Positions 1-64,000 of a DNA stretch of 64,000 nucleotides are shown in pieces. A program made the translations under genes and the position numbers. The notes under the pieces were generated by a model. It was not told the origin of the DNA and searched no databases. It saw only the letters and a list, made by a program, of their open reading frames with translations. The first letter of the stretch is position 1. Every line of letters starts with the position of its first letter. This DNA comes from an uncultured Bacteroidota bacterium (lineage in GTDB: Bacteria; Bacteroidota; Bacteroidia; Bacteroidales; P3). Where the stretch lies: contig CACYPU010000001.1 of assembly GCA_902776365.1 (NCBI GenBank), positions 310,001 through 374,000 of the forward strand. Direction: 5' to 3'.

Positions 1-579
1 TACAATATGTATCTCCACATGGACGGCGCCCGCCTGGCCAACGCCGCCGTGGCCCTTAGATGCTCGTTCAAGGAGATGACCACCGACCTCGGCGTCGACT
101 GCCTCTCCTTCGGTGGCACCAAGAACGGCATGCTCATGGGCGAGAGCTGCGTGATACTTAATCCCGCCCTCGACATCGACCTCAAATACCGCCGCAAGCA
201 GATGACCCAGCTCTGCAGCAAGATGCGCTTCATCGCCGCCCAGTTCGAGGCCTACCTCACCACAGGCCTCTGGCGCCGCAACGCCGAGCACAGCAACGCG
301 ATGGCGCAGCTGCTGAAAAAGGAACTGCAGGAGCTAATGTCCCAGCACTCCCCGGCACTCCCCAGCACTCCCCAGCACTCCACAATAAAAATCATGTACC
401 CCGTTCAGGTCAACAGCGTCTTCGTCCAGCTCCCTGCCGAGGTGTGGCACGCGTTGCAGAAGGAATACTTCTTCTACGACTGGGACGAAGCCCAGAACGT
501 CGTCCGCTGGATGTGCTCCTTCGACACCACCGAGGACGACATCCACTCTTTCGTTTCCGCCCTGAAACGCTTACTTTGA
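1..579 (+). CDS. ltaE: L-threonine aldolase, 5' end cut by window edge
   Basis: C-terminal part of a PLP-dependent low-specificity L-threonine aldolase, which cleaves threonine to glycine and acetaldehyde in the cytoplasm. The reading frame is open from base 1, so the true start lies outside the window. Visible family motifs are HMDGARLANA near the left edge and SFGGTKNG, whose Lys (codon 121-123) is the expected PLP Schiff-base lysine. The C-terminal small domain follows. About 150 residues are missing compared with a full-length enzyme. A four-unit 10-bp repeat (341-381) lies in frame between the two domains and encodes a Ser/Pro/His-rich insert. The ORF ends at a TGA just before an A-rich gap. 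Confidence 0.88.
   Translation, partial: YNMYLHMDGARLANAAVALRCSFKEMTTDLGVDCLSFGGTKNGMLMGESCVILNPALDIDLKYRRKQMTQLCSKMRFIAAQFEAYLTTGLWRRNAEHSNAMAQLLKKELQELMSQHSPALPSTPQHSTIKIMYPVQVNSVFVQLPAEVWHALQKEYFFYDWDEAQNVVRWMCSFDTTEDDIHSFVSALKRLL
341..381 (+). repeat. Tandem 10-bp array inside threonine aldolase
   Basis: Four near-identical units of CCCAGCACTC, one with a G for A. They are in frame and encode SQHSPALPSTPQHS. The same word occurs at 3815-3846 and 4951-4976, and a related one at 13422-13462. Confidence 0.9.
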
Positions 580-625
580 ATTAAAAAAAAGAAAAAATAT
601 TTTAATTTTTAATTCTTAATTTTAT

Positions 626-1135
626 ATGAAACGCATCGCCCTCATCCTCCTAATTTTCACCTTTCACCTTTCACCTTTCACCTTGAAGGCCCAGGATTTC
701 ACCTTCGACGGAGTGAAGATGCTACAACCTGTAAGTCAGTTCAAGACCGATTTGGAGACCAAAGGCTATGTGGCCACAGCATCGTGGTACGAAGGCACCG
801 AATACTGGTTCTCCGGCGTGTTCCTCGGACGCAGGCCCAATTATTTCAATGTCAGAGGATACAAGGATTACGTCATGGAGGTGAATGTGGCCTATTCTTT
901 CGCCTCTATAAGCGAGGTCGACAAGTTCAAGCAGGAAGCTTTCGAACTTCTAAAAAAGACCTACCCCGACTTCAAGGCTCGTCAAGACGAGTATAGTTAT
1001 ATGTTGGAGGGCTCCACCGGCACCGTTTCCATCTACTGGGGATTTAAGGAAACATTCGCAGGAGGCGATATGATGTTCCCCGTAGAAGATGTCTATGTGG
1101 TATCCATTTTTTTCCAGCCGAAGAAGAAGAAATAA
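626..1135 (+). CDS. Secreted protein of unknown function
   Basis: A 169-residue protein that I do not recognise. It begins with a Sec signal peptide (MKRIALILLIF..., ending near LKAQ), so it is probably periplasmic or surface exposed. The mature part is alpha/beta with many aromatic residues and no Cys lipobox. The hydrophobic core of the signal peptide is written by a TTTCACC repeat (655-684). An AT-rich gap separates it from the aldolase, and a weak hairpin with a T-tract lies 65 bases downstream. Its C terminus is Lys-rich (PKKKK). Confidence 0.7.
   Translation: MKRIALILLIFTFHLSPFTLKAQDFTFDGVKMLQPVSQFKTDLETKGYVATASWYEGTEYWFSGVFLGRRPNYFNVRGYKDYVMEVNVAYSFASISEVDKFKQEAFELLKKTYPDFKARQDEYSYMLEGSTGTVSIYWGFKETFAGGDMMFPVEDVYVVSIFFQPKKKK
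655..684 (+). repeat. TTTCACC array coding a signal-peptide core
   Basis: About four 7-bp units of TTTCACC. They translate as FTFHLSPFTL and form the hydrophobic part of the signal peptide. The same word appears inverted at 11872-11929 and 35120-35150. Confidence 0.88.
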
Positions 1136-1200
1136 CCCGTTTTAAGTCTACGGAAACTATCTGAAACAGTCGTCGGGGGAAGAAAATCACCAATAATGGT

Positions 1201-1223
1201 GACCCCGATGGGTCGTTTTTTTT
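1201..1223 (+). terminator. Possible short intrinsic terminator
   Basis: A 5-bp stem GACCC/GGGTC with a 4-nt loop is followed by GTTTTTTTT. It sits downstream of the secreted-protein gene and runs directly into the FeoB promoter. The stem is short, so confidence is modest. Confidence 0.4.
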
Positions 1224-1226
1224 GTG

Positions 1227-1234
1227 TATCTTTG
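1227..1234 (+). promoter_or_regulatory. Bacteroidota -7 box for feoB
   Basis: TATCTTTG matches TAnnTTTG and lies 20 bases before the feoB start codon. No clean TTTG -33 element is visible at the usual distance. Confidence 0.55.
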
Positions 1235-1253
1235 CAACTCAAAATTGCATGTA

Positions 1254-3251
1254 ATGAAACAATATAAAGTAGCCGTAGTGGGTAGCGCAAACAGCGGTAA
1301 ATCAGAGCTCTGCAGAGCCCTGCAAGAGGCTGTTTCACGCCGCGGTGAAGAGGTGGAAATCGAGTGGATTGAGGTTCACGACTGCGAGGAGGTGGAGTCC
1401 CACGACCCCGATGTAGTGGTGCAGGCGGTGGATAGCACCGACCTCGACGAGAGCCTCGTCATCACGCCGCAGCTCATCGACATGCACCGCCGCCTGCTGC
1501 TGGCTTTCGTTAAATACGACCTCCTGCTGGCCACCGACCATTCGCTCGATATGCACAGCCTTGAGCGCCAGATGGGCGTGCTGGCGCGTAAGGTCAATCC
1601 GCTCACCGGCGACGGCATCGACGACCTCGCCGCTATGGTGGTGCATGCCGCCGAGGGTAGGGTGGAGGTGCTGCGCCACGTGCATGTGGATTACGGACAC
1701 GACGTGATGCATGCCGTCAAGCGCCTCATCGATTTCCTCATAGCGAAAACGGCCGCCCAACTACTCAGTCACCCAGCCACCCAACCACTCAGCCACTCGT
1801 CGAAGCGCTACCTCGCCATCCGTCTCCTCGAGCGTCCAGTGGAGACGCTGCCGCTCTTCAAGGACGAGCCTTGGTATGCCGACCTCGCCGCCTTGGTGGA
1901 GCGCGAACGCAAGCACCTCTTCGTGGAACTCAAGCGTCCGCCCGAGGAGATAATCCACGAGGCGCGCCACGGATATGTCAGCGGTGCCCTCGCCGCCGCC
2001 CTCAAGCATAGCGACGACGACAGCGACCACACACTCCGCCAGCGTATCGACGCCCTGCTCACCAACCGCAAGATAGGCTTCCCCATCCTCGTGGCCGTGC
2101 TCTTCGCCGTCTTCGAGTGCACCTTCACCCTCGGCCACTACCCGCAGGAGTGGATACAAAATGGCATCGATGCCCTCTGCTCCTGGCTCTCGGGCGAGCT
2201 GCCCGAAGGATGGTTCTCGTCGATGATGGTCGACGGCGTCGTCCAGGGCGTAGGGGCCGTGCTGGCTTTCCTGCCCAATATCGTCATCCTCTTCTTCTTC
2301 CTCTCCATCCTCGAGGATGTGGGATATATGGCCCGTGCCGCCTACCTCATGGACGGCATCATGCACCGCGTGGGACTTCACGGCCGCTCGTTCATCCCCA
2401 TGCTTGTGGGCTTCGGATGCAATGTGCCGGCCATCATGGCCGCACGCGACATACAGAACCGCAAGGACCGCACCCTCACCATGCTCATGATTCCTTTCAT
2501 GAGTTGCTCGGCGCGCCTGCCGGTATACATGCTCCTCGTCACCGCCTTCTTCCACGACTATCAGGCGCTGGTGATGATTTCGCTCTACCTCATCGGCATC
2601 GTCCTCTCCATCCTCTTCGCCCTGATGATGAAGCACACGCGGTGGTTCCGCAAGGAGGGCGACGAGGACTATGTCAGTGAGCTGCCGGCCTTCCGTCGTC
2701 CCACGCTGCGCAACACCGGCATGCACATCTGGGAACGCTGCGCCGACTACCTGAAGAAGATATCCACCGTCATCCTTGCCGCCTCGGTGGTCATCTGGGC
2801 ACTGACCTATTTCCCCCGAGCCGAAGCCACCAGCGCCGACCCCCTCGAGGCGCAGCGCATACAGAAGGAACAGAGCTATCTGGCACAGATTGGACGCGCT
2901 ATGGAACCCGTCATGTCGCCCCTGGGCTTCGACTGGCGTATGAACGTATGCATCCTCACAGGCCTTCCGGCCAAGGAAGCCATCGTCAGCACTATGGCCA
3001 TCCTCTACCACGAACCCACGGAGGTCTCCGAGGAATCAGAGAATTCAGCCCTCGCCATCACGTTGAAGAAAAACGAAGTGTTCACCCCTGCGACGGCCTT
3101 CGGATTTATGATGTTCGTCCTGCTCTACTTCCCCTGTATCGCCACCATCGCCACCCTGCGCCGCGAGATAGGACGCGGCTGGGCCGCCTTCTCGGTAGTC
3201 AACAGCATCCTCCTCGCCTGGCTCGTGGCCTTCCTGATACATTTATTATAG
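1254..3251 (+). CDS. feoB: Ferrous iron transporter FeoB with reduced G domain
   Basis: A 665-residue inner-membrane Fe(II) transporter. The N-terminal G domain keeps a P-loop (GSANSGKS), and DPDVVVQAVDSTDLDESL aligns with the region after the G3 motif. The DLPG G3 motif and the switch I segment are missing, and the G4 NxxD is replaced by VKYD. The helical insert follows, then the membrane part with the two gate repeats, including VGFGCNVPAIMAARDI and PFMSCSARLPVYMLL. There is no FeoA fusion. The ATG at 1254 was preferred to an upstream in-frame codon because it follows the -7 box and gives the typical KVAVVG start. A repeat at 1757-1799 encodes an insert between the G domain and the helical domain. 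Confidence 0.9.
   Translation: MKQYKVAVVGSANSGKSELCRALQEAVSRRGEEVEIEWIEVHDCEEVESHDPDVVVQAVDSTDLDESLVITPQLIDMHRRLLLAFVKYDLLLATDHSLDMHSLERQMGVLARKVNPLTGDGIDDLAAMVVHAAEGRVEVLRHVHVDYGHDVMHAVKRLIDFLIAKTAAQLLSHPATQPLSHSSKRYLAIRLLERPVETLPLFKDEPWYADLAALVERERKHLFVELKRPPEEIIHEARHGYVSGALAAALKHSDDDSDHTLRQRIDALLTNRKIGFPILVAVLFAVFECTFTLGHYPQEWIQNGIDALCSWLSGELPEGWFSSMMVDGVVQGVGAVLAFLPNIVILFFFLSILEDVGYMARAAYLMDGIMHRVGLHGRSFIPMLVGFGCNVPAIMAARDIQNRKDRTLTMLMIPFMSCSARLPVYMLLVTAFFHDYQALVMISLYLIGIVLSILFALMMKHTRWFRKEGDEDYVSELPAFRRPTLRNTGMHIWERCADYLKKISTVILAASVVIWALTYFPRAEATSADPLEAQRIQKEQSYLAQIGRAMEPVMSPLGFDWRMNVCILTGLPAKEAIVSTMAILYHEPTEVSEESENSALAITLKKNEVFTPATAFGFMMFVLLYFPCIATIATLRREIGRGWAAFSVVNSILLAWLVAFLIHLL
1757..1799 (+). 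repeat. Degenerate 8-bp array inside feoB
   Basis: Loose 8-bp units of the CACTCAGC/CACCCAGC type, in frame, encoding QLLSHPATQPLSHSS. The complementary word (GTGACTGA) occurs in the DUF58 gene at 29635-29665. Confidence 0.7.
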
Positions 3252-3277
3252 AAAAGGAGAGTAATGCACTCTCCTTT
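3252..3277. terminator. Bidirectional hairpin between convergent genes
   Basis: A perfect 10-bp stem, AAAGGAGAGT/ACTCTCCTTT, with loop AATGC starts immediately after the feoB stop. On the minus strand the stem is followed by a T-rich run. It separates feoB from the convergent lipoprotein gene. Confidence 0.55.
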
Positions 3278-3324
3278 CCAGCACTTCTGCGATGTCGGGT
3301 CGTTCCGTCAATCGCTGTATTCCT

Positions 3325-3729
3325 TCAAGCCTCCGGCTGCTTCGCCAACGTGACGGTCTCGTCAAGGAACGTGACGGTGATGGCACCATTGTAGGTGAAC
3401 TCGGCCTTGCCGGCATATCCCTGAGGATGACCGTATTCATCCCAATCCGTGTACAGATCCACGCTGCCCTTATGGGTGGCGTTGCTGTACTGGTAGTCGC
3501 CGTAGTAACTCATGATGTTACCCTCTCCGTGAGAAACAGTGTACTGGAACAAGGTCTCGTCGTCGAGGAGCCACAGGAGATGACTATCGGTTCCCTCTTC
3601 GTCAACGCTATAGATATAGAGCCCACCAGGTATGTAGTCGGTCTGCTGAGGCGTGGGATTGTTGTTGTCATTCTTGTTGTCTTTCTCGCCGCACGCCACC
3701 ATCGCGGTCATCGCGAAAGCGACCGTCAA
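3325..3729 (-). CDS. Small lipoprotein with apparent frameshift at its start
   Basis: Unknown lipoprotein; the body is about 110 residues after an Asn-rich linker (EKDNKNDNNNP). The open frame begins at a TTG (3729) and reads AFAMTAMVACGEKD, a lipobox lacking most of its signal peptide. Just upstream at 3749 is an ATG followed by six A residues, in the wrong frame. One extra A would restore MKKILSILTVAFAMTAMVAC, a complete lipoprotein signal. The homopolymer difference may be a sequencing error, a phase-variable tract or a true mutation. The mature part looks like a small beta-rich domain. It is convergent with feoB. Confidence 0.6.
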   Translation of the reverse strand: MTVAFAMTAMVACGEKDNKNDNNNPTPQQTDYIPGGLYIYSVDEEGTDSHLLWLLDDETLFQYTVSHGEGNIMSYYGDYQYSNATHKGSVDLYTDWDEYGHPQGYAGKAEFTYNGAITVTFLDETVTLAKQPEA

Positions 3730-3814
3730 GATAGATAATATTTTTTCATAATGTTTGATTTTTTAAAGTTATTAACTCGGTTGGATAATTGTTTTTGAAA
3801 ATGCCAAGATACCT

Positions 3815-3846
3815 TGCACTCCCCAGCACTCCCTAGCACTCCCCAC
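3815..3846 (+). repeat. 10-bp CACTCCCCAG intergenic array
   Basis: Three imperfect units of GCACTCCCCA in the gap next to the DUF362 stop codon. It is the same word as 341-381. Confidence 0.85.
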
Positions 3847-3855
3847 AAAACTCCA

Positions 3856-4878
3856 TCATTTGTCAATACTGACAATGGTGTACTTCTTCGTTCCGAGGCC
3901 TATCTTCTCGGCCCAGTCGATGGTGTGCGTGCCGTGCTGCTGGTCGATGCGCGAGAGGAGGTCGGTGGGGTCGTTGGTGGCGGTCACTTTCTGCTGGTTG
4001 ATGATGTCGACGCAGGCTTGGTCGAGGGCCACGGGGTCGGTGGAGGCCAGGATGCCGTAGTCCTCCAGCTTCACGGGGGCGGGATGGTCGACGCAGTCGC
4101 AGTCGATGCTCATGTTGTTCATCACGCTGATGTAGATGATGCCCTTCTTCTTCTGGAAGTAGTTGACCACCGCCTGTGCGGCCGCCGCCATGCTCTCGAG
4201 GAAGCCGTCCTGGTCGCCGATAAACTCAGGCGTCCAGAGCTTGGCCATATCGAGCACCTCCATCTTGCCGGCAGAGTGGATATAGGCCTTGCCGTTCTGG
4301 CTGGCGCAGCCGATACTGAGGTTCTTCAGCGCTCCACCGTAGCCGCCCATGGGGTGACCTTTGAAGTGGTTCAACGCAATCATAAAGTCATAGTTGGCCA
4401 TGTGGGTACCCACGATGTCGTATTTCAGGTGCGTGGTGTCGGCGACGGGAATCCTCATCTCGCCCTCCTCGTCCATAATGTCGACCTTGAAGAGCGGCGT
4501 GAAACCGTGACGCTCGATGACCTTCCAGTGGTTCTCCGAGGTGTTGCGGTCATCCTGCAGGTCGTTGGGACCACTGCTGTAGGCGGTGTTGCACTCCACG
4601 ATGGTGCCACCCACAAGCTCCACGAGGTCTTTGATGAGCTCGGGCTTCAGGTAGTTGGGATTGCTGCCCTCGCCGGTGGAGATCTTCACGGCGACATTGC
4701 CTGTGGCTTCCACGCCCAGCGCTTTGTAGATGTTGACCAACCCTTCGGGGCTGATGTCCTTGGTGAGATAGACGACGGCCTCGTCGTCAGCCTTCGTAGC
4801 AGGCGTCTCCTGATTCTGTGAATTGCAGCCAACCATCATCATCGCGGCCGCGAAAAGGATAAAGGTTATTTTTTTCAT
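3856..4878 (-). CDS. DUF362 domain lipoprotein
   Basis: A 340-residue protein with a lipoprotein signal (MKKITFILFAAAMMMVGCNS). The remainder matches the DUF362 family: VAVKISTGEG, the ALNHFKGHPMGGYGGALKN segment, and a C-terminal STDPVALDQACVD helix. Related domains occur in iron-sulfur proteins, but no 4Fe-4S cysteine cluster is visible here. Function is unknown. A -7 box lies about 35 bases upstream, so it is likely transcribed alone. CACTCCCCAG repeats flank the gene on both sides. Confidence 0.85.
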   Translation of the reverse strand: MKKITFILFAAAMMMVGCNSQNQETPATKADDEAVVYLTKDISPEGLVNIYKALGVEATGNVAVKISTGEGSNPNYLKPELIKDLVELVGGTIVECNTAYSSGPNDLQDDRNTSENHWKVIERHGFTPLFKVDIMDEEGEMRIPVADTTHLKYDIVGTHMANYDFMIALNHFKGHPMGGYGGALKNLSIGCASQNGKAYIHSAGKMEVLDMAKLWTPEFIGDQDGFLESMAAAAQAVVNYFQKKKGIIYISVMNNMSIDCDCVDHPAPVKLEDYGILASTDPVALDQACVDIINQQKVTATNDPTDLLSRIDQQHGTHTIDWAEKIGLGTKKYTIVSIDK

Positions 4879-4910
4879 AGAAATAATTATTTATTGTCGT
4901 TTTGAAAGTG

Positions 4911-4918
4911 CAAAGATA
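4911..4918 (-). promoter_or_regulatory. -7 box for the DUF362 gene
   Basis: TATCTTTG on the minus strand, 33 bases before the ATG at 4878. The -33 element is not clear. Confidence 0.5.
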
Positions 4919-4950
4919 CGAATTTTTTCCGATATGGAAGAAAAAAAGTG

Positions 4951-4976
4951 CTGGGGGGACTCCCCAGCACTCCTTA
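4951..4976 (+). repeat. 10-bp CACTCCCCAG intergenic array
   Basis: Two to three units of CCCCAGCACT between the DUF6266 stop and the DUF362 promoter. Confidence 0.75.
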
Positions 4977-4979
4977 GAT

Positions 4980-5633
4980 TCAGCTAATCGTCCCGCTGCC
5001 GAGGTAGCGGCTGTTGCTGATGAGGCCGGCATTGTCGATGCCGGCGCCGATACCGAAGCCGTAGACGTGGACGCGGTGGCCGTTCCAGTAGGCGGGCACG
5101 CGGATCTCGGCGCTTTCCTCGACACGGAGGACAGGCTGCGAGAGGATGCCGGCCTTGGCCTGAGGGCTGTAGACGAAGACATAGGCTTCGTCGGCGGGGT
5201 CGGAGCCGATGATGGAGGCGTCGTCGCTGATGGCGACGTCGACCTCGAGGGGATTGGTGGTGGTAACGGCACCGAACTGAATCTCGGGGAGGTTGCCCTG
5301 GGCGACGACGAGGTCCTCGTAGTCGATGGTGGCGGAACCCGGAGTGTCGGCGTGGACGCGGTTCCAGTTCATCTGGACGAAGACGTTGCCTTCGGTGGTG
5401 CGGCTGCGGCGAGCCATCTCGAAGAAGCCCAGGCGGATGGCCGAGAGGAAGGCACCGGCCAGGCTGTTGATGGCACCGAAACGGGTGCGGACGAGTTGCT
5501 GCGCCTCGCTGTCACGGTCGTGCACCTGGCGCTTGTAAGCGCGCATCACCGGTTTGCCTTTCCAAAACGAACCTACAACGGTTCCTACTTTTCCAATGAA
5601 TCCGTCAAGGATTCCCCAACTAATTTTTGCCAT
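4980..5633 (-). CDS. DUF6266 family protein
   Basis: A 217-residue protein starting MAKISWGILDGFIGKVGTVV, the hallmark opening of the Bacteroidota DUF6266 family. A region resembling mobile-element-associated proteins (GKPVMRAYKRQ, then Ala-rich helices) and a beta-rich C-terminal half follow. It has no signal peptide. Members are often multicopy and of unknown function. It lies alone on the minus strand, beyond the HTH gene; a shared transcript with that gene is possible, as the gap is 86 bases. Confidence 0.75.
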   Translation of the reverse strand: MAKISWGILDGFIGKVGTVVGSFWKGKPVMRAYKRQVHDRDSEAQQLVRTRFGAINSLAGAFLSAIRLGFFEMARRSRTTEGNVFVQMNWNRVHADTPGSATIDYEDLVVAQGNLPEIQFGAVTTTNPLEVDVAISDDASIIGSDPADEAYVFVYSPQAKAGILSQPVLRVEESAEIRVPAYWNGHRVHVYGFGIGAGIDNAGLISNSRYLGSGTIS

Positions 5634-5719
5634 AATTTTAAATGTTTTAAAAGGTGAATAAATGGGTTTGATTGTTTTGTCGGTCGCGACGACAATGACA
5701 ATTTAAGGCCCAAACCGTG

Positions 5720-6202
5720 TTACCTCTCAAAATGTAAACCGTTTTCCCCGCAAGGTAACGAAAATGCCGTCTTGTCCACACGCCCGTTTTCCTGTAGCAG
5801 GTTCGACGCAATGACATTGTTAATCTCGGTGCGGCTGTAGAAAATCTTGCCCTCCACTTTCGAAGGTGTGAACAGGCCGCGCTTGGTCCACTTCCACAAC
5901 GTCTTGCGAGAGATATGCAGCATGCGGCACACGTCGGCGGTGTCGAGCCACTCCACATTGTCGGGCGTGGCCTCGGGACGTTCCGCATGAATCAACGTGC
6001 CCTGTCGTGTGGCGGGATACTCGCGGCGCATCAGCCGCTCCAGCTGCCGGTCGTTGAGGTGGCCGCCGCGGCGCATGCTGATGCTGAAGTTGTTCACCCT
6101 GCCGTCGGGAGTGATATAGAACAGATAAATCAATGTCGGCTCGGCTTCGTAGTCGAGCTCCAGGTCGTGCAGAATCTCCTGCAATTCTTCTTTTGTCATC
6201 AT
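5720..6202 (-). CDS. Helix-turn-helix (MerR/excisionase-like) protein
   Basis: A 160-residue protein. The N-terminal half (TKEELQEILHDLELDYE, then a beta-rich stretch with TPDGRVNNFS) is unrecognised. The C-terminal half contains WLDTADVCRMLHISRKTLWK, a winged helix-turn-helix of the HTH_17 type, followed by a wing (GKIFYSRTEINN). It probably binds DNA. It is divergent from the gene at 6453 and shares its 250-base control region, with a -7 box at 6234-6241, so it may regulate itself or that neighbour (inference). Confidence 0.7.
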   Translation of the reverse strand: MMTKEELQEILHDLELDYEAEPTLIYLFYITPDGRVNNFSISMRRGGHLNDRQLERLMRREYPATRQGTLIHAERPEATPDNVEWLDTADVCRMLHISRKTLWKWTKRGLFTPSKVEGKIFYSRTEINNVIASNLLQENGRVDKTAFSLPCGENGLHFER

Positions 6203-6233
6203 GGTTTAATGCTTTTGGTTAATAATTCGATGG

Positions 6234-6241
6234 CAAAAGTA
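6234..6241 (-). promoter_or_regulatory. -7 box for the HTH gene
   Basis: TACTTTTG on the minus strand, 31 bases upstream of the HTH ATG. No good -33 element was found. Confidence 0.45.
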
Positions 6242-6378
6242 GAATGATTGTTCTGACTGGAAATCAGTTGCTTGGTATGATGGAATTGGCGTTTTCCTGA
6301 CGTGTGCTTTGCTCCTGTTTTGCGATAAGGTGCGATTGTTTTGCGGAAGATTTGCGATAAAAAAATGTTAAAAAAAAC

Positions 6379-6409
6379 TTGCACGCAAAGAAAAAAATGC
6401 TTATTTTTG
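6379..6409 (+). promoter_or_regulatory. Bacteroidota promoter for the 6453 gene
   Basis: TTG at 6379-6381, a 20-nt spacer, and TATTTTTG at 6402-6409. It predicts a transcript starting near 6415 and supports the TTG start at 6453. Confidence 0.65.
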
Positions 6410-6452
6410 CAGTGTCGTTTACAATACTCCATACACCGTCTCCACCCCCTTA

Positions 6453-7178
6453 TTGTCAGAAAAACAAGAGTATAAGGAAAACGTGGTGGAGTGTTGCGGC
6501 GAGCTGATGCCCGCCGACGCTGATGTATTGCAGCGTTTTATGACGAGGAAGCGGATACCGCTCGAGGAGCAGATGGCCCTCTGGCGCAGCTTCTACCGGC
6601 AATGGCCCGACCCCGAGTGGACACGCATCTGTCTGCGACGGGTACGGGACATCAAGTCGCTGCTCGAGCTCGACAGGAAGCTTTTCCCCGACAGCGTTGA
6701 TTCCGCGATACCTGCTATGGTCAGGCAGAAGCCCTTGTCGTCCACTGTGGAACGCCATTTTGTGTGGCTCGGCGACCGTTATGCCATTGGCGTGGAACCC
6801 CTGCGCGACGGCATCTCGCGTCTGGCGTCGGCAGGCCTCATCGCCTCCGACCGCGACCAGCAGACGGCCCTCCGCCGATGCCTCGGCCTCGCCCTCAACG
6901 AGCAGGAGCGCTCCTCCGACCCGCCGTGGGTACTCTGGCTCGGCCCTGCCGACATGCTCAACCACCTCATCGACACCCTCTGGCAGCTGGACCTTATCCA
7001 CTGCGCTGGCGGCAACCGCCTCAAGTGGCAGACCCTCTGCGGTGCCTTTCTCCGCGCCGACGGCTCACGCTTCACGCCCTCCATCAAAAGCAACCGTTGC
7101 ACCAACGCCGAAAAACTCAAGACCCTCGACCGCGCCATCCTCGACGCGATGAGGTTCCTAAGAGGTGATAAGAAATAG
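6453..7178 (+). CDS. Hypothetical cytoplasmic protein, TTG start
   Basis: A 241-residue protein without signal peptide or membrane segment; I do not recognise the family. It is rich in Trp and charged residues and largely helical. The C-terminal part (IDTLWQLDLIHC, then SIKSNRCTNAEKLKTLDRAI) resembles small DNA-interacting Bacteroidota proteins only loosely. The best start is TTG at 6453, 44 bases after a good promoter; the next ATG (6507) would remove 18 residues. Its divergent arrangement with the HTH gene suggests a two-gene module. GC and codon use match the neighbours. Confidence 0.6.
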   Translation: MSEKQEYKENVVECCGELMPADADVLQRFMTRKRIPLEEQMALWRSFYRQWPDPEWTRICLRRVRDIKSLLELDRKLFPDSVDSAIPAMVRQKPLSSTVERHFVWLGDRYAIGVEPLRDGISRLASAGLIASDRDQQTALRRCLGLALNEQERSSDPPWVLWLGPADMLNHLIDTLWQLDLIHCAGGNRLKWQTLCGAFLRADGSRFTPSIKSNRCTNAEKLKTLDRAILDAMRFLRGDKK

Positions 7179-7188
7179 TGTACGGCGC

Positions 7189-8484
7189 TTATTTCACCAG
7201 CAACTTCTTCATGACGACGCCCGAGGAGGTGTGGACGCGGAGGAAGTAGACACCGGAGGATAAGGATGAATGTGGAATGATGAGCGATGAATGGATGGGG
7301 GTGGGGGATATCACTTCATGACCGCTCATATCGATGACCGTGAGGGTCGAAGGTTGGCCGACGCGGACAGTGACGTCGCTGCTGGCAGGGTTGGGGAAGA
7401 TGTCAACTTGCAATTGGGAATTCTCTGTTTCCGTGATGGCGGCGCTGCCAAAACCGATGCTGATGGGATCGCTCCAGTTGTGGCCGCCGGGGCGGAAGCA
7501 CTGTGTCGTGATGCTCAGGTCATAATGACGGCTGAGGTCGAGGCCGCAGTAGGTGAAGGTGTTAGTGTCCACGGTGTCGTAGCGTGTGCCATCAGGTCCG
7601 TCGAGGCGCAGCACCCACTGCTCCTGCCACCGCAGGGTATCCCACGACACATTGACGCACCCGGTGGAGTCGGACATAACCTGTAGATTCTCTACCACGT
7701 GACATTCGGGCACGATGATAAGGAACAATATGGGCAATTTATTTTCCATCGTTCCTTCATACCATACGCCCTGAAAACGTGCAAGATAATCGCTATTTCC
7801 AAAATGGTATGGCGGATTATGTGTTTCGTAAATCAACGGTATTTGTAATGCTGACATTGGAGTATTGGTAGTGCTGTTGATTGATGAAGTCCCGATATAA
7901 AAATCACCAGACACATCTATGGGCTCATTAAAAAATGCATATTTTAATACTAGTTCACTAGAATCGTACCATCCATTTGTTGGATTGACTCTCCCTGGCA
8001 GAGAAAAGATACGATAAGACGTGTCCACATGCCATACCCACCAGTTGCTGGTAAAATCCTCTATGTCAATTCCATCTCCGGTCATGTTTTTCATATCCGA
8101 CGAATAAAGTGACAAAACGACATGACGAGGGCTGGCATAATGAGTATATGTAGTATCATTAACATTAAGATTATCATCCCATGAACCATAATTTATATAG
8201 CCAAAAGCGATACCAATCGCATGAAGAACGTCGCTACTATATTGATGGACGGCAAATTCATCTATTGTATGGTAGAAGACGGTGTCATTCAAGGCTCCCC
8301 AACTGTAAAAAAAAGGAGTTTCTGCTTTTACTGTACACAAGGTTGAATCATGGTATCCTGTCTCCACACAATTATAGCAATAGATGAACGGGTATTTCTG
8401 CAGGGTGTCATTTTGCGCTGAGGCATTGGAATTGATGTAGAAAAGACTGATTGCGATTATTAAAAATGTTTTTTTTATCGACAT
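7189..8484 (-). CDS. T9SS-exported surface protein, type A sorting domain
   Basis: A 431-residue protein with a signal peptide (MSIKKTFLIIAISLFYINSN, cleaved after ASA). A unique beta-rich body follows, then a fibronectin-like segment (NLQVMSDSTGCVNVSWDTL) and a C-terminal T9SS type A sorting domain: IFPNPASSDVTV, LTVIDMSGHEV, SGVYFLRVHTSSGVVMKKLL. The protein should cross the outer membrane by the type IX system. A repeat-coded insert (HSSLIIPHSSLS) interrupts the sorting domain just before its SGVYFLRV strand. The N-terminal half is more AT-rich than the C-terminal half. It has its own promoter at 8587-8618. Confidence 0.85.
   Translation of the reverse strand: MSIKKTFLIIAISLFYINSNASAQNDTLQKYPFIYCYNCVETGYHDSTLCTVKAETPFFYSWGALNDTVFYHTIDEFAVHQYSSDVLHAIGIAFGYINYGSWDDNLNVNDTTYTHYASPRHVVLSLYSSDMKNMTGDGIDIEDFTSNWWVWHVDTSYRIFSLPGRVNPTNGWYDSSELVLKYAFFNEPIDVSGDFYIGTSSINSTTNTPMSALQIPLIYETHNPPYHFGNSDYLARFQGVWYEGTMENKLPILFLIIVPECHVVENLQVMSDSTGCVNVSWDTLRWQEQWVLRLDGPDGTRYDTVDTNTFTYCGLDLSRHYDLSITTQCFRPGGHNWSDPISIGFGSAAITETENSQLQVDIFPNPASSDVTVRVGQPSTLTVIDMSGHEVISPTPIHSSLIIPHSSLSSGVYFLRVHTSSGVVMKKLLVK
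7264..7297 (-). repeat. ATTCATC-type array in the T9SS sorting domain
   Basis: Imperfect 7-8 bp units of CATTCATC/CATCATT on the minus strand, coding IHSSLIIPHSSL inside the conserved C-terminal domain. Confidence 0.65.
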
Positions 8485-8586
8485 ATATACTCTAGGTTAA
8501 AGATTGACGCCTTGGGTTGGAATGGTTGTTTTATCTAATTGATAAATATATATTTAGAGTATTTTTTACGAAACGGTTTATTTCTG

Positions 8587-8618
8587 CAAAGGTAGAAATA
8601 AAAATTGATTTTTGCAAA
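8587..8618 (-). promoter_or_regulatory. Bacteroidota promoter for the T9SS protein
   Basis: On the minus strand, TTTG (8615-8618), an exact 20-nt spacer, and TACCTTTG (8587-8594), 102 bases before the ATG at 8484. Confidence 0.75.
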
Positions 8619-8665
8619 TTTTTATAAAAATCCTAAAAAAAATATCAGATATACAATATAAATTA

Positions 8666-8905
8666 TAATTTTGCATTATATAATAAAAAACATTAACACT
8701 CTTGAGCAAGTACGTGATTGAAGGAGAAAGGTACAGGAAAATATCGACCATAAAAGAGGCATGCAACCGAAACATGCAACTCAGAGAGCCTTTGTGGAAA
8801 TAACAAAACTGGCGAAGCGGTTAAAGTAGGCTCTCCGTCACAGCCAGAAAATGTAAGAAAACATTTTTGAGTCTATCTATATAATAATCATTAAAAAAAA
8901 ACATT
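8666..8905 (+). promoter_or_regulatory. -7 box and long untranslated leader of the FISUMP gene
   Basis: TAATTTTG at 8666-8673 fits a -7 box. The following 230 bases hold no convincing gene. They contain an 8-bp complementary pair, GAGAGCCT (8784-8791) and AGGCTCTC (8828-8835), enclosing a 36-nt loop, and a short ORF of 22 codons at 8761. The leader may be structured; no known riboswitch was recognised. Confidence 0.35.
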
Positions 8906-9628
8906 ATGAAAAGATATTCTTTTCTTTTAGGAATCTCCTTGATGATTTCGGCAACAATGCTGATGACCGCCTGCAAAAAAGACGACACTACATCCGCTGG
9001 TGGAAGTGAAGGAAGTGGCGACACAACATCTTTTTGTTGGGTGGATCTCGGTTTACCGAGCGGTCTGCTGTGGGCCAACTGTAATCTGGGTGCCCAAAAA
9101 CCTGAGGACTTCGGCGACCACTTTGCTTGGGGCGAGACCTCAACGAAAGAGGTGTATAGCTGGGATACCTACATCTACGGCAGTAGCAACTTTGAACTCA
9201 CCAAATACTGCGGCATGCCCTTGTATGGCCTGTACGACTACTCGGACAGCCTGACCACCCTTGAGGCTTTTGACGACGCCGCCGTGGTGAACCTCGGTGA
9301 TGGCGCCCGGATGCCGACAAGAGAGGAGTGGCAGGAATTGAAAGCCCACACCAGCAGCTCATGGATCACCCGCAACGGGGTTAAAGGATGCCTTCTGACT
9401 GCTTCCAACGGCAATAGTATTTTCCTGCCTACTGCCGGCACCTGCGAAGATTCGAGTCAATACTACATGGGCAACTACGGCAGCTACTGGTCGAGTTCGG
9501 TGGTGACCGATGCTCCTTGCTACGCATGGTATTTCAACATTTACCCATACTCATCCCACAACGCAATCGAATTAGGATACCGCTGCTATGGGCTCTCTGT
9601 GCGTGCGGTGCGTGCCGGTCAGAACTAA
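8906..9628 (+). CDS. FISUMP-domain lipoprotein
   Basis: A 240-residue lipoprotein: signal peptide with lipobox LMTACKKD, then a Gly/Ser linker, then a fibrobacter-succinogenes-major-paralogous (FISUMP) domain. Typical elements are WVDLGLPSGLLWA, FAWGETSTKEVYSWDTY, ARMPTREEW, YWSSSVV and GLSVRAVRAGQN. Such domains are abundant in gut Bacteroidales surface lipoproteins; their role is unknown. It is preceded by a long leader and followed after 31 bases by trmO. Confidence 0.88.
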   Translation: MKRYSFLLGISLMISATMLMTACKKDDTTSAGGSEGSGDTTSFCWVDLGLPSGLLWANCNLGAQKPEDFGDHFAWGETSTKEVYSWDTYIYGSSNFELTKYCGMPLYGLYDYSDSLTTLEAFDDAAVVNLGDGARMPTREEWQELKAHTSSSWITRNGVKGCLLTASNGNSIFLPTAGTCEDSSQYYMGNYGSYWSSSVVTDAPCYAWYFNIYPYSSHNAIELGYRCYGLSVRAVRAGQN

Positions 9629-9659
9629 CCATTGTAATTGTTACCTGTTAATTGTTTCC

Positions 9660-10310
9660 ATGGTCCCCATTGCTCATATAGAGACACCTTTCAAAACCAA
9701 ATTCGGAGTGCCGCGGCAGTCGGGATTGGTGGAGTGCGAGGCACGGGTAGTGTTCGAATCGGAGTTCCGCGTCCCTGAGGCCGTGCGTGGATTGGAGGAG
9801 TTCGACTACCTGTGGCTGATATGGAAGTTTCACCTTGCTGAGCGCGAAGGGTGGAGCCCCACGGTGCGGCCGCCGCGGCTGGGGGGCAACAAGAGGGTAG
9901 GGGTCTTCGCCACGCGCAGCCCCTTCCGCCCCAATCCCATAGGGCTTTCCTGCGTGCGCCTGCTGCGCGTCGAGCCGGGTCCCGTGCTGGTGGTGCAGGG
10001 CGCCGACCTCGTCGACGGCACCCCCATCCTTGACATCAAGCCCTACCTTCCCTATACTGACAGCCATCCCGAGGCCCGCAGCGGCTTCGCCCCCGACGCT
10101 CCCGCAGCGGCCCTCTCGGTGGAGGACCCCGACGGGGTGCTGGCACCCTTGCCCGCCGACCTCCGCGAGGCGTTGTGCCAGTCGCTGGCACAGGACCCTC
10201 GGCCCCATTATCAGGACGACGCCGACCGCATCTACGCCATGCTCTTCGACCGCTGGGAAGTGCGATTCTGTGTCAAAGACAATAAATTGACAATTATAAG
10301 TTTACACTAA
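9660..10310 (+). CDS. trmO: tRNA (t6A37-N6) methyltransferase TrmO
   Basis: A 216-residue SAM-dependent enzyme of the TsaA/TrmO (UPF0066) family, which methylates t6A37 of tRNA-Thr. Family landmarks are PIAHIETPF at the N terminus, FDYLWLIWKFH, VGVFATRSPFRPNPIGLS and a C-terminal region with ILDIKPYLPYTDS. The ATG at 9660 was chosen over upstream in-frame codons because it gives the conserved start. A 110-bp tandem array follows immediately after the stop. Confidence 0.88.
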   Translation: MVPIAHIETPFKTKFGVPRQSGLVECEARVVFESEFRVPEAVRGLEEFDYLWLIWKFHLAEREGWSPTVRPPRLGGNKRVGVFATRSPFRPNPIGLSCVRLLRVEPGPVLVVQGADLVDGTPILDIKPYLPYTDSHPEARSGFAPDAPAAALSVEDPDGVLAPLPADLREALCQSLAQDPRPHYQDDADRIYAMLFDRWEVRFCVKDNKLTIISLH

Positions 10311-10311
10311 C

Positions 10312-10421
10312 AACTACCCACTATCCACTATCCACTACCCACTATCCACTATCCACTACCCACTATCCACTATCCACTACCCACTATCCACTATCCACTA
10401 CCCACTACCCACTACCCACTT
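10312..10421 (+). repeat. Long CCACTAT/CCACTAC tandem array
   Basis: About fifteen 7-bp units. Two CCACTAT units alternate with one CCACTAC to give a 21-bp higher-order period over most of the array. It fills the gap between trmO and the sigma factor gene. The same word is inverted at 35400-35430 and 36691-36725. Confidence 0.92.
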
Positions 10422-10469
10422 ATTGTTAAATAATGTTAACGACGCAGCGTTTTTGATTTTTTTCCGTCT

Positions 10470-11003
10470 ATGCAGAAAATGGGTGAAGAATACACACAGC
10501 TGGTGAAGCGTTGCCGCAAGCACGACGAGCGTGCCATGCGGGCGCTCTATGAGGAGATGGCTCCCATGGCCATGGGTGTGTGTATGCGTTACTCACGCTG
10601 CCGCGAGGATGCGCAGGACCTGATGCAGGATGGTTTCGTGAAGGTGTTCGAGAAGCTGGGGTCGCTGAAAGAGCCCGAGAAGGTGGGGGCCTGGATACAC
10701 CAGATTATGGTGAACGTGTGCATCGACGCCTTCTACAGCCGCAAGGAGTTACGCTACCTGGACGACACGATGGAGGATCCCGTGACGCTGCCCCTGGACC
10801 CCTTCGCGATGGACGAGATAGTGGCAGCCCTGCAGACACTGCCGCCACATCAGCGGGCAGTCTTCAACCTCATCGAGGTGGAGGGCTACAGCTGCGAGGA
10901 GGTGGCGCAGCAGCTGCGACAGACCTCCTCGGCCATCCGCGCCACCCTCTGCCGCGCGAAAGCAGCGCTGAGGGATAGGTTAACGGTTAAAGTGAATAGA
11001 TAA
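10470..11003 (+). CDS. ECF-type RNA polymerase sigma factor
   Basis: A 177-residue sigma-70 family protein. Region 2 (about residues 25-90) includes DAQDLMQDGFVKVF, the -10 recognition helix; region 4 (about 118-170) includes LPPHQRAVFNLIEVEGYSCEEVA, then the HTH with TSSAIRATLCRAK. A short linker joins them. The next gene, 19 bases downstream, encodes a membrane-anchored protein and is a candidate anti-sigma partner. An alternative start at 10479 would remove three residues. Confidence 0.88.
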   Translation: MQKMGEEYTQLVKRCRKHDERAMRALYEEMAPMAMGVCMRYSRCREDAQDLMQDGFVKVFEKLGSLKEPEKVGAWIHQIMVNVCIDAFYSRKELRYLDDTMEDPVTLPLDPFAMDEIVAALQTLPPHQRAVFNLIEVEGYSCEEVAQQLRQTSSAIRATLCRAKAALRDRLTVKVNR

Positions 11004-11022
11004 TAGATAATAGTTTAGAGAT

Positions 11023-11877
11023 ATGGATTTGAAGGATTATCGTGAGCAGCCCGACAGTGGGCTTTTCGAAGGGATAGCACGTCGGGTGCGCCGTCGCCGC
11101 CTGATGCGTATGGGAGGCGCCGCCGCGGGTGTGGTGGCCGTCGCCGCCGTACTCTGCGTGGCGCTGTGGCCCGCGGGCGAAGACAACACTCCGCAGCTGG
11201 TCGCTGCCGCAAGCCCAAATGCATCAGTCGTCACTCATCAGTCATCAGTTCAACCGACGGAGGAGGTGACCGCCACCGTTCCCACCGCCGCGGAGGCCGC
11301 TCCCGCTGCCGAGCCTGCTACGTTGCCGGCAACCCTCGCCAAGGAGGAGACGAACATGCGGGTGAACAAGTCCGAGGAGGAAGGAGATATGACCGCCCTG
11401 GTGCCCTCCTACACCCGTGTGGCGACTCCTTTGACGCTGCCGGCGGAGCCGCAGCAGGAGATAAAAAGGATATGCCCGAACGACGGTGCTACCATTGTTA
11501 AGAGAGAGCCCTCTGAGGAGAGAAACGAGCCTTCGGCCTCCGCCGAGTCCACACCCGCCAAGAACGACCCCGCCGAGGAGCCCCTGCCTCACGAGGACAA
11601 CCTCTTCTGGGCACCCAATATCATCATCCCCGCCGGCGATGTGGACGACAACCGCACCTTTTTCATGCGCTTCACCTCGGAAGTGACGCAGTTCCACGTC
11701 TATATCTTCAACCGCGCCGGCCATCAGGTGTTCCAGAGTTCCGACCCCTCCTTCGTGTGGGACGGCACCTCGAAAGGGACGCTGCTCCCCCAGGGCGCCT
11801 ACGTCTGGGCGATGAGGTTCCGCGACTCCTCCGGCAAGCTCCGCGAGGCACATGGCAGCGTGACGCTCATCAGGTGA
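11023..11877 (+). CDS. Membrane-anchored CHU_C-domain protein, possible anti-sigma partner
   Basis: A 284-residue protein in operon with the ECF sigma factor. It has a cytoplasmic N terminus of about 30 residues (ending RRVRRRRLMRM), one membrane helix (31-50), a low-complexity Pro/Glu/Ala linker, and from about residue 188 a gliding-motility C-terminal (CHU_C) domain: NLFWAPNIIIP, VYIFNRAGHQVF, WDGTSKGTLLPQGAYVW, VTLIR. The sigma-plus-single-TM layout is typical of a sigma/anti-sigma pair (inference), but the N-terminal stub lacks a recognisable anti-sigma motif. A CHU_C domain with no cleavable signal peptide is unusual. The stop codon lies inside a repeat array. Confidence 0.7.
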   Translation: MDLKDYREQPDSGLFEGIARRVRRRRLMRMGGAAAGVVAVAAVLCVALWPAGEDNTPQLVAAASPNASVVTHQSSVQPTEEVTATVPTAAEAAPAAEPATLPATLAKEETNMRVNKSEEEGDMTALVPSYTRVATPLTLPAEPQQEIKRICPNDGATIVKREPSEERNEPSASAESTPAKNDPAEEPLPHEDNLFWAPNIIIPAGDVDDNRTFFMRFTSEVTQFHVYIFNRAGHQVFQSSDPSFVWDGTSKGTLLPQGAYVWAMRFRDSSGKLREAHGSVTLIR

Positions 11878-11929
11878 GAGGTGAAAGGTAAAAGGTGAAA
11901 GGTGAAAGGTGAAAAATGAAAATGAAAAC
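11872..11929 (+). repeat. GGTGAAA array crossing a stop codon
   Basis: About seven units of AGGTGAA(A), the complement of the TTTCACC word, starting within the last codons of the CHU_C gene and providing its TGA stop. Confidence 0.88.
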
Positions 11930-11978
11930 AGCTGGCCACTGAATGCCGGCTGCTTTTCTTTATTAATAATCAACGACT

Positions 11979-12013
11979 TATTTTTCATTTTTCATTTTTC
12001 ATCTTTCATTTCA
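11979..12013 (+). repeat. TTTTTCA array upstream of rnpB
   Basis: Four to five units of TTTTTCA, ending 12 bases before the rnpB -7 box. The same word builds signal peptides at 12539, 54485 and 55906. Confidence 0.88.
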
Positions 12014-12024
12014 TAAAAAATGTG

Positions 12025-12032
12025 TATTTTTG
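12025..12032 (+). promoter_or_regulatory. -7 box of rnpB
   Basis: TATTTTTG, 9 bases before the first paired base of the RNase P RNA P1 helix, consistent with initiation near 12039. Confidence 0.7.
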
Positions 12033-12040
12033 CACCCCAA

Positions 12041-12455
12041 ATAGCAAGGGCCATTCTATCGCTCGACACCTGTTGCCGAGAGGAAAGTCCGGGCAGCTCG
12101 AGCCACCATGCTTCCTAACGGGAAGGCATCCGATGAATGTGTTAATGCGTTAATGCGTTAATGTGTTAGTGGGGTGACAGAAAGCGCCACAGAAAACAAA
12201 CCGCTATTATGCAAGGCTGCCTCCGGCCACCTTGCATAAAGCAAGGGTGAAAACGCGGGGTAAGAGCCCACGACGTGTCGCGGTGACGCGCACGATGGCA
12301 AGCCTCATGGGCTGAAAGACCATGTATACCAGCTATATGTAGGACCGGCTCGTCCGATGCTGGGGGGTAGGTTGATAGAGGCCGTCGGTGACGGCGGTCC
12401 TAGATTGATGATAGAACACGACAGAACCCGGCTTACAGGCCCAAGCTATTTTTTT
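12041..12455 (+). ncRNA. rnpB: RNase P RNA (bacterial type A)
   Basis: Catalytic RNA of RNase P, which trims 5' leaders from tRNA precursors. The universal core is readable: GAGGAAAGTCCGGGC near the 5' side, GACAGAAAG and GCCACAGAAAACAAACCGC, GGTGAAAACGCGGGGTAAG and, near the 3' end, GATAGAACACGACAGAACCC. The ends close as helix P1: ATAGC-AA-GGGCC at 12041-12052 pairs with GGCCC-AA-GCTAT at 12439-12449, followed by a T-tract terminator. A four-copy 8-bp repeat (12137-12169) lies in the variable part between the GCTTCC hairpin and the GACAGAAAG segment, where sequence is not conserved. Confidence 0.95.
12137..12169 (+). repeat. Four ATGYGTTA units inside RNase P RNA
   Basis: ATGTGTTA, ATGCGTTA, ATGCGTTA, ATGTGTTA in direct tandem, followed by G. 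It lies in a peripheral region of the RNA, away from the catalytic core motifs. Confidence 0.92.
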
Positions 12456-12480
12456 GAAAAGGAAAAATGAAAACGGAAAA

Positions 12481-13347
12481 ATGAAAAAGAATGATTCGCA
12501 CAAAACAAGGTCGTTGTTGACGCTCTGCGCCAGCATCGTTTTCATTTTTCATTTTTCATTTTTCATTTTTTCCTGTTCCGGCGAATACATCGGTGTGCCG
12601 CGTGCCGAGGTGCTGCGCTACCAGACGACCCCCACCTATGGGGTCCTCCACGAGCTGGCCACCGCCTATGCTGTGTCGCTCAACAACGCCGTGAAGGCCG
12701 ACACCCTCCATCCCGGCATGTATGCCGAATACGGCGTCACCCTCGCCCTGATGGGACACACCGGCACGGCCTGCCGCATGCTCAATGCCGAGATGAAGGC
12801 CTTCCCCGAGAGTCGCGGCATGGTGACCCGCATCAAGCAGCGCCTCATGCCCGACATGCTGATAGACACGCTGGCTACGCCGCGCGACACCGCCAACCTT
12901 GTCCAACTGGCCGCCTGGGCCTATGACTCTGTCACGGCCCTCAAGCCCCTGCCCCCTGTGGCGGCCGTCATCGACAGCACCGACACCGTGTGGATATCGC
13001 TGCAGACACCCGTCGACTCGGTGAACTATCCCATCCGCCTCACCGCCACCGAGAAGCGCGAGATCCTCGAGCGCCAGCAGGCCGAAGAGGCCGCACGCCA
13101 GCAGCATGTAGCCGACTCGTTGGCAGCCGAGAAGCAGGCCGCCATCGAGGCCCGCAAGCAGGCACAGCTCGAGCGCGAGCGCGAGAAGAAAGCCAAGGAG
13201 GAGGCTCGCAAGGCCGAGCAGCAGGCCCGCGAGCAGCAGCGCGAAGAAGAACGCAAACAGAAAGCCGCCCAGCGCGAGGAAGAGCGCAAACGCAAAGCCG
13301 CCGAACGCGAGGAAGCCAAGAAGAATAAGAAGAAACAAAATGACTAG
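12481..13347 (+). CDS. DUF4810-type lipoprotein
   Basis: A 288-residue lipoprotein with lipobox FIFSCSG. The core (GVPRAEVLRYQTTPTYGVL, then MYAEYGVTLALMG, CRMLNAEMKAFPES and FIKQR-like VTRIKQRLMPD) matches DUF4810 outer-membrane lipoproteins. From about residue 180 a long charged coiled coil rich in Glu/Arg/Lys/Ala follows. DUF4810 genes usually sit with CsgG-like and DUF799 lipoprotein genes; a DUF799-type gene overlaps the 3' end here, but no CsgG homologue lies upstream (rnpB does). The ATG at 12481 was chosen for the MKK start. The signal-peptide core is a TTTTTCA repeat. Confidence 0.75.
   Translation: MKKNDSHKTRSLLTLCASIVFIFHFSFFIFSCSGEYIGVPRAEVLRYQTTPTYGVLHELATAYAVSLNNAVKADTLHPGMYAEYGVTLALMGHTGTACRMLNAEMKAFPESRGMVTRIKQRLMPDMLIDTLATPRDTANLVQLAAWAYDSVTALKPLPPVAAVIDSTDTVWISLQTPVDSVNYPIRLTATEKREILERQQAEEAARQQHVADSLAAEKQAAIEARKQAQLEREREKKAKEEARKAEQQAREQQREEERKQKAAQREEERKRKAAEREEAKKNKKKQND
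12539..12572 (+). repeat. TTTTTCA array coding a signal-peptide core
   Basis: Four to five units of TTTTTCA, read in frame as FIFHFSFFIF, directly before the lipobox Cys. Confidence 0.92.
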
Positions 13348-14185
13348 GAATAGAGATATTATGGGAGTGCAAAGGAGTGCAAAGGAGTGCAAGACAAATG
13401 TTCCTGCAAAAGGTATTGTCCCTGCACTCCTCCGCACTCCTTGGTACTCCTTGGTACTCCTCCTTATTCTTGCTTCCTGCTCCAGCCAGAAGAAGCTCGA
13501 CGCCTACAGCGACATCTACTCCGAGCGGCCTAATGTCATCTATGTCGCCCCGCTCAACGACCTCTCCTTGCGCCGTGCCCTGCGCACCACCGAGGACTCG
13601 CTCTACAACATCTCACTCAACGTCGCCGCCAAGCATCTCTACCTCACCGCCGCCGACCCCCTGATACACCACGGATACTACCTCCCCGGCCCCTTGGCTT
13701 CCGCCCAGATCGCCGCCACCGAGTGGCGCACCGGCAAGCAACTCCGCAACGACGACATCAGCGACTACTACACCTCCCTCGGCATCGATGCCGTGCTCTT
13801 CATCACCCTCCAGAGCTGGCAGTGTACCTACAACACCTGGACCGTCGAGGTGGAGTATGTGCTTCGCTCCACGCATTCCGGCAACGAACTCTTCCATGTG
13901 TCGGTCAAGGCCATGAAGCTCCTCACCACCGACTTCAAGGGCAACCTCCTGCCGCTGGGCGAGGACGCCGACTTCGCCCGCCGCTACGGCTGCGACGTCG
14001 AGACCGCCCAACGCTGCCGCCTCGTCGAGACCCTCAACCAGTATGTCCTCAAGGACCTCCCCTCTGGTGCCCATGCTCGCCAGCACAACACCGAGCGCTA
14101 CATACCCTCCCATCCCGAGTATTTCAACCTCAAGATACATCCCGACGGCAGCGTCCAGATGCTCCAAACCGAACTCTATGAGTGA
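13340..14185 (+). CDS. DUF799 / GNA1162-family lipoprotein
   Basis: Lipoprotein of the DUF799 (GNA1162) family, partner of the DUF4810 protein. The body begins after lipobox LASCSSQ. Typical features are RPNVIYVAPLNDLS, DPLIHHGYYLPGPL, DYYTSLGIDAVLFITLQSW and a C-terminal NLKIHPDGSVQM. It overlaps the upstream gene by 8 bases; another in-frame ATG at 13361 is possible. The N-terminal 35 codons are almost entirely repeat-derived: a GGAGTGCAAA array (13363-13392) and an ACTCCTTGGT-type array (13422-13462), which supplies TPWYSLVLLL of the signal peptide. The family is linked to outer-membrane assembly with CsgG-like proteins. Confidence 0.78.
   Translation: MTRNRDIMGVQRSAKECKTNVPAKGIVPALLRTPWYSLVLLLILASCSSQKKLDAYSDIYSERPNVIYVAPLNDLSLRRALRTTEDSLYNISLNVAAKHLYLTAADPLIHHGYYLPGPLASAQIAATEWRTGKQLRNDDISDYYTSLGIDAVLFITLQSWQCTYNTWTVEVEYVLRSTHSGNELFHVSVKAMKLLTTDFKGNLLPLGEDADFARRYGCDVETAQRCRLVETLNQYVLKDLPSGAHARQHNTERYIPSHPEYFNLKIHPDGSVQMLQTELYE
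13363..13392 (+). repeat. GGAGTGCAAA array at a gene start
   Basis: Three 10-bp units of GGAGTGCAAA in the first codons of the DUF799 gene. Confidence 0.88.
13422..13462 (+). repeat. GCACTCCTTG / ACTCCTTGGT array in a signal peptide
   Basis: Four 10-bp units of the CACTCC family (CGCACTCCTT, GGTACTCCTT), roughly complementary to 13363-13392, encoding part of the hydrophobic signal region. Confidence 0.85.
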
Positions 14186-14217
14186 GTTAAGAATTAAGAA
14201 TTAAGAGTTAAGAATTG
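14185..14217 (+). repeat. AATTAAG intergenic array
   Basis: Four units of AATTAAG/AGTTAAG between the DUF799 and comB genes. The same word is at 15581-15611 and, inverted, at 43183-43213. Confidence 0.9.
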
Positions 14218-14223
14218 GAATTC

Positions 14224-14928
14224 ATGCAGATTGAAGTATCGCTTTCTCCCGCACTCTATCCTTTCCGAACCATCACGGAGCATCACGTCACCGTGGCCAT
14301 CGACCTCCTGCGTGCCACCACCGCCGTCTGTGCCGCCTTCCAGGCCGGCTGCCGCAAGGTGGTGCCCCTCGACAGCCTCAAGGCCCTCGAACCCTATCGT
14401 GCCCAGGGCTATGCCGTCGCCGCCGAACGCGGAGGCAAGAAACTCCCCGGCTCCGACTACGGCAACTCGCCCACGGAATACATGCGCTGCAACATGCGCG
14501 GTGTGCGCCTGGCCTATAGCACCACCAACGGCACTGTCTCCATTCTCCGCGGCGCCGACGCCGAGGTGACGCTAGTGGGCGCTTTCGCCAACCTCGACGC
14601 CCTCTGCCAGCGCCTGACGGAAGAGGGTAGGGATGTCGTCCTCCTCTGCTCCGGCTGGCAGAACGACTTCTGCCTCGAGGACACCCTCGTGGCCGGCGCC
14701 ATCATCGAAAAACTCACTACCCACGCAATCCACGGCGATGCGGCGGCTATGGCGTTGGCGCTGTGGCACGCGGCACAGGGGAACCCTTTCGACTACTGCC
14801 GCGACGCCTCGCATGTCCACCGCCTGCAGGGCTTCGGCCCCCAGGCTCAGGCCGACATCAAGTTCGCCTTCCAAATGAACACCTGCCCCGTAGTACCTGT
14901 GTTGAAGAACGGAATCCTCACGATATGA
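14224..14928 (+). CDS. comB: 2-phosphosulfolactate phosphatase (ComB family)
   Basis: A 234-residue Mg-dependent phosphatase of the ComB family, which converts 2-phosphosulfolactate to sulfolactate; outside coenzyme M producers the substrate is uncertain. Family landmarks are VAIDLLRATTAVCAAFQAG, AAERGGKKLPGSDYGNSP, LAYSTTNGTVSI, VLLCSGWQNDFCLEDTLVAG and a C-terminal PVVPVLKNGIL. The ATG at 14224 gives the expected N terminus. The stop overlaps the PAP2 start by ATGA, so the two are translationally coupled. Confidence 0.85.
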   Translation: MQIEVSLSPALYPFRTITEHHVTVAIDLLRATTAVCAAFQAGCRKVVPLDSLKALEPYRAQGYAVAAERGGKKLPGSDYGNSPTEYMRCNMRGVRLAYSTTNGTVSILRGADAEVTLVGAFANLDALCQRLTEEGRDVVLLCSGWQNDFCLEDTLVAGAIIEKLTTHAIHGDAAAMALALWHAAQGNPFDYCRDASHVHRLQGFGPQAQADIKFAFQMNTCPVVPVLKNGILTI

Positions 14929-15581
14929 AGAAACTCGCCCTCATACTTCTGCTCTCTGCCTTCCTCCTGCCCGTCCATGCACAGGACAGCGTCAGCCTGC
15001 TGACCACTGACCACCGACCACTGACCACCAATTGTGAGAACATCACCATGACCGCCACCTCCACAGGCCTCATGGGCCTCGGATTCCTGGCCGCCTACCA
15101 ACCCGATGTCAACAGTTGGGCTGTGGCCTTGCGCGACGAGGTGCTCTATTACGACCCGCCGAAAATCAAAATCGACGACTACCTGCAATACCTCCCTGCC
15201 GTCACCCCGGCGGTTTTCCACCTCTGTGGCTTCGAAGGGCGTCACGACTTCAAGAAGCTGCTGCTCCTCGAAGGCGGCAGCTACCTCCTCGGCTCCGGCT
15301 GGCTCAACGCTTTCAAGTACGGCTTCGCCAAGGAGCGTCCCGACTGCTCGGCGAAGAATAGCTTCCCCTCGGGCCATACCTTCACCGCTTTCGTCGGCGC
15401 CGAGATTATCCGCCGCGAATATGGCAAGGAGCATCCGTGGATTGCTGTGGCGGCCTATGGCGTGGCCACCGTCGTGGGCATCATGCGTGTCTACAACAAC
15501 CGCCACTGGGCCGGCGACGTCCTCGCCGGTGCCGGCCTCGGAATATTGAGCACCACACTGGTATATTGGGTCCTTGATTGA
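14925..15581 (+). CDS. PAP2-family phosphatase with signal peptide
   Basis: A 218-residue membrane phosphatase. The signal peptide (MKKLALILLLSAFLLPVHAQ) is followed by a repeat-coded insert (LLTTDHRPLTTN). The three PAP2 motifs are present: KYGFAKERPD, FPSGHTFTAF and RVYNNRHWAGDVLAG, which hold the catalytic His residues. It probably acts on lipid phosphates such as undecaprenyl pyrophosphate or PgpB-type substrates on the periplasmic face (family-level inference). It overlaps comB by 4 bases. An AATTAAG array follows the stop. Confidence 0.87.
   Translation: MKKLALILLLSAFLLPVHAQDSVSLLTTDHRPLTTNCENITMTATSTGLMGLGFLAAYQPDVNSWAVALRDEVLYYDPPKIKIDDYLQYLPAVTPAVFHLCGFEGRHDFKKLLLLEGGSYLLGSGWLNAFKYGFAKERPDCSAKNSFPSGHTFTAFVGAEIIRREYGKEHPWIAVAAYGVATVVGIMRVYNNRHWAGDVLAGAGLGILSTTLVYWVLD
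14998..15031 (+). repeat. ACTGACC array in the PAP2 gene
   Basis: Four units of ACTGACC/ACCGACC coding TTDHRPLTTN just after the signal peptide. The same word is at 20016-20036 and 39603-39632. Confidence 0.85.
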
Positions 15582-15611
15582 ATTAAGAATTAAGAGTTAA
15601 GAATTAAGAAT
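15581..15611 (+). repeat. AATTAAG intergenic array
   Basis: Four units of AATTAAG/AGTTAAG filling the gap between the PAP2 and SulP genes up to 4 bases before the SulP ATG, so it occupies the ribosome-binding region. Confidence 0.9.
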
Positions 15612-15614
15612 TTT

Positions 15615-17306
15615 ATGAAATTATTTAGCAATGTGAAAGGCGATTTGTTCGGCGGCGTGACTGCCGGCATCGTCGCGCTGCCGTTGGCGCTGGCCTTCGG
15701 CATACAGGCCTTCGGCGCTGTCGAAGGCGGAGCCTCCCTGGGCGCTTATGTGGGCCTCACCGGCGCCATGCTCCTCGGCTTCTTCGCCGCCCTCTTCGGT
15801 GGCACCCACAGCCAGATTTCAGGCCCCACGGGACCTATGACCGTCATCACCGCCACCCTCGTGGGCGGCGTGGCAGGGACCGCCACCGGCGGCAATTTCT
15901 CCACCGTGCTCATCACCATGGCCCTCGCCGCCATCTTCTGCGGCCTCTTCCAGATTCTCTTCGGCCTCATCAAGATTGGCAAGTATGTGCGCTACATCCC
16001 GTACCCCGTGCTCAGCGGCTTCATGAGCGGTATCGGTGTCATCATCATCCTCCAGCAGCTCTACCCCCTGGTGGGCGGCAGCGGCAGCGGCTCGATGGTC
16101 GACCAGCTGGCAGGTCTCCCCGCCGCCTTGGGCGCCACCAACGTCACAGCCCTCCTCCTTGGCCTCGGCACCGTAGCCATCATCTACCTCTTCCCCCTGA
16201 TTACCAAGAAGGTGCCGTCGACCCTCGTGGCCCTCATCGTCATGACCGTCGTCTCGCTCTTCTGCGACCTGCCCAAAGAGTTTATCATCGGCGAGATTCC
16301 CTCGGGTCTCCCCATGCCTTTCTTCGCCAGCGACAATGTCCCTGACCTCGGCATCGACTGGGGTGCTGCCATCATCGCCGCCATCATCCCCGGCCTCACG
16401 CTGGCTGGCCTTGGCTCCATCGACACCCTGCTCACCTCTGTGGTGGCCGACAATATCACCAAGACCAAGCACAACTCCAACCGCGAGCTGATAGGGCAGG
16501 GCATAGGCAACGCCGTCGCGGGCCTCTTCTGCGGCCTCCCCGGCGCCGGCGCCACCATGCGCACCGTCGTCAACGTCAAGAGCGGCGGCCGCACCCAGCT
16601 CTCCGGCATGGTGCATGCCCTCCTGCTGCTGGCCATCATGCTGGGCCTCGGTAGCGTGGTGAAGTATGTGCCCCTGTCGGTCCTCGCCGGCATCCTCCTC
16701 ACCGTGGGTTGGGGCATCATCGACTTCAAGGGTTTCAAGGACCTCCCCAAGATACCGCGTGCCGACGCCGTGGTGCTCATCGTGGTCTTCCTCGTCACCG
16801 TCTTTGTCGACCTCCTCACCGCTGTGGGCATCGGCATGGTCATCGCCTGTGTGCTCTTCATGAAGCGCGCCTCCGACCTCGTCGAGGGTGGCTACTCCAG
16901 CCAGGAGCTCACCAACTTCGACAAGGAGAGCCCCTGGGACGACGAGCACGGCATGCCCGACACTGTGGCGCACAAGATTTATGTACAGCGCCTCAACGGT
17001 CCCATCTTCTTCGGCACCATCAACAAGTTCAAGGAGGTCATGCAGACCGTCCCCGCCGACGCCAAGATTGTCATCATCCGCATGCGCCTGGTCTCCTTCA
17101 TGGACCAGAGCGGCCTCTACGCTATGGAGGAATCCATCAAGGATATCCAGAGTCGCGGCGCGCAGGTCCTCATGACCATCATCCAACCCCAGCCCATGTA
17201 CATGCTCAAAAACATGAAGCTCATCCCCGAAGTCGTCCCCGAAGACCACACCTTCAAAACCTTCGAGGAATGCACCGACTACCTTAGAAATCAATTAAAT
17301 CAATAA
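15615..17306 (+). CDS. SulP-family inorganic anion transporter with STAS domain
   Basis: A 563-residue inner-membrane protein. The membrane part (about 1-420, some 11-12 helices) carries the SulP signature AFGIQAFGA followed by GGTHSQISGPTGPMTV, as well as GQGIGNAVAGLFCGLPGAGAT and NVKSGGRTQLSGMVHALLLL. The C-terminal STAS domain (about 450-560: KIYVQRLNGPIFFGTINKF, VIIRMRLVSFMDQSGLYAM) completes the family layout. SulP proteins carry sulfate or bicarbonate; the substrate cannot be told from sequence here. It starts just after an AATTAAG array and lies 12 bases before yebC. Confidence 0.9.
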   Translation: MKLFSNVKGDLFGGVTAGIVALPLALAFGIQAFGAVEGGASLGAYVGLTGAMLLGFFAALFGGTHSQISGPTGPMTVITATLVGGVAGTATGGNFSTVLITMALAAIFCGLFQILFGLIKIGKYVRYIPYPVLSGFMSGIGVIIILQQLYPLVGGSGSGSMVDQLAGLPAALGATNVTALLLGLGTVAIIYLFPLITKKVPSTLVALIVMTVVSLFCDLPKEFIIGEIPSGLPMPFFASDNVPDLGIDWGAAIIAAIIPGLTLAGLGSIDTLLTSVVADNITKTKHNSNRELIGQGIGNAVAGLFCGLPGAGATMRTVVNVKSGGRTQLSGMVHALLLLAIMLGLGSVVKYVPLSVLAGILLTVGWGIIDFKGFKDLPKIPRADAVVLIVVFLVTVFVDLLTAVGIGMVIACVLFMKRASDLVEGGYSSQELTNFDKESPWDDEHGMPDTVAHKIYVQRLNGPIFFGTINKFKEVMQTVPADAKIVIIRMRLVSFMDQSGLYAMEESIKDIQSRGAQVLMTIIQPQPMYMLKNMKLIPEVVPEDHTFKTFEECTDYLRNQLNQ

Positions 17307-17318
17307 AAATACAACATT

Positions 17319-18029
17319 ATGGGTCGCGCATTTGAATACCGTAAAGCAAGAAAACTGAAACGTTGGGGCCACATGGCCCGCACCTTCACCAAGATTGGTA
17401 AGGAAATCGAACTCGCCGTCCTCGCCGGCGGCCCCGATCCCTCGAGCAACCTCCGCCTGCGCCTGCTCATGCAGACCGCCAAGAGCGAGTCGATGCCCAA
17501 GGAGAACGTCGAACGCGCCATCAAGCGCGCCACCGAGAAGGACAAGTCGGCCTACAAAGAGGTCGTCTACGACGGCAAAGGCCCCCACGGCGTAGCCATA
17601 GTCGTCGAGACCGCCACCGACAACCCCACCCGCACCGTCGCCAACCTCCGCGCCGCCTTCGTGCGTGGCAAGGGCGAGCTCGGCACCATGGGCATGAACG
17701 ACTTCCTCTTCGAGCGCAAGTGCTCCTTCGTCGTGGCTTGGCGCGACGATATCGATATGGACGAGCTCGAACTCGAACTTATCGACTGCGACATCGACGA
17801 GGTCTTCCGCGACGAGGACGAAATCCTCATCTACGCCAACTTCACCAACTATGGCCCCATTTCCAAGTTCCTCGAGGACAAGGGTCTTGAAATCAAGTCC
17901 TTCAAGTTCGAGCGCATCCCCCTCACCACGCGCGAGCTTTCCGACGAGGAGCAGGAGGACGTCAACGGCCTCCTCGAGCGCCTCGAGAACGACGACGACG
18001 TCGTCAACGTCTTCCACAACATGGCCTAA
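17319..18029 (+). CDS. YebC/PmpR family translation/transcription factor
   Basis: A 236-residue cytoplasmic protein of the YebC/TACO1 family. Landmarks are MGRAFEYRKARKLKRWGHMA at the N terminus, KSESMPKENVERAIKRAT, the YDGKGPHGVAIVVE strand, and DNPTRTVANLRAAF. Members act on translation of proline stretches or as transcription regulators. It is followed by a strong terminator, so it ends the transcript that probably includes the SulP gene. Confidence 0.9.
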   Translation: MGRAFEYRKARKLKRWGHMARTFTKIGKEIELAVLAGGPDPSSNLRLRLLMQTAKSESMPKENVERAIKRATEKDKSAYKEVVYDGKGPHGVAIVVETATDNPTRTVANLRAAFVRGKGELGTMGMNDFLFERKCSFVVAWRDDIDMDELELELIDCDIDEVFRDEDEILIYANFTNYGPISKFLEDKGLEIKSFKFERIPLTTRELSDEEQEDVNGLLERLENDDDVVNVFHNMA

Positions 18030-18053
18030 GACTTTGTGTCCAAGAATCTTTGA

Positions 18054-18085
18054 TAGCCTCGCACGAAGCCGTGCGGGGCTATTTT
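18054..18085 (+). terminator. Intrinsic terminator after yebC
   Basis: A 12-bp stem, TAGCCTCGCACG/CGTGCGGGGCTA (one G-T pair), with loop AAGC and a following TTTTAAT, 24 bases past the yebC stop. Confidence 0.82.
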
Positions 18086-18117
18086 AATAGTCTATAACTA
18101 AAGCCGTTGTACGTCAT

Positions 18118-18184
18118 TTGTACGATAGTTGTACGATACTTGTACGATAAATCATCGTACAAGTATCGTACAACTATCGTACAA
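18118..18184. repeat. Perfect 31-bp inverted repeat built of TTGTACGATAG units
   Basis: The left arm (18118-18148) is three near-copies of an 11-bp unit (TTGTACGATAG, TTGTACGATAC, TTGTACGAT). The right arm (18154-18184) is its exact reverse complement, with loop AAATC. A further partial unit (GTTGTACGTCA) precedes it, and CAACGAACGG follows. There is no T-tract, so it is not a standard terminator. It may be a cruciform, a protein-binding array or a structured RNA. The rest of the 18086-18347 gap holds no gene. Confidence 0.9.
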
Positions 18185-18347
18185 CGAACGGACAAATGGT
18201 TAACCTGATGATGGGTGGAGTGGAGGGCTGGGGGAGGACAGGGGGAAATTATTTTTTTTCGGGTGTAAAAGCAATACTTGTAGAGGATTAAGGGCGTGGG
18301 TGAAAATTTTTTTTTCAGTTTCTTGCTATTATATTGTAAAATATTCG

Positions 18348-18355
18348 TATCTTTG
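18348..18355 (+). promoter_or_regulatory. -7 box for the 18403 gene
   Basis: TATCTTTG, 47 bases before the ATG. A TTG at 18323-18325 gives a slightly long 22-nt spacing. Confidence 0.6.
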
Positions 18356-18402
18356 CATCCGATTTAGATATTGTAAATAATAATTAAAGAATATACAAAG
18401 AA

Positions 18403-19188
18403 ATGAAAGTCAGAACTATCATTCAAATTGTGCTCGCCGTCGTCATCGTCGGCCTGGGCTATCTGTTGTACGATAACTTTAAGAAGGACATCGACTTTGA
18501 TAGTGAGTATACTGCACGTCGCGATGCCTGCGCCGAGAAGCTGAAAGTCATCCGCACGCTCGAGGATGCCTACAAGGAGACCTACCATGTGTACTGCGGC
18601 AATTTCGATACCCTCATCAATCGTCTGATGACCGAGGATAGCCTGTTGGTGCTGAAAGAGGAGTATGACACCGCCGCCATCATCAAGGCCGGTCTCACCA
18701 TCCACGATGTTCAGAACATGACTTCCGACGAGGCCCGCGAGAAGAAGTTCGTGGTCGACAAACGCAGATATGTCAAGAAACTTGATGAATTGCGTGCGAA
18801 GAAAGATTTCAAGGACCTGATGGTGAATGACCCGAAGAGCGGCCTGCAGCGTCCGATTACCGACGAGGAGATTCGCAACTGCCGCTATGTGCCCGGCTAC
18901 GGCAAGAACAAGCAGTTCAACCTGGTGGCCAAGCAGAACGAGGGGGGCGTGTGGGTCTTCATGTCGTGGATTGACTTCAGAGATCTCTTTGAAGACTCCT
19001 ACAAGGTTGACCAGTACCAAGACATGAATTCTGTCAAGATTGATACCATCCTGCTCAACAACAAGATTGCCGCCATCAACGAGAAGACGAAGAAGCTGCT
19101 GGAGCAGAACCCCGATGCTGATCCCGTTTACACTTGCTGGCGCGTGGGCGACACCCTGAAACCCGAAACAAGAGGTAACTTTGAATAA
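18403..19188 (+). CDS. Membrane-anchored protein of unknown function
   Basis: A 261-residue protein with an N-terminal membrane helix (IIQIVLAVVIVGLGYLLYD) and then a largely alpha-helical, charged periplasmic domain. It has no lipobox. I do not recognise the family beyond its position: it starts an apparent operon with DUF3822, rsmD and purC, with an 11-base gap to the next gene. A role in the cell envelope is possible but not shown. A good -7 box lies upstream. Confidence 0.75.
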   Translation: MKVRTIIQIVLAVVIVGLGYLLYDNFKKDIDFDSEYTARRDACAEKLKVIRTLEDAYKETYHVYCGNFDTLINRLMTEDSLLVLKEEYDTAAIIKAGLTIHDVQNMTSDEAREKKFVVDKRRYVKKLDELRAKKDFKDLMVNDPKSGLQRPITDEEIRNCRYVPGYGKNKQFNLVAKQNEGGVWVFMSWIDFRDLFEDSYKVDQYQDMNSVKIDTILLNNKIAAINEKTKKLLEQNPDADPVYTCWRVGDTLKPETRGNFE

Positions 19189-19199
19189 ACCGAAATCCT

Positions 19200-20015
19200 A
19201 TGTATCGTAGCAAATCATTGATTGTCACCAACAATGCTTTTGCTCCGGGAGAAAAGAGATTATCCATTTGTCTTCGGCCAAATGGATTTTCTTTTTCGGA
19301 GCTGACAGCCTCGGGAGTGCTGCTGACCTTCGGCGAGGCCGAAGGGGAGCATTCCAAGGCGATGACGGGCGTGATGGCCGACGTGAAGGCGTTCTTCAAC
19401 GGTGTGGGCATCCGTCCGCTGGGCTATGGCGGCATGCAGCTGGTGGTGCTCAGCGACGAGAGCGTGTGGGTGCCCGACGAGCTTTATTCCGCCACGTCGA
19501 ATCGCCACTACCTGAAGCTGACGGGCAGCGCGGCGGTGTCGGCCATCACGGCGCCCTGCAGCCAGCTGGCCTCTACGGCGGTGTTTTCCGCCGACGAGTC
19601 GCTGACGATGGCTTTCAAGGTGGCCTTCCCCGGCATGAAGGTGATAAACCAGCATGTGAGGCTGGCCTCCTCGAACATAGAGAAGCGCAGCGTGGCGCAT
19701 CCGGTGCTGCTGACCCATTGGCGCGACCATAAGATAGATTATGCCGCCTATCGCGACGGCCGCTATATCTTCGGCAACACCATCCCGTTTGCCGACGACA
19801 GCGAGGCGCTGTTCCACACCATCGAGGTGATGAAGAGCTACAGCCTTGAGAACGCCAACGCCGAGCTGCTGATGTGCGGCGATGTGGACCGCAACCGCTT
19901 CGCGCTGTTGCGACCCTATTTCCCGTCGGCATCGCTTTATACCGGCACGCACACCTCCTACCTCAACCCCGAATTCAAGACCCTCCACACCTACCGAAAC
20001 GCCCTGATTCTATAA
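19200..20015 (+). CDS. DUF3822 family protein
   Basis: A 271-residue cytoplasmic protein of the Bacteroidota family DUF3822, which resembles actin/ASKHA-fold proteins. Supporting features are LSICLRPNGFSFS near the N terminus, VPDELYS, AHPVLLTHWRDH, DGRYIFGNTIPF and the immediately following rsmD, its usual neighbour. Function is unknown. Residues 20016-20036 between the two genes contain the CACTGACC word. Confidence 0.82.
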   Translation: MYRSKSLIVTNNAFAPGEKRLSICLRPNGFSFSELTASGVLLTFGEAEGEHSKAMTGVMADVKAFFNGVGIRPLGYGGMQLVVLSDESVWVPDELYSATSNRHYLKLTGSAAVSAITAPCSQLASTAVFSADESLTMAFKVAFPGMKVINQHVRLASSNIEKRSVAHPVLLTHWRDHKIDYAAYRDGRYIFGNTIPFADDSEALFHTIEVMKSYSLENANAELLMCGDVDRNRFALLRPYFPSASLYTGTHTSYLNPEFKTLHTYRNALIL

Positions 20016-20036
20016 ACTAACCACTGACCACTAATC
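20016..20036 (+). repeat. Short ACTGACC array
   Basis: ACTAACCACTGACCACTAATC fills the whole gap between DUF3822 and rsmD. Confidence 0.6.
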
Positions 20037-20582
20037 ATGAGAATCATCTCCGGAACACTCAAGGGACGCCGTCTGAACCCACCTGCCAACCTGCCGGTGA
20101 GGCCGACGACCGATATGGCTCGCGAAGGACTGTTCAACATCCTCAACAACTATGTCGACTACGAGGACTGTTCGGTGATGGACCTCTTTGCCGGCACCGG
20201 CGCTATGTCGGTGGAGTTCGTCTCGCGTGGCGTGCGCGAGGTGACGGCGGTGGATATCAACAACGCCTGCACCGATTATATCAAGTCGGAGGCTCAACGG
20301 CTGGAGCTGAGGAACCTGCGTGTGGTGCGGGCCGATGTGTTCGACCTGCTGAAAAGGGCCAACCGCAAGTTCGATATCGTTTTTGCCGACCCTCCCTACG
20401 CCCTTGAGGGCTTGGAGACGCTGCCCGACCTGGTGTTTGAGCATCAGGTGCTCAACGAGGACGGCATCTTCATCCTCGAGCATCCGCGCGAGTACAGCTT
20501 CGAGGAGCATCCCCATTTCTGGCAGCACCGCAACTACGGCAAGGTCAACTTCACTTTTTTCGCAATGCAATTAGATGAATAA
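20037..20582 (+). CDS. rsmD: 16S rRNA (guanine966-N2) methyltransferase RsmD
   Basis: A 181-residue SAM-dependent methyltransferase modifying 16S rRNA G966. It shows [13 protein letters not shown], the [15 protein letters not shown] segment, the SAM loop [17 protein letters not shown] and the catalytic motif [10 protein letters not shown]. The length is typical. The last codons run up to the purC start. Confidence 0.93.
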
Positions 20583-20586
20583 TAAT

Positions 20587-21534
20587 ATGAAAGCAGTAGT
20601 TAAAACCAACTTCAATTTTCCGAAGCAGAAGAGCCTCTACGTGGGCAAAGTGCGCGATGTGTACAACATCGACGACAAGTATATGGCTATGGTGGTGAGC
20701 GACCGCATCTCCGCCTTTGATGTCGTTTTGCCGAAGGGCATCCCCTACAAGGGTCAGGTGCTCAATCAGATTGCCGCCAAGTTCCTCGACGCCACCGCCG
20801 ACATCCTGCCCAACTGGAAGCTCGCCACGCCCGACCCCATGGTCACCGTGGGCCTGAAATGCGAGGGCTTCCGTGTGGAGATGATTGTCCGCGGCTACCT
20901 CGCCGGCTCGGCCTGGCGTGAGTACAAGGCCGGCGCCCGCACCCTCTGTGGCGTCCAGCTGCCCGAAGGTATGGTGGAGAACCAGAAGTTCCCGACGCCC
21001 ATCGTCACCCCCACCACCAAGGCCGACGAAGGGCATGACGAGAACATCAGCCGCGAGGAGATTATCCGCACGGGCCTCGTCAGCCAGGAAGACTACGACC
21101 AGCTGGAGCGTTACGCCCTGCAGCTCTTCCAGCGTGGCACCGAGATTGCCGCGCAGAAGGGCCTCATCTTGGTGGACACCAAGTATGAGTTCGGCAAGCG
21201 CGACGGCAAGATCTACCTCATCGACGAGATTCACACACCCGACAGCAGCCGCTATTTCTATGCGGAAGGTTACGAGGAGCGCCTGAAGAAAGGCGAGCAC
21301 CAGCGTCAGCTCAGCAAGGAGTTCGTCCGCGAGTGGCTGATGGACAACGGCTTCCAAGGCAAGGAAGGCCAGCAGGTGCCCGAGATGACGGAAGAAATCG
21401 TCAACAGCATCTCCGACCGCTACATCGAGCTTTACGAGCACATCACGGGAGAGAAATTCCAGAAAGCCGACGACTGCGCCGACGTGGCCGCCCGCATCGA
21501 GAAGAACGTCTCCGACTACCTCAAGACCCTCTAA
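20587..21534 (+). CDS. purC: Phosphoribosylaminoimidazole-succinocarboxamide synthase
   Basis: A 315-residue SAICAR synthase of purine biosynthesis, joining CAIR with aspartate using ATP. Landmarks are [45 protein letters not shown] and [13 protein letters not shown] followed by [13 protein letters not shown]. The ATG at 20587 ([11 protein letters not shown]) fits the family start; an upstream ATG at 20575, overlapping rsmD, would add four residues. This is the long-form PurC usual in Bacteroidota. Confidence 0.95.
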
Positions 21535-21577
21535 CGAAAAAAGGTTGTTACCTGTTTCGTTCTTAAGATAATTTAAC

Positions 21578-22054
21578 ATGGAGATAGAGAGAAAATATCT
21601 TGTTGCCTCGTTGCCAGAGGATTTAGAGAGTTATCCCCATGTAGAGATAGAGCAGTGTTACCTATGCACATCGCCCACCGTGCGTGTCCGCCGGATGGGC
21701 GATGTGTATATTTTGACGGTAAAAGAGAAAGTGGTCAGCGACCAGTGGTCGGTAGCCAGTGGAGGCCCTATCGTCAACCGCGAGGAGGAGTTTGTCCTTA
21801 GTGCCGAAAGCTATGAGCGTCTGAAGTCCAAATGCGAGGGCCGTCCTGTGCTGAAGACCCGCTACAAAATCCCGCTGGAGGGTAGCCTCACCGCCGAACT
21901 GGATATCTTCCACGGCCCCCACGAAGGTCTCCGCCTCGTCGAGGTGGAGTTCCCCGATACCGCCACCTCCCACACCTTCACACCCCCCGCCTGGTTCGGC
22001 GAAGACGTCTCCGCCGACCGCCGCTACCGTAATAGCTGGCTGGCGTTCAACTAA
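21578..22054 (+). CDS. CYTH-domain protein
   Basis: A 158-residue CYTH/triphosphate tunnel metalloenzyme. The EIERKYLV motif opens the protein, followed by YLCTSPTVRVRRMGDVYILTVK, REEEFVL, KTRYKIP, AELDIF and a closing VEVEFPD. These acidic and basic strands bind triphosphate and metal. Possible activities are tripolyphosphatase or inorganic triphosphatase. An in-frame repeat (21731-21763) adds VVSDQWSVASGG to a loop after the second strand. Confidence 0.85.
   Translation: MEIERKYLVASLPEDLESYPHVEIEQCYLCTSPTVRVRRMGDVYILTVKEKVVSDQWSVASGGPIVNREEEFVLSAESYERLKSKCEGRPVLKTRYKIPLEGSLTAELDIFHGPHEGLRLVEVEFPDTATSHTFTPPAWFGEDVSADRRYRNSWLAFN
21731..21763 (+). repeat. GTGGTCAGC/AGTGGTC array in the CYTH gene
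   Basis: Four to five degenerate units of the GTGGTCAG type (complement of the CACTGACC word), in frame within a surface loop. Confidence 0.7.
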
Positions 22055-22117
22055 ATTTCGTCATGCCACAATAATTTTAATCTTTCTGCGTTATACAAGC
22101 AAAAATCAATAGTTATT

Positions 22118-22360
22118 ATGACGACAGCACAGCAGGTTACAATGAATACGGAGCTTTGGCAGAGCATTGGCCATATCGCCGACAACGATGCGCTGATGCG
22201 CCGTCTGACACGTTATGCCAAGAAATTGGCCAAAGAGAAGGACCCCACCTTGATGACTATGGAGGAATTCTTTGCCCGAGTAGATGCCGCTAAGAATGGT
22301 CCCACTTATGAGTTACAGGAGGGAGAGACAATTGAAGACCTGCTTAAACGCGTTAGCTGA
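22118..22360 (+). CDS. Probable antitoxin of a YoeB-like pair
   Basis: An 80-residue, highly charged small protein whose stop (TGA, 22358-22360) shares one base with the toxin start codon. The C-terminal region (YELQEGETIEDLLKRVS) is the kind of acidic tail that wraps a RelE-fold toxin. The N-terminal part is not a clear Phd or RHH domain. The call rests mainly on size, order and overlap. No strong promoter box was found upstream. Confidence 0.6.
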   Translation: MTTAQQVTMNTELWQSIGHIADNDALMRRLTRYAKKLAKEKDPTLMTMEEFFARVDAAKNGPTYELQEGETIEDLLKRVS

Positions 22361-22635
22361 TGGCGTACAAGATTAAGTACCAAAAACAGGCCGTTCTCGA
22401 TGCTGCCAGATTGCAAAAGGATGAGCCTAATGCTTTCAAGAAACTGCTGAAATTGGAAGCCGAATTGCGAGAACATCCGCGTACAGGCACGGGGCACCCT
22501 GAACAGTTGCGTGGTGACCGTACCAATCAATGGAGTCGCCATATCACACAGAAGCATCGTCTTGTATATGAAATTTACGATACCGAGGTAGTTGTCCTTG
22601 TACTCACCGCCTACGGGCATTACGAAAACAAATAA
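22360..22635 (+). CDS. Txe/YoeB-family mRNA interferase toxin
   Basis: A 91-residue RelE-superfamily protein. The C-terminal block PEQLRGDRTNQWSRHITQKH, then RLVYEI and AYGHYENK, matches Txe/YoeB toxins, including the Arg, His and terminal Tyr region used for ribosome-dependent mRNA cleavage. Length is standard. It is translationally coupled to the upstream antitoxin and followed 14 bases later by a strong terminator, forming a compact two-gene unit. Confidence 0.82.
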   Translation: MAYKIKYQKQAVLDAARLQKDEPNAFKKLLKLEAELREHPRTGTGHPEQLRGDRTNQWSRHITQKHRLVYEIYDTEVVVLVLTAYGHYENK

Positions 22636-22649
22636 AAAACAATAACTAT

Positions 22650-22687
22650 GGAAGCGCATTCCAATCGGGATGCGCTTCCGCTTTTTA
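22650..22687 (+). terminator. Intrinsic terminator of the toxin-antitoxin operon
   Basis: A 13-bp stem from GGAAGCGCATTCC to GGGATGCGCTTCC, loop AATC, followed by GCTTTTTATG. Confidence 0.88.
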
Positions 22688-22693
22688 TGTATT

Positions 22694-23035
22694 TTATTTG
22701 TTTAATTTTATTGAAATGTTGCGAAGTACTTGCAGGATGGCGAAAAAGACAGTTTGAGTGAGGGCAATACCTATTCCTATGGCAAACATTGCCCAATTAA
22801 AATCATCGAATAACTCGCCCCATTCATTCCTTGTTGCAAGAATAGTGAAGACTATGAGAGATAGTCCTCCTATAGCAAGAAGGATGTAGGAAATCACATC
22901 AATAAAGCTCTCCACATACGAATGCACCTGAATGGGGTTCTCAATCTTCAGCGTTTTGGTGCTGTCGTGTTCATTTGATTTTCCGTAATAGCCGTTTGTC
23001 AAGGCTTCTTCAAATGGATTCTGTGTGTTTTGCAT
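22694..23035 (-). CDS. Small two-helix membrane protein
   Basis: A 113-residue protein with two membrane helices (SYILLAIGGLSLIVFTILA and MFAIGIGIALTQTVFFAIL). The start at 23035 (MQNTQNPFEEAL) follows the upstream gene by 4 bases and is preferred over an upstream ATG inside that gene. No family is recognised. It resembles small integral membrane proteins found next to DUF-type partners in Bacteroidota. Confidence 0.62.
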   Translation of the reverse strand: MQNTQNPFEEALTNGYYGKSNEHDSTKTLKIENPIQVHSYVESFIDVISYILLAIGGLSLIVFTILATRNEWGELFDDFNWAMFAIGIGIALTQTVFFAILQVLRNISIKLNK

Positions 23036-23039
23036 AATT

Positions 23040-23660
23040 TTATTGTTTTCCGAGTTTTGAGAAAGCATAAAAGAAAAATGCAAATGCTAGCGGGTATAAG
23101 ATTATCATAGGAATAAAGGAGAGATTGGTAAGTGTAATTCTTGAGATAACAGGTATCAATAAGTTCAGAAGGATTGCAATTATTAGGATGATACATGCAG
23201 TTTGTTGAATACTTTTTCGTGCAAAGAAAAACAACATGCTGCAAAATGTTAATAGCAAAGCTGACGTACTAATAATAGAAAACAGATAAATCCAGAAAAT
23301 ATCATATATGTAGAGTGTTCCCACACCAAAAGTGCATAAACAGAAGGCTGATGAAACAAGACCTGATATTATCGTAAAAGTAAGACGAGAGCCCTTGGCC
23401 ATTTTTATTTTAAGCAGAAGAAAGAAAAGGAACATTCCTACATATAATATAGGTCTGACATAATACAGAATGTTAACTATTGGTTGCAGTGTAACTAATG
23501 TCGAATTTGAATTGAAGTGTTCGTCATACTTTTCCCATTCGGTAAAGTTTTCGAAAGTAGAACTCCATTCTATATTGAAAATAACATCAAGAATACCTAA
23601 TACAGCAATTACAGCCAATATGTATGCTAAAATACGGCTTGTTTTATATACTGTTTCCAT
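23040..23660 (-). CDS. Polytopic membrane protein of unknown function
   Basis: A 206-residue protein, AT-rich compared with its neighbours, with about six predicted helices (for example ILAYILAVIAVLGILDVIF, then YVGMFLFFLLLKI, ACIILIIAILLNLLIPVI). It has no recognised motif. It probably forms a two-gene unit with the downstream small membrane protein (4-base gap). The lower GC content may indicate later acquisition. Confidence 0.65.
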   Translation of the reverse strand: METVYKTSRILAYILAVIAVLGILDVIFNIEWSSTFENFTEWEKYDEHFNSNSTLVTLQPIVNILYYVRPILYVGMFLFFLLLKIKMAKGSRLTFTIISGLVSSAFCLCTFGVGTLYIYDIFWIYLFSIISTSALLLTFCSMLFFFARKSIQQTACIILIIAILLNLLIPVISRITLTNLSFIPMIILYPLAFAFFFYAFSKLGKQ

Positions 23661-23684
23661 CTTTGCTGTGATATTTCTTTAGAA

Positions 23685-25937
23685 TTATTCCAGCGCTTCC
23701 ATGATGGCTTTGGCGGCCTTGCGGCCGGCGCCCATGGCGAGGATGACTGTGGCGGCGCCGCTGACGGCGTCGCCGCCGGCGAAGATGAGCTTGCGGCTCG
23801 TCTGGCCGTTCTCGTCGGCCTTGATGCCACCCCAGGTCTCGCATTCGAGGCCCGGCGTGGTGGTGCGGATGAGGGGGTTGGGGCTGGTGCCGAGGGCGGC
23901 GACGATGGTGTCGGCCTCGACATCGCACTCGCTGCCTTCGATGGGGCTGAATTTGCGACGGCCTTTCTCGTCGGGCTCGCCCATCTCCATCTTCACGCAG
24001 CGCAGGGCGCGCACGGTGCCGTCCTCGTTGCCGAGGATTTCGAGCGGGGCGGTCTGGAACATGAACTGCACCCCTTCTTCCATGGCATGATGCACTTCCT
24101 CGCGGCGGGCAGGCATGTCCATCTCGCCACGGCGGTAGACGACGGTCACCTCGCTGCCAAGGCGCAGGGCGGTGCGGGCGGCATCCATGGCGACGTTGCC
24201 GCCACCGACGACGATGACCTTGTTGCCTAGGTAGATGGGGGTATCGTACTGCTCGTCGTAGCCGTGCATGAGGTTGGTGCGAGTGAGGAGCTCGTTGGCG
24301 CTGATGACGCCGATGAGTGTCTCGCCGTTGATGCCCATGAACTTGGGCAGGCCGGCGCCCGAGGCGATATAGACGGCATCGTACTCCATGTCCTCGAAGA
24401 GCTGGTCGATGGTGATGCTCTTGCCGATGATGACGTTGGTGCGTATCTCGACGCCGAGGCGGCGCAGGTTCTCGATTTCGGGCTCCACGACGCGCTGCTT
24501 GGGCAGACGGAACTCGGGGATGCCGTAGACGAGCACGCCGCCGGCATGGTGCAGGGCCTCGAAGACGGTGACCTGGTAGCCGTGCTTGGCGAGGTCGCCG
24601 GCGCAGGTGAGGCCGCTGGGGCCGCTGCCGATGACCGCCACCTTGCGTCCGGCAGGGTAGCAGGGACTTTGAGGCTTGGACTGGGCGCGGTGGTTGTCGG
24701 CCACGAAGCGCTCGAGGGCGCCGATGGCGATGGGCTCGTTCTTAACGCCCATCACACAGCTGCCCTCGCACTGCGTCTCCTGCGGGCAGACGCGTCCGCA
24801 GACGGCCGGCAGGGCGGAGTCGTGGGTGATGGTGATATAGGCTTGGTTGAAGTTCTCCTCCTTGATATTCTGTATGAAAAGCGGGATGTTGATGCCCACG
24901 GGGCAGGCTTCGACGCAGCGCGGCTTCTTGCACTGCAGGCAGCGGGAGGCTTCCAGCATGGCTTGGTGCTCGGAGAGGCCGAAAGAGACCTCGTCGAAGT
25001 TCTTGGCGCGCACCTTGGGGTCTTGCTCGCGGGGCTTCTGGCGCTTTTTGGCCTCGGCCACGGCGGCTTCAACGGCAGGGGCCAGATTGCATTGGTGTCC
25101 GCTCTCGGCGGTGGCTATGCGGTAGCGGCGGGCATCGGGAGTCTTGAGCTTGCGGGCGGCCTCGTCGAAGTCTACGAGGTGGCCGTCGAACTCGGGACCG
25201 TCGACGCAGCAGAACTTCACGTCGTCGCCCACACGTACGCGGCAGGCGCCGCACATGCCGGTGCCGTCGACCATCATGCAGTTGAGGCTCACGATGGTGG
25301 GGAGGTTGTATTTCTTGGTGGTCAATGATACGAATTTCATCATCGGCAGCGGGCCGATGGCTACGCAATGGCTGTAGTCGGCGCCACTCTGGCAGAGCTG
25401 GTCGACCTTGGCGGTGACGAGGCCTTGCTCGCCGTAGCTGCCGTCGTCGGTCATGATGTGCAGGTTCTGGCATACAGCGCGCAGCTCGTCTTCGTAGAAG
25501 AGCAGGTCTTTCGAGCGGGCACCGATGATGACATCGGTGGGGATGCCCTGGCGGAAGGCCCATTTCACCTGCGGGAACACCGGCGCGATGCCCACGCCGC
25601 CAGCCACGAAGAGGAGGCGTTTCAGCTCGCCTTTAGCGTGTTTCTCGATGAGTTCGCTGGGACGGCCGAGGGGACCCACGATGGTGTAGAGGTCGTCGCC
25701 CTCGTTCATCGCTGCCAGCTGGCGCGTGGTCTCGCCGACCACCTGGAAGACGATGACTACCGACTGGCGTTGGTAGACGATGTCGCTGATGGTGAGGGGT
25801 ATGCGCTCGCCGTTCTCGTGGGGGATGACGATGACGAACTGGCCCGGCTTGCCGCTGAGCGATATCCACGGCGCGTGGACTTCCATCCGGTAAATCTCGT
25901 GGCTGTTGAGCAGCCGCTTGCTGATGATCTCGTACAC
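23685..25937 (-). CDS. Fused NfnA/NfnB-like flavoprotein (SudB-SudA / GltA-like)
   Basis: A 750-residue fusion. The N-terminal part is a ferredoxin-NADP reductase-like subunit with FAD and NAD regions and a 2Fe-2S site near residues 220-255 (CMMVDGTGMCGACRV, FCCVDGPEFDG). The C-terminal part is a glutamate-synthase small-subunit-like module with two 4Fe-4S sites (CLQCKKPRCVEACPVGI, CGRVCPQETQCEGSC), an FAD loop (VIGSGPSGLTCAGDLAK) and an NADPH loop (VVGGGNVAMDAARTALRLG). This matches the NADH-dependent ferredoxin:NADP oxidoreductase pair, joined in one chain as in many Bacteroidota. It is cytoplasmic, with a role in NADPH/ferredoxin balance. Confidence 0.9.
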   Translation of the reverse strand: MYEIISKRLLNSHEIYRMEVHAPWISLSGKPGQFVIVIPHENGERIPLTISDIVYQRQSVVIVFQVVGETTRQLAAMNEGDDLYTIVGPLGRPSELIEKHAKGELKRLLFVAGGVGIAPVFPQVKWAFRQGIPTDVIIGARSKDLLFYEDELRAVCQNLHIMTDDGSYGEQGLVTAKVDQLCQSGADYSHCVAIGPLPMMKFVSLTTKKYNLPTIVSLNCMMVDGTGMCGACRVRVGDDVKFCCVDGPEFDGHLVDFDEAARKLKTPDARRYRIATAESGHQCNLAPAVEAAVAEAKKRQKPREQDPKVRAKNFDEVSFGLSEHQAMLEASRCLQCKKPRCVEACPVGINIPLFIQNIKEENFNQAYITITHDSALPAVCGRVCPQETQCEGSCVMGVKNEPIAIGALERFVADNHRAQSKPQSPCYPAGRKVAVIGSGPSGLTCAGDLAKHGYQVTVFEALHHAGGVLVYGIPEFRLPKQRVVEPEIENLRRLGVEIRTNVIIGKSITIDQLFEDMEYDAVYIASGAGLPKFMGINGETLIGVISANELLTRTNLMHGYDEQYDTPIYLGNKVIVVGGGNVAMDAARTALRLGSEVTVVYRRGEMDMPARREEVHHAMEEGVQFMFQTAPLEILGNEDGTVRALRCVKMEMGEPDEKGRRKFSPIEGSECDVEADTIVAALGTSPNPLIRTTTPGLECETWGGIKADENGQTSRKLIFAGGDAVSGAATVILAMGAGRKAAKAIMEALE

Positions 25938-25980
25938 TGCTTAAATTGAAAATTGAAAGTTGAAAATTGAAAATTAAAGT
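25938..25980 (-). repeat. TTTTCAA array upstream of the NfnAB-like gene
   Basis: About five units of TTTTCAA/TTTCAAC on the minus strand in the gap between the dipeptidase and the flavoprotein. A similar word lies in alaS at 49024. Confidence 0.85.
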
Positions 25981-25991
25981 CGTTGAGGGAG

Positions 25992-27344
25992 TTACTCGGC
26001 GAAGTATTTGTAGAACAAGGGGATGGTCTCGATGCCGCGGAAGAACTGCTGGAGGGGGTAGTTCTCGTTGGGGGCGTGGATGTCGTCGCTGGCGAGGCCG
26101 AAGCCCATGAGGATGCTCTTGATGCCGAGAATCTTCTCGAAGCCGGCCACGATGGGGATGCTTCCGCCGCTGCGGGTGGGGATGGGACGCTTGCCGAAGG
26201 TGTCGGTCATGGCACGCTCGGCGGCCTTGTAGGCTTTGAGCTCCAGCGGGCTGACATAGGCGGCGCCACCGTGGCAGGGGGTGACCTTGACGGTGACATA
26301 GTCGGGAGCGGCAGCCTCGAAGTAGTTCTTGAACAACTCGCTTATCTTCTCGAAGTCCTGGTTGGCGACGAGGCGGGTGCTTATCTTGGCGTAGGCCTTG
26401 CTGGGGAGCACGGTTTTGGTGCCCTCGCCGGTGTGGCCGCCCCAGATGCCACAGACGTCGAGGCAGGGGCGTATGCCGGTGCGCTCCTTGGTGGAGTAGC
26501 CTTTCTCGCCCTTGAGGGCGCGGACACCAAGCTCGCGCTTGTACGCATCCTCGTCGAAGGGTGCCTGTGCCATGAGGGCACGCTCCTCGTCGCTGAGCAC
26601 CAGCACGTCGTCGTAGAAGCCAGGAATGGTGATGTGGCCGTCCTCGTCGTGGAGGTCGGCGATCATCTTGCAGAGGACGTTGATGGGGTTGGCCACGGCA
26701 CCGCCGAAGATGCCGCTGTGCAGGTCGTGGTTGGCACCGGTGACCTCCACCTCCCAGTAGCAGAGGCCGCGGAGGCCGCTGGTGATGCTGGGGGTGTCGG
26801 GGCCAATCATCGAGGTGTCGCACACCAGGATGATGTCGGCTTTCAGCAACTCTTTGTTCTTCTCGCAGAAGCCATAGAGGCTGCCGGAGCCAATCTCCTC
26901 CTCGCCCTCGAGCATGAACTTCACGTTGCAGGGCAGGTTGCCGGTGCGGACCATATATTCGAAGGCCTTGGCCTGCATGAAACTCTGACCTTTGTCGTCG
27001 TCGGCGCCACGGGCCCAGATTTTGCCATCCTTGATGACGGGCTCGAAGGGAGAGGTCTTCCAGAGCTCGAGCGGTGCCACGGGCATCACGTCGTAGTGGC
27101 CGTAGACCAACACGGTAGGCTTGCTGGGGTCGATAATCTTCTCGCCATAAACCACTGGGTTGCCGTCGGTGGGCATCACCTCGGCCTTGTCGGCACCTGC
27201 CTCCAGCAGCAACTCTTTCCAGCGCTCGGCGCAGCGAATCATGTCAGGCTTATGTTCCTGCTCGGAGCTGATGCTGGGGATACGGATTAAAGAGAATAGT
27301 TCTTCAAGGAAACGGTCTTTGTTTTGTTCGATGTATTGTTTCAT
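25992..27344 (-). CDS. M20-family metallopeptidase (dipeptidase)
   Basis: A 450-residue cytosolic peptidase. Metal and catalytic residues are visible: VYGHYDVMP, RGADDDKGQ, the catalytic Glu pair in LEGEEEIGSGS, VCDTSM, the dimerisation-lid His in GANHDLHSG, and a C-terminal IHAPNENYP. This is the CNDP-like/nonspecific dipeptidase branch of M20. The start ATG lies immediately after a long GGTTTGAAA array. Confidence 0.92.
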   Translation of the reverse strand: MKQYIEQNKDRFLEELFSLIRIPSISSEQEHKPDMIRCAERWKELLLEAGADKAEVMPTDGNPVVYGEKIIDPSKPTVLVYGHYDVMPVAPLELWKTSPFEPVIKDGKIWARGADDDKGQSFMQAKAFEYMVRTGNLPCNVKFMLEGEEEIGSGSLYGFCEKNKELLKADIILVCDTSMIGPDTPSITSGLRGLCYWEVEVTGANHDLHSGIFGGAVANPINVLCKMIADLHDEDGHITIPGFYDDVLVLSDEERALMAQAPFDEDAYKRELGVRALKGEKGYSTKERTGIRPCLDVCGIWGGHTGEGTKTVLPSKAYAKISTRLVANQDFEKISELFKNYFEAAAPDYVTVKVTPCHGGAAYVSPLELKAYKAAERAMTDTFGKRPIPTRSGGSIPIVAGFEKILGIKSILMGFGLASDDIHAPNENYPLQQFFRGIETIPLFYKYFAE

Positions 27345-27480
27345 AAGGGGTTTGAGGGGTTAAAAGGGTTTGAAAGGTTTGAAAGGTTTGAAAGGTTTGA
27401 GGGGTTTGAAAGGTTTAAAGGGTTTGAAAGGTTAAAAAGGTTTAAGGGGTTTGAGGGGTTAAAAGGGTTTGAAAGGTTTA
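27345..27480 (-). repeat. Long TTTCAAACC/TTTAACCCC tandem array
   Basis: About 135 bases of TTTCAAACC-type units (9-10 bp) with interspersed TTAACCCC. It spans the gap between the flavodoxin and dipeptidase genes and reaches the flavodoxin stop codon. The same word family is at 41901-41992, 60002-60160 and 62274-62373. Confidence 0.92.
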
Positions 27481-28005
27481 ATTCATTAGGCGTTTCTCGC
27501 CCCAAGTGTACTGAGGGTAGGCCTTCTTGAGGTCGTTGTAAGAGCCTTCCACGGTGCTGCCGCCGCTGGTGGCGAAGACGTTGAGCACCTTGCCGCTGAG
27601 GTCGTGGGCCTCGATGAAGGTGTTGATGATGGTGGGGGCGGTGTACCACCATACGGGGAAGCCAATCCACACGGTGTCGTAGTCGGCGATATTGGCGCAG
27701 GTGCCCTTGATGGCGGGGCGCGAGGATTTGTCTTTCATCTCGAGGGTGGAACGAGAGGTCTTGTCACGCCAGTCGAGGTCGGCGTCGGTGTAAGGCACCT
27801 CGGGGGCAATCTCGAAGAGGTCGGCGTTCAGCTCATTAGCAAGTTTCTGAGCGGCAGCCTTGGTGGTGCCGGTGGCGGAGAAATAGGCTACTAAGGTCTT
27901 ATTCATATTGCTTGATTGTTTGATGGCTTGTTTGTTTGGATTCTTTTGAGCGCAGGCGCCAAGCATCAGGCAGCATGCAGCGAGGACAAAGGTAAAACGT
28001 TTCAT
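27478..28005 (-). CDS. Flavodoxin-family lipoprotein
   Basis: A 175-residue protein. A lipoprotein signal (MKRFTFVLAACCLMLGACAQ) and a short linker precede a flavodoxin domain: NKTLVAYFSATGTTKAAA (FMN phosphate loop), DTVWIGFPVWWYTAPTII and FATSGGSTVEGSYNDL. The linker (KQAIKQSSN) is written by a CAATCAAG-type repeat, directly before the Met-Asn-Lys where a cytosolic flavodoxin would start. It is preceded by a good promoter. Lipid-anchored flavodoxins do occur in Bacteroidota; here it may serve a periplasmic redox step (inference). Confidence 0.82.
   Translation of the reverse strand: MKRFTFVLAACCLMLGACAQKNPNKQAIKQSSNMNKTLVAYFSATGTTKAAAQKLANELNADLFEIAPEVPYTDADLDWRDKTSRSTLEMKDKSSRPAIKGTCANIADYDTVWIGFPVWWYTAPTIINTFIEAHDLSGKVLNVFATSGGSTVEGSYNDLKKAYPQYTWGEKRLMN
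27907..27939 (-). repeat. CAATCAAG-type array at a signal/domain junction
   Basis: Three to four imperfect 8-bp units (CAAACAAG, CCATCAAA, CAATCAAG) on the minus strand, joining lipoprotein signal and flavodoxin domain. Related word in alaS at 49405. Confidence 0.65.
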
Positions 28006-28025
28006 GACATTATAATTTTCAACTG

Positions 28026-28057
28026 CAAAATTACAAAAATAAATTGAAATAGGCAAA
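28026..28057 (-). promoter_or_regulatory. Bacteroidota promoter for the flavodoxin gene
   Basis: TTTG (28054-28057), exactly 20 nt, TAATTTTG (28026-28033) on the minus strand, 21 bases before the ATG. Confidence 0.75.
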
Positions 28058-28078
28058 AAAAACTTTTTATGTCAAAAA

Positions 28079-28621
28079 CTACAGCATCGCCTCGATGTCT
28101 TTTTCAAAATCCTTGGGTTCGGTGGTAGGAGCGTAGCGTTTGACTACGGTGCCGTCTTTCGAAATAAGGAATTTGGTGAAATTCCACTTGATGTCGCTCT
28201 CTTTCTCCACACTCTTGCTGATGGTCTTGAAGAGGGCGGCGGCGCCTTTGGCTTTGAGTCCGTGATATTCCTCGGTGGGGGCAGCTGTCTTCAGGTACTC
28301 GAAGATGGGATGTGCCTCTTTGCCGTTGACATCGATTTTCTTCATAATCTGAAAGGTTACGCCGTAGTTGAGGCGGCAGAACTCCTCGATCTCGCTGTCG
28401 GTGCCGGGGTCCTGCTCCTTGAACTGGTTGCAGGGAAAACCGATGCAGACCAGACCGCGGTCGCGGTACTTCTCGTTGAGGGCTTCGAGGCCGTCGAACT
28501 GGGGCGTGAAGCCGCACTTGCTGGCGGTGTTGATAATCAGCAGGACCTTGCCTTTGAAGTCGGCGAAGTTAATCTCTTTGCCATTGCTGGCCACAGCTTT
28601 GAAGTCGTAAATGGTTGCCAT
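28079..28621 (-). CDS. Glutathione peroxidase-family thiol peroxidase
   Basis: A 180-residue peroxidase of the thioredoxin fold. Conserved segments are [11 protein letters not shown] (peroxidatic Cys), [13 protein letters not shown], and [14 protein letters not shown] with the catalytic Asn/Trp. It has Cys rather than selenocysteine and probably uses thioredoxin as reductant. It has no signal peptide, so it is cytoplasmic. It defends against hydroperoxides. It is followed by the flavodoxin promoter. Confidence 0.93.
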
Positions 28622-28657
28622 AATATTGATGTTTATAAGGTTTTAATTGTTAAAAGA

Positions 28658-29314
28658 CTAAGGTGTTGAGAGAATTTTTGCCAGCAGTTTGGCGGCGGGT
28701 TGGTTGAGGCGGTGGCCGAACTTATCGCACCAGTGCACCTCATATCCGATGCGTTGCAGGGCAGCGGCGTTCTGCTTAGCCGGCTCGCGACCCACCAGTT
28801 CGTCGTCGGTTGAGAAGAGGGCCACCATGTGCTTCGACGGCACGGGGGTGTGGTCGTCGCGCACGGACATATAGCGTTTCACCAGTGGCTCGTCGATGGT
28901 GTATTCTGTGGCGCCGTCCTCACGTTCGCAGTGGAAGGGGTGCTTACCGTAGCCGATGCGGCGCAGCGTGGTCTCGATGTTATAGGTGGGGTTGATGGCC
29001 ACCTTCGTGGCCTCCGGGGCGTCGAGATACAGCAGATAGAGTCCTCCCAGCGACGTGCCGGCGATGAGTTCGGGGGAGAACACCTTCACGTAGTCCTCCA
29101 ATATCGCCATGGCTTCCGCTGGCTCCACGGGGAGCTCGGGCGACAGCCACTCATAGCCGTCGAGGTAGTGCCCCAGCGACGACTTGGTGCCGCTCTTCGC
29201 GCCGCTGCCCATGCCGTGGACATACAGCGCATAAGGCTTCTCTTTGGGCATATAGTTGTTTGGGTCGCCTTTGTAGGGCGCGCTCGCTCCACTATGGTCG
29301 CGTTCGTGGCTCAT
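28658..29314 (-). CDS. YqiA/YcfP-like alpha/beta hydrolase
   Basis: A 218-residue hydrolase of the UPF0227 (YqiA/YcfP) esterase group. YALYVHGMGSGAKSGT gives the oxyanion strand, IAGTSLGGLYLL contains the nucleophile Ser, STDDELVG supplies the Asp and KFGHRLN the His. The ATG at 29314 overlaps the stop of the DUF58 gene (ATGA type). A later ATG (29251) before PKEKPYALYVH would remove 21 unconserved residues that include a motif also present near 30261. Confidence 0.78.
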   Translation of the reverse strand: MSHERDHSGASAPYKGDPNNYMPKEKPYALYVHGMGSGAKSGTKSSLGHYLDGYEWLSPELPVEPAEAMAILEDYVKVFSPELIAGTSLGGLYLLYLDAPEATKVAINPTYNIETTLRRIGYGKHPFHCEREDGATEYTIDEPLVKRYMSVRDDHTPVPSKHMVALFSTDDELVGREPAKQNAAALQRIGYEVHWCDKFGHRLNQPAAKLLAKILSTP

Positions 29315-30255
29315 ACCTTACTACGTTTAAGGAGGAAGGGGAGGAGGATTTGGTGGAACCCTTGGGCGACGTCGACGGGGACGTAGTCGATGCGGTACTG
29401 CATGGCGCGCTGGCGGAGGGCGGAGAAGAGGTCGGTCATCTGGCGGCGGTATTCGGCGGCGACTTCGTCGGGCTGCAATTTCAGTTGGTGGCCGGACTCG
29501 AGGTCGATGAAGAGGTGGGGACGTGAACCGTAGTCGAGGTCCACCTCGTGGGCCATATCATAGGTGTGGAAGATGATGACTTCGTGCTTGTTGTGGCGGA
29601 GGTGCCGCAGGGCGTCGAAGAGGGCTTCTTGGGTGTCTGAGTGACTGTGTGACTGAGTGACCGAGTTTGTGAAGGCGTCGGTGAAGAGGATGACGAGGGA
29701 GCGCTTGTGGAGCTGCTCGGCAGTGAGATGAATGGTTTCCGCCAGCGATGTTTCACGATGTGACTCTTTATTGACAGGCTGCAGCAGTCCGTCGAGTAAT
29801 CCCAGCAGGTATTGCTGGTGGACGCTGCTGGAGCGGCAGGGTGTCTGCTGGTCGATTTGGCCGCTGAAGAGGGTGAGGCCGAAGGCGTCGCGTTGGCGGT
29901 GGAGGAGTTCTATCAGCACGGCGGCGGCATAGACGGCGAAAGTGAGCTTGTTGGGGTGGTCGATGTCGCCGTGGCACTCGGTGGGGAAGAGCATGGAGCT
30001 GCTCTGGTCGATGAGCAGTTGGCAGCGCAGGTTGGTCTCCTCCTCGAATTGCTTCACATAGAGGCGGTCGGTGCGGCCATAGAGGTGCCAGTCGATGTTC
30101 TTCGTGCTCTCACCGCTGTTGTACTGGCGGTAGTCGGAGAACTCGACGGAGAAACCATGGAAAGGACTTTTATGCCTGCCGGTGATGAATCCTTCGACCA
30201 CCTGACGGGCATAAAAGTCCAGTGATTTGTAGCGGGAAATCTGCTCCTTTAACAC
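29311..30255 (-). CDS. DUF58 domain protein (MoxR-associated)
   Basis: A 314-residue protein with a DUF58/vWA-like fold. Landmarks are GRHKSPFHGFSVEFSDYRQY, STKNIDWHLYGRTDRLYVKQ, LLIDQSSSM (metal-ion-dependent adhesion motif) and ILFTDAFTNS. DUF58 proteins usually work with a MoxR ATPase; none is seen within this window. A GTGACTGA repeat (29635-29665) encodes an insert VTQSHSHSDTQ in a loop. It is coupled to the downstream hydrolase gene. Confidence 0.87.
   Translation of the reverse strand: MLKEQISRYKSLDFYARQVVEGFITGRHKSPFHGFSVEFSDYRQYNSGESTKNIDWHLYGRTDRLYVKQFEEETNLRCQLLIDQSSSMLFPTECHGDIDHPNKLTFAVYAAAVLIELLHRQRDAFGLTLFSGQIDQQTPCRSSSVHQQYLLGLLDGLLQPVNKESHRETSLAETIHLTAEQLHKRSLVILFTDAFTNSVTQSHSHSDTQEALFDALRHLRHNKHEVIIFHTYDMAHEVDLDYGSRPHLFIDLESGHQLKLQPDEVAAEYRRQMTDLFSALRQRAMQYRIDYVPVDVAQGFHQILLPFLLKRSKV
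29635..29665 (-). repeat. GTCACTCA-type array in the DUF58 gene
   Basis: Four 8-bp units of TCACTCAG/TCACACAG, in frame, coding VTQSHSHSDTQ. Confidence 0.8.
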
Positions 30256-30289
30256 GGCATTCGCTCCCTTCGGTCGCGGTCACGCCGCA

Positions 30290-30604
30290 TTAAAGCAGCG
30301 CATTCAGTTTCTCGGCGAGGGTTTCTTTGGCGACGAGGCCGACGCTCTTGTCGACGGGCTGGTCGCTGCCACCTTTGAAGAAGAGGACGGTGGGGACGTT
30401 GCGGATGCGGAACTTGGCGGCGAGGTCGGAGCACTCGTCGACGTCGGCGGTGCCGATCATCACACGGCCTTCATACTCTTTCTCAAGTTCCTCGACACGA
30501 GGGGCGAGGGCTTTGCAGGGACCGCACCAAGTGGCGCCGAAGTCAACCATCACGGGCTTGCCGGTGGCAATCATTTCGTTGAAGTTTTGTTCTGTGACTT
30601 TCAT
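30290..30604 (-). CDS. trxA: Thioredoxin
   Basis: A 104-residue cytoplasmic thioredoxin with the active-site WCGPC after VMVDFGAT, the cis-Pro segment RNVPTVLFFKGG and a standard length. It reduces disulfides and supplies electrons to peroxidases and reductases. It is followed by the DUF58 gene after 34 bases with a GC-rich spacer. The start follows an AT-rich stretch downstream of der. Confidence 0.94.
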   Translation of the reverse strand: MKVTEQNFNEMIATGKPVMVDFGATWCGPCKALAPRVEELEKEYEGRVMIGTADVDECSDLAAKFRIRNVPTVLFFKGGSDQPVDKSVGLVAKETLAEKLNALL

Positions 30605-30652
30605 ATTGTTATTTTTTTTGTTTCATTTTTTTATAGCAAATTCCGTGCCAAA

Positions 30653-31957
30653 CTATTTTGCTCTGAAATAAATCGTCATGGGGACGCCGTGGAAGTCCCA
30701 GAGTTCGCGCATGCGGTTCTCGACGAAGCGTTTGTAGGGGTCGCGGACGTACTGCGGCAGATTGCAGAAGAAGACAAACTGCGGGTAGGCGGTGGGCAAC
30801 TGGGTGATATACTTAATCTTGACCCATTTGCCTTTGACCGAGGGTGGCGGGTTCTGCTCCTTGACGATGGGGAGGAGTGTGTCGTTGAGTTCGGCGGTGG
30901 AGATGCGGCGGCTGCGGGCTTCGTAGACCTGTTTGGCGGTTTCCAGCACCTTGAAGATGCGCTGTTTGTTGATGACGGAGGTGAAGATAATGGGCACGTC
31001 GTCGAAGGGGGCGATGCGCTCTTTTATCAGACGCTCGTAGTCGCGGTGGGTGTTGGTCTCCTTCTCGACGAGGTCCCATTTGTTGACCACGATGACGACG
31101 CCCTTGTGGTTGCGCTGGATGAGGGAGAAGATGTTGAGGTCCTGCTGCTCGAGGCCTTGGCTGGCATCGAGCATAAGGATGCAGACATCGGCGGCCTCGA
31201 TGGCGCGGATGGAGCGCATGACGGAATAAAACTCGAGGTCTTCGGAGACTTTGCTCTTGCGGCGCAGGCCGGCGGTGTCGACGAAGTTGAAGTCGAAGCC
31301 GAAGAGGTTGTAGTGTGAGTAGACGCTGTCGCGTGTGGTGCCGGCGATGGGTGTGACCACGGAGCGGTGCTCGCCGGTAATCATGTTGATGAAGGAACTC
31401 TTTCCGACGTTGGGACGGCCGACGACGGCGATGCGAGGCAGGCCGTCGGTAGGGTCGTCGTTGCCGTCGTCGAAGTCTTTGACGAGGGCGTCGAGGAGGT
31501 CGCCCGTGCCGGAGCCTGTGACGCCGGCGATGGGGTAGGGGTCGCCGAGACCGAGGGTGTAGAACTCCGCGAGGCCGTCCATCTGGGCTGAGTTGTCGAC
31601 CTTGTTGGCGGCCAGCACCACGGGTTTGGGACACTTGCGCAGCATCTCGGCGACATCTTCGTCCATGGGGGTGAGGCCTTCGCGGGCGTCGACGAGGAAG
31701 AGGATGACGTCGGCCTCGTCGATGGCCAGGGAGACCTGCTTGCGGATTTCGACCTCGAACTCGTCGTCACCCCCCATGACATATCCGCCGGTGTCGATGA
31801 CTGAGAAGCGCTTGCCGTTCCAGTCGGAGTGGCCGTACTGGCGGTCGCGGGTGACGCCGGCGGTCTCGTCGACGATGGCGTTGCGGCTCTCGGTGAGGCG
31901 GTTGAAGAGGGTGGACTTGCCGACATTGGGGCGTCCTACGATGGCTATTATATTCAT
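30653..31957 (-). CDS. der: Ribosome-assembly GTPase Der (EngA)
   Basis: A 434-residue protein with two consecutive G domains and a C-terminal KH-like domain. First domain: [23 protein letters not shown]. Second domain: [26 protein letters not shown]. The KH-like domain ends near MTIYFRAK. It acts in 50S ribosome maturation in the cytoplasm. The length and motif order are standard. Confidence 0.96.
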
Positions 31958-31984
31958 TAGAGTGATTGAGTGACAGGGTGAGGA

Positions 31985-33442
31985 TTATCCTTCAACTTTG
32001 GAGCGGCCGCCGGTGCCGAAGAGGAGGTTGAGGCCGAGCTTGAGATTAAAGGCTTTGGAGTCGGTGAGATAGAAGTTGCTTACATAGTCGCCCATGATGT
32101 ATAGCTGGAAGATACGACCGGGGGTGAGCACGATGCCCACGCCGGGGTTGAAGGGGTCTATCTTCTTGCTGTCGTAGACGATGGAGTTGGCGGCGGTGAT
32201 TTCCATCCAGTCGTAGAGGTTCATGCCGATGCTGAGGGTGGTGTTCCAGCGGAAGGTGTTCTCGGTATTGTTGACGCCGATACCCAGGGAGTTGGACTTG
32301 CTGAGGAGGCCGCGGTCGAACTGTCCGTGGAAGAGGAAGCCTGCACGGAAGATGCTACCGAAGTTGTAGCTGGCGCCGAGGTTGATTTTGGTGGGGATGG
32401 AGAACCAGTAGTCGCCGGAGTCCTGCTTGGTGGGGGTCATGTCGTGGAGTTGGTTCTCGATGTAGGTGGAGAGGGAGTCGAGGCTGAAGGTGCCGCCGTT
32501 GAGCATGTTGGTGATGTCGAGTCCGTTGAAGGTGATGTTGCCTTGGCCGTTCTCGGGGCGCCAGGTCATGACGTTGTTCTTCCAGTGGATACCGGCGGAG
32601 AGGTCGTTGATGGCGAAGGAGAAGGTGAAGGGACCCCAGTCGTATTTGGCGCCGAGGTCGAAGGCAAAGCCGGTGTTGCTGTTGCTAAGGATGTCGCTTA
32701 CGTTGAAGATGAATTTTTTCTGAGTGGTGTCGTAGGGAGCGAAGGTGGCGGCCTGGATTTCATAGTACATGCGTGCGGTCACGGAATCCATATTGGGGTC
32801 GGTGACGAATTCGAGGCGTGTGTTGTCGGTCTGGACATTGGCGACACCGAAGAGGAGTTTGGCGCGGAGGCCTACGGTGAGGTGGATGTCCTCGAAATGC
32901 TGTGCTACGCCAAGGGCGGTCTCGAGGTAGGAGGTGGCGTTGATGACGTCGCCGTCGAGCATCTCGACGACGGGTCGGACGTTGCCGTTCTCGTCGATGT
33001 TACCGATGCGCAGGGCGTTGACCATTTCGGTGGGGAAGCCGATGTTGACTTGGTTGATGAGGCGGGTGTTGAAGTTGATGAAGGTGTTGCCCGCCTTGAA
33101 GCCGAAGCCCAGGAGGTTGACGTTGGCACCGAGGCGGAACTTGCTGCCGTCGGTGAGGTTGTTCATCATGGAGTCGAGGTTGATGATGGTGCGCTGTGAG
33201 GCTGCATCATATTTGATGAAGTCGCTGACTGCCACGGGGCTGCCGAACTGGAAATCGAGGCCTGGGAAGGTGATATACCAGGTGGTATTGGTGGGGAAGA
33301 GTGCGGGGTTCAGCAGGTTGGTCTGCGGAGTGCGCAGGGTATGATAGAACATGTTGTTGGTCTCGTTGTACTGGGCATTTGCCACAGGGCTTCCTGCAAG
33401 AGCCATCAGACCCATCAAACCGATTAAAAATATCTTTTTCAT
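31985..33442 (-). CDS. DUF5723 outer-membrane protein
   Basis: A 485-residue protein with a signal peptide (MKKIFLIGLMGLMALAGSP, ANAQ). A beta-rich body follows, with the DUF5723 pattern NPALFPTNTTWYITFPGL, GFGFKAGNTFINFN, VGLRAKLLFGV and FDLGAKYDWGPFTFSFAINDLS, typical of an outer-membrane barrel with repeated amphipathic strands. Its usual partner, a lipoprotein with domain repeats, precedes it (33502-34839). Function is unknown. Confidence 0.82.
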   Translation of the reverse strand: MKKIFLIGLMGLMALAGSPVANAQYNETNNMFYHTLRTPQTNLLNPALFPTNTTWYITFPGLDFQFGSPVAVSDFIKYDAASQRTIINLDSMMNNLTDGSKFRLGANVNLLGFGFKAGNTFINFNTRLINQVNIGFPTEMVNALRIGNIDENGNVRPVVEMLDGDVINATSYLETALGVAQHFEDIHLTVGLRAKLLFGVANVQTDNTRLEFVTDPNMDSVTARMYYEIQAATFAPYDTTQKKFIFNVSDILSNSNTGFAFDLGAKYDWGPFTFSFAINDLSAGIHWKNNVMTWRPENGQGNITFNGLDITNMLNGGTFSLDSLSTYIENQLHDMTPTKQDSGDYWFSIPTKINLGASYNFGSIFRAGFLFHGQFDRGLLSKSNSLGIGVNNTENTFRWNTTLSIGMNLYDWMEITAANSIVYDSKKIDPFNPGVGIVLTPGRIFQLYIMGDYVSNFYLTDSKAFNLKLGLNLLFGTGGRSKVEG

Positions 33443-33501
33443 TTTCTTTTTCGTTTAAAGGTTAAAGAGGATAAAAAGGGTTAAACGTTTATGATGGGTT
33501 A

Positions 33502-34839
33502 TTAGAGTTCTATATCCACTGTTACTGTCGGATGGACTTTCAAGTAGGCTTTCATTTTCAGCATGTCGCTACGTTTGACGGCCACGTGTTTGTTGCTGCT
33601 GTTGGCAATCATGAAGACTTTGAGTGTTTTGGCGTTTTTGAGGTTTTCGAGGTCGGCTTTGTTGAGCGCTGCGGTGATGGTGTGGTGGCTGGGCGTTCCG
33701 GCCTCATAGACCACGGGGTTGGCGTTGGGGTTGGTTGCGACCAGTTCGGCAGCGGGTACAAGCTCGTTGCTGAAGAGGGTGCAGAGCGGCACGTTCATTT
33801 CGGAGTAGGCGATGGCCGAGAGGTTGAGGTTCAGTGGTATGCCGTTGGAGAGGTCGAGGGTGAATTCGCTCAGCGTGATTTCGGCGCCGAGGCCCTCGTT
33901 GATGTTCTTCAGGATGGAGTCGAGGTTGACGCCGGAGAGGCCTTCACCCAGGTCGACGTTGAAGTCGTAGTTCATGTTGGTGATGAGCATGGTGAGGGGC
34001 ATATTCAAATCCATATTGGCTGAATAGGAAATCCAGCCGATGCTCAGTTCGTCGAGGATTTCCTGGATGGACATAGTGGAGATGTTCTGAGCGATGATGC
34101 CTGGGTCTACTCTGATTTTGAGGTGGTAGCGGGCATAGAGTTTAGAGGGGCGGTCGTTGACCATGGAGGCCATGTCCATTCTCGGGAAGGCGTAGAGGGA
34201 GTCGACGGTGAGGTCATTGATGTCGACATGGAAGGCGCTCAGGTTGGGGTCGTTGAATTGTACCGAGGTGGGACTGTTGGGAGTGTCGTACCAGATTTCG
34301 ACAGAGTCGAAGGATACATGCAGGTTATGTACGATGTTCGGGTTGTCGCCGAAGTAGCCGTGGAAGCCCACAGCGAGGTCGGCCCAGACATGTGTTATAA
34401 AGATGCTGTCGAGGAGCTCCACATCGTCGAAGAAGTCGATGTCGATGGTGGTCTCTAGTACGGTGTCTTTCGTATAGGCGTCGGCTTTCGCACCGTTTTT
34501 GTATTTTGCACCCTGGCGTTTCGAGGCGGGGTGTTTCACACCCTTGGACGAGGGCATGTAGTCGCTGGCGAAGACGGTGTCGGACGTAGTGACTGTATAT
34601 TCGACAGTGATGAGGTCGCCGGTGTCGCTAATATTACCGTTGTAGTTGGCGCTGAGGCTGGTGAGCAGGTCGTTCATGTTCATCTCGCCAGAGCCCACGG
34701 GGAAGCCGAAGGTGGGGTGCATTTCGCCGGTGACGTTGAATGGGTGATTGAACATCTCCCAGTCGTCGCTCTTCAGGCATGACGTCAAAGAGGTGCATGC
34801 CAAAGCCACCACGGTGGCAAATAATACTCTTTTTTTCAT
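33502..34839 (-). CDS. Lipoprotein paired with DUF5723
   Basis: A 445-residue lipoprotein (lipobox LTSCLKSD). The body is beta-rich with several repeated strands (HVSFDSVEIWYD, LKIRVDPGIIAQN, LTLDLSNG-like segments) but no named motif. It lies 59 bases upstream of the DUF5723 gene in the same direction and shares a promoter at 34927-34957, so the two probably function together at the outer membrane (inference). Confidence 0.7.
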   Translation of the reverse strand: MKKRVLFATVVALACTSLTSCLKSDDWEMFNHPFNVTGEMHPTFGFPVGSGEMNMNDLLTSLSANYNGNISDTGDLITVEYTVTTSDTVFASDYMPSSKGVKHPASKRQGAKYKNGAKADAYTKDTVLETTIDIDFFDDVELLDSIFITHVWADLAVGFHGYFGDNPNIVHNLHVSFDSVEIWYDTPNSPTSVQFNDPNLSAFHVDINDLTVDSLYAFPRMDMASMVNDRPSKLYARYHLKIRVDPGIIAQNISTMSIQEILDELSIGWISYSANMDLNMPLTMLITNMNYDFNVDLGEGLSGVNLDSILKNINEGLGAEITLSEFTLDLSNGIPLNLNLSAIAYSEMNVPLCTLFSNELVPAAELVATNPNANPVVYEAGTPSHHTITAALNKADLENLKNAKTLKVFMIANSSNKHVAVKRSDMLKMKAYLKVHPTVTVDIEL

Positions 34840-34926
34840 ATTAAGTAATGTTTATTAATTCCAAAATTTTTATAATATGTTTGTAATCAATATAAAAAGC
34901 CTTTTTGCGGATATATATATACTCTG

Positions 34927-34957
34927 CAAATATAAGAAATAAAATTGAAATGTGCAA
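34927..34957 (-). promoter_or_regulatory. Bacteroidota promoter for the lipoprotein/DUF5723 operon
   Basis: TTG (34955-34957), a 20-nt spacer, and TATATTTG (34927-34934) on the minus strand, 87 bases before the ATG. Confidence 0.72.
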
Positions 34958-34970
34958 GGAAAAAATAAAA

Positions 34971-35801
34971 TTAATCGCAGAGGACGTAGAGGTCGTCGCG
35001 CTGATTAAGTAGGAGGATGGGGAGATGGGCGGAGTTTTTGATGAGGCGGAGTTCGGCGGGAGTGGAGAAGAGGTCTCCGAGGTCTCGGTCGCGACGGTCG
35101 GGGACGAGGGCGATGAATAAAGGTGAAAGGTGAGAGGTGAAAGGTGAAAGCTGTTTTATGGCGAGGAGGTCGGGGTTGCCGAACTCGCTGCCGCCTTCGA
35201 GGACGGCGGTCTCGTAGGTGAGGTTGAGGGAAGAGAAGATTTTGTCGAGGTAGCGCATATTGTTGTGCCAGCGCATCCGGAAGGCTGCGTCGCGGTAGTT
35301 GCGATGGAGGATGGTGACGGTGCTGCCGAAGAAGCGAGCCATATAGGAGGCCCAGATGAGTTTCTCCTTACTCTCGCGCTGATGGTCGATGGTGAGGAAA
35401 GTGGGTAGTGGGTAGTGGGTAGTGGGTGGTATTTGTTCCCGTGTGCTCCCCACTATACACTCCCCGCAACACACTAAATATGCTATCTTGCAGTCGCGGA
35501 AGGTCTTGAGGAGGGTGCGGGGGTGGGTGATGGAAGAACGGGAGGCTTTAGGGTTGGAGAGGGTGATGGCAAGGACGGCGTTCATAGCTGTGGGGAGGTT
35601 GTCGATGGCGGTCTTCCAGTCGCTTTTGAGAGCCATAAAGGGAACACCGAACCGTTCAATCCAAGCCTCCGCTCCCGGCGAGCAGGAGAGGAGGATGATG
35701 CCCTTGCGGAGCTTCTCGGCGAAGAGATGCGCGGTGGGCATAAGGACCTCAGCGCTATCGGCACTGTCGGCACAGACGATTATGAACTGATCCTTTTTCA
35801 A
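34971..35801 (-). CDS. Universal-stress-like cytoplasmic protein with two repeat inserts
   Basis: A 276-residue protein without signal peptide. The order FIIVCADSADSAEV, ..., GIILLSCSPG, then FLTIDHQRESKEKLIWASYMARFFGSTVTILHRN resembles two universal-stress-type alpha/beta units, but no Gly-rich ATP loop is clear, so the assignment is weak. Two in-frame arrays insert PPTTHYPLPT (35400-35430) between the halves and LSPFTSHLSP (35120-35150) near the C terminus. It lies between a T9SS protein and an unrelated operon. Confidence 0.5.
   Translation of the reverse strand: MKKDQFIIVCADSADSAEVLMPTAHLFAEKLRKGIILLSCSPGAEAWIERFGVPFMALKSDWKTAIDNLPTAMNAVLAITLSNPKASRSSITHPRTLLKTFRDCKIAYLVCCGECIVGSTREQIPPTTHYPLPTFLTIDHQRESKEKLIWASYMARFFGSTVTILHRNYRDAAFRMRWHNNMRYLDKIFSSLNLTYETAVLEGGSEFGNPDLLAIKQLSPFTSHLSPLFIALVPDRRDRDLGDLFSTPAELRLIKNSAHLPILLLNQRDDLYVLCD
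35120..35150 (-). repeat. CTTTCAC array in frame
   Basis: Four units of CTTTCAC/CTCTCAC on the minus strand coding LSPFTSHLSP. Confidence 0.85.
35400..35430 (-). repeat. CCACTAC array in frame
   Basis: Four units of CCACTAC/CCACCAC on the minus strand coding TTHYPLPT. Confidence 0.88.
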
Positions 35802-35830
35802 AGGGTTTAAAAGGTTTAAGTGGTCAGTGG

Positions 35831-38800
35831 TTAGCGGATTAGGGTGATGTTTCCTTTGAATTCGGTTTCGGTGCCACCGAGGCAGCGGATGCGGCAGGTG
35901 TAGGTGTAGACGCCGGGGAGGCAGCGCTCGTTACGGTAGGTGCCGTCCCAGCGGCAGTGGGCGAGGTCGTCGCTGGAGAAGACGCATTCGCCCCAGCGGT
36001 TGAAGATGGCGATGTGAATCTCGGTGAGCAGAGAGCTGGAGAAGTCGATGGCGTCGTTGGTGCCGTCGCCGTTGGGGGTGAAGGCGTTGGGGATGATATA
36101 GTCGGGGGCTCCGCAGTTGATGACGTCGCAGCGGATGCAGACGCTGTCGGTGGCCGTGCAGCCGTCGGCAGTAGTGGCGGTAACGGTGTAGCAGACAGCG
36201 GTATCGGCGGGTGTGGCCGTGGGATTGGCGATGTCGGGACGGTCGAGGTCGACGGCGGGTGACCACAGGAGGCTGACACCATCCATTCCTTGAGGCAGGG
36301 CGGCATGAAGCTGCACGCTCTCGCCGAGGAAGATGTTGTAGCGGTCGGCCCATACTTGGAGGCTGTCGAGGCGGTGGTTGCGCGAGATGACGGTGGTGTC
36401 GGTGAGGGGACACCCCAAGGAGGTCAGCTCGGTGATATAGGTACCTTCACAGAGGCCGGAGATGAGGGTGTCGAGTGGTTGAATCTCAGGTATGGCGCTG
36501 ATGTTGTAGTGTATGCGTATCCAACCGTTGCAACTATCGTTGCAGAGAATAGGGGAGACCTCTTTCTCGTAGTAGGGAGGTGCAGGATTCTCCAACGTGA
36601 AGTCTTGCTCGAAGGTGCAACCGTAGCCTGTGGCGGTAACATGATAGGTGCCCGCGGTCAAGCCGGAGTAGGTATAGGTGCGGTTGGCAATAGTGGGTAG
36701 TGGATAGTGGATAGTGGGTAGTGGTGCGGTGCGGTCAAGGGTGAGGGTGACGGAGTCGGGGTCAATGCCGGGACCGAGACGGAAATAGGCGCTGCCGTCG
36801 GTGGAGTCGTGACACGAGATGGCGATGGGTTGCCATAGGTCTATGAGGTTGTAGGCCTGAACGTTAAAGGTGTCCACCTCGCTGCATCCCAAAGTGGAGA
36901 CGCGGAGGAGGTAGGTGCCGGCTTCAGTGACCCAGGGGTTGGCGACGGTGGAGTCGCTGACGCCCGGGGTGAGCCACTCGTAGGTGGCGCCAATCTGGGG
37001 CTGTACGCCTATCTGTATCTGCGCTCCCGAGCAGGCAATGTCGGACTCGGAGATGCTGGTGCCGCTGCCGATGACATGCAGCTGGTGGCGCTGGGTGTCG
37101 GCTTCGGCGCATCCGTAGGGCTGGAGGGCGATGAGGGTGACGGTGTAGACGCCGCCCTGGGTGTAGGTGTGCGAAGGGTTGCGCTCGGTGGAGGTGGTGC
37201 CGTCGCCGAAGTTCCAAAGGAATGAGGCACCGCGACCGGTGTTGCGGAAGTTCACGGTGTAGGGAGCACAGCCAGCGACGGGAGGCATAAATTCGGCCAC
37301 GGGGAAGTTGGCGGTGACGTTGAAGCGGAAGAGGGCGTTGTTGCAGTTATAGGCGTTGTTGGTAGAACTCCAGGCATTGGCGGTGGTGGGGAAACCATTG
37401 GCACCGCCGCAGGAGGCACATACCGACTGATAGAGGGTTCCGTGGCGGTCGAAGCGCGAGGTGCCACCGTCGACATGATCGCCGCCGCCGTAATACTGGT
37501 TGGATTGATGCAACTCGCCGAAGAAGGTGGCGTAGTCGAGGCTGTTGGCATTTTCGTCGAGGGTGATGATGTAGAAGTCCTGTCCGTCGGTGGAGTCGCT
37601 CCAGGCGCCGGGGGTGGTCTCCATGCCCGTGGTGCCGAGGGTGTGCCACTGCACGCCGTTGTAGTTCACGAAGTCGCGACCCCATCCGGCGGCATACACG
37701 CGGTTGCAGATATCAGCGGCGAAAGCCGTGGGCGAGAGGTTGATGCGCCCGGGGGTGCCGAAGACGGTGCTCCAGACGACGCTGTCGAGGTCGGGCCTCA
37801 GACGCATCAGCAGCATACCGCTGTTGAAGAGGCTGTAGCCGGCATTGATGATGAAGTCGGCAGTGCCCATGGGCTTGGTTTGGCCGAAGAGGAACACCTC
37901 GTCACGGCGGCCCGTGCGGACGAAGTAGATTTGGTCATAGAGGCTTTTGCCTATGTAGGTGGAGGCCATGAGCCTGTCGCCAGCGGCGGAAATCTTGCTC
38001 ACAAAGCCGTCGGCCGAGCCGCCGCCATAGGTGGGTTGCCACACACCGGAGGTCACGGGGAAGTTGTTGCTAGTGGTACCGCCGCAAACCAAAAGGTTAT
38101 AGGAGGAGTCGACGTCGATGCTGTAGACGGCGTCGTTGCCGCTACCGCCGAGGTAGGTGCTCCAGAGCAGGTTGCGGAGGTTGTGGTCGAGTTTCAGCAC
38201 CACGCCGTCCTGTCGGCCGCCGGCAGGGGAGGGGGTGCCGCCAAAGGTGTTCTGCACACATCCCGGCGTCGTGGGGAAGTCGGTGCTCATAGTGGTGGAG
38301 CCGATGTATACGTTGTTGAGGTTGTCGGTGATAATCTCACCGCGGGCGCCGTCGCCGTAGTTGTAGTAGAGCGAGTCGTTGCCGCCCATAATGAGGTTGT
38401 AGTTCGAGCCGAAATGAGGCCAGTAGTTGAGGCCGTCGTTGCCCGATCCGCCCACATAGGTGGAAGCCTGCAGCTGGCTGCCGTCGGCCGAGAGACGCGT
38501 GACAAACATATCGCTGCCGTTGGGAAACGTCAGGTTGGGGGCGCTCTCATAGCGGATACTGTCGCCTCCGTGGTGCTGCGTCTGGAAGGCATCGGCGCTC
38601 ACAGGGAAGTTGGTCGAGCCTGTGGTGCCGAAGACTATCAGTTCGTCGAAGGAGTTGACGAAGAGGCTGTGCGGCATATCGGTCGAGGAGCCGCCGAGGT
38701 AGGTGGCATAGAGGCGTTGCTGCCCCACGGTGTCGAACTTGAAGATACCCACATCGGCCAACCCTCCGAAGGACTCCATATAGGCGCCTATGCTCACAGG

Positions 38801-39673
38801 ATAGCCTGTGCCGAAGACCAAGCCTGCGGTATAGGCGTTCTTCTCGGAGTCGAAGGTCGCTGTGGTGCCCCAGTTGTCGGCCGTCGAGCCTGTGTAGGTC
38901 GAGAAAATCAGCACGGGGTCGATAATCAAAGGCCGTTTATGGTCGTACTCGCCAATTTCTATCCACACTCTCCATTTCCCATTTTCCATTTTCTCCACAC
39001 GCCACTGGCTCTTAATCTCCACCTGGTCGCCAGCGCCATACACTTGGTAGACGTAGGGCATGGTCTCCATAATGTCGCGCACAGAGGTCTTCACGATAAG
39101 GGCTCCCATCTTCTTGCTCAGCACTAAGCCCTCTACGCCTTCATATTCAATGGCTATCTGCGACGGGTCGGCGCCGGGCTCGACGATGATGTTGTACTTT
39201 AGCATCTTCTCTCCGCCGTAAATCTCGAAGGCGATGCCGGGATAGAGCTCGTCGTAGTGCAAGTAGGCGAAGGAGTTCACTTTCGAGCGCCAGCGCGAGG
39301 GGTTGTCGCCGAGGAAATAGTTGCTGTAGCCCTCCATGCGGTCCATCCCCATCGGCACCATCGTACTCGCCCCCACGAAACGCATCCGGTAGGCGTGACA
39401 TTTTAATTCTGAATTCTGAATTCCGAATTCCGACCTCATTGGGTGTGGGATATGCTCCCGTAGTGCAACGGTAATGGCGTCGGCCTCGAAGAACATCGCT
39501 GCGTCGTGCAGCTGCGCCTCATAAAGCACCCGCGAATCCCATTGTCCCAGATTCTCGGTGAAAGCAACCATCGGGCCCGTTGTCAGTTTATTGTCGCCGT
39601 CCTGGCCACTGACCACTGACCACTGACCGCTGATTCCCAGCAGTATCATTACTATGGTGGCTACCCTTCGCAT
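35831..39673 (-). CDS. Large T9SS-type surface protein: DUF7948-like, SBBP propeller, PKD, CHU_C
   Basis: A 1280-residue protein. After the signal peptide (MRRVATIVMILLGISGQWSV) comes an N-terminal domain with AFTENLGQWDSRVLYEAQL and NYFLGDNPSRWRS, as in DUF7948. Then follow SBBP beta-propeller repeats (YLGGSSTD, YVGGSGNDGL, YLGGSGNDAVYSIDVD), a PKD domain (FLWNFGDGTTSTERNPSHTY) and a C-terminal gliding CHU_C domain (IPNAFTPNGDGTNDAIDFSS, IFNRWGECVF, YTYTCRIRCLGG). It should be exported by the type IX system. Four repeat-coded inserts occur: the signal region, SEFGIQNSELK, EKMENGKWRV and PLPTIHYPLPTI. Confidence 0.9.
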   Translation of the reverse strand: MRRVATIVMILLGISGQWSVVSGQDGDNKLTTGPMVAFTENLGQWDSRVLYEAQLHDAAMFFEADAITVALREHIPHPMRSEFGIQNSELKCHAYRMRFVGASTMVPMGMDRMEGYSNYFLGDNPSRWRSKVNSFAYLHYDELYPGIAFEIYGGEKMLKYNIIVEPGADPSQIAIEYEGVEGLVLSKKMGALIVKTSVRDIMETMPYVYQVYGAGDQVEIKSQWRVEKMENGKWRVWIEIGEYDHKRPLIIDPVLIFSTYTGSTADNWGTTATFDSEKNAYTAGLVFGTGYPVSIGAYMESFGGLADVGIFKFDTVGQQRLYATYLGGSSTDMPHSLFVNSFDELIVFGTTGSTNFPVSADAFQTQHHGGDSIRYESAPNLTFPNGSDMFVTRLSADGSQLQASTYVGGSGNDGLNYWPHFGSNYNLIMGGNDSLYYNYGDGARGEIITDNLNNVYIGSTTMSTDFPTTPGCVQNTFGGTPSPAGGRQDGVVLKLDHNLRNLLWSTYLGGSGNDAVYSIDVDSSYNLLVCGGTTSNNFPVTSGVWQPTYGGGSADGFVSKISAAGDRLMASTYIGKSLYDQIYFVRTGRRDEVFLFGQTKPMGTADFIINAGYSLFNSGMLLMRLRPDLDSVVWSTVFGTPGRINLSPTAFAADICNRVYAAGWGRDFVNYNGVQWHTLGTTGMETTPGAWSDSTDGQDFYIITLDENANSLDYATFFGELHQSNQYYGGGDHVDGGTSRFDRHGTLYQSVCASCGGANGFPTTANAWSSTNNAYNCNNALFRFNVTANFPVAEFMPPVAGCAPYTVNFRNTGRGASFLWNFGDGTTSTERNPSHTYTQGGVYTVTLIALQPYGCAEADTQRHQLHVIGSGTSISESDIACSGAQIQIGVQPQIGATYEWLTPGVSDSTVANPWVTEAGTYLLRVSTLGCSEVDTFNVQAYNLIDLWQPIAISCHDSTDGSAYFRLGPGIDPDSVTLTLDRTAPLPTIHYPLPTIANRTYTYSGLTAGTYHVTATGYGCTFEQDFTLENPAPPYYEKEVSPILCNDSCNGWIRIHYNISAIPEIQPLDTLISGLCEGTYITELTSLGCPLTDTTVISRNHRLDSLQVWADRYNIFLGESVQLHAALPQGMDGVSLLWSPAVDLDRPDIANPTATPADTAVCYTVTATTADGCTATDSVCIRCDVINCGAPDYIIPNAFTPNGDGTNDAIDFSSSLLTEIHIAIFNRWGECVFSSDDLAHCRWDGTYRNERCLPGVYTYTCRIRCLGGTETEFKGNITLIR
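36691..36725 (-). repeat. CCACTAT array in the large surface protein
   Basis: Five units of CCACTAT/CCACTAC on the minus strand coding PLPTIHYPLPTI. Confidence 0.9.
38971..38998 (-). repeat. AAAATGG array in the large surface protein
   Basis: Four imperfect 7-8 bp units of AAAATGGG/AAATGGA coding EKMENGKWRV. Confidence 0.7.
39404..39434 (-). repeat. GAATTCTG/GAATTCCG array in the large surface protein
   Basis: Three to four units of GAATTC(A/G)G on the minus strand, in frame (SEFGIQNSEL). The same word lies in the next gene at 39818-39852. Confidence 0.85.
39603..39632 (-). repeat. GTGGTCA array in a signal peptide
   Basis: Four units of AGTGGTC(A) on the minus strand coding SGQWSVVSGQ at the end of the signal region. 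Confidence 0.88.
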
Positions 39674-39676
39674 CCC

Positions 39677-39752
39677 ACCGTTAACCGTTAAACCTTAACC
39701 GTTAAACGTTAAACGTTAAACTTTAAACTTTAAACGTTAACCTTTAACCGTT
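39677..39752 (-). repeat. AACGTTTAACGGTT-type array between two T9SS genes
   Basis: About ten imperfect units of TTTAACG/GTTTAAAG spanning the gap and the 3' end of the next gene (39737). A related array is at 61094-61134. Confidence 0.85.
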
Positions 39753-41518
39753 ACCACCACTCTCCGAGCGGCGGCGTTGCCTACCTTCACCAGGTAGACA
39801 CCTGCGGCAGGTACTTCGATTCTGAACTCTGAATTCTGAATTCCGAATTCCCCAAGGAGTCGGCCCGTGACGTCGAAGATGCTCACCGGCATCCCCTCTG
39901 CGCCCTTCACGATGATTCTGTTGTCCATGCTGTAGACCTCGAAGTCGGCAGCCTCGATATTGTCGATGCCCGTCACCGATTCGAAGTTGGCGTTAAGGGT
40001 CGTGTCGGAGGTCACGATAATGGTGTAGAGGGTGTCGCTGCAAAGGACGGTGCCGTCGGTGGCCGTCCAGTTCACAAAGCGGTAGCCGTCGTAGGCGCTG
40101 GCCATTAAAGAGATTTGGTCGCCCTCAAACACCAGGTGCATCGGGAAGGCCACCGAACCCATCGTGTAGTCCCAGTTCACATTCACCGTGTAGTATCCAC
40201 CCTCGGCAAAAAGCGCCTTGAGGCTCACATCCTCGGTCACTATGAAGGTATAGGGGTTGGCGTAAGTAATCGGCATGTCGGTCGTTGCGTCGGCCCAGCC
40301 GAGGAAGTGGTAGCCGCTCTCGGCGGTGGCGGTGGCCGTGAAGGTCTGGCCATAAGCCACAGTGCTCGTGCCGGCGGGACTCACGGAGCCCATGGTTTCG
40401 TCGGCACTGCTCAGCGTCACCGTGTGCTGGAGGGGCTCAAAAACGGCCGTGATATAGATGCCCGCAGTGGGCAGCGTATCCAACAGCTGCTGCATCACAC
40501 CGAGGAACCTCACAGGGTTCGAGAAATTCGGGTCGTCAAAGTGGATAGTGTCCGAAATCACCGCCACATCCCAGTCCATCCACGCAATGTAATAGGTATA
40601 CTCCATAATCCACGCACTCAGCATATAGCCGTCGTTGGCGATGGCCTCCGCAGTCACCTCGTCGCCCACATGGATGGGATAATCGCCCGGTGCGGGAGTG
40701 GTGGTACCCATCGTCGTATCGTTCACGGCATAGGTGATATGTGTGCTTGCGGGAGCGCCCACAGCAAAATTGGCCGTCAGATTCAGGGTCGCCTGCACAT
40801 ACAGCGGGCTCACCACCCATCCTCCTATCGGTTGGGCCAGCATGTGGAGCAGCTCGAACGTGCTCATCTCGCCAGCCGAACGCAGCTCATCAATTATCAT
40901 CATGAGGTCGAAAGCATCCTGCACCGCGATGTTCACCGTCGTGTCGATATACGTCGCGCCGCCGAAAGCCACCTGGATGGTCCAGCCCGTCAGGTGATAG
41001 CCCTCGTTGGCCAGCGCCACCACATGACAGGTGTCGCCCTCGGCAAACTTGTGGGTGCCGGCACCCGGAAAGGTCATACCCATCACGGCATTGTTCACCG
41101 CCACATTCACCACCATGCTGTCGGGCACATACTCGCTCGCAGCCACAAAGTTGGCCGTCACGCTGAACGAATACCAGTTGTGTCCTATCTGCACCACCCA
41201 GCCGTCGCCGCCGTTAATCATCCCCACCAGGTCGAACACATCGGCCATAGGCAGGTTCACTGTCGTGTCCATCAGCACGGTGCCCATGAACGACCACTGG
41301 ATATCCCATCCCGTCAGGACGTAGCCCTCGTTGGCCATTGCCACCACGTGGCAGGTGTCGCCCACATGGAAATAATGCGCTCCCGGAGCCGGAGTCGTCG
41401 TGCCCATCACGGGATTGTTCACGGCTATGTTGACAAGCATGCTGTCATTCTGTGCTTTCGTCGTCAGCGGCAGCAGCATCGTCGCCACCACCAGCAATAT
41501 ACGTAATGTTTTCTTCAT
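39737..41518 (-). CDS. T9SS surface protein with InlB-type B-repeats
   Basis: A 593-residue protein with signal peptide (MKKTLRILLVVATMLLPLTT, KAQ). The body has four to five related units of about 90 residues, each with a VNNPVMGTTTPAPG-type turn, a VGDTCHVVA strand and a GYVLTGW strand, as in divergent InlB B-repeats. One unit reads ETMGSVSPAGTSTVAYGQTF. The C-terminal T9SS type A domain (VYSMDNRIIVKGAEGMPVSI, FDVTGRLLGEFG, AGVYLVKVGNAAARRVVV) marks it for type IX export. A repeat-coded segment (EFGIQNSEFRIEV) lies just before the AGVYLVKV strand. Confidence 0.85.
   Translation of the reverse strand: MKKTLRILLVVATMLLPLTTKAQNDSMLVNIAVNNPVMGTTTPAPGAHYFHVGDTCHVVAMANEGYVLTGWDIQWSFMGTVLMDTTVNLPMADVFDLVGMINGGDGWVVQIGHNWYSFSVTANFVAASEYVPDSMVVNVAVNNAVMGMTFPGAGTHKFAEGDTCHVVALANEGYHLTGWTIQVAFGGATYIDTTVNIAVQDAFDLMMIIDELRSAGEMSTFELLHMLAQPIGGWVVSPLYVQATLNLTANFAVGAPASTHITYAVNDTTMGTTTPAPGDYPIHVGDEVTAEAIANDGYMLSAWIMEYTYYIAWMDWDVAVISDTIHFDDPNFSNPVRFLGVMQQLLDTLPTAGIYITAVFEPLQHTVTLSSADETMGSVSPAGTSTVAYGQTFTATATAESGYHFLGWADATTDMPITYANPYTFIVTEDVSLKALFAEGGYYTVNVNWDYTMGSVAFPMHLVFEGDQISLMASAYDGYRFVNWTATDGTVLCSDTLYTIIVTSDTTLNANFESVTGIDNIEAADFEVYSMDNRIIVKGAEGMPVSIFDVTGRLLGEFGIQNSEFRIEVPAAGVYLVKVGNAAARRVVVTVKG
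39818..39852 (-). repeat. GAATTCAGA array in the T9SS sorting domain
   Basis: Four units of GAATTC(A/G)GA on the minus strand, in frame, close to the second sorting-domain strand. Confidence 0.88.
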
Positions 41519-41581
41519 GATTTATATTTTATTAATTGATATTCTATTAGTTGAACTATTGTTGCCCTATTTATAATAGTG

Positions 41582-41589
41582 CAAATATA
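41582..41589 (-). promoter_or_regulatory. -7 box for the InlB-repeat gene
   Basis: TATATTTG on the minus strand, 63 bases before the ATG at 41518. No clear -33 element. Confidence 0.5.
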
Positions 41590-41662
41590 CAAAAATCTTT
41601 CAATGTAGCCGCTTTTTTAACATTTTTCTTCCCCAACAAACCCATAACACGGAAAAAAACTT

Positions 41663-41696
41663 ACAAAACAGAAGCACCCCCATCGCTGGAGGTGCT
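41663..41696 (-). terminator. Intrinsic terminator of the small winged-helix gene
   Basis: A 10-bp stem (AGCACCTCCA/TGGGGGTGCT, one G-T pair, loop GCGA) on the minus strand followed by TCTGTTTTG, 24 bases after the stop codon. Confidence 0.7.
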
Positions 41697-41719
41697 CGTT
41701 TGCGCATATAACTGTGCTT

Positions 41720-41893
41720 TTACTTTGCCGGCTCCCATTTGCAGCGGACGGGCGAGATGATTGCGCCTTCCTTTTTCAGCTCGGCGAAGGCTTTGTCCAC
41801 CTCTTTGCGGTCGATACCGGTGATTTCTGCGATTTTGCCAGCGTTCACGGGAGCACCGAACTCACGCATGGCTTTCAAAACTTTCTCTTTCAT
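41720..41893 (-). CDS. 57-residue winged-helix protein
   Basis: A short gene on the minus strand: ATG at 41893, TAA at 41722-41720. The protein reads MKEKVLKAMREFGAPVNAGK and continues with EITGIDRKEVDKAF, AELKKEGAIISP and ends EPAK. That is a full helix-turn-helix plus wing of the MarR/winged-helix type, in which GAPVNAGKIAEITGIDRKEV forms the HTH. It has its own terminator downstream and a repeat array upstream, and is likely a genuine small DNA-binding protein found widely in Bacteroidales (family recollection). Confidence 0.75.
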   Translation of the reverse strand: MKEKVLKAMREFGAPVNAGKIAEITGIDRKEVDKAFAELKKEGAIISPVRCKWEPAK

Positions 41894-41900
41894 GAATATT

Positions 41901-41992
41901 GGGTTTAAGGGGTTTTAAGGGTTTGAAAGGTTTTAAGGGTACTCTCACCTTTTTAACCTTTTAAGCGAACGACCCTTTCAAACCCTTTCAAC
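41901..41992 (-). repeat. TTTAAACCC-family array with inverted arms
   Basis: Units of GGTTTTAAGGG on one side and CCTTTTTAACC / CCCTTTCAAACC on the other, so the two halves are partly complementary. It fills the gap between the ferritin-like gene and the small winged-helix gene. Confidence 0.85.
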
Positions 41993-41998
41993 ATACTA

Positions 41999-42460
41999 TT
42001 ACATCATTTCGGTCAAAAATGCCTCGTAGCCGAGTTTGTCGATGTAGCCCAGGTACTGGCGCTCCCAATCCATGTGGTCCTTCTCGCCTTCAATCCATTT
42101 CTGGATGAGCTTCTGGGTGATGTAATCGTCGGCGAAGGCGGCGGCCATCTCGTTCATCATCTTTATGGCCTCGGGGTTGTAGTCGCTCTCAATCTGCTTC
42201 TTTGGATCGTCGTAGAAGGGGAACTCCATGGTCTTCATCAGCTTCTGCAACTCAGCGGGTTTGTAGCCGAGTTCCACCAGGCGGTTGAGCACCTCTTCGG
42301 CCTCGTCCCATTCCTCTTCGGCTTCCTCTTTCCATTTGTCGGCCAGTTTGTTCCAGCCCTGCATGCGGCAATAGGCCGAGAAGGCGAAATGCTGTTTGCT
42401 GTTTCCGAACCAACCAGCGCCAAGCATGGCGAAATTCTTCAATGCTTCTTTTTTGGTCAT
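41999..42460 (-). CDS. Ferritin-like protein
   Basis: A 153-residue all-helical protein. The second helix (KLADKWKEEAEEEWDEAEEV) and the fourth (QKLIQKWIEGEKDHMDWERQ) carry the paired Glu/His pattern of ferritin/rubrerythrin-type di-iron bundles, though the typical ExxH spacing is only partly met (EGEKDH and DEAEE). It probably stores or oxidises iron or serves a similar role. A consensus promoter lies 55 bases upstream. Confidence 0.6.
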   Translation of the reverse strand: MTKKEALKNFAMLGAGWFGNSKQHFAFSAYCRMQGWNKLADKWKEEAEEEWDEAEEVLNRLVELGYKPAELQKLMKTMEFPFYDDPKKQIESDYNPEAIKMMNEMAAAFADDYITQKLIQKWIEGEKDHMDWERQYLGYIDKLGYEAFLTEMM

Positions 42461-42514
42461 AATGTTCTTTGTTTTAAATATTTAACGATAATTGTTACTC
42501 TCTAAACGTAACTG

Positions 42515-42546
42515 CAAAGGTACATCATATTTTCAAAAACTCCAAA
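42515..42546 (-). promoter_or_regulatory. Bacteroidota promoter for the ferritin-like gene
   Basis: TTTG (42543-42546), a 20-nt spacer, and TACCTTTG (42515-42522) on the minus strand. Confidence 0.78.
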
Positions 42547-42678
42547 CTTTTTCCGAAACAAAAACCGACTGAAACGAAACATATCGAAAAAATTTCGTAT
42601 TTAGATGCTCCACGGCTACCAAAATAGCCAAAACTGTTGTGATAGTGTTCATATCCATATTGGTTTATTTGTCAATAT

Positions 42679-42801
42679 TCACGATGCGGTAATCTTGATA
42701 ATTTTTCTCGAGACGCCCTTGCTGTCGGTGATAACATAGATTCCATTGGTGGCATGAGGCAAATCGATGTGAATGACTCCGGGGCCGAAAGCTTTTTGCA
42801 T
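42679..42801 (-). pseudogene. Orphan T9SS sorting-domain remnant
   Basis: A 40-codon stretch on the minus strand ends in IDLPHATNGIYVITDSKGVS, RKIIKI, the last strands of a T9SS type A sorting domain. There is no upstream coding region: a stop lies about six codons above the first ATG. It is most likely the decayed tail of a former cargo gene. The rest of the 42547-42925 gap holds no further recognisable gene and is AT-rich. Confidence 0.5.
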
Positions 42802-42925
42802 AACAGACTGTTTAATATTTTAAAAAAAAATACGAAAAAAAATGGATTGGCGAAAAGAAACTTCCTTGCACTTCACAAAAAAAAAGAAAAAGAGAGGAAA
42901 AACAGCAATGTTTTTCCTCTCGTCG

Positions 42926-42999
42926 TGACTCCTGCAGGATTCAAACCTGCAACCTTCTGATCCGTAGTCAGATGCTCTATTCAGTTGAGCTAAGGAGCC
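42926..42999 (-). tRNA. tRNA-Arg (anticodon ACG)
   Basis: A 74-base cloverleaf on the minus strand. The acceptor stem GGCTCCT pairs with AGGAGTC (one G-T pair). The D arm contains TAGCTCAACTGAATAGAGCA, the anticodon loop CTACGGA gives ACG (Arg, CGN codons) and the T arm reads GGTTTGAATCC. CCA is not encoded. The gene has its own promoter at 43084-43115. Confidence 0.95.
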
Positions 43000-43083
43000 A
43001 TTTTAAATTTCGGTCTTTCTCTCTCCGAAAACTTCCTTTCAAAGTTCGCTCGACAATGCTCGCGTTCTTTCGAAAAGCGGGTG

Positions 43084-43115
43084 CAAAAGTACAAACTTTT
43101 TGGATACTGACCAAA
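43084..43115 (-). promoter_or_regulatory. Bacteroidota promoter for tRNA-Arg
   Basis: TTTG (43112-43115), a 20-nt spacer, and TACTTTTG (43084-43091) on the minus strand, about 77 bases before the mature tRNA 5' end. Confidence 0.72.
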
Positions 43116-43182
43116 TTTTTTTTTGATATTTTTTCAGAATATTATTTATTATTTTGTTAATCTGATGGTTGGCTGTGAAAAA

Positions 43183-43213
43183 TTCTTAATTCTTAATTCT
43201 TAATTCTTAATTT
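43183..43213 (-). repeat. AATTAAG array crossing a stop codon
   Basis: Four units of AATTAAG on the minus strand. The GNAT gene stop codon (43207-43209) lies inside the array, so the final codons are repeat-derived. Confidence 0.9.
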
Positions 43214-43725
43214 ACTCCGTACACTTCGTGGTATAGGAGGTCGCGAATTTCGCAAAATTCGTCATCGTCGAGTTCGTATTTTGACATAATGATCATGGGC
43301 ACCTCTTTGCCTCCTTCGCGGTAGGGGGGCTGGACATACTCCTGCGGGTTCTGGAAGAAGCCCATGCTAGCGTAGAACTCCACGCGATGGTCGGCTTCCT
43401 CGGTGTTGGGGAGCTCGACCTCGAGCACCACCTGCTCCTGCTGCTGGGAGAGGAAGTTGAGGAATGTGGCTTTGCCGATGCCTTGGTTGCGCAGTTCTTC
43501 GTCGATAGCAAAATGTTCGATGTAAACCAGGTCTTCGAAGGTCCAGTAGGTGAGGATTCCCACTGGGTCGTCGCCGTTTTCGGCCACGAGGAAATGGAAC
43601 TTGCCGGCATCTCTATGCCGGAGACTAGAGAAGGGCGGGCGTTCCTGCTCGGGGAACGCCTCTTCAAACAGGCTTTCTGCAAAGTGCGAATGGTCGCTTT
43701 CTGCTAAGGTTTTAAATGTAATCAT
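43207..43725 (-). CDS. GNAT-family N-acetyltransferase
   Basis: A 172-residue GNAT protein. The acetyl-CoA motif A is LRNQGIGKATFLNFL, preceded by strand VYIEHFAIDEE and followed by VVLEVELPNT and FYASMGF. The substrate is unknown. The start at 43725 abuts the stop of the upstream barrel gene (43726), so translational coupling is likely. The C-terminal stop lies in a repeat array. Confidence 0.85.
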   Translation of the reverse strand: MITFKTLAESDHSHFAESLFEEAFPEQERPPFSSLRHRDAGKFHFLVAENGDDPVGILTYWTFEDLVYIEHFAIDEELRNQGIGKATFLNFLSQQQEQVVLEVELPNTEEADHRVEFYASMGFFQNPQEYVQPPYREGGKEVPMIIMSKYELDDDEFCEIRDLLYHEVYGVN

Positions 43726-44640
43726 TTATAAGAAACTAAAATTATTGATTTCAAAACGTACGGTGAGGCAATGCACCCAGCCCATGGCGGTGTAGCCCTC
43801 GAGGGTGGCCTTGGAGTGGTGGCAAGTGTAGCCGGCCTTGATGGCGCCGATGCCCTCGACCTGGTAGCCGATGAAGCCGCTCATGAAGACGCCCCAGCCG
43901 ATGCCGCCTTGGTTGATGTACTCGTAGCTGCCGGTATAGGAGCTGGGCGACTGGCCGTTCCAGATGTCGAGGATGGAATAGGTGGAGCCGTCGATTTCCA
44001 TGAGGCTCTCTTTCACCTTGGTATTGTTTAGGCTGGCGCCGAGGTCGATTTCGAGGCAGAGGTTGTCGCCGAGGTCGATGGTGCGGGTGATGGCGACATC
44101 GATGTTTATGCGGTCTTCGCGACCCATGAGGCCGCAGCGGATGTACTGGTGGTTGGGGGTGAGGATGCCTGTGCCATTGGTGCTGCTGAGGTTGAAAGCA
44201 CCGAGGGCGTTGAGACGCGAGAGGTCGAAGCGCAGCAGCCATCCGAATCCGCTCTCGTAGTCGTAGCGGATACCGAGGCCGAACTGCAGAGAGGTGCGGT
44301 AGTACATATCGCCGTATTCCACCACCTGCAACTCGTCCTTGCTGCCTACGGACGACGAGATGAGGCCGTCGTTCTTGAGCTCCTGCCAGATGCGGTTGCC
44401 GTAGGTCTCGCTATGGAGCACACGGTCGATGGTGTTAGCATTGCCGGGACGGCCGGAATAGAAATTGGCGGTGTTGTCGTCGGCCCATACGGCGCCGGCG
44501 CTGGCGAAGACAGAGAGACCGGAAGACTTGCGCCTGGGAACACCGTCGTCGGTCGCCTCGGACGACAACGACTTCTGTCCGTCGGCCATCGCCGCAGACG
44601 ATACTAACAATGCTCCTATGAATATCAAGGTCTTTCTCAT
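43726..44640 (-). CDS. Putative outer-membrane beta-barrel protein
   Basis: A 304-residue protein with signal peptide (MRKTLIFIGALLVSSAAMAD). The mature part has alternating amphipathic strands (YYRTSLQFGLGIRYDYESGF, GWLLRFDLSRLN, INIDVAITRTIDLGDNLCL, GVFMSGFIGYQVEG) and a C-terminal strand ending in aromatic residues (FEINNFSFL), as in small outer-membrane barrels. It lies directly before the GNAT gene and after the sigma factor/GT operon. No specific family is recognised. Confidence 0.65.
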   Translation of the reverse strand: MRKTLIFIGALLVSSAAMADGQKSLSSEATDDGVPRRKSSGLSVFASAGAVWADDNTANFYSGRPGNANTIDRVLHSETYGNRIWQELKNDGLISSSVGSKDELQVVEYGDMYYRTSLQFGLGIRYDYESGFGWLLRFDLSRLNALGAFNLSSTNGTGILTPNHQYIRCGLMGREDRINIDVAITRTIDLGDNLCLEIDLGASLNNTKVKESLMEIDGSTYSILDIWNGQSPSSYTGSYEYINQGGIGWGVFMSGFIGYQVEGIGAIKAGYTCHHSKATLEGYTAMGWVHCLTVRFEINNFSFL

Positions 44641-44677
44641 CCCTTGGAATAACTCTTAATTCTTATTTTTTAACTCA

Positions 44678-45283
44678 TTAAATCACGTCTCCTCTTTCTT
44701 TTACGATACTGGAGAGCAGGGTTTTGGCTCTGTTGAGGCGTATCTTCACCGTTCCGATGGGTATTTTCATCCGTTCGGCGATTTCCTCGTAGGACAGGTC
44801 CTCGTAGTAGCGCAGTTCGATAATCTGGCGGTAGGGTTCCTTGAGCTGGTTCACAATCTCCTTCAAGGCGGTGTCGCGCTGGGTGCGAATCATCAGCTCT
44901 TCGGGGTTCGGTTGCTCGGAAGGTATCTGGTATTCAATGAAATCGTTGTCGTTGGTGCGTGTGATGCTGTTGAGGGAGACGGTCTCGAGTTTGCGTTTGC
45001 GGAGGTAGTCGATATAGGTGTTGACGCCGATGGAGAAGAGCCAGGAGCTGAAGGTGCCGGTAGGTGAGTAGCGGTTGAGTTGGAGGAAAGCCTTGCTGAA
45101 GGTTTCCACGGTGAGGTCGGAAGCGGTGGTGGTGTTGTGGGTCATACGGAGCAAAAGCAGGTAGAGCGGCTCACGATAGGAGGCCATGAGGTCGGCATAG
45201 GCCTTATGGCAACCCTTGTCGCGGGCGTCGCAAACCAATTTGTAATCAAGCTGTAGGCGCTCGTTTTGAACACTTGTCTCCAC
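44678..45283 (-). CDS. ECF-type RNA polymerase sigma factor
   Basis: A 201-residue sigma-70 family factor. Region 2 contains TVETFSKAFLQLNRY and SSWLFSIGVNTYIDYLRKRK; region 4 contains YRQIIELRYYEDLSYEEIAE, then the HTH with IPIGTVKIRLNRAKTLL. The gene abuts the glycosyltransferase stop (45284), so the two are likely co-transcribed from the -7 box at 46471. No adjacent anti-sigma gene is obvious. Confidence 0.9.
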   Translation of the reverse strand: METSVQNERLQLDYKLVCDARDKGCHKAYADLMASYREPLYLLLLRMTHNTTTASDLTVETFSKAFLQLNRYSPTGTFSSWLFSIGVNTYIDYLRKRKLETVSLNSITRTNDNDFIEYQIPSEQPNPEELMIRTQRDTALKEIVNQLKEPYRQIIELRYYEDLSYEEIAERMKIPIGTVKIRLNRAKTLLSSIVKERGDVI

Positions 45284-46447
45284 CTAAATGCTGAATTTTC
45301 TGTTATTATCTAACGGCGTTAGAACCAAAATAGTATTTGCGATAATAAAATAAATTTCTAAAATAGGTGCCGCCAGATAGGCGAGACCGCCGTCAAATCG
45401 TTTGCAGAGCTGGGCAAACGACACCATCTGCCAAGCCCATTTGATGGCCACCATTCCGGCCACCACAACCCAGGGGAGGGTGCCTTTCAGCAGGAGCAGC
45501 ACGGCCATAGTGTAGAACACGATATTGAAGAGCGGCAGCAGGTCTTCGAGCAGACGGCTGCCAATGCTGTGCCAGTTGCGTGTGGAGACGCGGTCGAGAC
45601 GCTGGCGGTGCCACTGGCCGAAGTTTTTTTTCGGCTCGGTGCTGAGGCAGGCATCGCTGTCAATGCAAACGGTGGTGTTCTTGCCTGTTGCGTTCTGGTA
45701 GACGAAGAGGTCGTCGGAACCTCCGGCCACGCTATAGTGGCGGATGAAGGCTCCCTGCTTGAAGAAGAAGTTGCGTCGATAGCTCAGGTTGCGGCCCGAA
45801 CCGGTGTAGGGATGCCCCATGATAGCGTTGCCCAGATAGTGTGAGCTATAGGCCAGATTGTCGTACTGCTGCATCACGCCAAGCAATGTTTTTGTACGCT
45901 TCAACCCGCAGAATCCCAGTACGATTTGGGTGTCCTTGTTTATATAGCCTCTCACCATTCCGCGCAGCCATTGCATGTTCTTTGGCGTGCAGTCGGGGTC
46001 GGCCAGAAGGAGGATGTCGTTCTTGGCGCTCTTGATGCCGATGGAGAGGGGGTATTTCTTGCCTTGGAAGAGGTTAACGTCCTCTTTGAAGGGCACCACT
46101 TTCAGGTGGGGGTAGTAGTCTTTCAGCAACTTGAGCACGAATTGAGTGTCGTCGTGACTGAGGTAGTCGACCACCACAACTTCGAAGTTAGGGTATTCTT
46201 GCTCAAGCAGATAGACCAGATTTTCCTTGAGCCAGGCGGCGTCGTTGCGGGCTGTGAGCACCACACTTACGGGTGGCAGCTTGCCCTCGGTTTTCTGCTC
46301 GGTGTTTTCCTTCTTCTTTTTGTGCCAGCGGCCCACGCGGAAATGAATCAGTCCGTAGTAGAAGCAGAGGAATATTAAAGACAGCGCCATTGCAATGGCA
46401 AGCACAATGGACTGTGTATCAGTTAAAAAATCAGTAAAGTCGAACAT
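45284..46447 (-). CDS. Family 2 glycosyltransferase with membrane helices
   Basis: A 387-residue membrane glycosyltransferase. The N-terminal helix is followed by a GT-A domain (VSVVLTARNDAAWLKENLVY, VVVVDYLSHDDTQ, ILLLADPDCTPKN) and two C-terminal helices (LFNIVFYTMAVLLLL, WVVVAGMVAIKWAWQ). The metal-binding DxD is in DPDC and the acceptor motif QRLDR (Q-x-x-R-W type) lies in WHRQRLDRVSTRN. It probably makes a cell-surface polysaccharide. It is directly followed by the sigma factor gene. Confidence 0.86.
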   Translation of the reverse strand: MFDFTDFLTDTQSIVLAIAMALSLIFLCFYYGLIHFRVGRWHKKKKENTEQKTEGKLPPVSVVLTARNDAAWLKENLVYLLEQEYPNFEVVVVDYLSHDDTQFVLKLLKDYYPHLKVVPFKEDVNLFQGKKYPLSIGIKSAKNDILLLADPDCTPKNMQWLRGMVRGYINKDTQIVLGFCGLKRTKTLLGVMQQYDNLAYSSHYLGNAIMGHPYTGSGRNLSYRRNFFFKQGAFIRHYSVAGGSDDLFVYQNATGKNTTVCIDSDACLSTEPKKNFGQWHRQRLDRVSTRNWHSIGSRLLEDLLPLFNIVFYTMAVLLLLKGTLPWVVVAGMVAIKWAWQMVSFAQLCKRFDGGLAYLAAPILEIYFIIANTILVLTPLDNNRKFSI

Positions 46448-46470
46448 GATAGAATGCTTGTTTTAACGTA

Positions 46471-46478
46471 CAAAAATA
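46471..46478 (-). promoter_or_regulatory. -7 box for the glycosyltransferase/sigma operon
   Basis: TATTTTTG on the minus strand, 23 bases before the GT ATG. Confidence 0.5.
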
Positions 46479-46559
46479 CGTATATTTTCATGTTTGACTA
46501 TACGCGTGAATATATAAAATATCAACAAGAATTCAACAATAAATCGCATTCAGTCAATC

Positions 46560-47696
46560 CTACAGCCTTCTGCCGAGTTTCTCAATCATGGAGCCCTTCC
46601 ATGCGGCGTAGTCGCCGGCGAAGATGTGGCGGCGGGCTTCGCCGACAAGCCAGAGGTAGAAGCGCAGGTTGTGGATGGAGCATATCTGCAGGCCCAGAAT
46701 CTCCTCAGCGCGAATGAGATGGTGGAGGTAGGCGAGGGTATAGACGCGGTCGGCTTCGGCGGAGGAGGTGGGGTCAATGGGTTCGAAGCAGCTTTCCCAT
46801 TTCTTGTTCTTGATATTGATGGTGCCTTCGGCGGTGAATAGCAGTCCGTTGCGCCCATTACGGGTAGGCATCACGCAGTCGAACATATCCACTCCGCGCT
46901 CGATGGCTTCGAGGATGTTTTGTGGTGTACCGACTCCCATGAGGTAGCGTGGACGGTCTTTGGGAAGGATGGCGTTGACGACCTCTATCATTTGGTACAT
47001 CACCTCGGTGGGTTCGCCCACTGCCAGGCCGCCGATGGCGCAACCCTCGGGGTCTTTGCTGGCGATATACTCTGCTGAGATTTTCCGGAGGTCTTCATAC
47101 TGGCAACCCTGCACGATGGGGAAGAGCGCCTGGTGGTGTCCATAGAGGGGTTCTGTCTCGCCAAAACGCTTAATGCAACGGTCGAGCCAACGGTGCGTAA
47201 GTTCCATTGAACGTTGAGCATAGCGATGGTCGCTATCGCCAGGAGCACACTCGTCGAAAGCCATCATGATATCGGCTCCGATGATGCGTTGAATCTCCAT
47301 CACGTTCTCAGGCGTAAAGAGGTGCTTGCTACCGTCGATGTGGCTGCGGAAAGTGCATCCCTCCTCCTTAATCTTCCGATTTTCAGCCAGAGAGAAGACC
47401 TGGAAGCCGCCGCTGTCGGTGAGCAAGGGACGCTCCCAGCCGTTGAATTTATGGAGTCCTCCCGCCTGCCGCAGTAGGTCGCATCCCGGCCGGAGATACA
47501 GATGGTATGTGTTTCCGAGAATTATCTGTGCACCAATATCGTTACGAAGTTCAGATTGATGCACAGCTTTAACACTACCTGCGGTGCCCACAGGCATAAA
47601 AATAGGAGTCTCAATGTCGCCGTGGTCGGTATGGATGACACCTGCGCGGGCGTCGCCACTGGTGGCTTTGAGGTCGAAAGTGAGCCGGTCGATCAT
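46560..47696 (-). CDS. tgt: tRNA-guanine transglycosylase
   Basis: A 378-residue enzyme inserting queuine/preQ1 into tRNA anticodons. Catalytic features are LTDSGGFQVFSL and MAFDECAPG, and the base-exchange Asp region RGVDMFDCVMPTRNGRNG. The usual zinc site CxCxxC before YLHHL is absent: the segment reads EPIDPTSSAEADRVYTLAYL, though the later His (SIHN) remains. Bacteroidota homologues are known to differ here, as far as I recall. The upstream small gene abuts the start. Confidence 0.93.
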   Translation of the reverse strand: MIDRLTFDLKATSGDARAGVIHTDHGDIETPIFMPVGTAGSVKAVHQSELRNDIGAQIILGNTYHLYLRPGCDLLRQAGGLHKFNGWERPLLTDSGGFQVFSLAENRKIKEEGCTFRSHIDGSKHLFTPENVMEIQRIIGADIMMAFDECAPGDSDHRYAQRSMELTHRWLDRCIKRFGETEPLYGHHQALFPIVQGCQYEDLRKISAEYIASKDPEGCAIGGLAVGEPTEVMYQMIEVVNAILPKDRPRYLMGVGTPQNILEAIERGVDMFDCVMPTRNGRNGLLFTAEGTINIKNKKWESCFEPIDPTSSAEADRVYTLAYLHHLIRAEEILGLQICSIHNLRFYLWLVGEARRHIFAGDYAAWKGSMIEKLGRRL

Positions 47697-47942
47697 TTAG
47701 AGAGTAATCTTCTCGATGATGGCGCGGGCCTCGAGCACAGCCATGTAGTCCTTCATGGCGCGGAGCTGCAGGTCATAGATGCTGCGGGGGCAGTCGGGAG
47801 TGAAAGGCAGCTTGCCGCTGTCCCACAGTTTCAGAACAGCTTCGAGGTTCTCCTTGCGGTTTTGCAGGTGATAGTATTCGCCTTTCATACGATCTTTGTA
47901 ATCGCTCGAAAGCATCAGGGTTGTGATGTTCTGTAAATCCAT
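47697..47942 (-). CDS. Small protein resembling crAss001_48-related family
   Basis: An 81-residue helical protein: DYKDRMKGEYYHLQNRKENL, a LPFTPDCP turn, then QLRAMKDYMAVLEARAIIEK. The pattern YKxRMKxEYYxLxxRxxxL followed by FTPxCP and YxxxLExRAxIE resembles small proteins of gut phages (crAss001_48-related) and of Bacteroidales. Its stop codon abuts the tgt ATG (47697/47696). It may simply be a chromosomal member of a mobile family. Confidence 0.5.
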   Translation of the reverse strand: MDLQNITTLMLSSDYKDRMKGEYYHLQNRKENLEAVLKLWDSGKLPFTPDCPRSIYDLQLRAMKDYMAVLEARAIIEKITL

Positions 47943-47986
47943 AATATTGATTGTTTTAAAGTTTTCGTGATTTCGTAATTGCGTTA

Positions 47987-50596
47987 TTACGCTTCAATTA
48001 AATTTTTTGCCACGCTGAGGGCTTTGTCGAGACCGTCGGGGTTCTTGCCGCCGGCGGTGGCGAAATGGGGCTGGCCGCCACCACCGCCTTGGATTTCTTT
48101 GCCGAGGGTGCGTACCATCTGTCCGGCGTTCATTCCGGCATCCACATGGTTCTGTCCCAGCACGATAAGTAATGCAGGCTTGCCGCCGGTGACGCTGCCC
48201 AGCACAAGGGCCATATCGGGATTGTCGTTGCGGAGGGCCATCAGGGCGTCCTTAACGGTATTGACGTCAAAATCAACACGCTCGATGAGGATTGGAGCGT
48301 TTTTCAACCTGTCGGCAATGTCTTTGGCCACGCCGGCGGCTTTCTCTTTCTGCAACTGTTCGACGGTGGACTTCAGGCCTGCGTTCTCTTCTTGCAGCTT
48401 GGCGATGGAGGAAGCCAGGTCTTTGGTGCCCTTGAACATCTCGTTGAGGGAGAGTAACAACTCCTGCTGCTCGTCGGCATAGCGCTCAGCGGCGGCGGCG
48501 GTGACGGCTTCGATGCGGCGCATGCCGGCAGCGATAGCACCTTCGCTGACGATGCGGAAGGAGCCAATCATGCCAGTGTTCTGCACATGCGTGCCGCCGC
48601 AGAATTCAATGCTGGGACCGTATTTCACCACACGCACCTTGTCGCCGTATTTCTCTCCGAAGAGGGCCATAGCGCCCAGTTTCTGGGCTTCAGCAATGGG
48701 CATGGCGCGGTGTTCCTCGAGGGGCAGGCACTGGCGAATCATATGGTTCACGCGGCGTTCCACATTGCGAATCTCCTCGGGGCTCAGCTTGGCGAAGTGG
48801 CTGAAGTCGAAGCGCAGGCGCTCGGCGTCGACGCTGGAACCTTTCTGCTCCACGTGGTCGCCAAGGACTTGGCGCAGAGCATAATGCATGAGATGGGTGG
48901 CAGAGTGGTTGCAGGCAGTTGCTTGACGCTTGTCCACATCAACCTCAGCATGGAATGTCGCGGTAAGGTTTTCAGGCAGCGTATCAACAATATGTACAAT
49001 CAGCCCGTTTTCTTTTTTCGTATTGACAATTTTCAATTCTAAATTCTCAATTCTCAATTTTCCCGTGTCTCCCGTCTGGCCGCCACTCTCGCCGTAGAAG
49101 GGGGTGCGGTCGAAGACCAGCTGGTAGAATTCCTTGTCTTTGGCTTTCACACGACGGTAGCGGGCGATGTGCACGTCGGCTTCGAGGGCGTCGTAGCCGA
49201 TGAACTCCTCCTCCACACCCGGCAGCAGCTCCTGCCAGTCGTCGCTCTCCACTTTGGCGGCACCGCGCGAGCGCTCTTTCTGCTCCTGCAGGCCTTTTTC
49301 AAAGCCGACCATATCGACAGACCATCCTTTCTCGCTGGCCATCAGCTGTGTGAGGTCGATGGGGAAGCCGTAGGTGTCAAAGAGTTCGAAGGCAAAAGCA
49401 CCATCGATTGTTTGATTGCTTGATTGCTTGATTGTGTGAGTGATATAGTCATTGAAACGTTTGATGCCGCCGGCTAGGGTGCGCAGGAAAGCCTGTTCTT
49501 CTTCGAGGATGATGCGCTGGATGAGTTCCTGCTGCTTCTTGAGCTCGGGGAACTGATGGCCCATCTGGCTCACGAGGGTGGGGACGAGGGTGTTGATGAA
49601 CGGCTCGGTGAAGCCGAGGAAGGTGTAGCCGTAGCGCACGGCGCGGCGCAGGATGCGGCGGATGACGTAGCCGGCTTTCACGTTGGAGGGCAGCTGCCCG
49701 TCGGCGATGCTGAAACTCACGGCACGCAGGTGGTCGGCACAGACACGCATGGCGATGTCGGCGTCCTCATTCTCGCCGTATTTCTTACCGCATTTGGAAG
49801 CAATCTCTTGGATGAGAGGCTGGAACACATCGGTGTCGTAGTTCGAGCGCTTGCCCTGCATCACCATGCAGAGACGCTCAAAGCCCATGCCGGTGTCGAT
49901 GTGCTTGGCCTTCAGAGGCTCCAAGGTGCCGTCTGCTTTGCGGTTGAACTGCATAAAGACGAGATTCCATATCTCGATGACCTGAGGGTTGTCCTTGTTC
50001 ACGAGGTCTTTGCCTGGCACTTTGGATTTTTCTTCATCGGGACGGATGTCGACGTGAATTTCCGAGCAGGGGCCGCAGGGACCTTGGTCGCCCATCTCCC
50101 AGAAGTTGTCCTTCTTCGAGCCGCGCAGGATACGGTCCTCGCTGATGTGCTCCTTCCAGAAGTTGTAGGCCTCCATATCCATCTCGAGACCTTCCTTCTC
50201 GTCGCCACCGAAGACGGTGACATAGAGCCAGTCTTTATTTATCTTCATCACCTCGGTGAGGAACTCCCATCCGTAGGCGATGGCCTCTTTTTTAAAGTAA
50301 TCACCAAAGCTCCAATTGCCCAGCATCTCGAACATCGTATGGTGGTAGGTGTCGTGGCCCACTTCCTCGAGGTCGTTGTGTTTTCCGCTGACGCGGAGGC
50401 ACTTTTGGCTGTCGGTGGCGCGGGGCCACTGGCGCTGCTGGTTGCCGAGGAAAATGTCCTTGAACTGGTTCATGCCGGCGTTGGTGAACATCAGCGTCGG
50501 GTCGTTCTTGATGACCATGGGGGCACTCGGCACCACATGGTGATCCTTGCTCTCAAAATAGTCTAAAAAGGCTTTTCTTATCTCGTTCGAAGTCAT
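47987..50596 (-). CDS. alaS: Alanyl-tRNA synthetase with two repeat inserts
   Basis: An 869-residue class II synthetase. Catalytic domain: MTSNEIRKAFLDYFESKDHH, VPSAPMVIKNDPTLMFTNAG, EMLGNWSFGDYFKKEA, GPCGPCSEIH. The editing domain has HSATHLMHYALR and EFCGGTHVQNTG; a coiled coil and C-Ala domain follow. Two repeat arrays sit in frame: THTIKQSSNQTID (49405-49440) between the catalytic and tRNA-recognition parts, and RIENLELKIVNT (49024-49063) just before the editing domain. Both lie at variable domain borders. Confidence 0.95.
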   Translation of the reverse strand: MTSNEIRKAFLDYFESKDHHVVPSAPMVIKNDPTLMFTNAGMNQFKDIFLGNQQRQWPRATDSQKCLRVSGKHNDLEEVGHDTYHHTMFEMLGNWSFGDYFKKEAIAYGWEFLTEVMKINKDWLYVTVFGGDEKEGLEMDMEAYNFWKEHISEDRILRGSKKDNFWEMGDQGPCGPCSEIHVDIRPDEEKSKVPGKDLVNKDNPQVIEIWNLVFMQFNRKADGTLEPLKAKHIDTGMGFERLCMVMQGKRSNYDTDVFQPLIQEIASKCGKKYGENEDADIAMRVCADHLRAVSFSIADGQLPSNVKAGYVIRRILRRAVRYGYTFLGFTEPFINTLVPTLVSQMGHQFPELKKQQELIQRIILEEEQAFLRTLAGGIKRFNDYITHTIKQSSNQTIDGAFAFELFDTYGFPIDLTQLMASEKGWSVDMVGFEKGLQEQKERSRGAAKVESDDWQELLPGVEEEFIGYDALEADVHIARYRRVKAKDKEFYQLVFDRTPFYGESGGQTGDTGKLRIENLELKIVNTKKENGLIVHIVDTLPENLTATFHAEVDVDKRQATACNHSATHLMHYALRQVLGDHVEQKGSSVDAERLRFDFSHFAKLSPEEIRNVERRVNHMIRQCLPLEEHRAMPIAEAQKLGAMALFGEKYGDKVRVVKYGPSIEFCGGTHVQNTGMIGSFRIVSEGAIAAGMRRIEAVTAAAAERYADEQQELLLSLNEMFKGTKDLASSIAKLQEENAGLKSTVEQLQKEKAAGVAKDIADRLKNAPILIERVDFDVNTVKDALMALRNDNPDMALVLGSVTGGKPALLIVLGQNHVDAGMNAGQMVRTLGKEIQGGGGGQPHFATAGGKNPDGLDKALSVAKNLIEA
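49024..49063 (-). repeat. GAATTGAGA array in alaS
   Basis: Four to five imperfect 7-9 bp units (GAATTGAGA, GAATTTAGA, TTGAAAATT) on the minus strand, coding LRIENLELKIVNT. Confidence 0.8.
49405..49440 (-). repeat. CAATCAAG array in alaS
   Basis: Four units of CAATCAAG/CAATCAAA on the minus strand, in frame (TIKQSSNQTID). Confidence 0.9.
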
Positions 50597-50633
50597 AATA
50601 ACTCTTAACTTTTATCTCTTAACTATTATCTAA

Positions 50634-50984
50634 TCAGAATTCTTCTCTTTCAACCATCAGGATAGCGTTCTGCGGCACGATGAAATATTTTTGCGAGTCG
50701 TACTTGATTTCCACAGCGTTTTTGGCCATATAGATAGCCAGGTCGCCGGGCTTCACCTGTAAGGGCAGGTAGCGTGGCTCACGGTCGGTGGGGTTCCAGT
50801 CCTCGCCCTCGGAAGAGGGCAGGGGATAGCCGGGCCCGCACTTCAGGATATAGCCGCTCTGCACCTCTTCTTTTTCCTGGTATCCGGCAGGCAGCAGCAG
50901 GCCACCTTTGGTCTTCTTTGTGGCTATCGACGGCTCTATCAGCACCCTGTCGCCAATCACTATCAGATTGTCTATATTCTTCAT
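50634..50984 (-). CDS. GroES-like chaperonin 10 family protein
   Basis: A 116-residue protein with the Cpn10 pattern: IGDRVLIEPSIATKKTKGGL, LLPAGYQEKEEVQSGYIL, the roof segment, then KPGDLAIYMAKNAVEIKYD and a C-terminal strand. It is longer than GroES (about 95) because of a PLPSSEGEDWNPTDREPRY insert, and it is not next to groEL, so it is probably a divergent paralogue. A consensus promoter lies 44 bases upstream of the start. Confidence 0.78.
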   Translation of the reverse strand: MKNIDNLIVIGDRVLIEPSIATKKTKGGLLLPAGYQEKEEVQSGYILKCGPGYPLPSSEGEDWNPTDREPRYLPLQVKPGDLAIYMAKNAVEIKYDSQKYFIVPQNAILMVEREEF

Positions 50985-51027
50985 TCTTAATTTCTAATTC
51001 TCAGCACACATTATTCTATATAAAATG

Positions 51028-51058
51028 CAAAGATACGAAATGTATACGACATGGCAAA
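51028..51058 (-). promoter_or_regulatory. Bacteroidota promoter for the GroES-like gene
   Basis: TTTG (51055-51058), a 19-nt spacer, and TATCTTTG (51028-51035) on the minus strand. Confidence 0.75.
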
Positions 51059-51081
51059 ATTTATTTTTCTCAGGTGCCAGA

Positions 51082-51115
51082 TAAAAAAATCCTCCGCATG
51101 GTGTTCATGCGGAGG
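51082..51115 (-). terminator. Intrinsic terminator after hppA
   Basis: A 10-bp stem, CCTCCGCATG/CATGCGGAGG, with a 5-nt loop on the minus strand followed by ATTTTTTTAT, 40 bases past the hppA stop. Confidence 0.88.
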
Positions 51116-51154
51116 AAAAAGTATTGTTGTACGTGTTTTTTCAGCGGTACGCCG

Positions 51155-53581
51155 TTATTTGATGCGCATCTTGTAGAAGGAGCGATAGACGAAGTAGAGG
51201 GCGATGAGGAGGAAGACGATACCGACATAGGGTGCAGCAGCCTGGAATTTGGCGCTGATGGCGATTTCCATGGCGAGGACGCCGAAGAGGGTGGTGAACT
51301 TGATGATGGGGTTCAGAGCCACCGAGGAGGTGTCCTTGAAGGGGTCGCCAACGGTGTCGCCCACGACGGAGGCGTCGTGCAGGTCGGTACCCTTAGCCTT
51401 GAGGTCAACTTCGACGACTTTCTTGGCGTTGTCCCAGGCGCCACCGGCATTGGCCATGAACATGGCTTGGAAGAGGCCGAAGACGGCGATGGAGATGAGG
51501 TAGGAAATGAAGAGGCAGATGGCGTTCTCGCCACCGATGCTCTTGGGAGAGGAGAAGCAGGCGAAGGCGAGGGCGAAGCAGAAGATGGCGATGAAGATGT
51601 TAATCATGCCTTTCTGGGCGTAGTTGGTGCAAATCTTCACCACTTCCTGGCTCTTTTCGGTGTCGGCCTTCTTGGGAGCGTTGGCATCGAGTTTGATATT
51701 GTCCTTGATGTATTCCACAGCGCGGTTGGCGCCGGTGGTGACGGCCTGCATGGAGGCGCCGGTGAACCAGTAGATGACGCAGCCGCCGAGGATGAAGCCG
51801 AGGATGGAGTAGGGGTTGAGGAGGTTGAGAATATCAGATGGGTTGATTTCAAGTTCATCCTTAATCATCATGATGAGGGAGAAAATCATGGTGGTGGCAC
51901 CGACCACGGCGGTACCGATAAGTACAGGCTTGGAAGTAGCTTTGAAAGTATTACCTGCGCCGTCATTGGCCTCGAGGTAGTATTTGGCTTTTTCAAAGTC
52001 GGGCTTGAAACCGAACTCGCTTTCGACCTCCTTGGTGGTCTTCTCAATGTCGTCCTCGATGAGGGAAAGTTCATAGACGGACTGTGCGTTATCGGTCACA
52101 GGGCCGTAGGAGTCGACGGCGATGGTGACGGGTCCCATGCCCAGCATGCCGAAGGCCACGAGGCCGAAGGCGAAGATGGAGGCGAACTCGGGCAAGACCT
52201 GGATAATGTCGACGTTGAAGCCCACGGTGGTCATATAGGCGATGAGCATGAGGACGAAGAAGACCATACCGGTCCAGAAGCCTGAGAAGTTGCCGGAGAC
52301 GAGGCCAGAGAGGATGTTGAGGGAGGCGCCACCTTGTTCGGAAGCGGAGACCACCTCGTTAACATGCTTGGACTTGGGCGATGTGAAAATCTTGGTGAGT
52401 TCAGGGATAAGGGCTGCGCCAAGGGTGCCGCAGGAGATAATGATGGCAAGGGCGAGCCAGGCCTGGCCAGGAAGGGCATTGCGGAGGAGGAAGTAGGAGG
52501 CGCAGAAAGTGCCGATGATGGAGAGGATGGAGGTAATCCAGACGAGCGAGGTCAAAGGTTTCTCGAAGTCGAGGTCGTCGGAGTTCTTGTATTTGGCGGT
52601 GGCGATAGTATTATTAATATAGTATGAGAGGACAGATGCCACGATGCCGAGGATACGCATAACAAAAATCCAGACAAGCATGGGAATCTGATAGTCAGCG
52701 GGAACAGCCACGAGAATGAAGGAGACGAGAGCCACGCCAGTGACGCCGTATGTTTCGAAGCCGTCGGCGGTGGGTCCAATAGAGTCGCCGGCATTATCGC
52801 CGGTGCAGTCGGCAATGACGCCGGGGTTGCGCGGGTCGTCTTCACCGATTTTGAAGACCACCTTCATCAGGTCGCTTCCGATGTCAGCAATCTTGGTGAA
52901 AATACCACCGGCAATACGGAGGGCGGAGGCTCCGAGGGATTCGCCGATGGCGAAGCCGATGAAGCAGCTGCCAGCGATGTCACCATCCATGAGGAGCAGG
53001 ATGACGAGCATGAGCACCAACTCGATGCAGATGAGCACGATGCCGATGGACATACCGGCGCGCAGGGGGATGTTCAGCAGGTCGAGGGGACGACGGCGCA
53101 AGGAGGCGAAAGCCATGCGTGCGTTGGCATAGGTGTTCATGCGGACACCGAACCATGCCACGCCGTAGGAACCCAGAATGCCGATAACGGTCCAAGAAAG
53201 AATAATGAGCACATCGCCGAAGGACTTGTTTGCAAGGGCACCAAAATAAAGAGCGATGGCGGCACCGATGATGAGGAAGAGGAAAAAGAGGAACTTGCCC
53301 TGCTGTTTCAAGTAAGTGGAGCAGGTTTTGAAGATGACGTTGCCTATTTCAAGCATGGATTTGTGAGCGCGCAGTTTGCGTATTTTGCTGAACTGCCAGA
53401 AGCCGAAGAGGAGGCCGAGAATGACGACAGCAAAGCCCCAGTAAAGAATTGAGGTTTTGGGGTCGTTGGAAAAGTTCTCAGGCATTTTGAGGTTGGCTTC
53501 GCCACCAAGACGTTCTGCTTCTTGTGCGAAAGACAAAATTGGCGTTGCAAGCGCAAGAAGTGATAATGTTAATTTCTTCAT
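51155..53581 (-). CDS. hppA: Membrane-bound ion-translocating pyrophosphatase
   Basis: An 808-residue polytopic inner-membrane pyrophosphatase using PPi hydrolysis to pump Na+ or H+. The substrate signatures are GGIFTKIADIGSDLMKVVFK and EDDPRNPGVIADCTGDNAGD, followed by SIGPTADGFETYGVTG. The C-terminal acidic block is SVVGDTVGDPFKDTSSVALN. The GPTADGFETYG pattern is that of the Bacteroides-type K+-dependent enzymes. About 16 helices are predicted, after a cleavable-looking signal (ILSFAQ). A -7 box and terminator flank the gene. Confidence 0.95.
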   Translation of the reverse strand: MKKLTLSLLALATPILSFAQEAERLGGEANLKMPENFSNDPKTSILYWGFAVVILGLLFGFWQFSKIRKLRAHKSMLEIGNVIFKTCSTYLKQQGKFLFFLFLIIGAAIALYFGALANKSFGDVLIILSWTVIGILGSYGVAWFGVRMNTYANARMAFASLRRRPLDLLNIPLRAGMSIGIVLICIELVLMLVILLLMDGDIAGSCFIGFAIGESLGASALRIAGGIFTKIADIGSDLMKVVFKIGEDDPRNPGVIADCTGDNAGDSIGPTADGFETYGVTGVALVSFILVAVPADYQIPMLVWIFVMRILGIVASVLSYYINNTIATAKYKNSDDLDFEKPLTSLVWITSILSIIGTFCASYFLLRNALPGQAWLALAIIISCGTLGAALIPELTKIFTSPKSKHVNEVVSASEQGGASLNILSGLVSGNFSGFWTGMVFFVLMLIAYMTTVGFNVDIIQVLPEFASIFAFGLVAFGMLGMGPVTIAVDSYGPVTDNAQSVYELSLIEDDIEKTTKEVESEFGFKPDFEKAKYYLEANDGAGNTFKATSKPVLIGTAVVGATTMIFSLIMMIKDELEINPSDILNLLNPYSILGFILGGCVIYWFTGASMQAVTTGANRAVEYIKDNIKLDANAPKKADTEKSQEVVKICTNYAQKGMINIFIAIFCFALAFACFSSPKSIGGENAICLFISYLISIAVFGLFQAMFMANAGGAWDNAKKVVEVDLKAKGTDLHDASVVGDTVGDPFKDTSSVALNPIIKFTTLFGVLAMEIAISAKFQAAAPYVGIVFLLIALYFVYRSFYKMRIK

Positions 53582-53623
53582 ATTTAGATATTTTTATATT
53601 TTATCATTAATGGATTGAACGTA

Positions 53624-53631
53624 CAAATATA
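53624..53631 (-). promoter_or_regulatory. -7 box for hppA
   Basis: TATATTTG on the minus strand, 42 bases before the ATG. Confidence 0.55.
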
Positions 53632-53745
53632 CGATTTTTTTTTATTTTAAAAAATTTTAACAAAAAAAGTGTTTGCCATGTCAGGTTCAAAAATCTGTCG
53701 GAGGTGATATTTTTAAAAATATTTTTCTATATTAAAAAAAAAGTG

Positions 53746-53753
53746 TATTTTTG
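53746..53753 (+). promoter_or_regulatory. -7 box for pyrE, very close to the start
   Basis: TATTTTTG ends 4 bases before the ATG at 53758. A transcript from here would have little or no leader unless ATG 53770 is used. Confidence 0.6.
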
Positions 53754-53757
53754 CAGC

Positions 53758-54414
53758 ATGATTACAAACATGGACATGGCCGCTAAGACGGCAGATTTTT
53801 TATTGACAGTGAAAGCAGTAAAGCTCAATAACGAGCATCCTTTCACATGGGCTTCGGGGCGCAAATCGCCCATTTATTGCGACAACAGGGTGACTTTGTC
53901 GTATCCTGAGATCCGCACTTTCATCCGCCAACGCTTCGTCGAGGTGATTCGCGAGACGTGGGGTGATGTGGATGTAATCGCTGGTGTGGCGACGGGTGGT
54001 ATTGCCCAGGGTGCCTTGGTGGCGCAAGAGTTGGGCAAGCCTTTCGTGTATGTGCGCTCGGAGAGTAAGAGCCACGGCCTGACAAACCAGATTGAGGGCG
54101 AAATCCACGAGGGTCAGTCGGTAGTGGTCATCGAGGACCTGGTGTCAACGGGCAAGAGTTCCCTTATCGCTGTGAAAGCCTTGCGAGAGAAAGGCTGCGA
54201 GGTGAAGGGTATGGCCGCCATCTTCACCTATGGTCTGCAAGTGGCTTCCGACAACTTTACGAACGAGAAAGTGGAGCTGATGACGCTGACGGACTACGAC
54301 ACGCTGATTCAGGTGGCCCACGAGAAGGAGTATGTGCGTCCCGAGGACTTCGAGAGCCTCTCGGCTTGGCGTAAAAACCCCGAACAGTGGAGCAAAGAGC
54401 ACGGCGAAGAATGA
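53758..54414 (+). CDS. pyrE: Orotate phosphoribosyltransferase
   Basis: A 218-residue enzyme of pyrimidine biosynthesis, converting orotate and PRPP to OMP. Conserved pieces are FTWASGRKSPIYCDNRVTLS, VIAGVATGGIAQGALVAQEL, and the PRPP motif VVVIEDLVSTGKSSL. Starts at 53758, 53770 and 53776 are possible; the short distance from the -7 box favours either a leaderless ATG 53758 or the later ones. The stop overlaps the next gene by ATGA. Confidence 0.94.
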   Translation: MITNMDMAAKTADFLLTVKAVKLNNEHPFTWASGRKSPIYCDNRVTLSYPEIRTFIRQRFVEVIRETWGDVDVIAGVATGGIAQGALVAQELGKPFVYVRSESKSHGLTNQIEGEIHEGQSVVVIEDLVSTGKSSLIAVKALREKGCEVKGMAAIFTYGLQVASDNFTNEKVELMTLTDYDTLIQVAHEKEYVRPEDFESLSAWRKNPEQWSKEHGEE

Positions 54415-54441
54415 AGAATGAAGAACTAAGAATGAAGAATT
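54405..54441 (+). repeat. AAGAATG array over a stop/start junction
   Basis: Five units of AAGAATG/AAGAACT spanning the pyrE stop and the start codon of the SUMF1 gene. Start choice is therefore uncertain. Confidence 0.85.
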
Positions 54442-55247
54442 CGACTGCCGCAGTCGGGTTGCGCAAAATTATTTGTGCATGTCTATTTTTCATTTTTCAT
54501 TTTTCATTTTTCAATTTGCTGTGGGCGCAGGACAGTGTTGTTCGTGTGCAGGTGATTGAGGGCGTGACGGTGGATATGGTGTGGGTGAAAGGGGGTACGT
54601 TCACGATGGGCAACAATGAGACTCCGAAAGGAGTGAAGTTGACCTACGAGGCTTCGCGCCCGGAACACAAGGTTACGGTGGGTAATTACTACATCGGCCG
54701 TTTCGAGGTGACGCAGGCTCTGTGGACCGCGGTGATGGGAGAGAATCCCTCGAAGTTTGCTACCGTTGGTAACGACAGTTTGCCGGTGGAGAGTGTGAGT
54801 TGGGAAGATGCGCAACGTTTCACTATTATGCTGAGTCAGATGACGGGCCGTCGGTTTCGCCTTCCGACAGAGTCCGAATGGGAGTATGCGGCGCGAGGAG
54901 GCTCGAAGTATCCTTTTGCGGGATGTGAACGTGGCAAGTTGGACAAGTACTGCTGGTACTGTGTGAACAGCGAACGTACGCCACATGCTGTGGGACGACT
55001 GTTGCCGAATGCCCTGGGTTTGTATGACATGAGTGGTAATGTGGCGGAGTGGTGTCAGGACTGGATGGGGGACTATGGCAAGGAGGCCCAGGAGAATCCA
55101 CGAGGGCCACGAGAAGGAGAAAATAAGGTTCTTCGTGGTGGCCACTACAACAGCACTTCGCCGGCCTGCACGGTATACGACCGTGCATGGTACCTGCCCA
55201 TGATGAAACAAGAGTATTTCGGACTGAGAGTGGTGATGGAGGAATAA
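54411..55247 (+). CDS. Secreted SUMF1/formylglycine-generating-enzyme-like protein
   Basis: A 278-residue protein with a signal peptide (ending LLWAQ) and a FGE-sulfatase (SUMF1/EgtB) domain: VDMVWVKGGTFTMGNNETPK, YYIGRFEVTQALWTAVMGEN, LPVESVSWEDAQRFT, RFRLPTESEWEYAARGGSKY, GLYDMSGNVAEWCQDW and VLRGGHYN, EYFGLRVV. The two Cys of true FGE are not conserved, so it is probably a non-catalytic or binding member. The start was set at 54411 (ATGA overlap with pyrE). The signal core is a TTTTTCA array. Confidence 0.83.
   Translation: MKNEELRMKNSTAAVGLRKIICACLFFIFHFSFFNLLWAQDSVVRVQVIEGVTVDMVWVKGGTFTMGNNETPKGVKLTYEASRPEHKVTVGNYYIGRFEVTQALWTAVMGENPSKFATVGNDSLPVESVSWEDAQRFTIMLSQMTGRRFRLPTESEWEYAARGGSKYPFAGCERGKLDKYCWYCVNSERTPHAVGRLLPNALGLYDMSGNVAEWCQDWMGDYGKEAQENPRGPREGENKVLRGGHYNSTSPACTVYDRAWYLPMMKQEYFGLRVVMEE
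54485..54516 (+). repeat. TTTTTCA array in a signal peptide
   Basis: Four units of TTTTTCA coding FIFHFSFF, then LLWAQ, the h-region of the SUMF1 protein signal. Confidence 0.92.
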
Positions 55248-55283
55248 CGTTTAATGTTTAACGGTTATAGGTATTGAAATAAT

Positions 55284-55811
55284 ATGAAGGTTAAGGACAA
55301 GGAATTCGAGGTTTATATCACCGAGGCCGAAATTGCCGAGGTGGTGGAACGGCTGGCGGCACGCATCAATGCCGACTATGCCGGCAAGCATCCGCTGATT
55401 TGTCCGGTGTTGACGGGGAGTTTCTTGTTCGTGGCTGATTTGGTGCGTCATCTGAAGATGGAGTGTGAGGTGGAGTTCGTGAAGTATACCTCATACGAGG
55501 GTATGCATTCGACAGGCAAGGTGCAGGCGGTGTTGCCTTTTCCAGCGAGTGTGAAGGGGAGGGATGTGATTGTAGTGGAGGATATTATTGATACCGGCAT
55601 TTCGATGAACTATATGCTGCGCGAGCTGGCAAAACTCGAGCCTGCAAGTGTCAAAGTCTGCTCCCTGCTCCTGAAACCGGGATGCTTCCGGGGCGGATTC
55701 GAGGTGGACTATGTGGGAAAGGAAATCGGAGACGATTTCATCGTGGGCTATGGTTTGGACTACGACGGTGAAGGCCGAATGTTGAAGGAAATTTATAGAG
55801 TTAACAGATAA
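55284..55811 (+). CDS. hpt: Hypoxanthine phosphoribosyltransferase
   Basis: A 175-residue purine salvage enzyme. The PRPP motif is VIVVEDIIDTGISMNY and the substrate loop YTSYEGMHSTGKVQ. It converts hypoxanthine or guanine to the nucleotide. The length is typical. It lies 36 bases after the SUMF1 gene, and 13 bases before the next gene. Confidence 0.92.
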   Translation: MKVKDKEFEVYITEAEIAEVVERLAARINADYAGKHPLICPVLTGSFLFVADLVRHLKMECEVEFVKYTSYEGMHSTGKVQAVLPFPASVKGRDVIVVEDIIDTGISMNYMLRELAKLEPASVKVCSLLLKPGCFRGGFEVDYVGKEIGDDFIVGYGLDYDGEGRMLKEIYRVNR

Positions 55812-55824
55812 AAGAGAATGTTAG

Positions 55825-56262
55825 ATGAAGAATGAAGAATTAAAAGTGGTCAGTGGTCAGTGCTCAGTGGTCAGTGTGCTGCGCAAGATGGTTTGCGTCA
55901 GCATAATTTTCATTTTTCATTTTTTATTTTCCATTTCCCTTGTTGGCTGCAGCGATGATCCCGTGCTGGACGTCAATCCCGACGACCTGACAGGCAAATG
56001 GGTAGTGGAGAATACGCAAGAATACTGGCGCTTCCGCAGTGGTGGCACCGGCGTGACTTGGGACGAAAGCGAGGATATCTCTGAAGAGGAGAGCAATCTG
56101 CGGTTTGAATGGATGCTCGACAGGGATGAGTTGACTTGTGTGTTCCGTGGCGAGAATGAGAACCAGGCGGTTCCGAAAGTTTACCGCATCCGCGAGATAA
56201 CGACATCGTCAATGAAGTGGGAGAATATCTACGGACAAACAACTAGATTGAAGAAAATATGA
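55825..56262 (+). CDS. Small lipocalin-like lipoprotein
   Basis: A 145-residue lipoprotein (lipobox LVGCSDD). The mature part reads DDLTGKWVVENTQEYWRFRS and continues with beta strands (DELTCVFRGENEN, VYRIREITTSSMKW), the pattern of Bacteroidota lipocalin-like DUFs. The first 35 codons are mostly repeat-derived: a CAGTGGT array (VVSGQCSVVSV) and a TTTTTCA-type array forming the signal core. The stop overlaps the AsmA start by ATGA. Confidence 0.72.
   Translation: MKNEELKVVSGQCSVVSVLRKMVCVSIIFIFHFLFSISLVGCSDDPVLDVNPDDLTGKWVVENTQEYWRFRSGGTGVTWDESEDISEEESNLRFEWMLDRDELTCVFRGENENQAVPKVYRIREITTSSMKWENIYGQTTRLKKI
55846..55877 (+). repeat. GTGGTCA array at a gene start
   Basis: Four units of CAGTGGT/CAGTGCT, in frame (VVSGQCSVVSV), the word complementary to ACTGACC. 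Confidence 0.88.
55906..55936 (+). repeat. TTTTTCA array in a signal peptide
   Basis: Four imperfect units of TTTTTCA/TTTTCCA coding IFIFHFLFSI. Confidence 0.85.
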
Positions 56263-59200
56263 GTATCAAGAAGGGCTGGAAGATTACATGGATATCACTG
56301 GGCTCACTGTTGGGGCTGGTGATTCTGTTGTTGGGTGTGGCGATGTGGATTATCTTCACTCCTTCCCAGTTGACGAAACTGGTGAATCGGCTGGCTGGCA
56401 ATTTCCTGGACTGCGACGCTCATTTTGAATATGTGGACTTCACGTTGATTTCGACATTCCCAGACGCAGGACTGAAGATTAAGAACGTGACGTTGGTGAA
56501 GAAAATGGAAGGTGCGCCTAACGATACGCTGGCTTTCGTCGGCGACATCACGGTGGGTATTGACCTGATGGCGTATCTGAAGGATGACAAGGTGATTGTT
56601 CATCAAGTGTATGTGGACAACGCTGTTGCAAATTTATATATAGATAAAGAAGGACGATGCAATTTTGATATTGTTCCGCCCAGCGAGGATACTACGGCCA
56701 CCGAATTGCCGGCGCTGATAGACCTGAAAACGGTGAAGGTGATGAACCTGACGGCACGGCTGAAGGATGAGAGGGATGGAATGGACGCTGAGTTGTGCGG
56801 TATGGGACTGACAATAGATGGCCGCATGAAGGACGATGATATCCTGGGCAACATGACACTGAACAGTGACCAGTTAACAGTGACCAGTGACAACTGGAAA
56901 GTGGAAAGTGGAAAGTGGAAAGTGGTGGCCGATGTAGACAAGAAGGGTTCAAATATCGGTGCAACAGCGACAGTGAACAGTGAACAGTTAACGCTGAACA
57001 GTAGTCAGTGGGCGGTGGATGTGGAGAATCTAGAGCTAGGTGCGAATATTGACAAAGAGGGTATGTCGCTCGGCGCTACCGTGACAGTGAACAGTGAACA
57101 GTTAGCAGTGAACAGCGACGAGTCTTCTTTGGCAACGGTCCTGGAAGGTTTCTGCCTGCAGGTGAAGGGAGACAGCAGGGTGAATAATCTGGACGGCACC
57201 ATGGCGCTGAAAGTGGACAAAGGGAAGGTCGATATGGGAGGTCGGCAGATGGTGAACAAGACTCTGCAGGGGGTAAGGTCGCCATTGCTGCACGCCCAAA
57301 TACCGTTCCACTACAACATGGCGGCCAGCAGTCTTACATTGGACGAGTCCTCGGTTGACATTGCTGACCTAGGATTGCTTCTCGGAGGCACGGTTGACAT
57401 GGACTCTGTGATGAATGTCGACTTGGCTCTTCGAACTGCCGATGATTGGCGTCTGTCCAAAGTGCTTTCATATATCCCCGATGCCTATTCGTCCTTCCGC
57501 AAGGGTATGGATGTTGACGGCAGGGTGCGGTTGGATGCCACGGCGAAAGGCGCTATGGGTCATGGTGCGACGCCGGTGGTGGATGCCAGCCTGCATATGG
57601 ATGGCGGTCGCTACCATTGCCCCTCAATGATGCCATACAAGATTAGCGGTGTGTCGGGCACTGTGCAGGCACACCTCGACATGAACAAGGGTGGCGTTTC
57701 GAGGGTGAAGATCGACAGGCTGTATGCCGGCACGGAGGATGTCCGAATGATGCTGTCGGGTAGAGCCGACGACCTTTTTGGGAACATGCGTGTGGATGCC
57801 ACAATGAAAGGCTCGTTACCCTTGGACAATCTAGCTCTGTTCCTGCCCGAGGACATGGAACTTGAGGCAGAAGGCAGCGCCTCGCTGGATGCCCATGCAA
57901 AGTTTGCCATGGGAGACCTGCGGGAGAGAAACTTCGAGAAGATGGATGTCTCAGGCAACCTGCAGATTCGTGAAGCTGATATTGACTATATGGGTCTGCT
58001 CGCTTCGTTCCCAGAGATGAATATGGCTGTGGCTCTTCCTGCACAAAAGCAGGATGGCAAGATGGCCGAAGTGCATATCAGTGGCGGAGGCAACGGAAAA
58101 CTGGTTGTCGAAGCGGGCCCTGCCAGACTGGAGAGCGATTGTGAGGCATTTAATATTTTGGTCGCCGTGAACGATTTGCTGAAGGAAGACTTGATGGCAG
58201 CCTATGACATAGAAATAGGGGAGACGGAATTCACAATGGATGAGACGCAAGTGTCGTTGGGAGACCTGAGTCTGAAAGGTACTATGGAAAACGATGATTC
58301 GGGAGACGGATTCCTTGCGCAGTTCAATCCACATTTTGGCTTCACAACGCATAACGCCTCGCTGTTCATGCCACAACTGCCCGAGGCTGTTTTGTTGACG
58401 AACCTGGAACTCGACTATTCGCCTGAGATGTGTGAAATTCTTTCGGCACAAGTCAAGATGGGTCATACCGACCTCGACCTTTTTGGACGTGTGGAGAATA
58501 TGGGAGATTGGATGGCAGGAGAGGATATGCTGAGAGGCTACCTCAATCTTTCGTCAGAGTATTCCGACGTGGATCAAATGATGAACCTCTTCAGCGGTGC
58601 CGGCAGCGACCCCGCCGAACTCGAAGCCATGCGTATAGAGGACACTGTTCCCGCCGACGCCAACCCATTCATTGTGCCCAAGAATGTGGACCTAACGCTG
58701 TTGACACAAATCAACCGTTGTGTGGCTTTCGGTAACGACCTGCGCGATGTGTCGGGCGAACTGACGGTAAAGGACGGTGTGGCGGTGCTCGACCAGATGG
58801 GTTTTGTATGCAAGGCGGCACGCATGCAGCTCACCGCCATCTACAAATCGCCTCGTCCCAACAACCTTTTCACCTCCATCGACTTCCATCTCCTCGATAT
58901 CCAAATTGATGAGCTACTGGATATGATACCCTGTGTCGACACCCTCGTCCCGATGCTGAAGGCCTTCAACGGCAATGCCGACTTCCATCTGGCAGGAGAG
59001 ACTTTCCTCGATGCTTACTACCATCCCAAGATGAGCTCGCTGCTCGGCTCGGCGGCCATCAGCGGTAAAGACCTTGTGGTCTTCGAGGACGAATCGCTCG
59101 CCAGAACCGCCAAACTTATAGGTCTTAAGAGTTGGAAAGATGATGACAATAAGATAAAGATTGACAGCCTCAGTGTCGAGATGACCTGTTTCCGCAAGGA

Positions 59201-59486
59201 GATAGAGGTTTATCCTTTCTTGCTGAACATGGGGAAATATAGTTTCTGCATCTCGGGTATCCATAATCTTGACAACCTCTGCAACTACCATATTGAACTG
59301 TTGAAGAACCCCCTTATTGTCAAGGTCGGTGTGGATATCAAAGGCCCCTTGTCCGACCCCAGCATCAGTTTGGGCAGTGTGCGCTATGGCGACTTCTACA
59401 AGCCTGAGAAAGTGGGTGCCGCCAGTAAGAAGGCTTTGGAACTGAAGAATATGATACGTCGTGAACTAGAACGAAATGTTAGATGA
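56259..59486 (+). CDS. AsmA-family protein with internal repeat modules
   Basis: A 1075-residue AsmA/TamB-like protein with an N-terminal membrane anchor (WISLGSLLGLVILLLGVAMW), then NRLAGNFLDCDAHFEYVDFT and long beta-helical domains. It ends with a segment (NPLIVKVGVDIKGPLSDPS) typical of the C-terminal AsmA_2 domain. AsmA-like proteins are proposed to move phospholipids between membranes. Residues about 195-290 hold three modules of repeat-derived sequence (NSDQLTVTSDNW, NSEQLTLNSSQW, NSEQLAVNSDES) separated by a partly duplicated VDKKGSNIGATATV / IDKEGMSLGATVTV stretch. It overlaps the next gene by 4 bases. Confidence 0.82.
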   Translation: MSIKKGWKITWISLGSLLGLVILLLGVAMWIIFTPSQLTKLVNRLAGNFLDCDAHFEYVDFTLISTFPDAGLKIKNVTLVKKMEGAPNDTLAFVGDITVGIDLMAYLKDDKVIVHQVYVDNAVANLYIDKEGRCNFDIVPPSEDTTATELPALIDLKTVKVMNLTARLKDERDGMDAELCGMGLTIDGRMKDDDILGNMTLNSDQLTVTSDNWKVESGKWKVVADVDKKGSNIGATATVNSEQLTLNSSQWAVDVENLELGANIDKEGMSLGATVTVNSEQLAVNSDESSLATVLEGFCLQVKGDSRVNNLDGTMALKVDKGKVDMGGRQMVNKTLQGVRSPLLHAQIPFHYNMAASSLTLDESSVDIADLGLLLGGTVDMDSVMNVDLALRTADDWRLSKVLSYIPDAYSSFRKGMDVDGRVRLDATAKGAMGHGATPVVDASLHMDGGRYHCPSMMPYKISGVSGTVQAHLDMNKGGVSRVKIDRLYAGTEDVRMMLSGRADDLFGNMRVDATMKGSLPLDNLALFLPEDMELEAEGSASLDAHAKFAMGDLRERNFEKMDVSGNLQIREADIDYMGLLASFPEMNMAVALPAQKQDGKMAEVHISGGGNGKLVVEAGPARLESDCEAFNILVAVNDLLKEDLMAAYDIEIGETEFTMDETQVSLGDLSLKGTMENDDSGDGFLAQFNPHFGFTTHNASLFMPQLPEAVLLTNLELDYSPEMCEILSAQVKMGHTDLDLFGRVENMGDWMAGEDMLRGYLNLSSEYSDVDQMMNLFSGAGSDPAELEAMRIEDTVPADANPFIVPKNVDLTLLTQINRCVAFGNDLRDVSGELTVKDGVAVLDQMGFVCKAARMQLTAIYKSPRPNNLFTSIDFHLLDIQIDELLDMIPCVDTLVPMLKAFNGNADFHLAGETFLDAYYHPKMSSLLGSAAISGKDLVVFEDESLARTAKLIGLKSWKDDDNKIKIDSLSVEMTCFRKEIEVYPFLLNMGKYSFCISGIHNLDNLCNYHIELLKNPLIVKVGVDIKGPLSDPSISLGSVRYGDFYKPEKVGAASKKALELKNMIRRELERNVR
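56861..56923 (+). repeat. Double array in asmA: AACAGTGACC then GTGGAAA
   Basis: Units of CAGTGACCAGT/GAACAGTGA followed by four GTGGAAA units, in frame (NSDQLTVTSDNWKVESGKWK). Confidence 0.88.
56970..57010 (+). repeat. GAACAGT array in asmA
   Basis: Four units of GAACAGT/TGAACAGT in frame (VNSEQLTLNSSQ), repeated module two. Confidence 0.85.
57082..57117 (+). repeat. GAACAGT array in asmA (third copy)
   Basis: Four units of GTGAACA in frame (VNSEQLAVNSDE), module three. Confidence 0.85.
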
Positions 59487-60001
59487 GAAAATTTTTTCAT
59501 AGATACCAATCGACCATACATGGCAACTACCGAAAGGCATACTTGAGGAGCGGTCTGTTGACGGGAATAATGCTGGTGTTGTACCTGCTGGTGCGGTGGA
59601 TGATGAACAATCCAGCCGAAAGCCCCATCTCTTTCCTCAGCGACGGCATCCTGCTGGTGGCGGGATTTCTCTTCTCCATGCTCTACCGCAACACGTTGCC
59701 CGACCGCAAGGCCACCTTGAAGGAGTTGATGCTCTTTGGCCTGGGCACTGCCATTTTGGCATGCTTTTTGTATGGTTTATTTATATGGGTGTCCGGATTT
59801 GCCATTCCGGGACAAATTGAGTTGTTTACCAACACGATGAAGGGATCCGGAGAATTTTCCAAGTTTCCTGCCCACTACTGGTCGGCGTTCTGGGCTTTTA
59901 TCGCGGCTGTCTTTATGGCAGTTCTCGGCGGATTCGGAGCCTTTATCTCGGCACTCATCCTAAAAAACGAAAAACCTGTTGTAAAAACAAAAAAACAATA
60001 A
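59483..60001 (+). CDS. DUF4199 membrane protein
   Basis: A 172-residue membrane protein of four helices: LLTGIMLVLYLLVRWM, DGILLVAGFLFSML, GLGTAILACFLYGLFIWVSG, SAFWAFIAAVFMAVLGGFGA. This four-helix order and its position directly before a DPM1-type glycosyltransferase are typical of DUF4199. It may assist polyprenyl-sugar handling (inference). It overlaps asmA by 4 bases; a 159-bp repeat array lies downstream. Confidence 0.78.
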   Translation: MRKFFHRYQSTIHGNYRKAYLRSGLLTGIMLVLYLLVRWMMNNPAESPISFLSDGILLVAGFLFSMLYRNTLPDRKATLKELMLFGLGTAILACFLYGLFIWVSGFAIPGQIELFTNTMKGSGEFSKFPAHYWSAFWAFIAAVFMAVLGGFGAFISALILKNEKPVVKTKKQ

Positions 60002-60160
60002 CCTTTTAAACCCTTTAAACCTTAAACTTTAAACCCTTTAACCCTTTTAAACCTTTTAAACCCTTTAAACCTTTTAACCCTTTTAAACCCTTTAACCCTT
60101 TTAAACCTTTTAAACCTTTTAAACCCTTTAAACCCTTTAAACCCTTTAACCCTTAAACCA
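60002..60160 (+). repeat. Long TTTAAACCC tandem array
   Basis: About 159 bases of 8-10 bp units TTTAAACCC, TTTTAAACC and TTAACCC, filling the whole gap between DUF4199 and the glycosyltransferase. The last unit ends against the ATG. Confidence 0.95.
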
Positions 60161-61093
60161 ATGGACATTTCAATCGTTGTACCTTCATATAATGAGGACG
60201 AATCGCTTCCTCATCTGGCAGAATGGATCGACCGCGTAATGCGTGAGCATGGTTTCAGCTACGAGGTCATCATTGTTGACGATGGCAGCCGTGACGGCAC
60301 CTGGCAGGCCGCTGAGAAGCTCCATGCCGCCAACCCCTGTTACCGTGGCATCAAGTTCCGCCGCAACTATGGTAAGTCCGCCGCCCTCAACACCGGTTTC
60401 TCTGCCGCCCAGGGCGATGTGGTCATCACCATGGATGCCGACTTGCAGGACAGCCCCGACGAGGTGCCTGAACTCTATCGTATGATAAAGGAGGAGGGGT
60501 ATGACCTCGTCTCTGGATGGAAGAAGAAACGTTACGACTCCAAATTGGCAAAGAATATCCCGTCGAAGTTCTTCAACTGGACCACCCGTCGCATGAGTGG
60601 CATCAACCTGCACGACTTCAATTGTGGTCTCAAGGCCTACCGCCACGATGTGGTGAAAAGCATCGAGGTCTATGGCGAGATGCACCGCTTCATCCCTGTC
60701 ATCGCCAAATGGTCAGGCTTCGGCAAGATTGGCGAGAAAGTCGTCCAGCACCGGAAACGTGAATTTGGCGTCACCAAGTTCGGCATGAACCGTTTCATCA
60801 ACGGCTACCTTGACCTTATGTCCATCATGTTCATGTCGAAATTCGGCAAACAGCCCATGCACTTCTTTGGTGCTGTGGGTACGGTGTCGGGACTCTTCGG
60901 CTTCATCTCACTCATCGTCGTCATTATCATGCGTCTGAGCGGACACATAGCCCTCACCAACAGCGTGTGGTTCTACCTCTCCATGCTCTTCCTGGTGTTG
61001 GGCGTGATGCTCTTCCTTGCCGGTTTCCTCGGCGAACTCATCTGCCGTAACTCCACCACACGCAACCAATACCTTATCGAAAAAGAACTTTAA
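60161..61093 (+). CDS. Polyprenyl-phosphate glycosyltransferase (GT2)
   Basis: A 310-residue GT2 enzyme with two C-terminal helices. GT-A signatures are ISIVVPSYNEDESLPHL, EVIIVDDGSRDGTWQAA, FRRNYGKSAALNTGF, VVITMDADLQDSPDEVPEL and HRFIPVIAKWSGF followed by HRKREFGVTKFG. This is the ArnC/DPM1/GtrB pattern, moving a sugar to undecaprenyl phosphate. It follows DUF4199. Confidence 0.9.
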   Translation: MDISIVVPSYNEDESLPHLAEWIDRVMREHGFSYEVIIVDDGSRDGTWQAAEKLHAANPCYRGIKFRRNYGKSAALNTGFSAAQGDVVITMDADLQDSPDEVPELYRMIKEEGYDLVSGWKKKRYDSKLAKNIPSKFFNWTTRRMSGINLHDFNCGLKAYRHDVVKSIEVYGEMHRFIPVIAKWSGFGKIGEKVVQHRKREFGVTKFGMNRFINGYLDLMSIMFMSKFGKQPMHFFGAVGTVSGLFGFISLIVVIIMRLSGHIALTNSVWFYLSMLFLVLGVMLFLAGFLGELICRNSTTRNQYLIEKEL

Positions 61094-61134
61094 CCCATAA
61101 TCGTTAACCGTTAACCTTTAAACTTTAACCGTTA
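61094..61134 (+). repeat. GTTAACC/TTTAAAC array
   Basis: About five units of CGTTAACC/TTTAAACT in the gap before ychF, the same family as 39677-39752. Confidence 0.82.
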
Positions 61135-61135
61135 C

Positions 61136-62266
61136 ATGAGTCTGCAATGTGGTATAGTAGGATTGCCCAACGTGGGCAAGTCGACCCTCTTCAACTGCTT
61201 GAGCAACGCTAAGGCTCAGGCAGCCAACTTCCCGTTTTGTACCATCGAGCCCAATGTGGGTGTCATCACAGTCCCCGACGAGCGTCTCGCTAAACTCGTT
61301 GAAATCGAACGCCCAGCCTCTGTCGTTCCCGCCACTGTCGAAATTGTCGACATCGCAGGTCTTGTCAAAGGCGCCTCAAAAGGGGAGGGACTGGGCAACA
61401 AATTCCTCGCCGACATCCGCAACTGTGACGCCATCATTCATGTGCTCCGCTGTTTCGACGACGACAATATCACCCATGTCGATGGTACTGTCGACCCTGT
61501 GCGCGACAAACTGACCATTGATACAGAACTGCAGTTCAAAGATCTTGAAACCATCGAGAACCGCTATGACAAGGAAGTCAAAAAAGGCAAAGCCGGCGGC
61601 GACGCCCGTGCCAAGAAGCTTGTCGAGGTGATGGACCTTTACAAGGAGGCGCTGCTCGCTGGCAAGAGTGCCCGCACCGTGCAGCTCGACGATAACCAGG
61701 CCGAGGTAGCTCGAGACCTCATGCTCCTCACCACCAAGCCCGTCATCTATGTCTGCAATGTCGACGAGGCCTCCGTGGTCAACGGCAACAAATATTCGCA
61801 GGCCGTCATCGAGGCCGTCAAGGAAGAGGGATGCCAGTGGCATCCCGGGCAAGGCATGGGTGATGAAGTGCTCCTCATCGGCGCCGGCATCGAGGCCGAC
61901 ATCGCCGAACTCGAGACCTACGAAGAAAAACAGCTCTTCCTCGAGGACCTCGGCCTCAAAGAATCTGGCGTCAACCGTCTCATCAAGGCCGCCTACCGGC
62001 TCCTCGGCCTCCAGACCTTCCTTACCGCTGGCCCCAAGGAGTGCCGTGCGTGGACTTTCAAGAAAGGAATGAAAGCCCCTCAGACCGCAGGCATCATCCA
62101 TTCCGACTTCGAACGCGGTTTTATCCGCGCCGAAGTCATCAAGTATGACGACTACGTAACCCTCGGCTCCGAAGCCAAATGCCGTGAAGCCGGCAAGATA
62201 GCCGTCGAAGGCAAAGACTACATCGTCCAGGATGGCGACATCATGCACTTCAGATTCAACGTATAA
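61136..62266 (+). CDS. ychF: Redox-regulated ATPase YchF
   Basis: A 376-residue OBG-family GTPase/ATPase. G1 is [14 protein letters not shown], then [22 protein letters not shown]3 [20 protein letters not shown], the NVDE G4 variant (CNVDEAS) and the C-terminal TGS domain ending [13 protein letters not shown]. It acts in the cytoplasm in translation and stress response. The length is typical. Confidence 0.97.
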
Positions 62267-62270
62267 TCAC

Positions 62271-64000
62271 ATGAAAGGTTTAATAGGTTTAAGAGGTTTT
62301 AAAGGTTTGAGAGGTGCGCGTCTTTTGCCCGTCACCTTTTTAACCTTTTCAACCCTTTTAACCTTTTTAACCCTCTCCTCTTGCTCCACCCAGAAAGCCA
62401 AGTGGGTCAACATCCAGTACCATAACCTCACCTGTCACTACAACGTTTGGTGGAACGGTAACGAAAGCCTCAAGGCTGGACGGCTGAAACTCAAAAAGCA
62501 AGCCGTCGACGACTACACTCAACTCATCCCCATCGAAAACCTCGGCACCGACGAGTTGTCTCGCTCCCTCAATCCTGAGTTCGACCGCGCCATCGAGAAA
62601 GGCGTCAAAGGCATCAGGGAACATAGCATCTTTGTCAAAGGCCAGGAACATGTGCCCTACATCAAGGAATGCTACCTCCTCACCGCCTACGCTACCTTCT
62701 ATAAGCACGACTTCGTCTCCACCGTCAACTCCTGCAACATCCTTGTCAGTCAGTTCCCCGGCACACGCGCCGGCGACGAAGGCGCCGTCCTCCTTGCCCG
62801 CTGCCAGACCATGGAGAAGCAGTACCCCGAGGCCGAAGCAGCCCTCGACCAGCTTGTGCGCAACCTCGACAAAGGCAACTTCTCCCGCTCTCAGCGCGAC
62901 AAGCTCTACCTCGCTATGGTCGAAGCCACCGTGCCACAGGAGAAATACAAGAAAGCCGTCGAATATATCCATCTCGCCATCGACGCCTCCTCCGACAGCT
63001 ACACGCGCGCGCGTCTCTATTTCCTTATGGCCCAGATCTACCGTAAGCTCGACAAACGCACCGTCGCCGCCAAATACTACGGCGAAGTGCTCTCCTGCAA
63101 CCCGCCCTACGTTATGGAGTTCAACGCCCGCCTCGGCGAAGCCTCCTGCGCCGACCTCCAAAACTCCGACACCGCCAAGCTTGCCCGTCAGCTCGACCGC
63201 ATGCTCTCCGACAAGAAGAACGAGGAATACCTCGACCAGATATACTACGCCAAAGGCGAAATGTACCTCGGTGTCAAGCAGCCCCAGAAAGCCTGCGAAA
63301 ACTACCGCCTCTCCGTCGCAGCGTCCACTGTCAACAAGGCACAGAAAGCCCAGTCGTCTCTTCGCATGGGTGAGGTGCTCTACGATATTTTCGAGGACTA
63401 TGACCAGGCCCAGAGCTACTACGACACCGCCATCCATATCATCACCCCCGACTATCCCAATTACCCCGCCATCCGCCGCCGCTACGACATGCTCACCGAG
63501 CTCGTCTCCTTCACCCGCGTCTACTCCCGCTGCGACAGCCTCAAAGCCGTCGCCGCCATGCCTGAGTCCGAACGCATGAACCTCATCAACGGCAAGATTG
63601 AAGCGCTTAGAAAGCAGGAGGAAGAAGCCCGCGAGAAAGAGCTCATGGAGGAACTCCTCTCCGACGCCCGTGCTCAGCAGAACACCCTCTCCGGCGACTG
63701 GTACTTCTACAATCCCCAGACCGTCCAGAAAGGCAAGGAAACCTTCCGTCAACGGTGGGGCACCCGCACCCTCGAAGACCTCTGGTTCCTCTCCAACAAG
63801 AATACGATGTCTATGCTCACTTTCGACGATGAGCCCGACTCCGACTCAAGCAATAACGCAATAACGCAATCACGCAATCAAGACACCTCAAGCAATAACG
63901 CAATAACGCAATCACGCAATCAATACGGCGACCCCACCGACCCCCACAGTCCTGCCTATTATCTCAAGGACCTCCCCACCTCGCCGCAGCAGTTCGACTC
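62271..64000 (+). CDS. porW: T9SS lipoprotein PorW/SprE, 3' end cut by window edge
   Basis: Partial lipoprotein, 576 codons seen, open to the window edge. Start ATG 62271. The signal peptide (MKGLIGLRGFKGLRG, then TFLTFSTLLTFLTLSSCST) is built from the GGTTTAA/AACCTTTT repeat. The start of the mature part, AKWVNIQYHNLTCHYNVWWN, is the conserved opening of PorW/SprE. Many TPR-like helices follow (KECYLLTAYATFYKHDFVST and others). PorW/SprE is an outer-membrane-linked component of type IX secretion, which fits the T9SS cargo genes in the window. A duplicated 36-base repeat insert lies near 63846-63928. Confidence 0.87.
   Translation, partial: MKGLIGLRGFKGLRGARLLPVTFLTFSTLLTFLTLSSCSTQKAKWVNIQYHNLTCHYNVWWNGNESLKAGRLKLKKQAVDDYTQLIPIENLGTDELSRSLNPEFDRAIEKGVKGIREHSIFVKGQEHVPYIKECYLLTAYATFYKHDFVSTVNSCNILVSQFPGTRAGDEGAVLLARCQTMEKQYPEAEAALDQLVRNLDKGNFSRSQRDKLYLAMVEATVPQEKYKKAVEYIHLAIDASSDSYTRARLYFLMAQIYRKLDKRTVAAKYYGEVLSCNPPYVMEFNARLGEASCADLQNSDTAKLARQLDRMLSDKKNEEYLDQIYYAKGEMYLGVKQPQKACENYRLSVAASTVNKAQKAQSSLRMGEVLYDIFEDYDQAQSYYDTAIHIITPDYPNYPAIRRRYDMLTELVSFTRVYSRCDSLKAVAAMPESERMNLINGKIEALRKQEEEAREKELMEELLSDARAQQNTLSGDWYFYNPQTVQKGKETFRQRWGTRTLEDLWFLSNKNTMSMLTFDDEPDSDSSNNAITQSRNQDTSSNNAITQSRNQYGDPTDPHSPAYYLKDLPTSPQQFD
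62274..62315 (+). repeat. GGTTTAAGA array in the porW signal peptide (first half)
   Basis: About five units of AGGTTTAA/AGGTTTTA/AGGTTTGA coding the Lys/Arg-rich n-region KGLIGLRGFKGLRG. Confidence 0.92.
62333..62373 (+). repeat. CCTTTTTAA array in the porW signal peptide (second half)
   Basis: About five units of ACCTTTTTAA/ACCCTTTTA, complementary to 62274-62315, coding the hydrophobic core TFLTFSTLLTFLTLSS. It forms an inverted pair with the first half. Confidence 0.92.
63846..63928 (+). repeat. Duplicated AACGCAAT/CACGCAAT array in porW
   Basis: Two copies of a 36-base block (four 8-bp units AGCAATAA, CGCAATAA, CGCAATCA, CGCAATCA) separated by GACACC, coding SSNNAITQSRNQ twice. Confidence 0.92.

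Follow-up and report, generated by a model that had tools for sequence, protein, structure and literature searches.

In the genus represented by a 64-kb stretch of DNA (hereafter, the window), small palindromic elements of several families, built from tandem-word arms around a short loop, have probably been copied to many places. One family, L3, has a discrete length of 76 bp, similar copies spread over several species and unrelated genes, a single reading frame for the in-frame copies, and orthologous sites that are often empty in sister species. The window derives from a 2.2 Mb Bacteroidales MAG, an incomplete draft of 18 contigs; the sister genomes are likewise drafts of at least 20 contigs each. 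Our wider sample comprised 464 kb of the window's own genome, 379 kb from 20 sister species, and 80 loci (1.39 Mb) from named relatives, and the own-genome sequence examined amounts to at most ~26% of that genome. All comparisons of orthologous sites are between species.

Tandem arrays and the recurrence of their words

At a score of ≥40, TRF returned 69 rows for the window. Twenty-six tracts are perfect and 19 of them have a period of 7, as compared with one tract in ten local shuffles taken together. The arrays are real, and tandem heptamers lie above chance. Period 7 leads in the 464 kb from the own genome (53 of 73 perfect tracts) and again in the named relatives, where 24 perfect tracts were found across the 80 loci. 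The stretches from the 20 sister species contain 47 perfect tracts, including 37 heptamers, and nine of the stretches have no such tract.

The sequence-only reading of the window had listed ten or more words and placed every one of them at two or more unlinked loci, in both orientations. This was overstated, but its core holds. Under a strict rule of at least 2.0 perfect copies per locus, six of the ten words occupy two or more loci in the window: TTTTTCA (four loci), TTTCACC, ACTGACC, and AATTAAG (three each), and CCACTAT and GTTAACC (two each). Only TTTCACC, ACTGACC, AATTAAG, and CCACTAT occur in both orientations; the second orientation is absent for TTTTTCA and GTTAACC. There is one strict locus each for CACTCCCCAG, TTTAAACCC, and CAATCAAG, and none for GAATTCAG. 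When imperfect TRF arrays are counted, further loci appear for CACTCCCCAG (341 and 3816), for 9-mers resembling TTTAAACCC (27348, 41901, 60000, and 62276), and for AATTCTG (39405 and 39819). Every named word averages 0.0 loci in the shuffled window.

Word frequencies also exceed a slippage model, a check that the same reading had proposed. In the 464 kb of the own genome, 70 heptamer arrays form 122 same-word pairs, whereas background word frequency predicts 2.7 and the maximum in 2000 simulations was 13. Across the genus, there are 155 same-word pairs within genomes and 282 between genomes, versus letter-permuted means of 15 and 36, respectively; AAAATTG occurs 23 times and its letter-reversed counterpart, AAAAGTT, once. 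The expectation from slippage alone, in which words are drawn as from the local sequence, therefore failed against both word-recurrence nulls.

The 76-bp palindromic element L3

The ACCCACT and CCACTAT arrays are the arms of L3, which are ~30 bp long, consist of tandem heptamers, and enclose a conserved, non-repetitive loop. Twenty-five copies, picked out of 37 for their clean ends, align over 76 bp with a mean column identity of 89%. Part of the similarity between copies arises because the arm word is common to them: their mean identity is 85.5% to an ideal palindrome built from that word, but only 82% (within genomes) or 78% (between genomes) to each other. Left-arm variants are also held in common, with one 21-base stretch being identical in 8 of 41 copies from three species. 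Four copies were folded as DNA, giving z-scores of −5.3 (L406), −9.1 (L390), −4.9 (L447), and −1.14 (the window copy). In the arms, 87.8% of the cells are paired in the true register and 25.3% when the structure is set one column out of register. Only two pairs have changed on both sides, and such limited compensatory change gives no support to selection on an RNA structure.

A covariance model, R1, finds at least about 27 copies in the own genome and 0–27 per sister species. Fifteen of 25 genomes of the genus were positive in the model scan and 10 were without a copy, as compared with two positives among 16 genomes of other families. Sixteen of the 23 own copies examined lie in frame inside genes, all in a single reading frame; among the tabulated in-frame copies, this same frame is open in 41 of 41 and is the sole open frame of the six in 34. 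The hosts are unrelated genes, many of them conserved or housekeeping, in several species, and include RadA, RdgB, UvrC, ValS, IleS, DapF, RecG, TruA, a PcrA-like helicase, and a MraW-type methylase. When 25 model hits were checked for frame, 13 had an open frame through the copy and 12 had none; none of these 12 is completely enclosed by an ORF of 120 codons, as two touch no ORF and 10 overlap one in part. The window copy (Table 1) is in the same frame as other in-frame copies, its own hairpin has decayed, and its host ORF matched nothing in NCBIfam at 1e-30 or in Pfam at 1e-5.

The sequence-only reading had also proposed to test whether arrays are missing at the orthologous sites of sister strains; in sister species these sites are often empty, or hold a different insert. 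The DapF insertion site is empty in 21 of 21 other species, the FolC site in 22 of 23 others, and the site in the phosphotransferase/RapZ-C gene in 16 of 24 loci, where a further 2 of the 24 could not be resolved. Inspection by eye of the filled sites that were displayed showed no evident target-site duplication, the empty sites used for comparison being those of other species. We also considered the arrays in LigA and AlaRS as insertions, and rejected them, since the linkers are of the same length, or variable in length, and give no clean insertion.

Other hairpins, direct arrays, and signal peptides

An inverted partner lies nearby for 20 of the 65 perfect arrays (controls, 1.7% and 4.6%), with the caveat that a number of these 20 are partners of one another and one, at 60097, pairs with the same array. 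No inverted partner was found within 130 nt for the other 45, and we therefore dropped the idea that all arrays are hairpin arms; the direct-only arrays may reflect local growth. A loop core, GCGYMAGC, is present in 11 of 74 loops versus 0.7 expected, and arms of 7-, 9-, and 10-bp words are purine-first in 33 cases, pyrimidine-first in one, and mixed in eight. The six aligned copies of the L2 family have a common loop. L1-type hairpins vary in both length and loop, so that whole-unit copying is demonstrated only for L3 and, on six copies, L2.

Table 1. Repeat arrays and palindromic elements located in the window
Feature	Position	Strand	Context and measurements
CACTCCCCAG x4.1	341..381	+	word is the right arm of some L2 copies
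TTTCACC x4.3	655..684	+	encodes signal-peptide core (MKRIALILLIFTFHLSPFTLKAQ)
CCACTAT/CCACTAC direct array	10305..10420	+	starts at end of ORF 9588-10310, extends into gap; inverted partner not found
Hairpin, heptamer arms (TGAAAGG / TTTTTCA words)	11896..12008	+	gap between called ORFs; arms 27 nt, 89% complementary
Hairpin, TTTTTCA-type arms	12457..12569	+	start and signal-peptide core of ORF 12454-13347; z −5.2
L2-type hairpin, GGAGTGCAAA arms (10-bp units) around GACAAATG...TATTGTCCC	13364..13450	+	N-terminal part of ORF 13340-14185; fold z −8.9; six-copy family alignment
Perfect 31-bp palindrome of 11-bp word (TTGTACGATAC), 5-nt loop	18118..18184	+	z −13.1
9-bp GGGTTTGAA direct array	27348..27479	.	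between two genes
L3, 76 bp, only clear copy in window	35400..35475	-	inside ORF 34974-35930 (-); covariance model R1, 77.4 bits, E 6e-20
CCACTAT array	36690..36724	-	inside ORF 35831-39673; encodes PTIHYPL
ACTGACC array	39602..39633	-	signal peptide of ORF 35831-39673
CGTTAAA direct array	39679..39753	.	fills gap between two genes
AAGCAATC x2.9	49412..49434	-	inside alaS, length-variable linker
AAGAATG array and partly inverted partner TTTTTCA x4.1	54406..54513	+	start and signal-peptide core of secreted protein
AGTGGTC array, core TTTGCGTCAGCA (55892-55903), TTTTCAT array	55845..55936	+	N-terminus of ORF 55825-56262
9-bp AACCTTTTA array	60000..60154	+	fills gap between two genes; partner only another part of same array
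GTTAACC-type array	61090..61134	+	fills gap upstream of ychF
Hairpin, 9-bp AGGTTTAAA-type arms	62271..62372	+	start of lipoprotein-like gene downstream of ychF

Judging from its word, the array at 341..381 is a possible orphan L2 arm. Palindromes resembling the one at 18118..18184 were found at four other loci (L112, L122, L124, and L131). The gap filled by the 60000..60154 array is short, or holds other words, in the sister stretches, and the gap upstream of ychF is missing in 10 of 20 of them. The lipoprotein-like gene downstream of ychF encodes TPR domains, and hairpins of other words are found there in some sister species. Sixteen of the 65 arrays were flagged as signal-peptide-like, one of them probably spuriously, which leaves ~15. 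When read in three frames, the T-rich words give hydrophobic repeats (TTTTCAA, FSIFNFQ; TTTCACC, FTFHLSP), and the recurrence of such words is partly convergent, because they encode signal-peptide cores.

Origin of the arrays and known relatives

We doubt that local polymerase slippage, acting with a favored heptamer length and favored words on independent arrays that survive in gaps and tolerant loops, is the only process at work. The lead of period 7 here and in the relatives' loci, as in many bacteria, and the 45 direct-only arrays agree with it, as does the occurrence of one word elsewhere. Two made-up repeat peptides were compared with plasmids; one had no match, and the other matched 53 records, 48 of them at <60% identity. 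In the two of these 53 records that were read, there are true AAAGGTG arrays on plasmid pTS1 of Treponema saccharophilum (2.7 copies, twice) and on plasmid p1 of Pseudomonas silvicola (8.3 copies). AAAGGTG can therefore arise in two other phyla, and not every word is lineage-specific. A dictionary common to several phyla may thus be possible for AAAGGTG, but is unsupported for TTTTCAA, as (TTTTCAA)x4 is absent from 394 other Bacteroidota. Against slippage as the complete account stand the excess of same-word pairs, the empty orthologous sites and, decisively, the presence in dozens of genes of a 76-bp element whose loop is conserved and non-repetitive. Word recurrence beyond chance, L3, and the empty sites together argue for copying of part of the arrays. 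The earlier proposal that the words spread by copying thus stands in part: the copied unit is not the word by itself but a hairpin element, and the 45 direct-only arrays may be local growth. The proposal had named gene conversion and reverse transcription as examples; our support is for the copying of L3 itself.

Convergent selection for hydrophobic signal-peptide cores would explain the recurrence of T-rich words, and agrees with the signal-peptide-like arrays, but is quite unlikely as a general account. The same words are also present beyond ORFs and within the genes for TruB, a symporter, and a helicase; the scarcity of AAAAGTT relative to AAAATTG is not anticipated; and neither L3 nor the words in gaps are explained. 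Somewhat less unlikely, though still improbable, is hairpin-templated rewriting, in which template switching would copy one arm onto the other without a mobile element, so that over species time both arms would take the species' current word, with hairpin and position kept. Such turnover would act across the gaps, signal peptides, and protein loops of a genome, and L3-like elements would be its copied products. Consistent with this idea, the arms at the lipoprotein start downstream of ychF are self-complementary (scores 10–23), and mostly of different words, in seven of 15 testable species; a further 6 of the 21 species had been left out, as the lipobox pattern was not found. Arms swapped between species score 6.4 on average, and the highest score, 21, was between two species with a common word. 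Different inserts also occupy the same site across species in TruB, TruA, FolC, a helicase, and the phosphotransferase gene; however, a scarcity of tolerant sites could also produce this pattern, eight of the 15 species have no hairpin at the lipoprotein start, and the copying of L3 between genes is left unexplained. Many arrays adjoin gene starts and stops, as might be expected of binding sites spread by selection for a regulatory role of the kind proposed for TAACTGA repeats. We consider such a role highly improbable, as the words at the same site differ between species and copies lie inside housekeeping reading frames. Although the genomes are drafts, there is very little chance of an assembly artefact, because insertions are common to the orthologous sites of separate genomes (TruA in G000 and G012; RadA and a radical SAM gene in G012 and G019) with conserved flanks. 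Together with the shuffles and pair counts, these insertions led us to reject slippage alone, chance, and artefact as complete accounts.

Our preferred reading is that of several copied palindromic element families. Their arms would be tandem 7-, 9-, 10-, or 11-bp words, with copies both in intergenic DNA and, in frame, within genes for proteins. Copies would move in trans, perhaps as hairpins, through a putative enzyme, and selection would then purge insertions outside gaps, signal peptides, and tolerant protein loops, so that within genes only copies that are stop-free in one frame would survive. Direct-only arrays could subsequently result where the repetitive arms slip and one of the two is lost. 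On this reading, part of the "small dictionary" would correspond to the arm words of the families active in a species. We considered a Y1 transposase of PF01797, which includes the RAYTs, as the mover and found no support for it, as hits do not follow L3 number: in these incomplete genomes, with RAYTs and other Y1 enzymes counted together, there is one partial hit in the own genome, no hits and ~11 elements in G019, and six hits and no L3 in G024.

The sequence-only reading knew of no named family that matches; protein-coding palindromic elements of the Rickettsia type and heptamer repeats nevertheless show similar behavior. By analogy, the closest known kind would be the Rickettsia palindromic elements (RPE), alongside which the protein-coding palindromes of Wolbachia are cited. 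RPE are described, in the available part of the source, as dispersed palindromes of 105–146 bp, located between genes and in frame in unrelated, often conserved, genes, and perhaps neutral (PMC2229807). L3 resembles them in its long stem-loop palindrome, its in-frame copies in unrelated conserved genes, its copies between genes, and the empty sites in relatives; it differs in its 76-bp length, tandem-heptamer arms, and gut Bacteroidales host, and the likeness is one of description. REPs, in the portion of the literature available, are 20–40 bp long; GTAG REPs accompany transposase genes, CGTC repeats occur in five phyla including Bacteroidetes, and some lie inside genes (PMC3733652). L3 is like the GTAG and CGTC REPs in being a short palindrome found in part within genes, and unlike these 20–40 bp, GTAG- or CGTC-tagged repeats in its 76 bp and ~30-bp arms and, as far as these incomplete genomes indicate, in that PF01797 does not follow its copy number.

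Heptamer repeats of cyanobacteria are known as STRR. Period-7 repeats are prominent in many bacteria (Mrazek 2007, as recounted in an excerpt of PMC4679880), and excerpts also describe GGGAATC in Xanthomonas and Nostoc, with inverted pairs in Xanthomonas, and TAACTGA in Beggiatoaceae (PMC4692102, PMC4679880). The window arrays share with STRR, GGGAATC, and TAACTGA repeats the presence of tandem heptamers with one word at many loci. However, those systems use one or a few words and are largely intergenic, whereas here the word set differs between species, part of the arrays are hairpin arms, and copies occur in frame. PARCEL are, from a partial account, palindromic coding repeats thought to be mobilized within genomes, with a tandem 25-residue motif in ORFs without assigned function (PMC2996958); L3 is also palindromic and coding, but forms single inserts in housekeeping genes, not a tandem motif. 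Among the matches listed by a literature search, none dealt with Bacteroidales genes that contain palindromic elements with arms of tandem words.

Two phenomena that are usually kept apart are thus joined in this genus, as some heptamer "simple repeats" are the arms of protein-coding palindromic elements. Moreover, because each genome has many in-frame copies and sister species have empty sites, this gut lineage is a good system for studying the entry of selfish DNA into housekeeping proteins. Signal-peptide cores written in repeat words offer a simple route as well, by which growth of a repeat could create, or replace, a secretion signal.

Recurrence of tandem words

The genome from which the window derives comprises 2,230,681 bases in 18 contigs (completeness 89.65%). 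Named relatives of its YchF protein are uncultured Bacteroidales MAGs (top identity 88%), and T9SS sorting domains are consistent with Bacteroidota. The comparison set was 24 genomes of the same genus, and we sampled 464 kb of the source genome, made up of the window and twenty 20-kb stretches, together with 379 kb from 20 sister species and 1.39 Mb from 80 loci of named relatives. The window holds 26 perfect tandem tracts, of which 19 have period 7; ten local shuffles combined gave a single tract. There are 73 (53 of period 7) in the own-genome sample, 47 (37 of period 7) in the sister sample, where 9 of the 20 stretches have none, and 24 in the named relatives.

The same words recur beyond chance. 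Among 70 arrays of the own genome there are 122 same-word pairs, compared with 2.7 in simulations using background word frequency (maximum 13 in 2000 runs) and 4.6 using squared frequency (maximum 15), so that recurrence exceeds the frequency-based expectation, as the sequence-only reading had proposed it might. Its further statement, that ten named words each occur at two or more window loci in both orientations, held under a strict rule for six of the ten, four of those six in both orientations, and failed for the remainder. In the genus sample, 150 heptamer arrays gave 155 same-word pairs within genomes and 282 between them; letter-permuted words (200 runs) gave means of 15.2 and 35.6 (maxima 27 and 51). 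Four units of TTTTCAA were listed at nine places in the own genome, two of them overlapping, and at none in 394 other Bacteroidota genomes; the letter-reversed control was absent from the own genome and occurred four times across two others.

Pairing of arrays into hairpins

Inverted repeats (arms of at least 18, loop of at most 90) numbered 53 in the own-genome sample, versus five in one shuffle. Arms were tandem-periodic in 30 of these 53, in 44 of 90 from sister species, and in 12 of 88 from 76 loci of named relatives. Seen from the arrays, an inverted partner lies no more than 130 nt away for 20 of 65, a count that includes window arrays pairing mutually and one, at 60097, that pairs within itself; controls gave 1.7% with flanks of random loci and 4.6% with flanks of other arrays. 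The arms have a preferred order: with words of 7, 9, or 10 bp the purine-rich arm came first in 33 hairpins and the pyrimidine-rich arm in one (eight mixed), and with 11-bp words the pyrimidine-rich arm came first in 14 and the purine-rich arm in two (seven mixed). Because reverse complementation keeps arm order, this polarity is a property of the element and not of the strand. Loops also share sequence, the core GCGYMAGC being present in 11 of 74 (0.7 expected), and the longer loop sequence TTTGCGYMAGCA occurs nine times in the own genome (letter-reversed control, 0).

Coordinates of palindromes and arrays
Feature	Stretch	Coordinates	Loop (nt)
Long 11-bp-word palindrome, TTGTACGATAC	window	18118-18184	5
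TTGTACGATAC	L112	2502-2579	14
TTGTACGATAC	L122	12828-12916	5
TTGTACGATAC	L124	5600-5702	5
TTGTACGATAC	L131	7607-7695	5
Other 11-bp palindrome family, GAACAATGAAA type	L113	7894-7948	13
GAACAATGAAA type	L120	9432-9485	2 (ta)
GAACAATGAAA type	L125	3454-3505	2 (ta)
GAACAATGAAA type	L126	4599-4653	13
Array related to GAACAATGAAA type	L123	14168	
Perfect palindrome, 27-30 bp, TACCAACTCC type (three in G009)	L127	19256-19321	2-6
TACCAACTCC type	L138	2150-2205	2-6
TACCAACTCC type	L138	15437-15494	2-6
TACCAACTCC type	L275 (G009)	7238-7295	2-6
L2 hairpin in MltG	L116	1830-1926	
AAAGGTG arrays, Treponema saccharophilum plasmid	L466	9960-10160	
AAAGGTG array, Pseudomonas silvicola plasmid	L467	2006-2063	
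Long heptamer arrays and inverted pair of heptamer-like arms, Prevotellaceae	L067	53-240; 7100-7269	

The L3 element and its reading frame

The L3 element surfaced unexpectedly in a protein search with the phosphotransferase/RapZ-C gene, in which one short segment matched in unrelated genes, chiefly of three species. L3 is a palindrome, typically of 76 bp with a loop of ~12 nt, whose right arm, (CACTACC)n, the sequence-only reading had recorded as CCACTAT arrays. We aligned 37 copies. The 25 that had clean ends came from four species and show a mean column identity of 89% over 76 bp. Copies are 82% identical within genomes and 78% between them, and they match an ideal palindrome built from the word at 85.5%, so the word accounts for part of their likeness. 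What argues for copying is the fixed length, the common loop, and common departures from the word, such as a 21-base stretch of the left arm that is identical in eight copies from three species. Hosts identified by NCBIfam/Pfam include RadA, RdgB, UvrC, ValS, IleS, DapF, RecG, TruA, PcrA-like and PIF1-like helicases, a MraW-type methylase, and a radical SAM protein. L3 was also considered as a REP sequence and set aside on its size of 76 bp (PMC3733652).

A covariance model matched L3 in at least 17 of 41 genomes, with at least 55 matches in the own genome, 54 in G012, 25 in G007, 24 in G002, and 22 each in G019 and G023; these are lower bounds, since scoring covered 117 candidates of the several hundred in each genome. 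As each palindrome is usually matched on both strands, elements number about half the matches. Nine further genus members had fewer, none were among the matches listed for ten, and 16 genomes of other families gave at least three, in at least two genomes.

Among 23 own-genome copies (12 found by protein, 11 by model), 16 lie in frame within an ORF and seven have no open frame. The same frame is open in 41 of 41 tabulated in-frame copies, being the sole open one of six in 34; the protein search favors copies in this frame. In-frame copies commonly have GAG or CAG where perfect heptamers would give a TAG stop. Four of five copies outside frames have no open frame. In a separate model set of 25 (24 missed by protein search, plus the L3 of the window), 10 use the common frame, three use others, and 12 have none, and none of these 12 lies wholly within an ORF of 120 codons. 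In a G012 gene (L390) the L3-like peptide sequence occurs twice in tandem; the same site in the own genome (L117) has L2-like sequence.

Orthologous sites and movement

Many arrays fill gaps between genes at places where sister species sometimes have no gap. Upstream of ychF, 10 of 20 sister stretches lack any intergenic DNA, and the source species and three others carry heptamer-type arrays whose words are not all identical. Open frames of at least 120 codons enclose 44 of the 65 arrays, and 16 of 65 passed a simple signal-peptide test, one of which (11891, minus strand) is probably spurious. Other arrays are in the housekeeping genes FolC, TruB, MltG, LigA, and AlaRS.

At orthologous sites in sister species inserts are often absent. 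DapF has its insert in G012 alone, and 21 of 21 other loci lack it; in FolC the own-genome insert equals one L3 right arm and is absent in 22 of 23 other species. At the phosphotransferase/RapZ-C site, 16 of 24 loci are empty, six have mutually different inserts (L3 in the own genome, an AAAGGTG-type hairpin in G002), and two are ambiguous. Different inserts also occupy one place in a UvrD-type helicase (AAAGGTG-type hairpin in G002, L3 in G012) and TruA (L3 in the own genome and G012; in G002 a different insert, whose arms are inverted). FolC of G007 (L187) has, at the place of the own-genome array, a short ACACCTCCCCTGA-type palindrome that looks like another in-frame element family. Several L3 insertions are common to orthologous sites, and their identity of 83-92% (six ortholog comparisons) fits inheritance after insertion.

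The best-supported reading is a set of small palindromic elements that would be copied in trans, which we infer as their mode of movement, and tolerated where they lie between genes, in signal peptides, or in protein loops. As a copied element L3 is well supported and L2 is supported, from six copies; the L1-type hairpins are likely copied too, though variable. The boldest alternative has the two arms of a hairpin being rewritten together while the site stays fixed. Downstream of ychF, at the start of a lipoprotein, arms are self-complementary in seven of 15 testable species with mostly differing words (scores 10-23, versus 6-9 in the other eight); swapping arms between species gave a mean of 6.4 and a maximum of 21, from two species with a common word. 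Local slippage may account for some of the 45 of 65 arrays that are direct only, with no inverted partner within 130 nt, or they may be halves of elements, a possibility that FolC suggests. A PF01797 transposase is not supported as the mover, since PF01797 matches do not track element numbers across genomes; inspection of filled sites by eye showed no target duplication.

MltG has an L2 hairpin in the own genome, and a G012 gene (L458) that looks like MltG too, its place agreeing with that of an MltG match, has an AAAGTGG-type hairpin. The elements resemble the protein-coding palindromic elements of Rickettsia in way of working (PMC2229807) and share the use of heptamers with repeats known from Xanthomonas, Nostoc, and Beggiatoaceae (PMC4692102, PMC4679880). 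The plasmid arrays of AAAGGTG, a word also found in the window, count against strict lineage specificity. The Prevotellaceae locus has long arrays (AATCACT x15) as well as two heptamer-like arms that form an inverted pair at another place in the locus, and so extends the heptamer habit past this genus.
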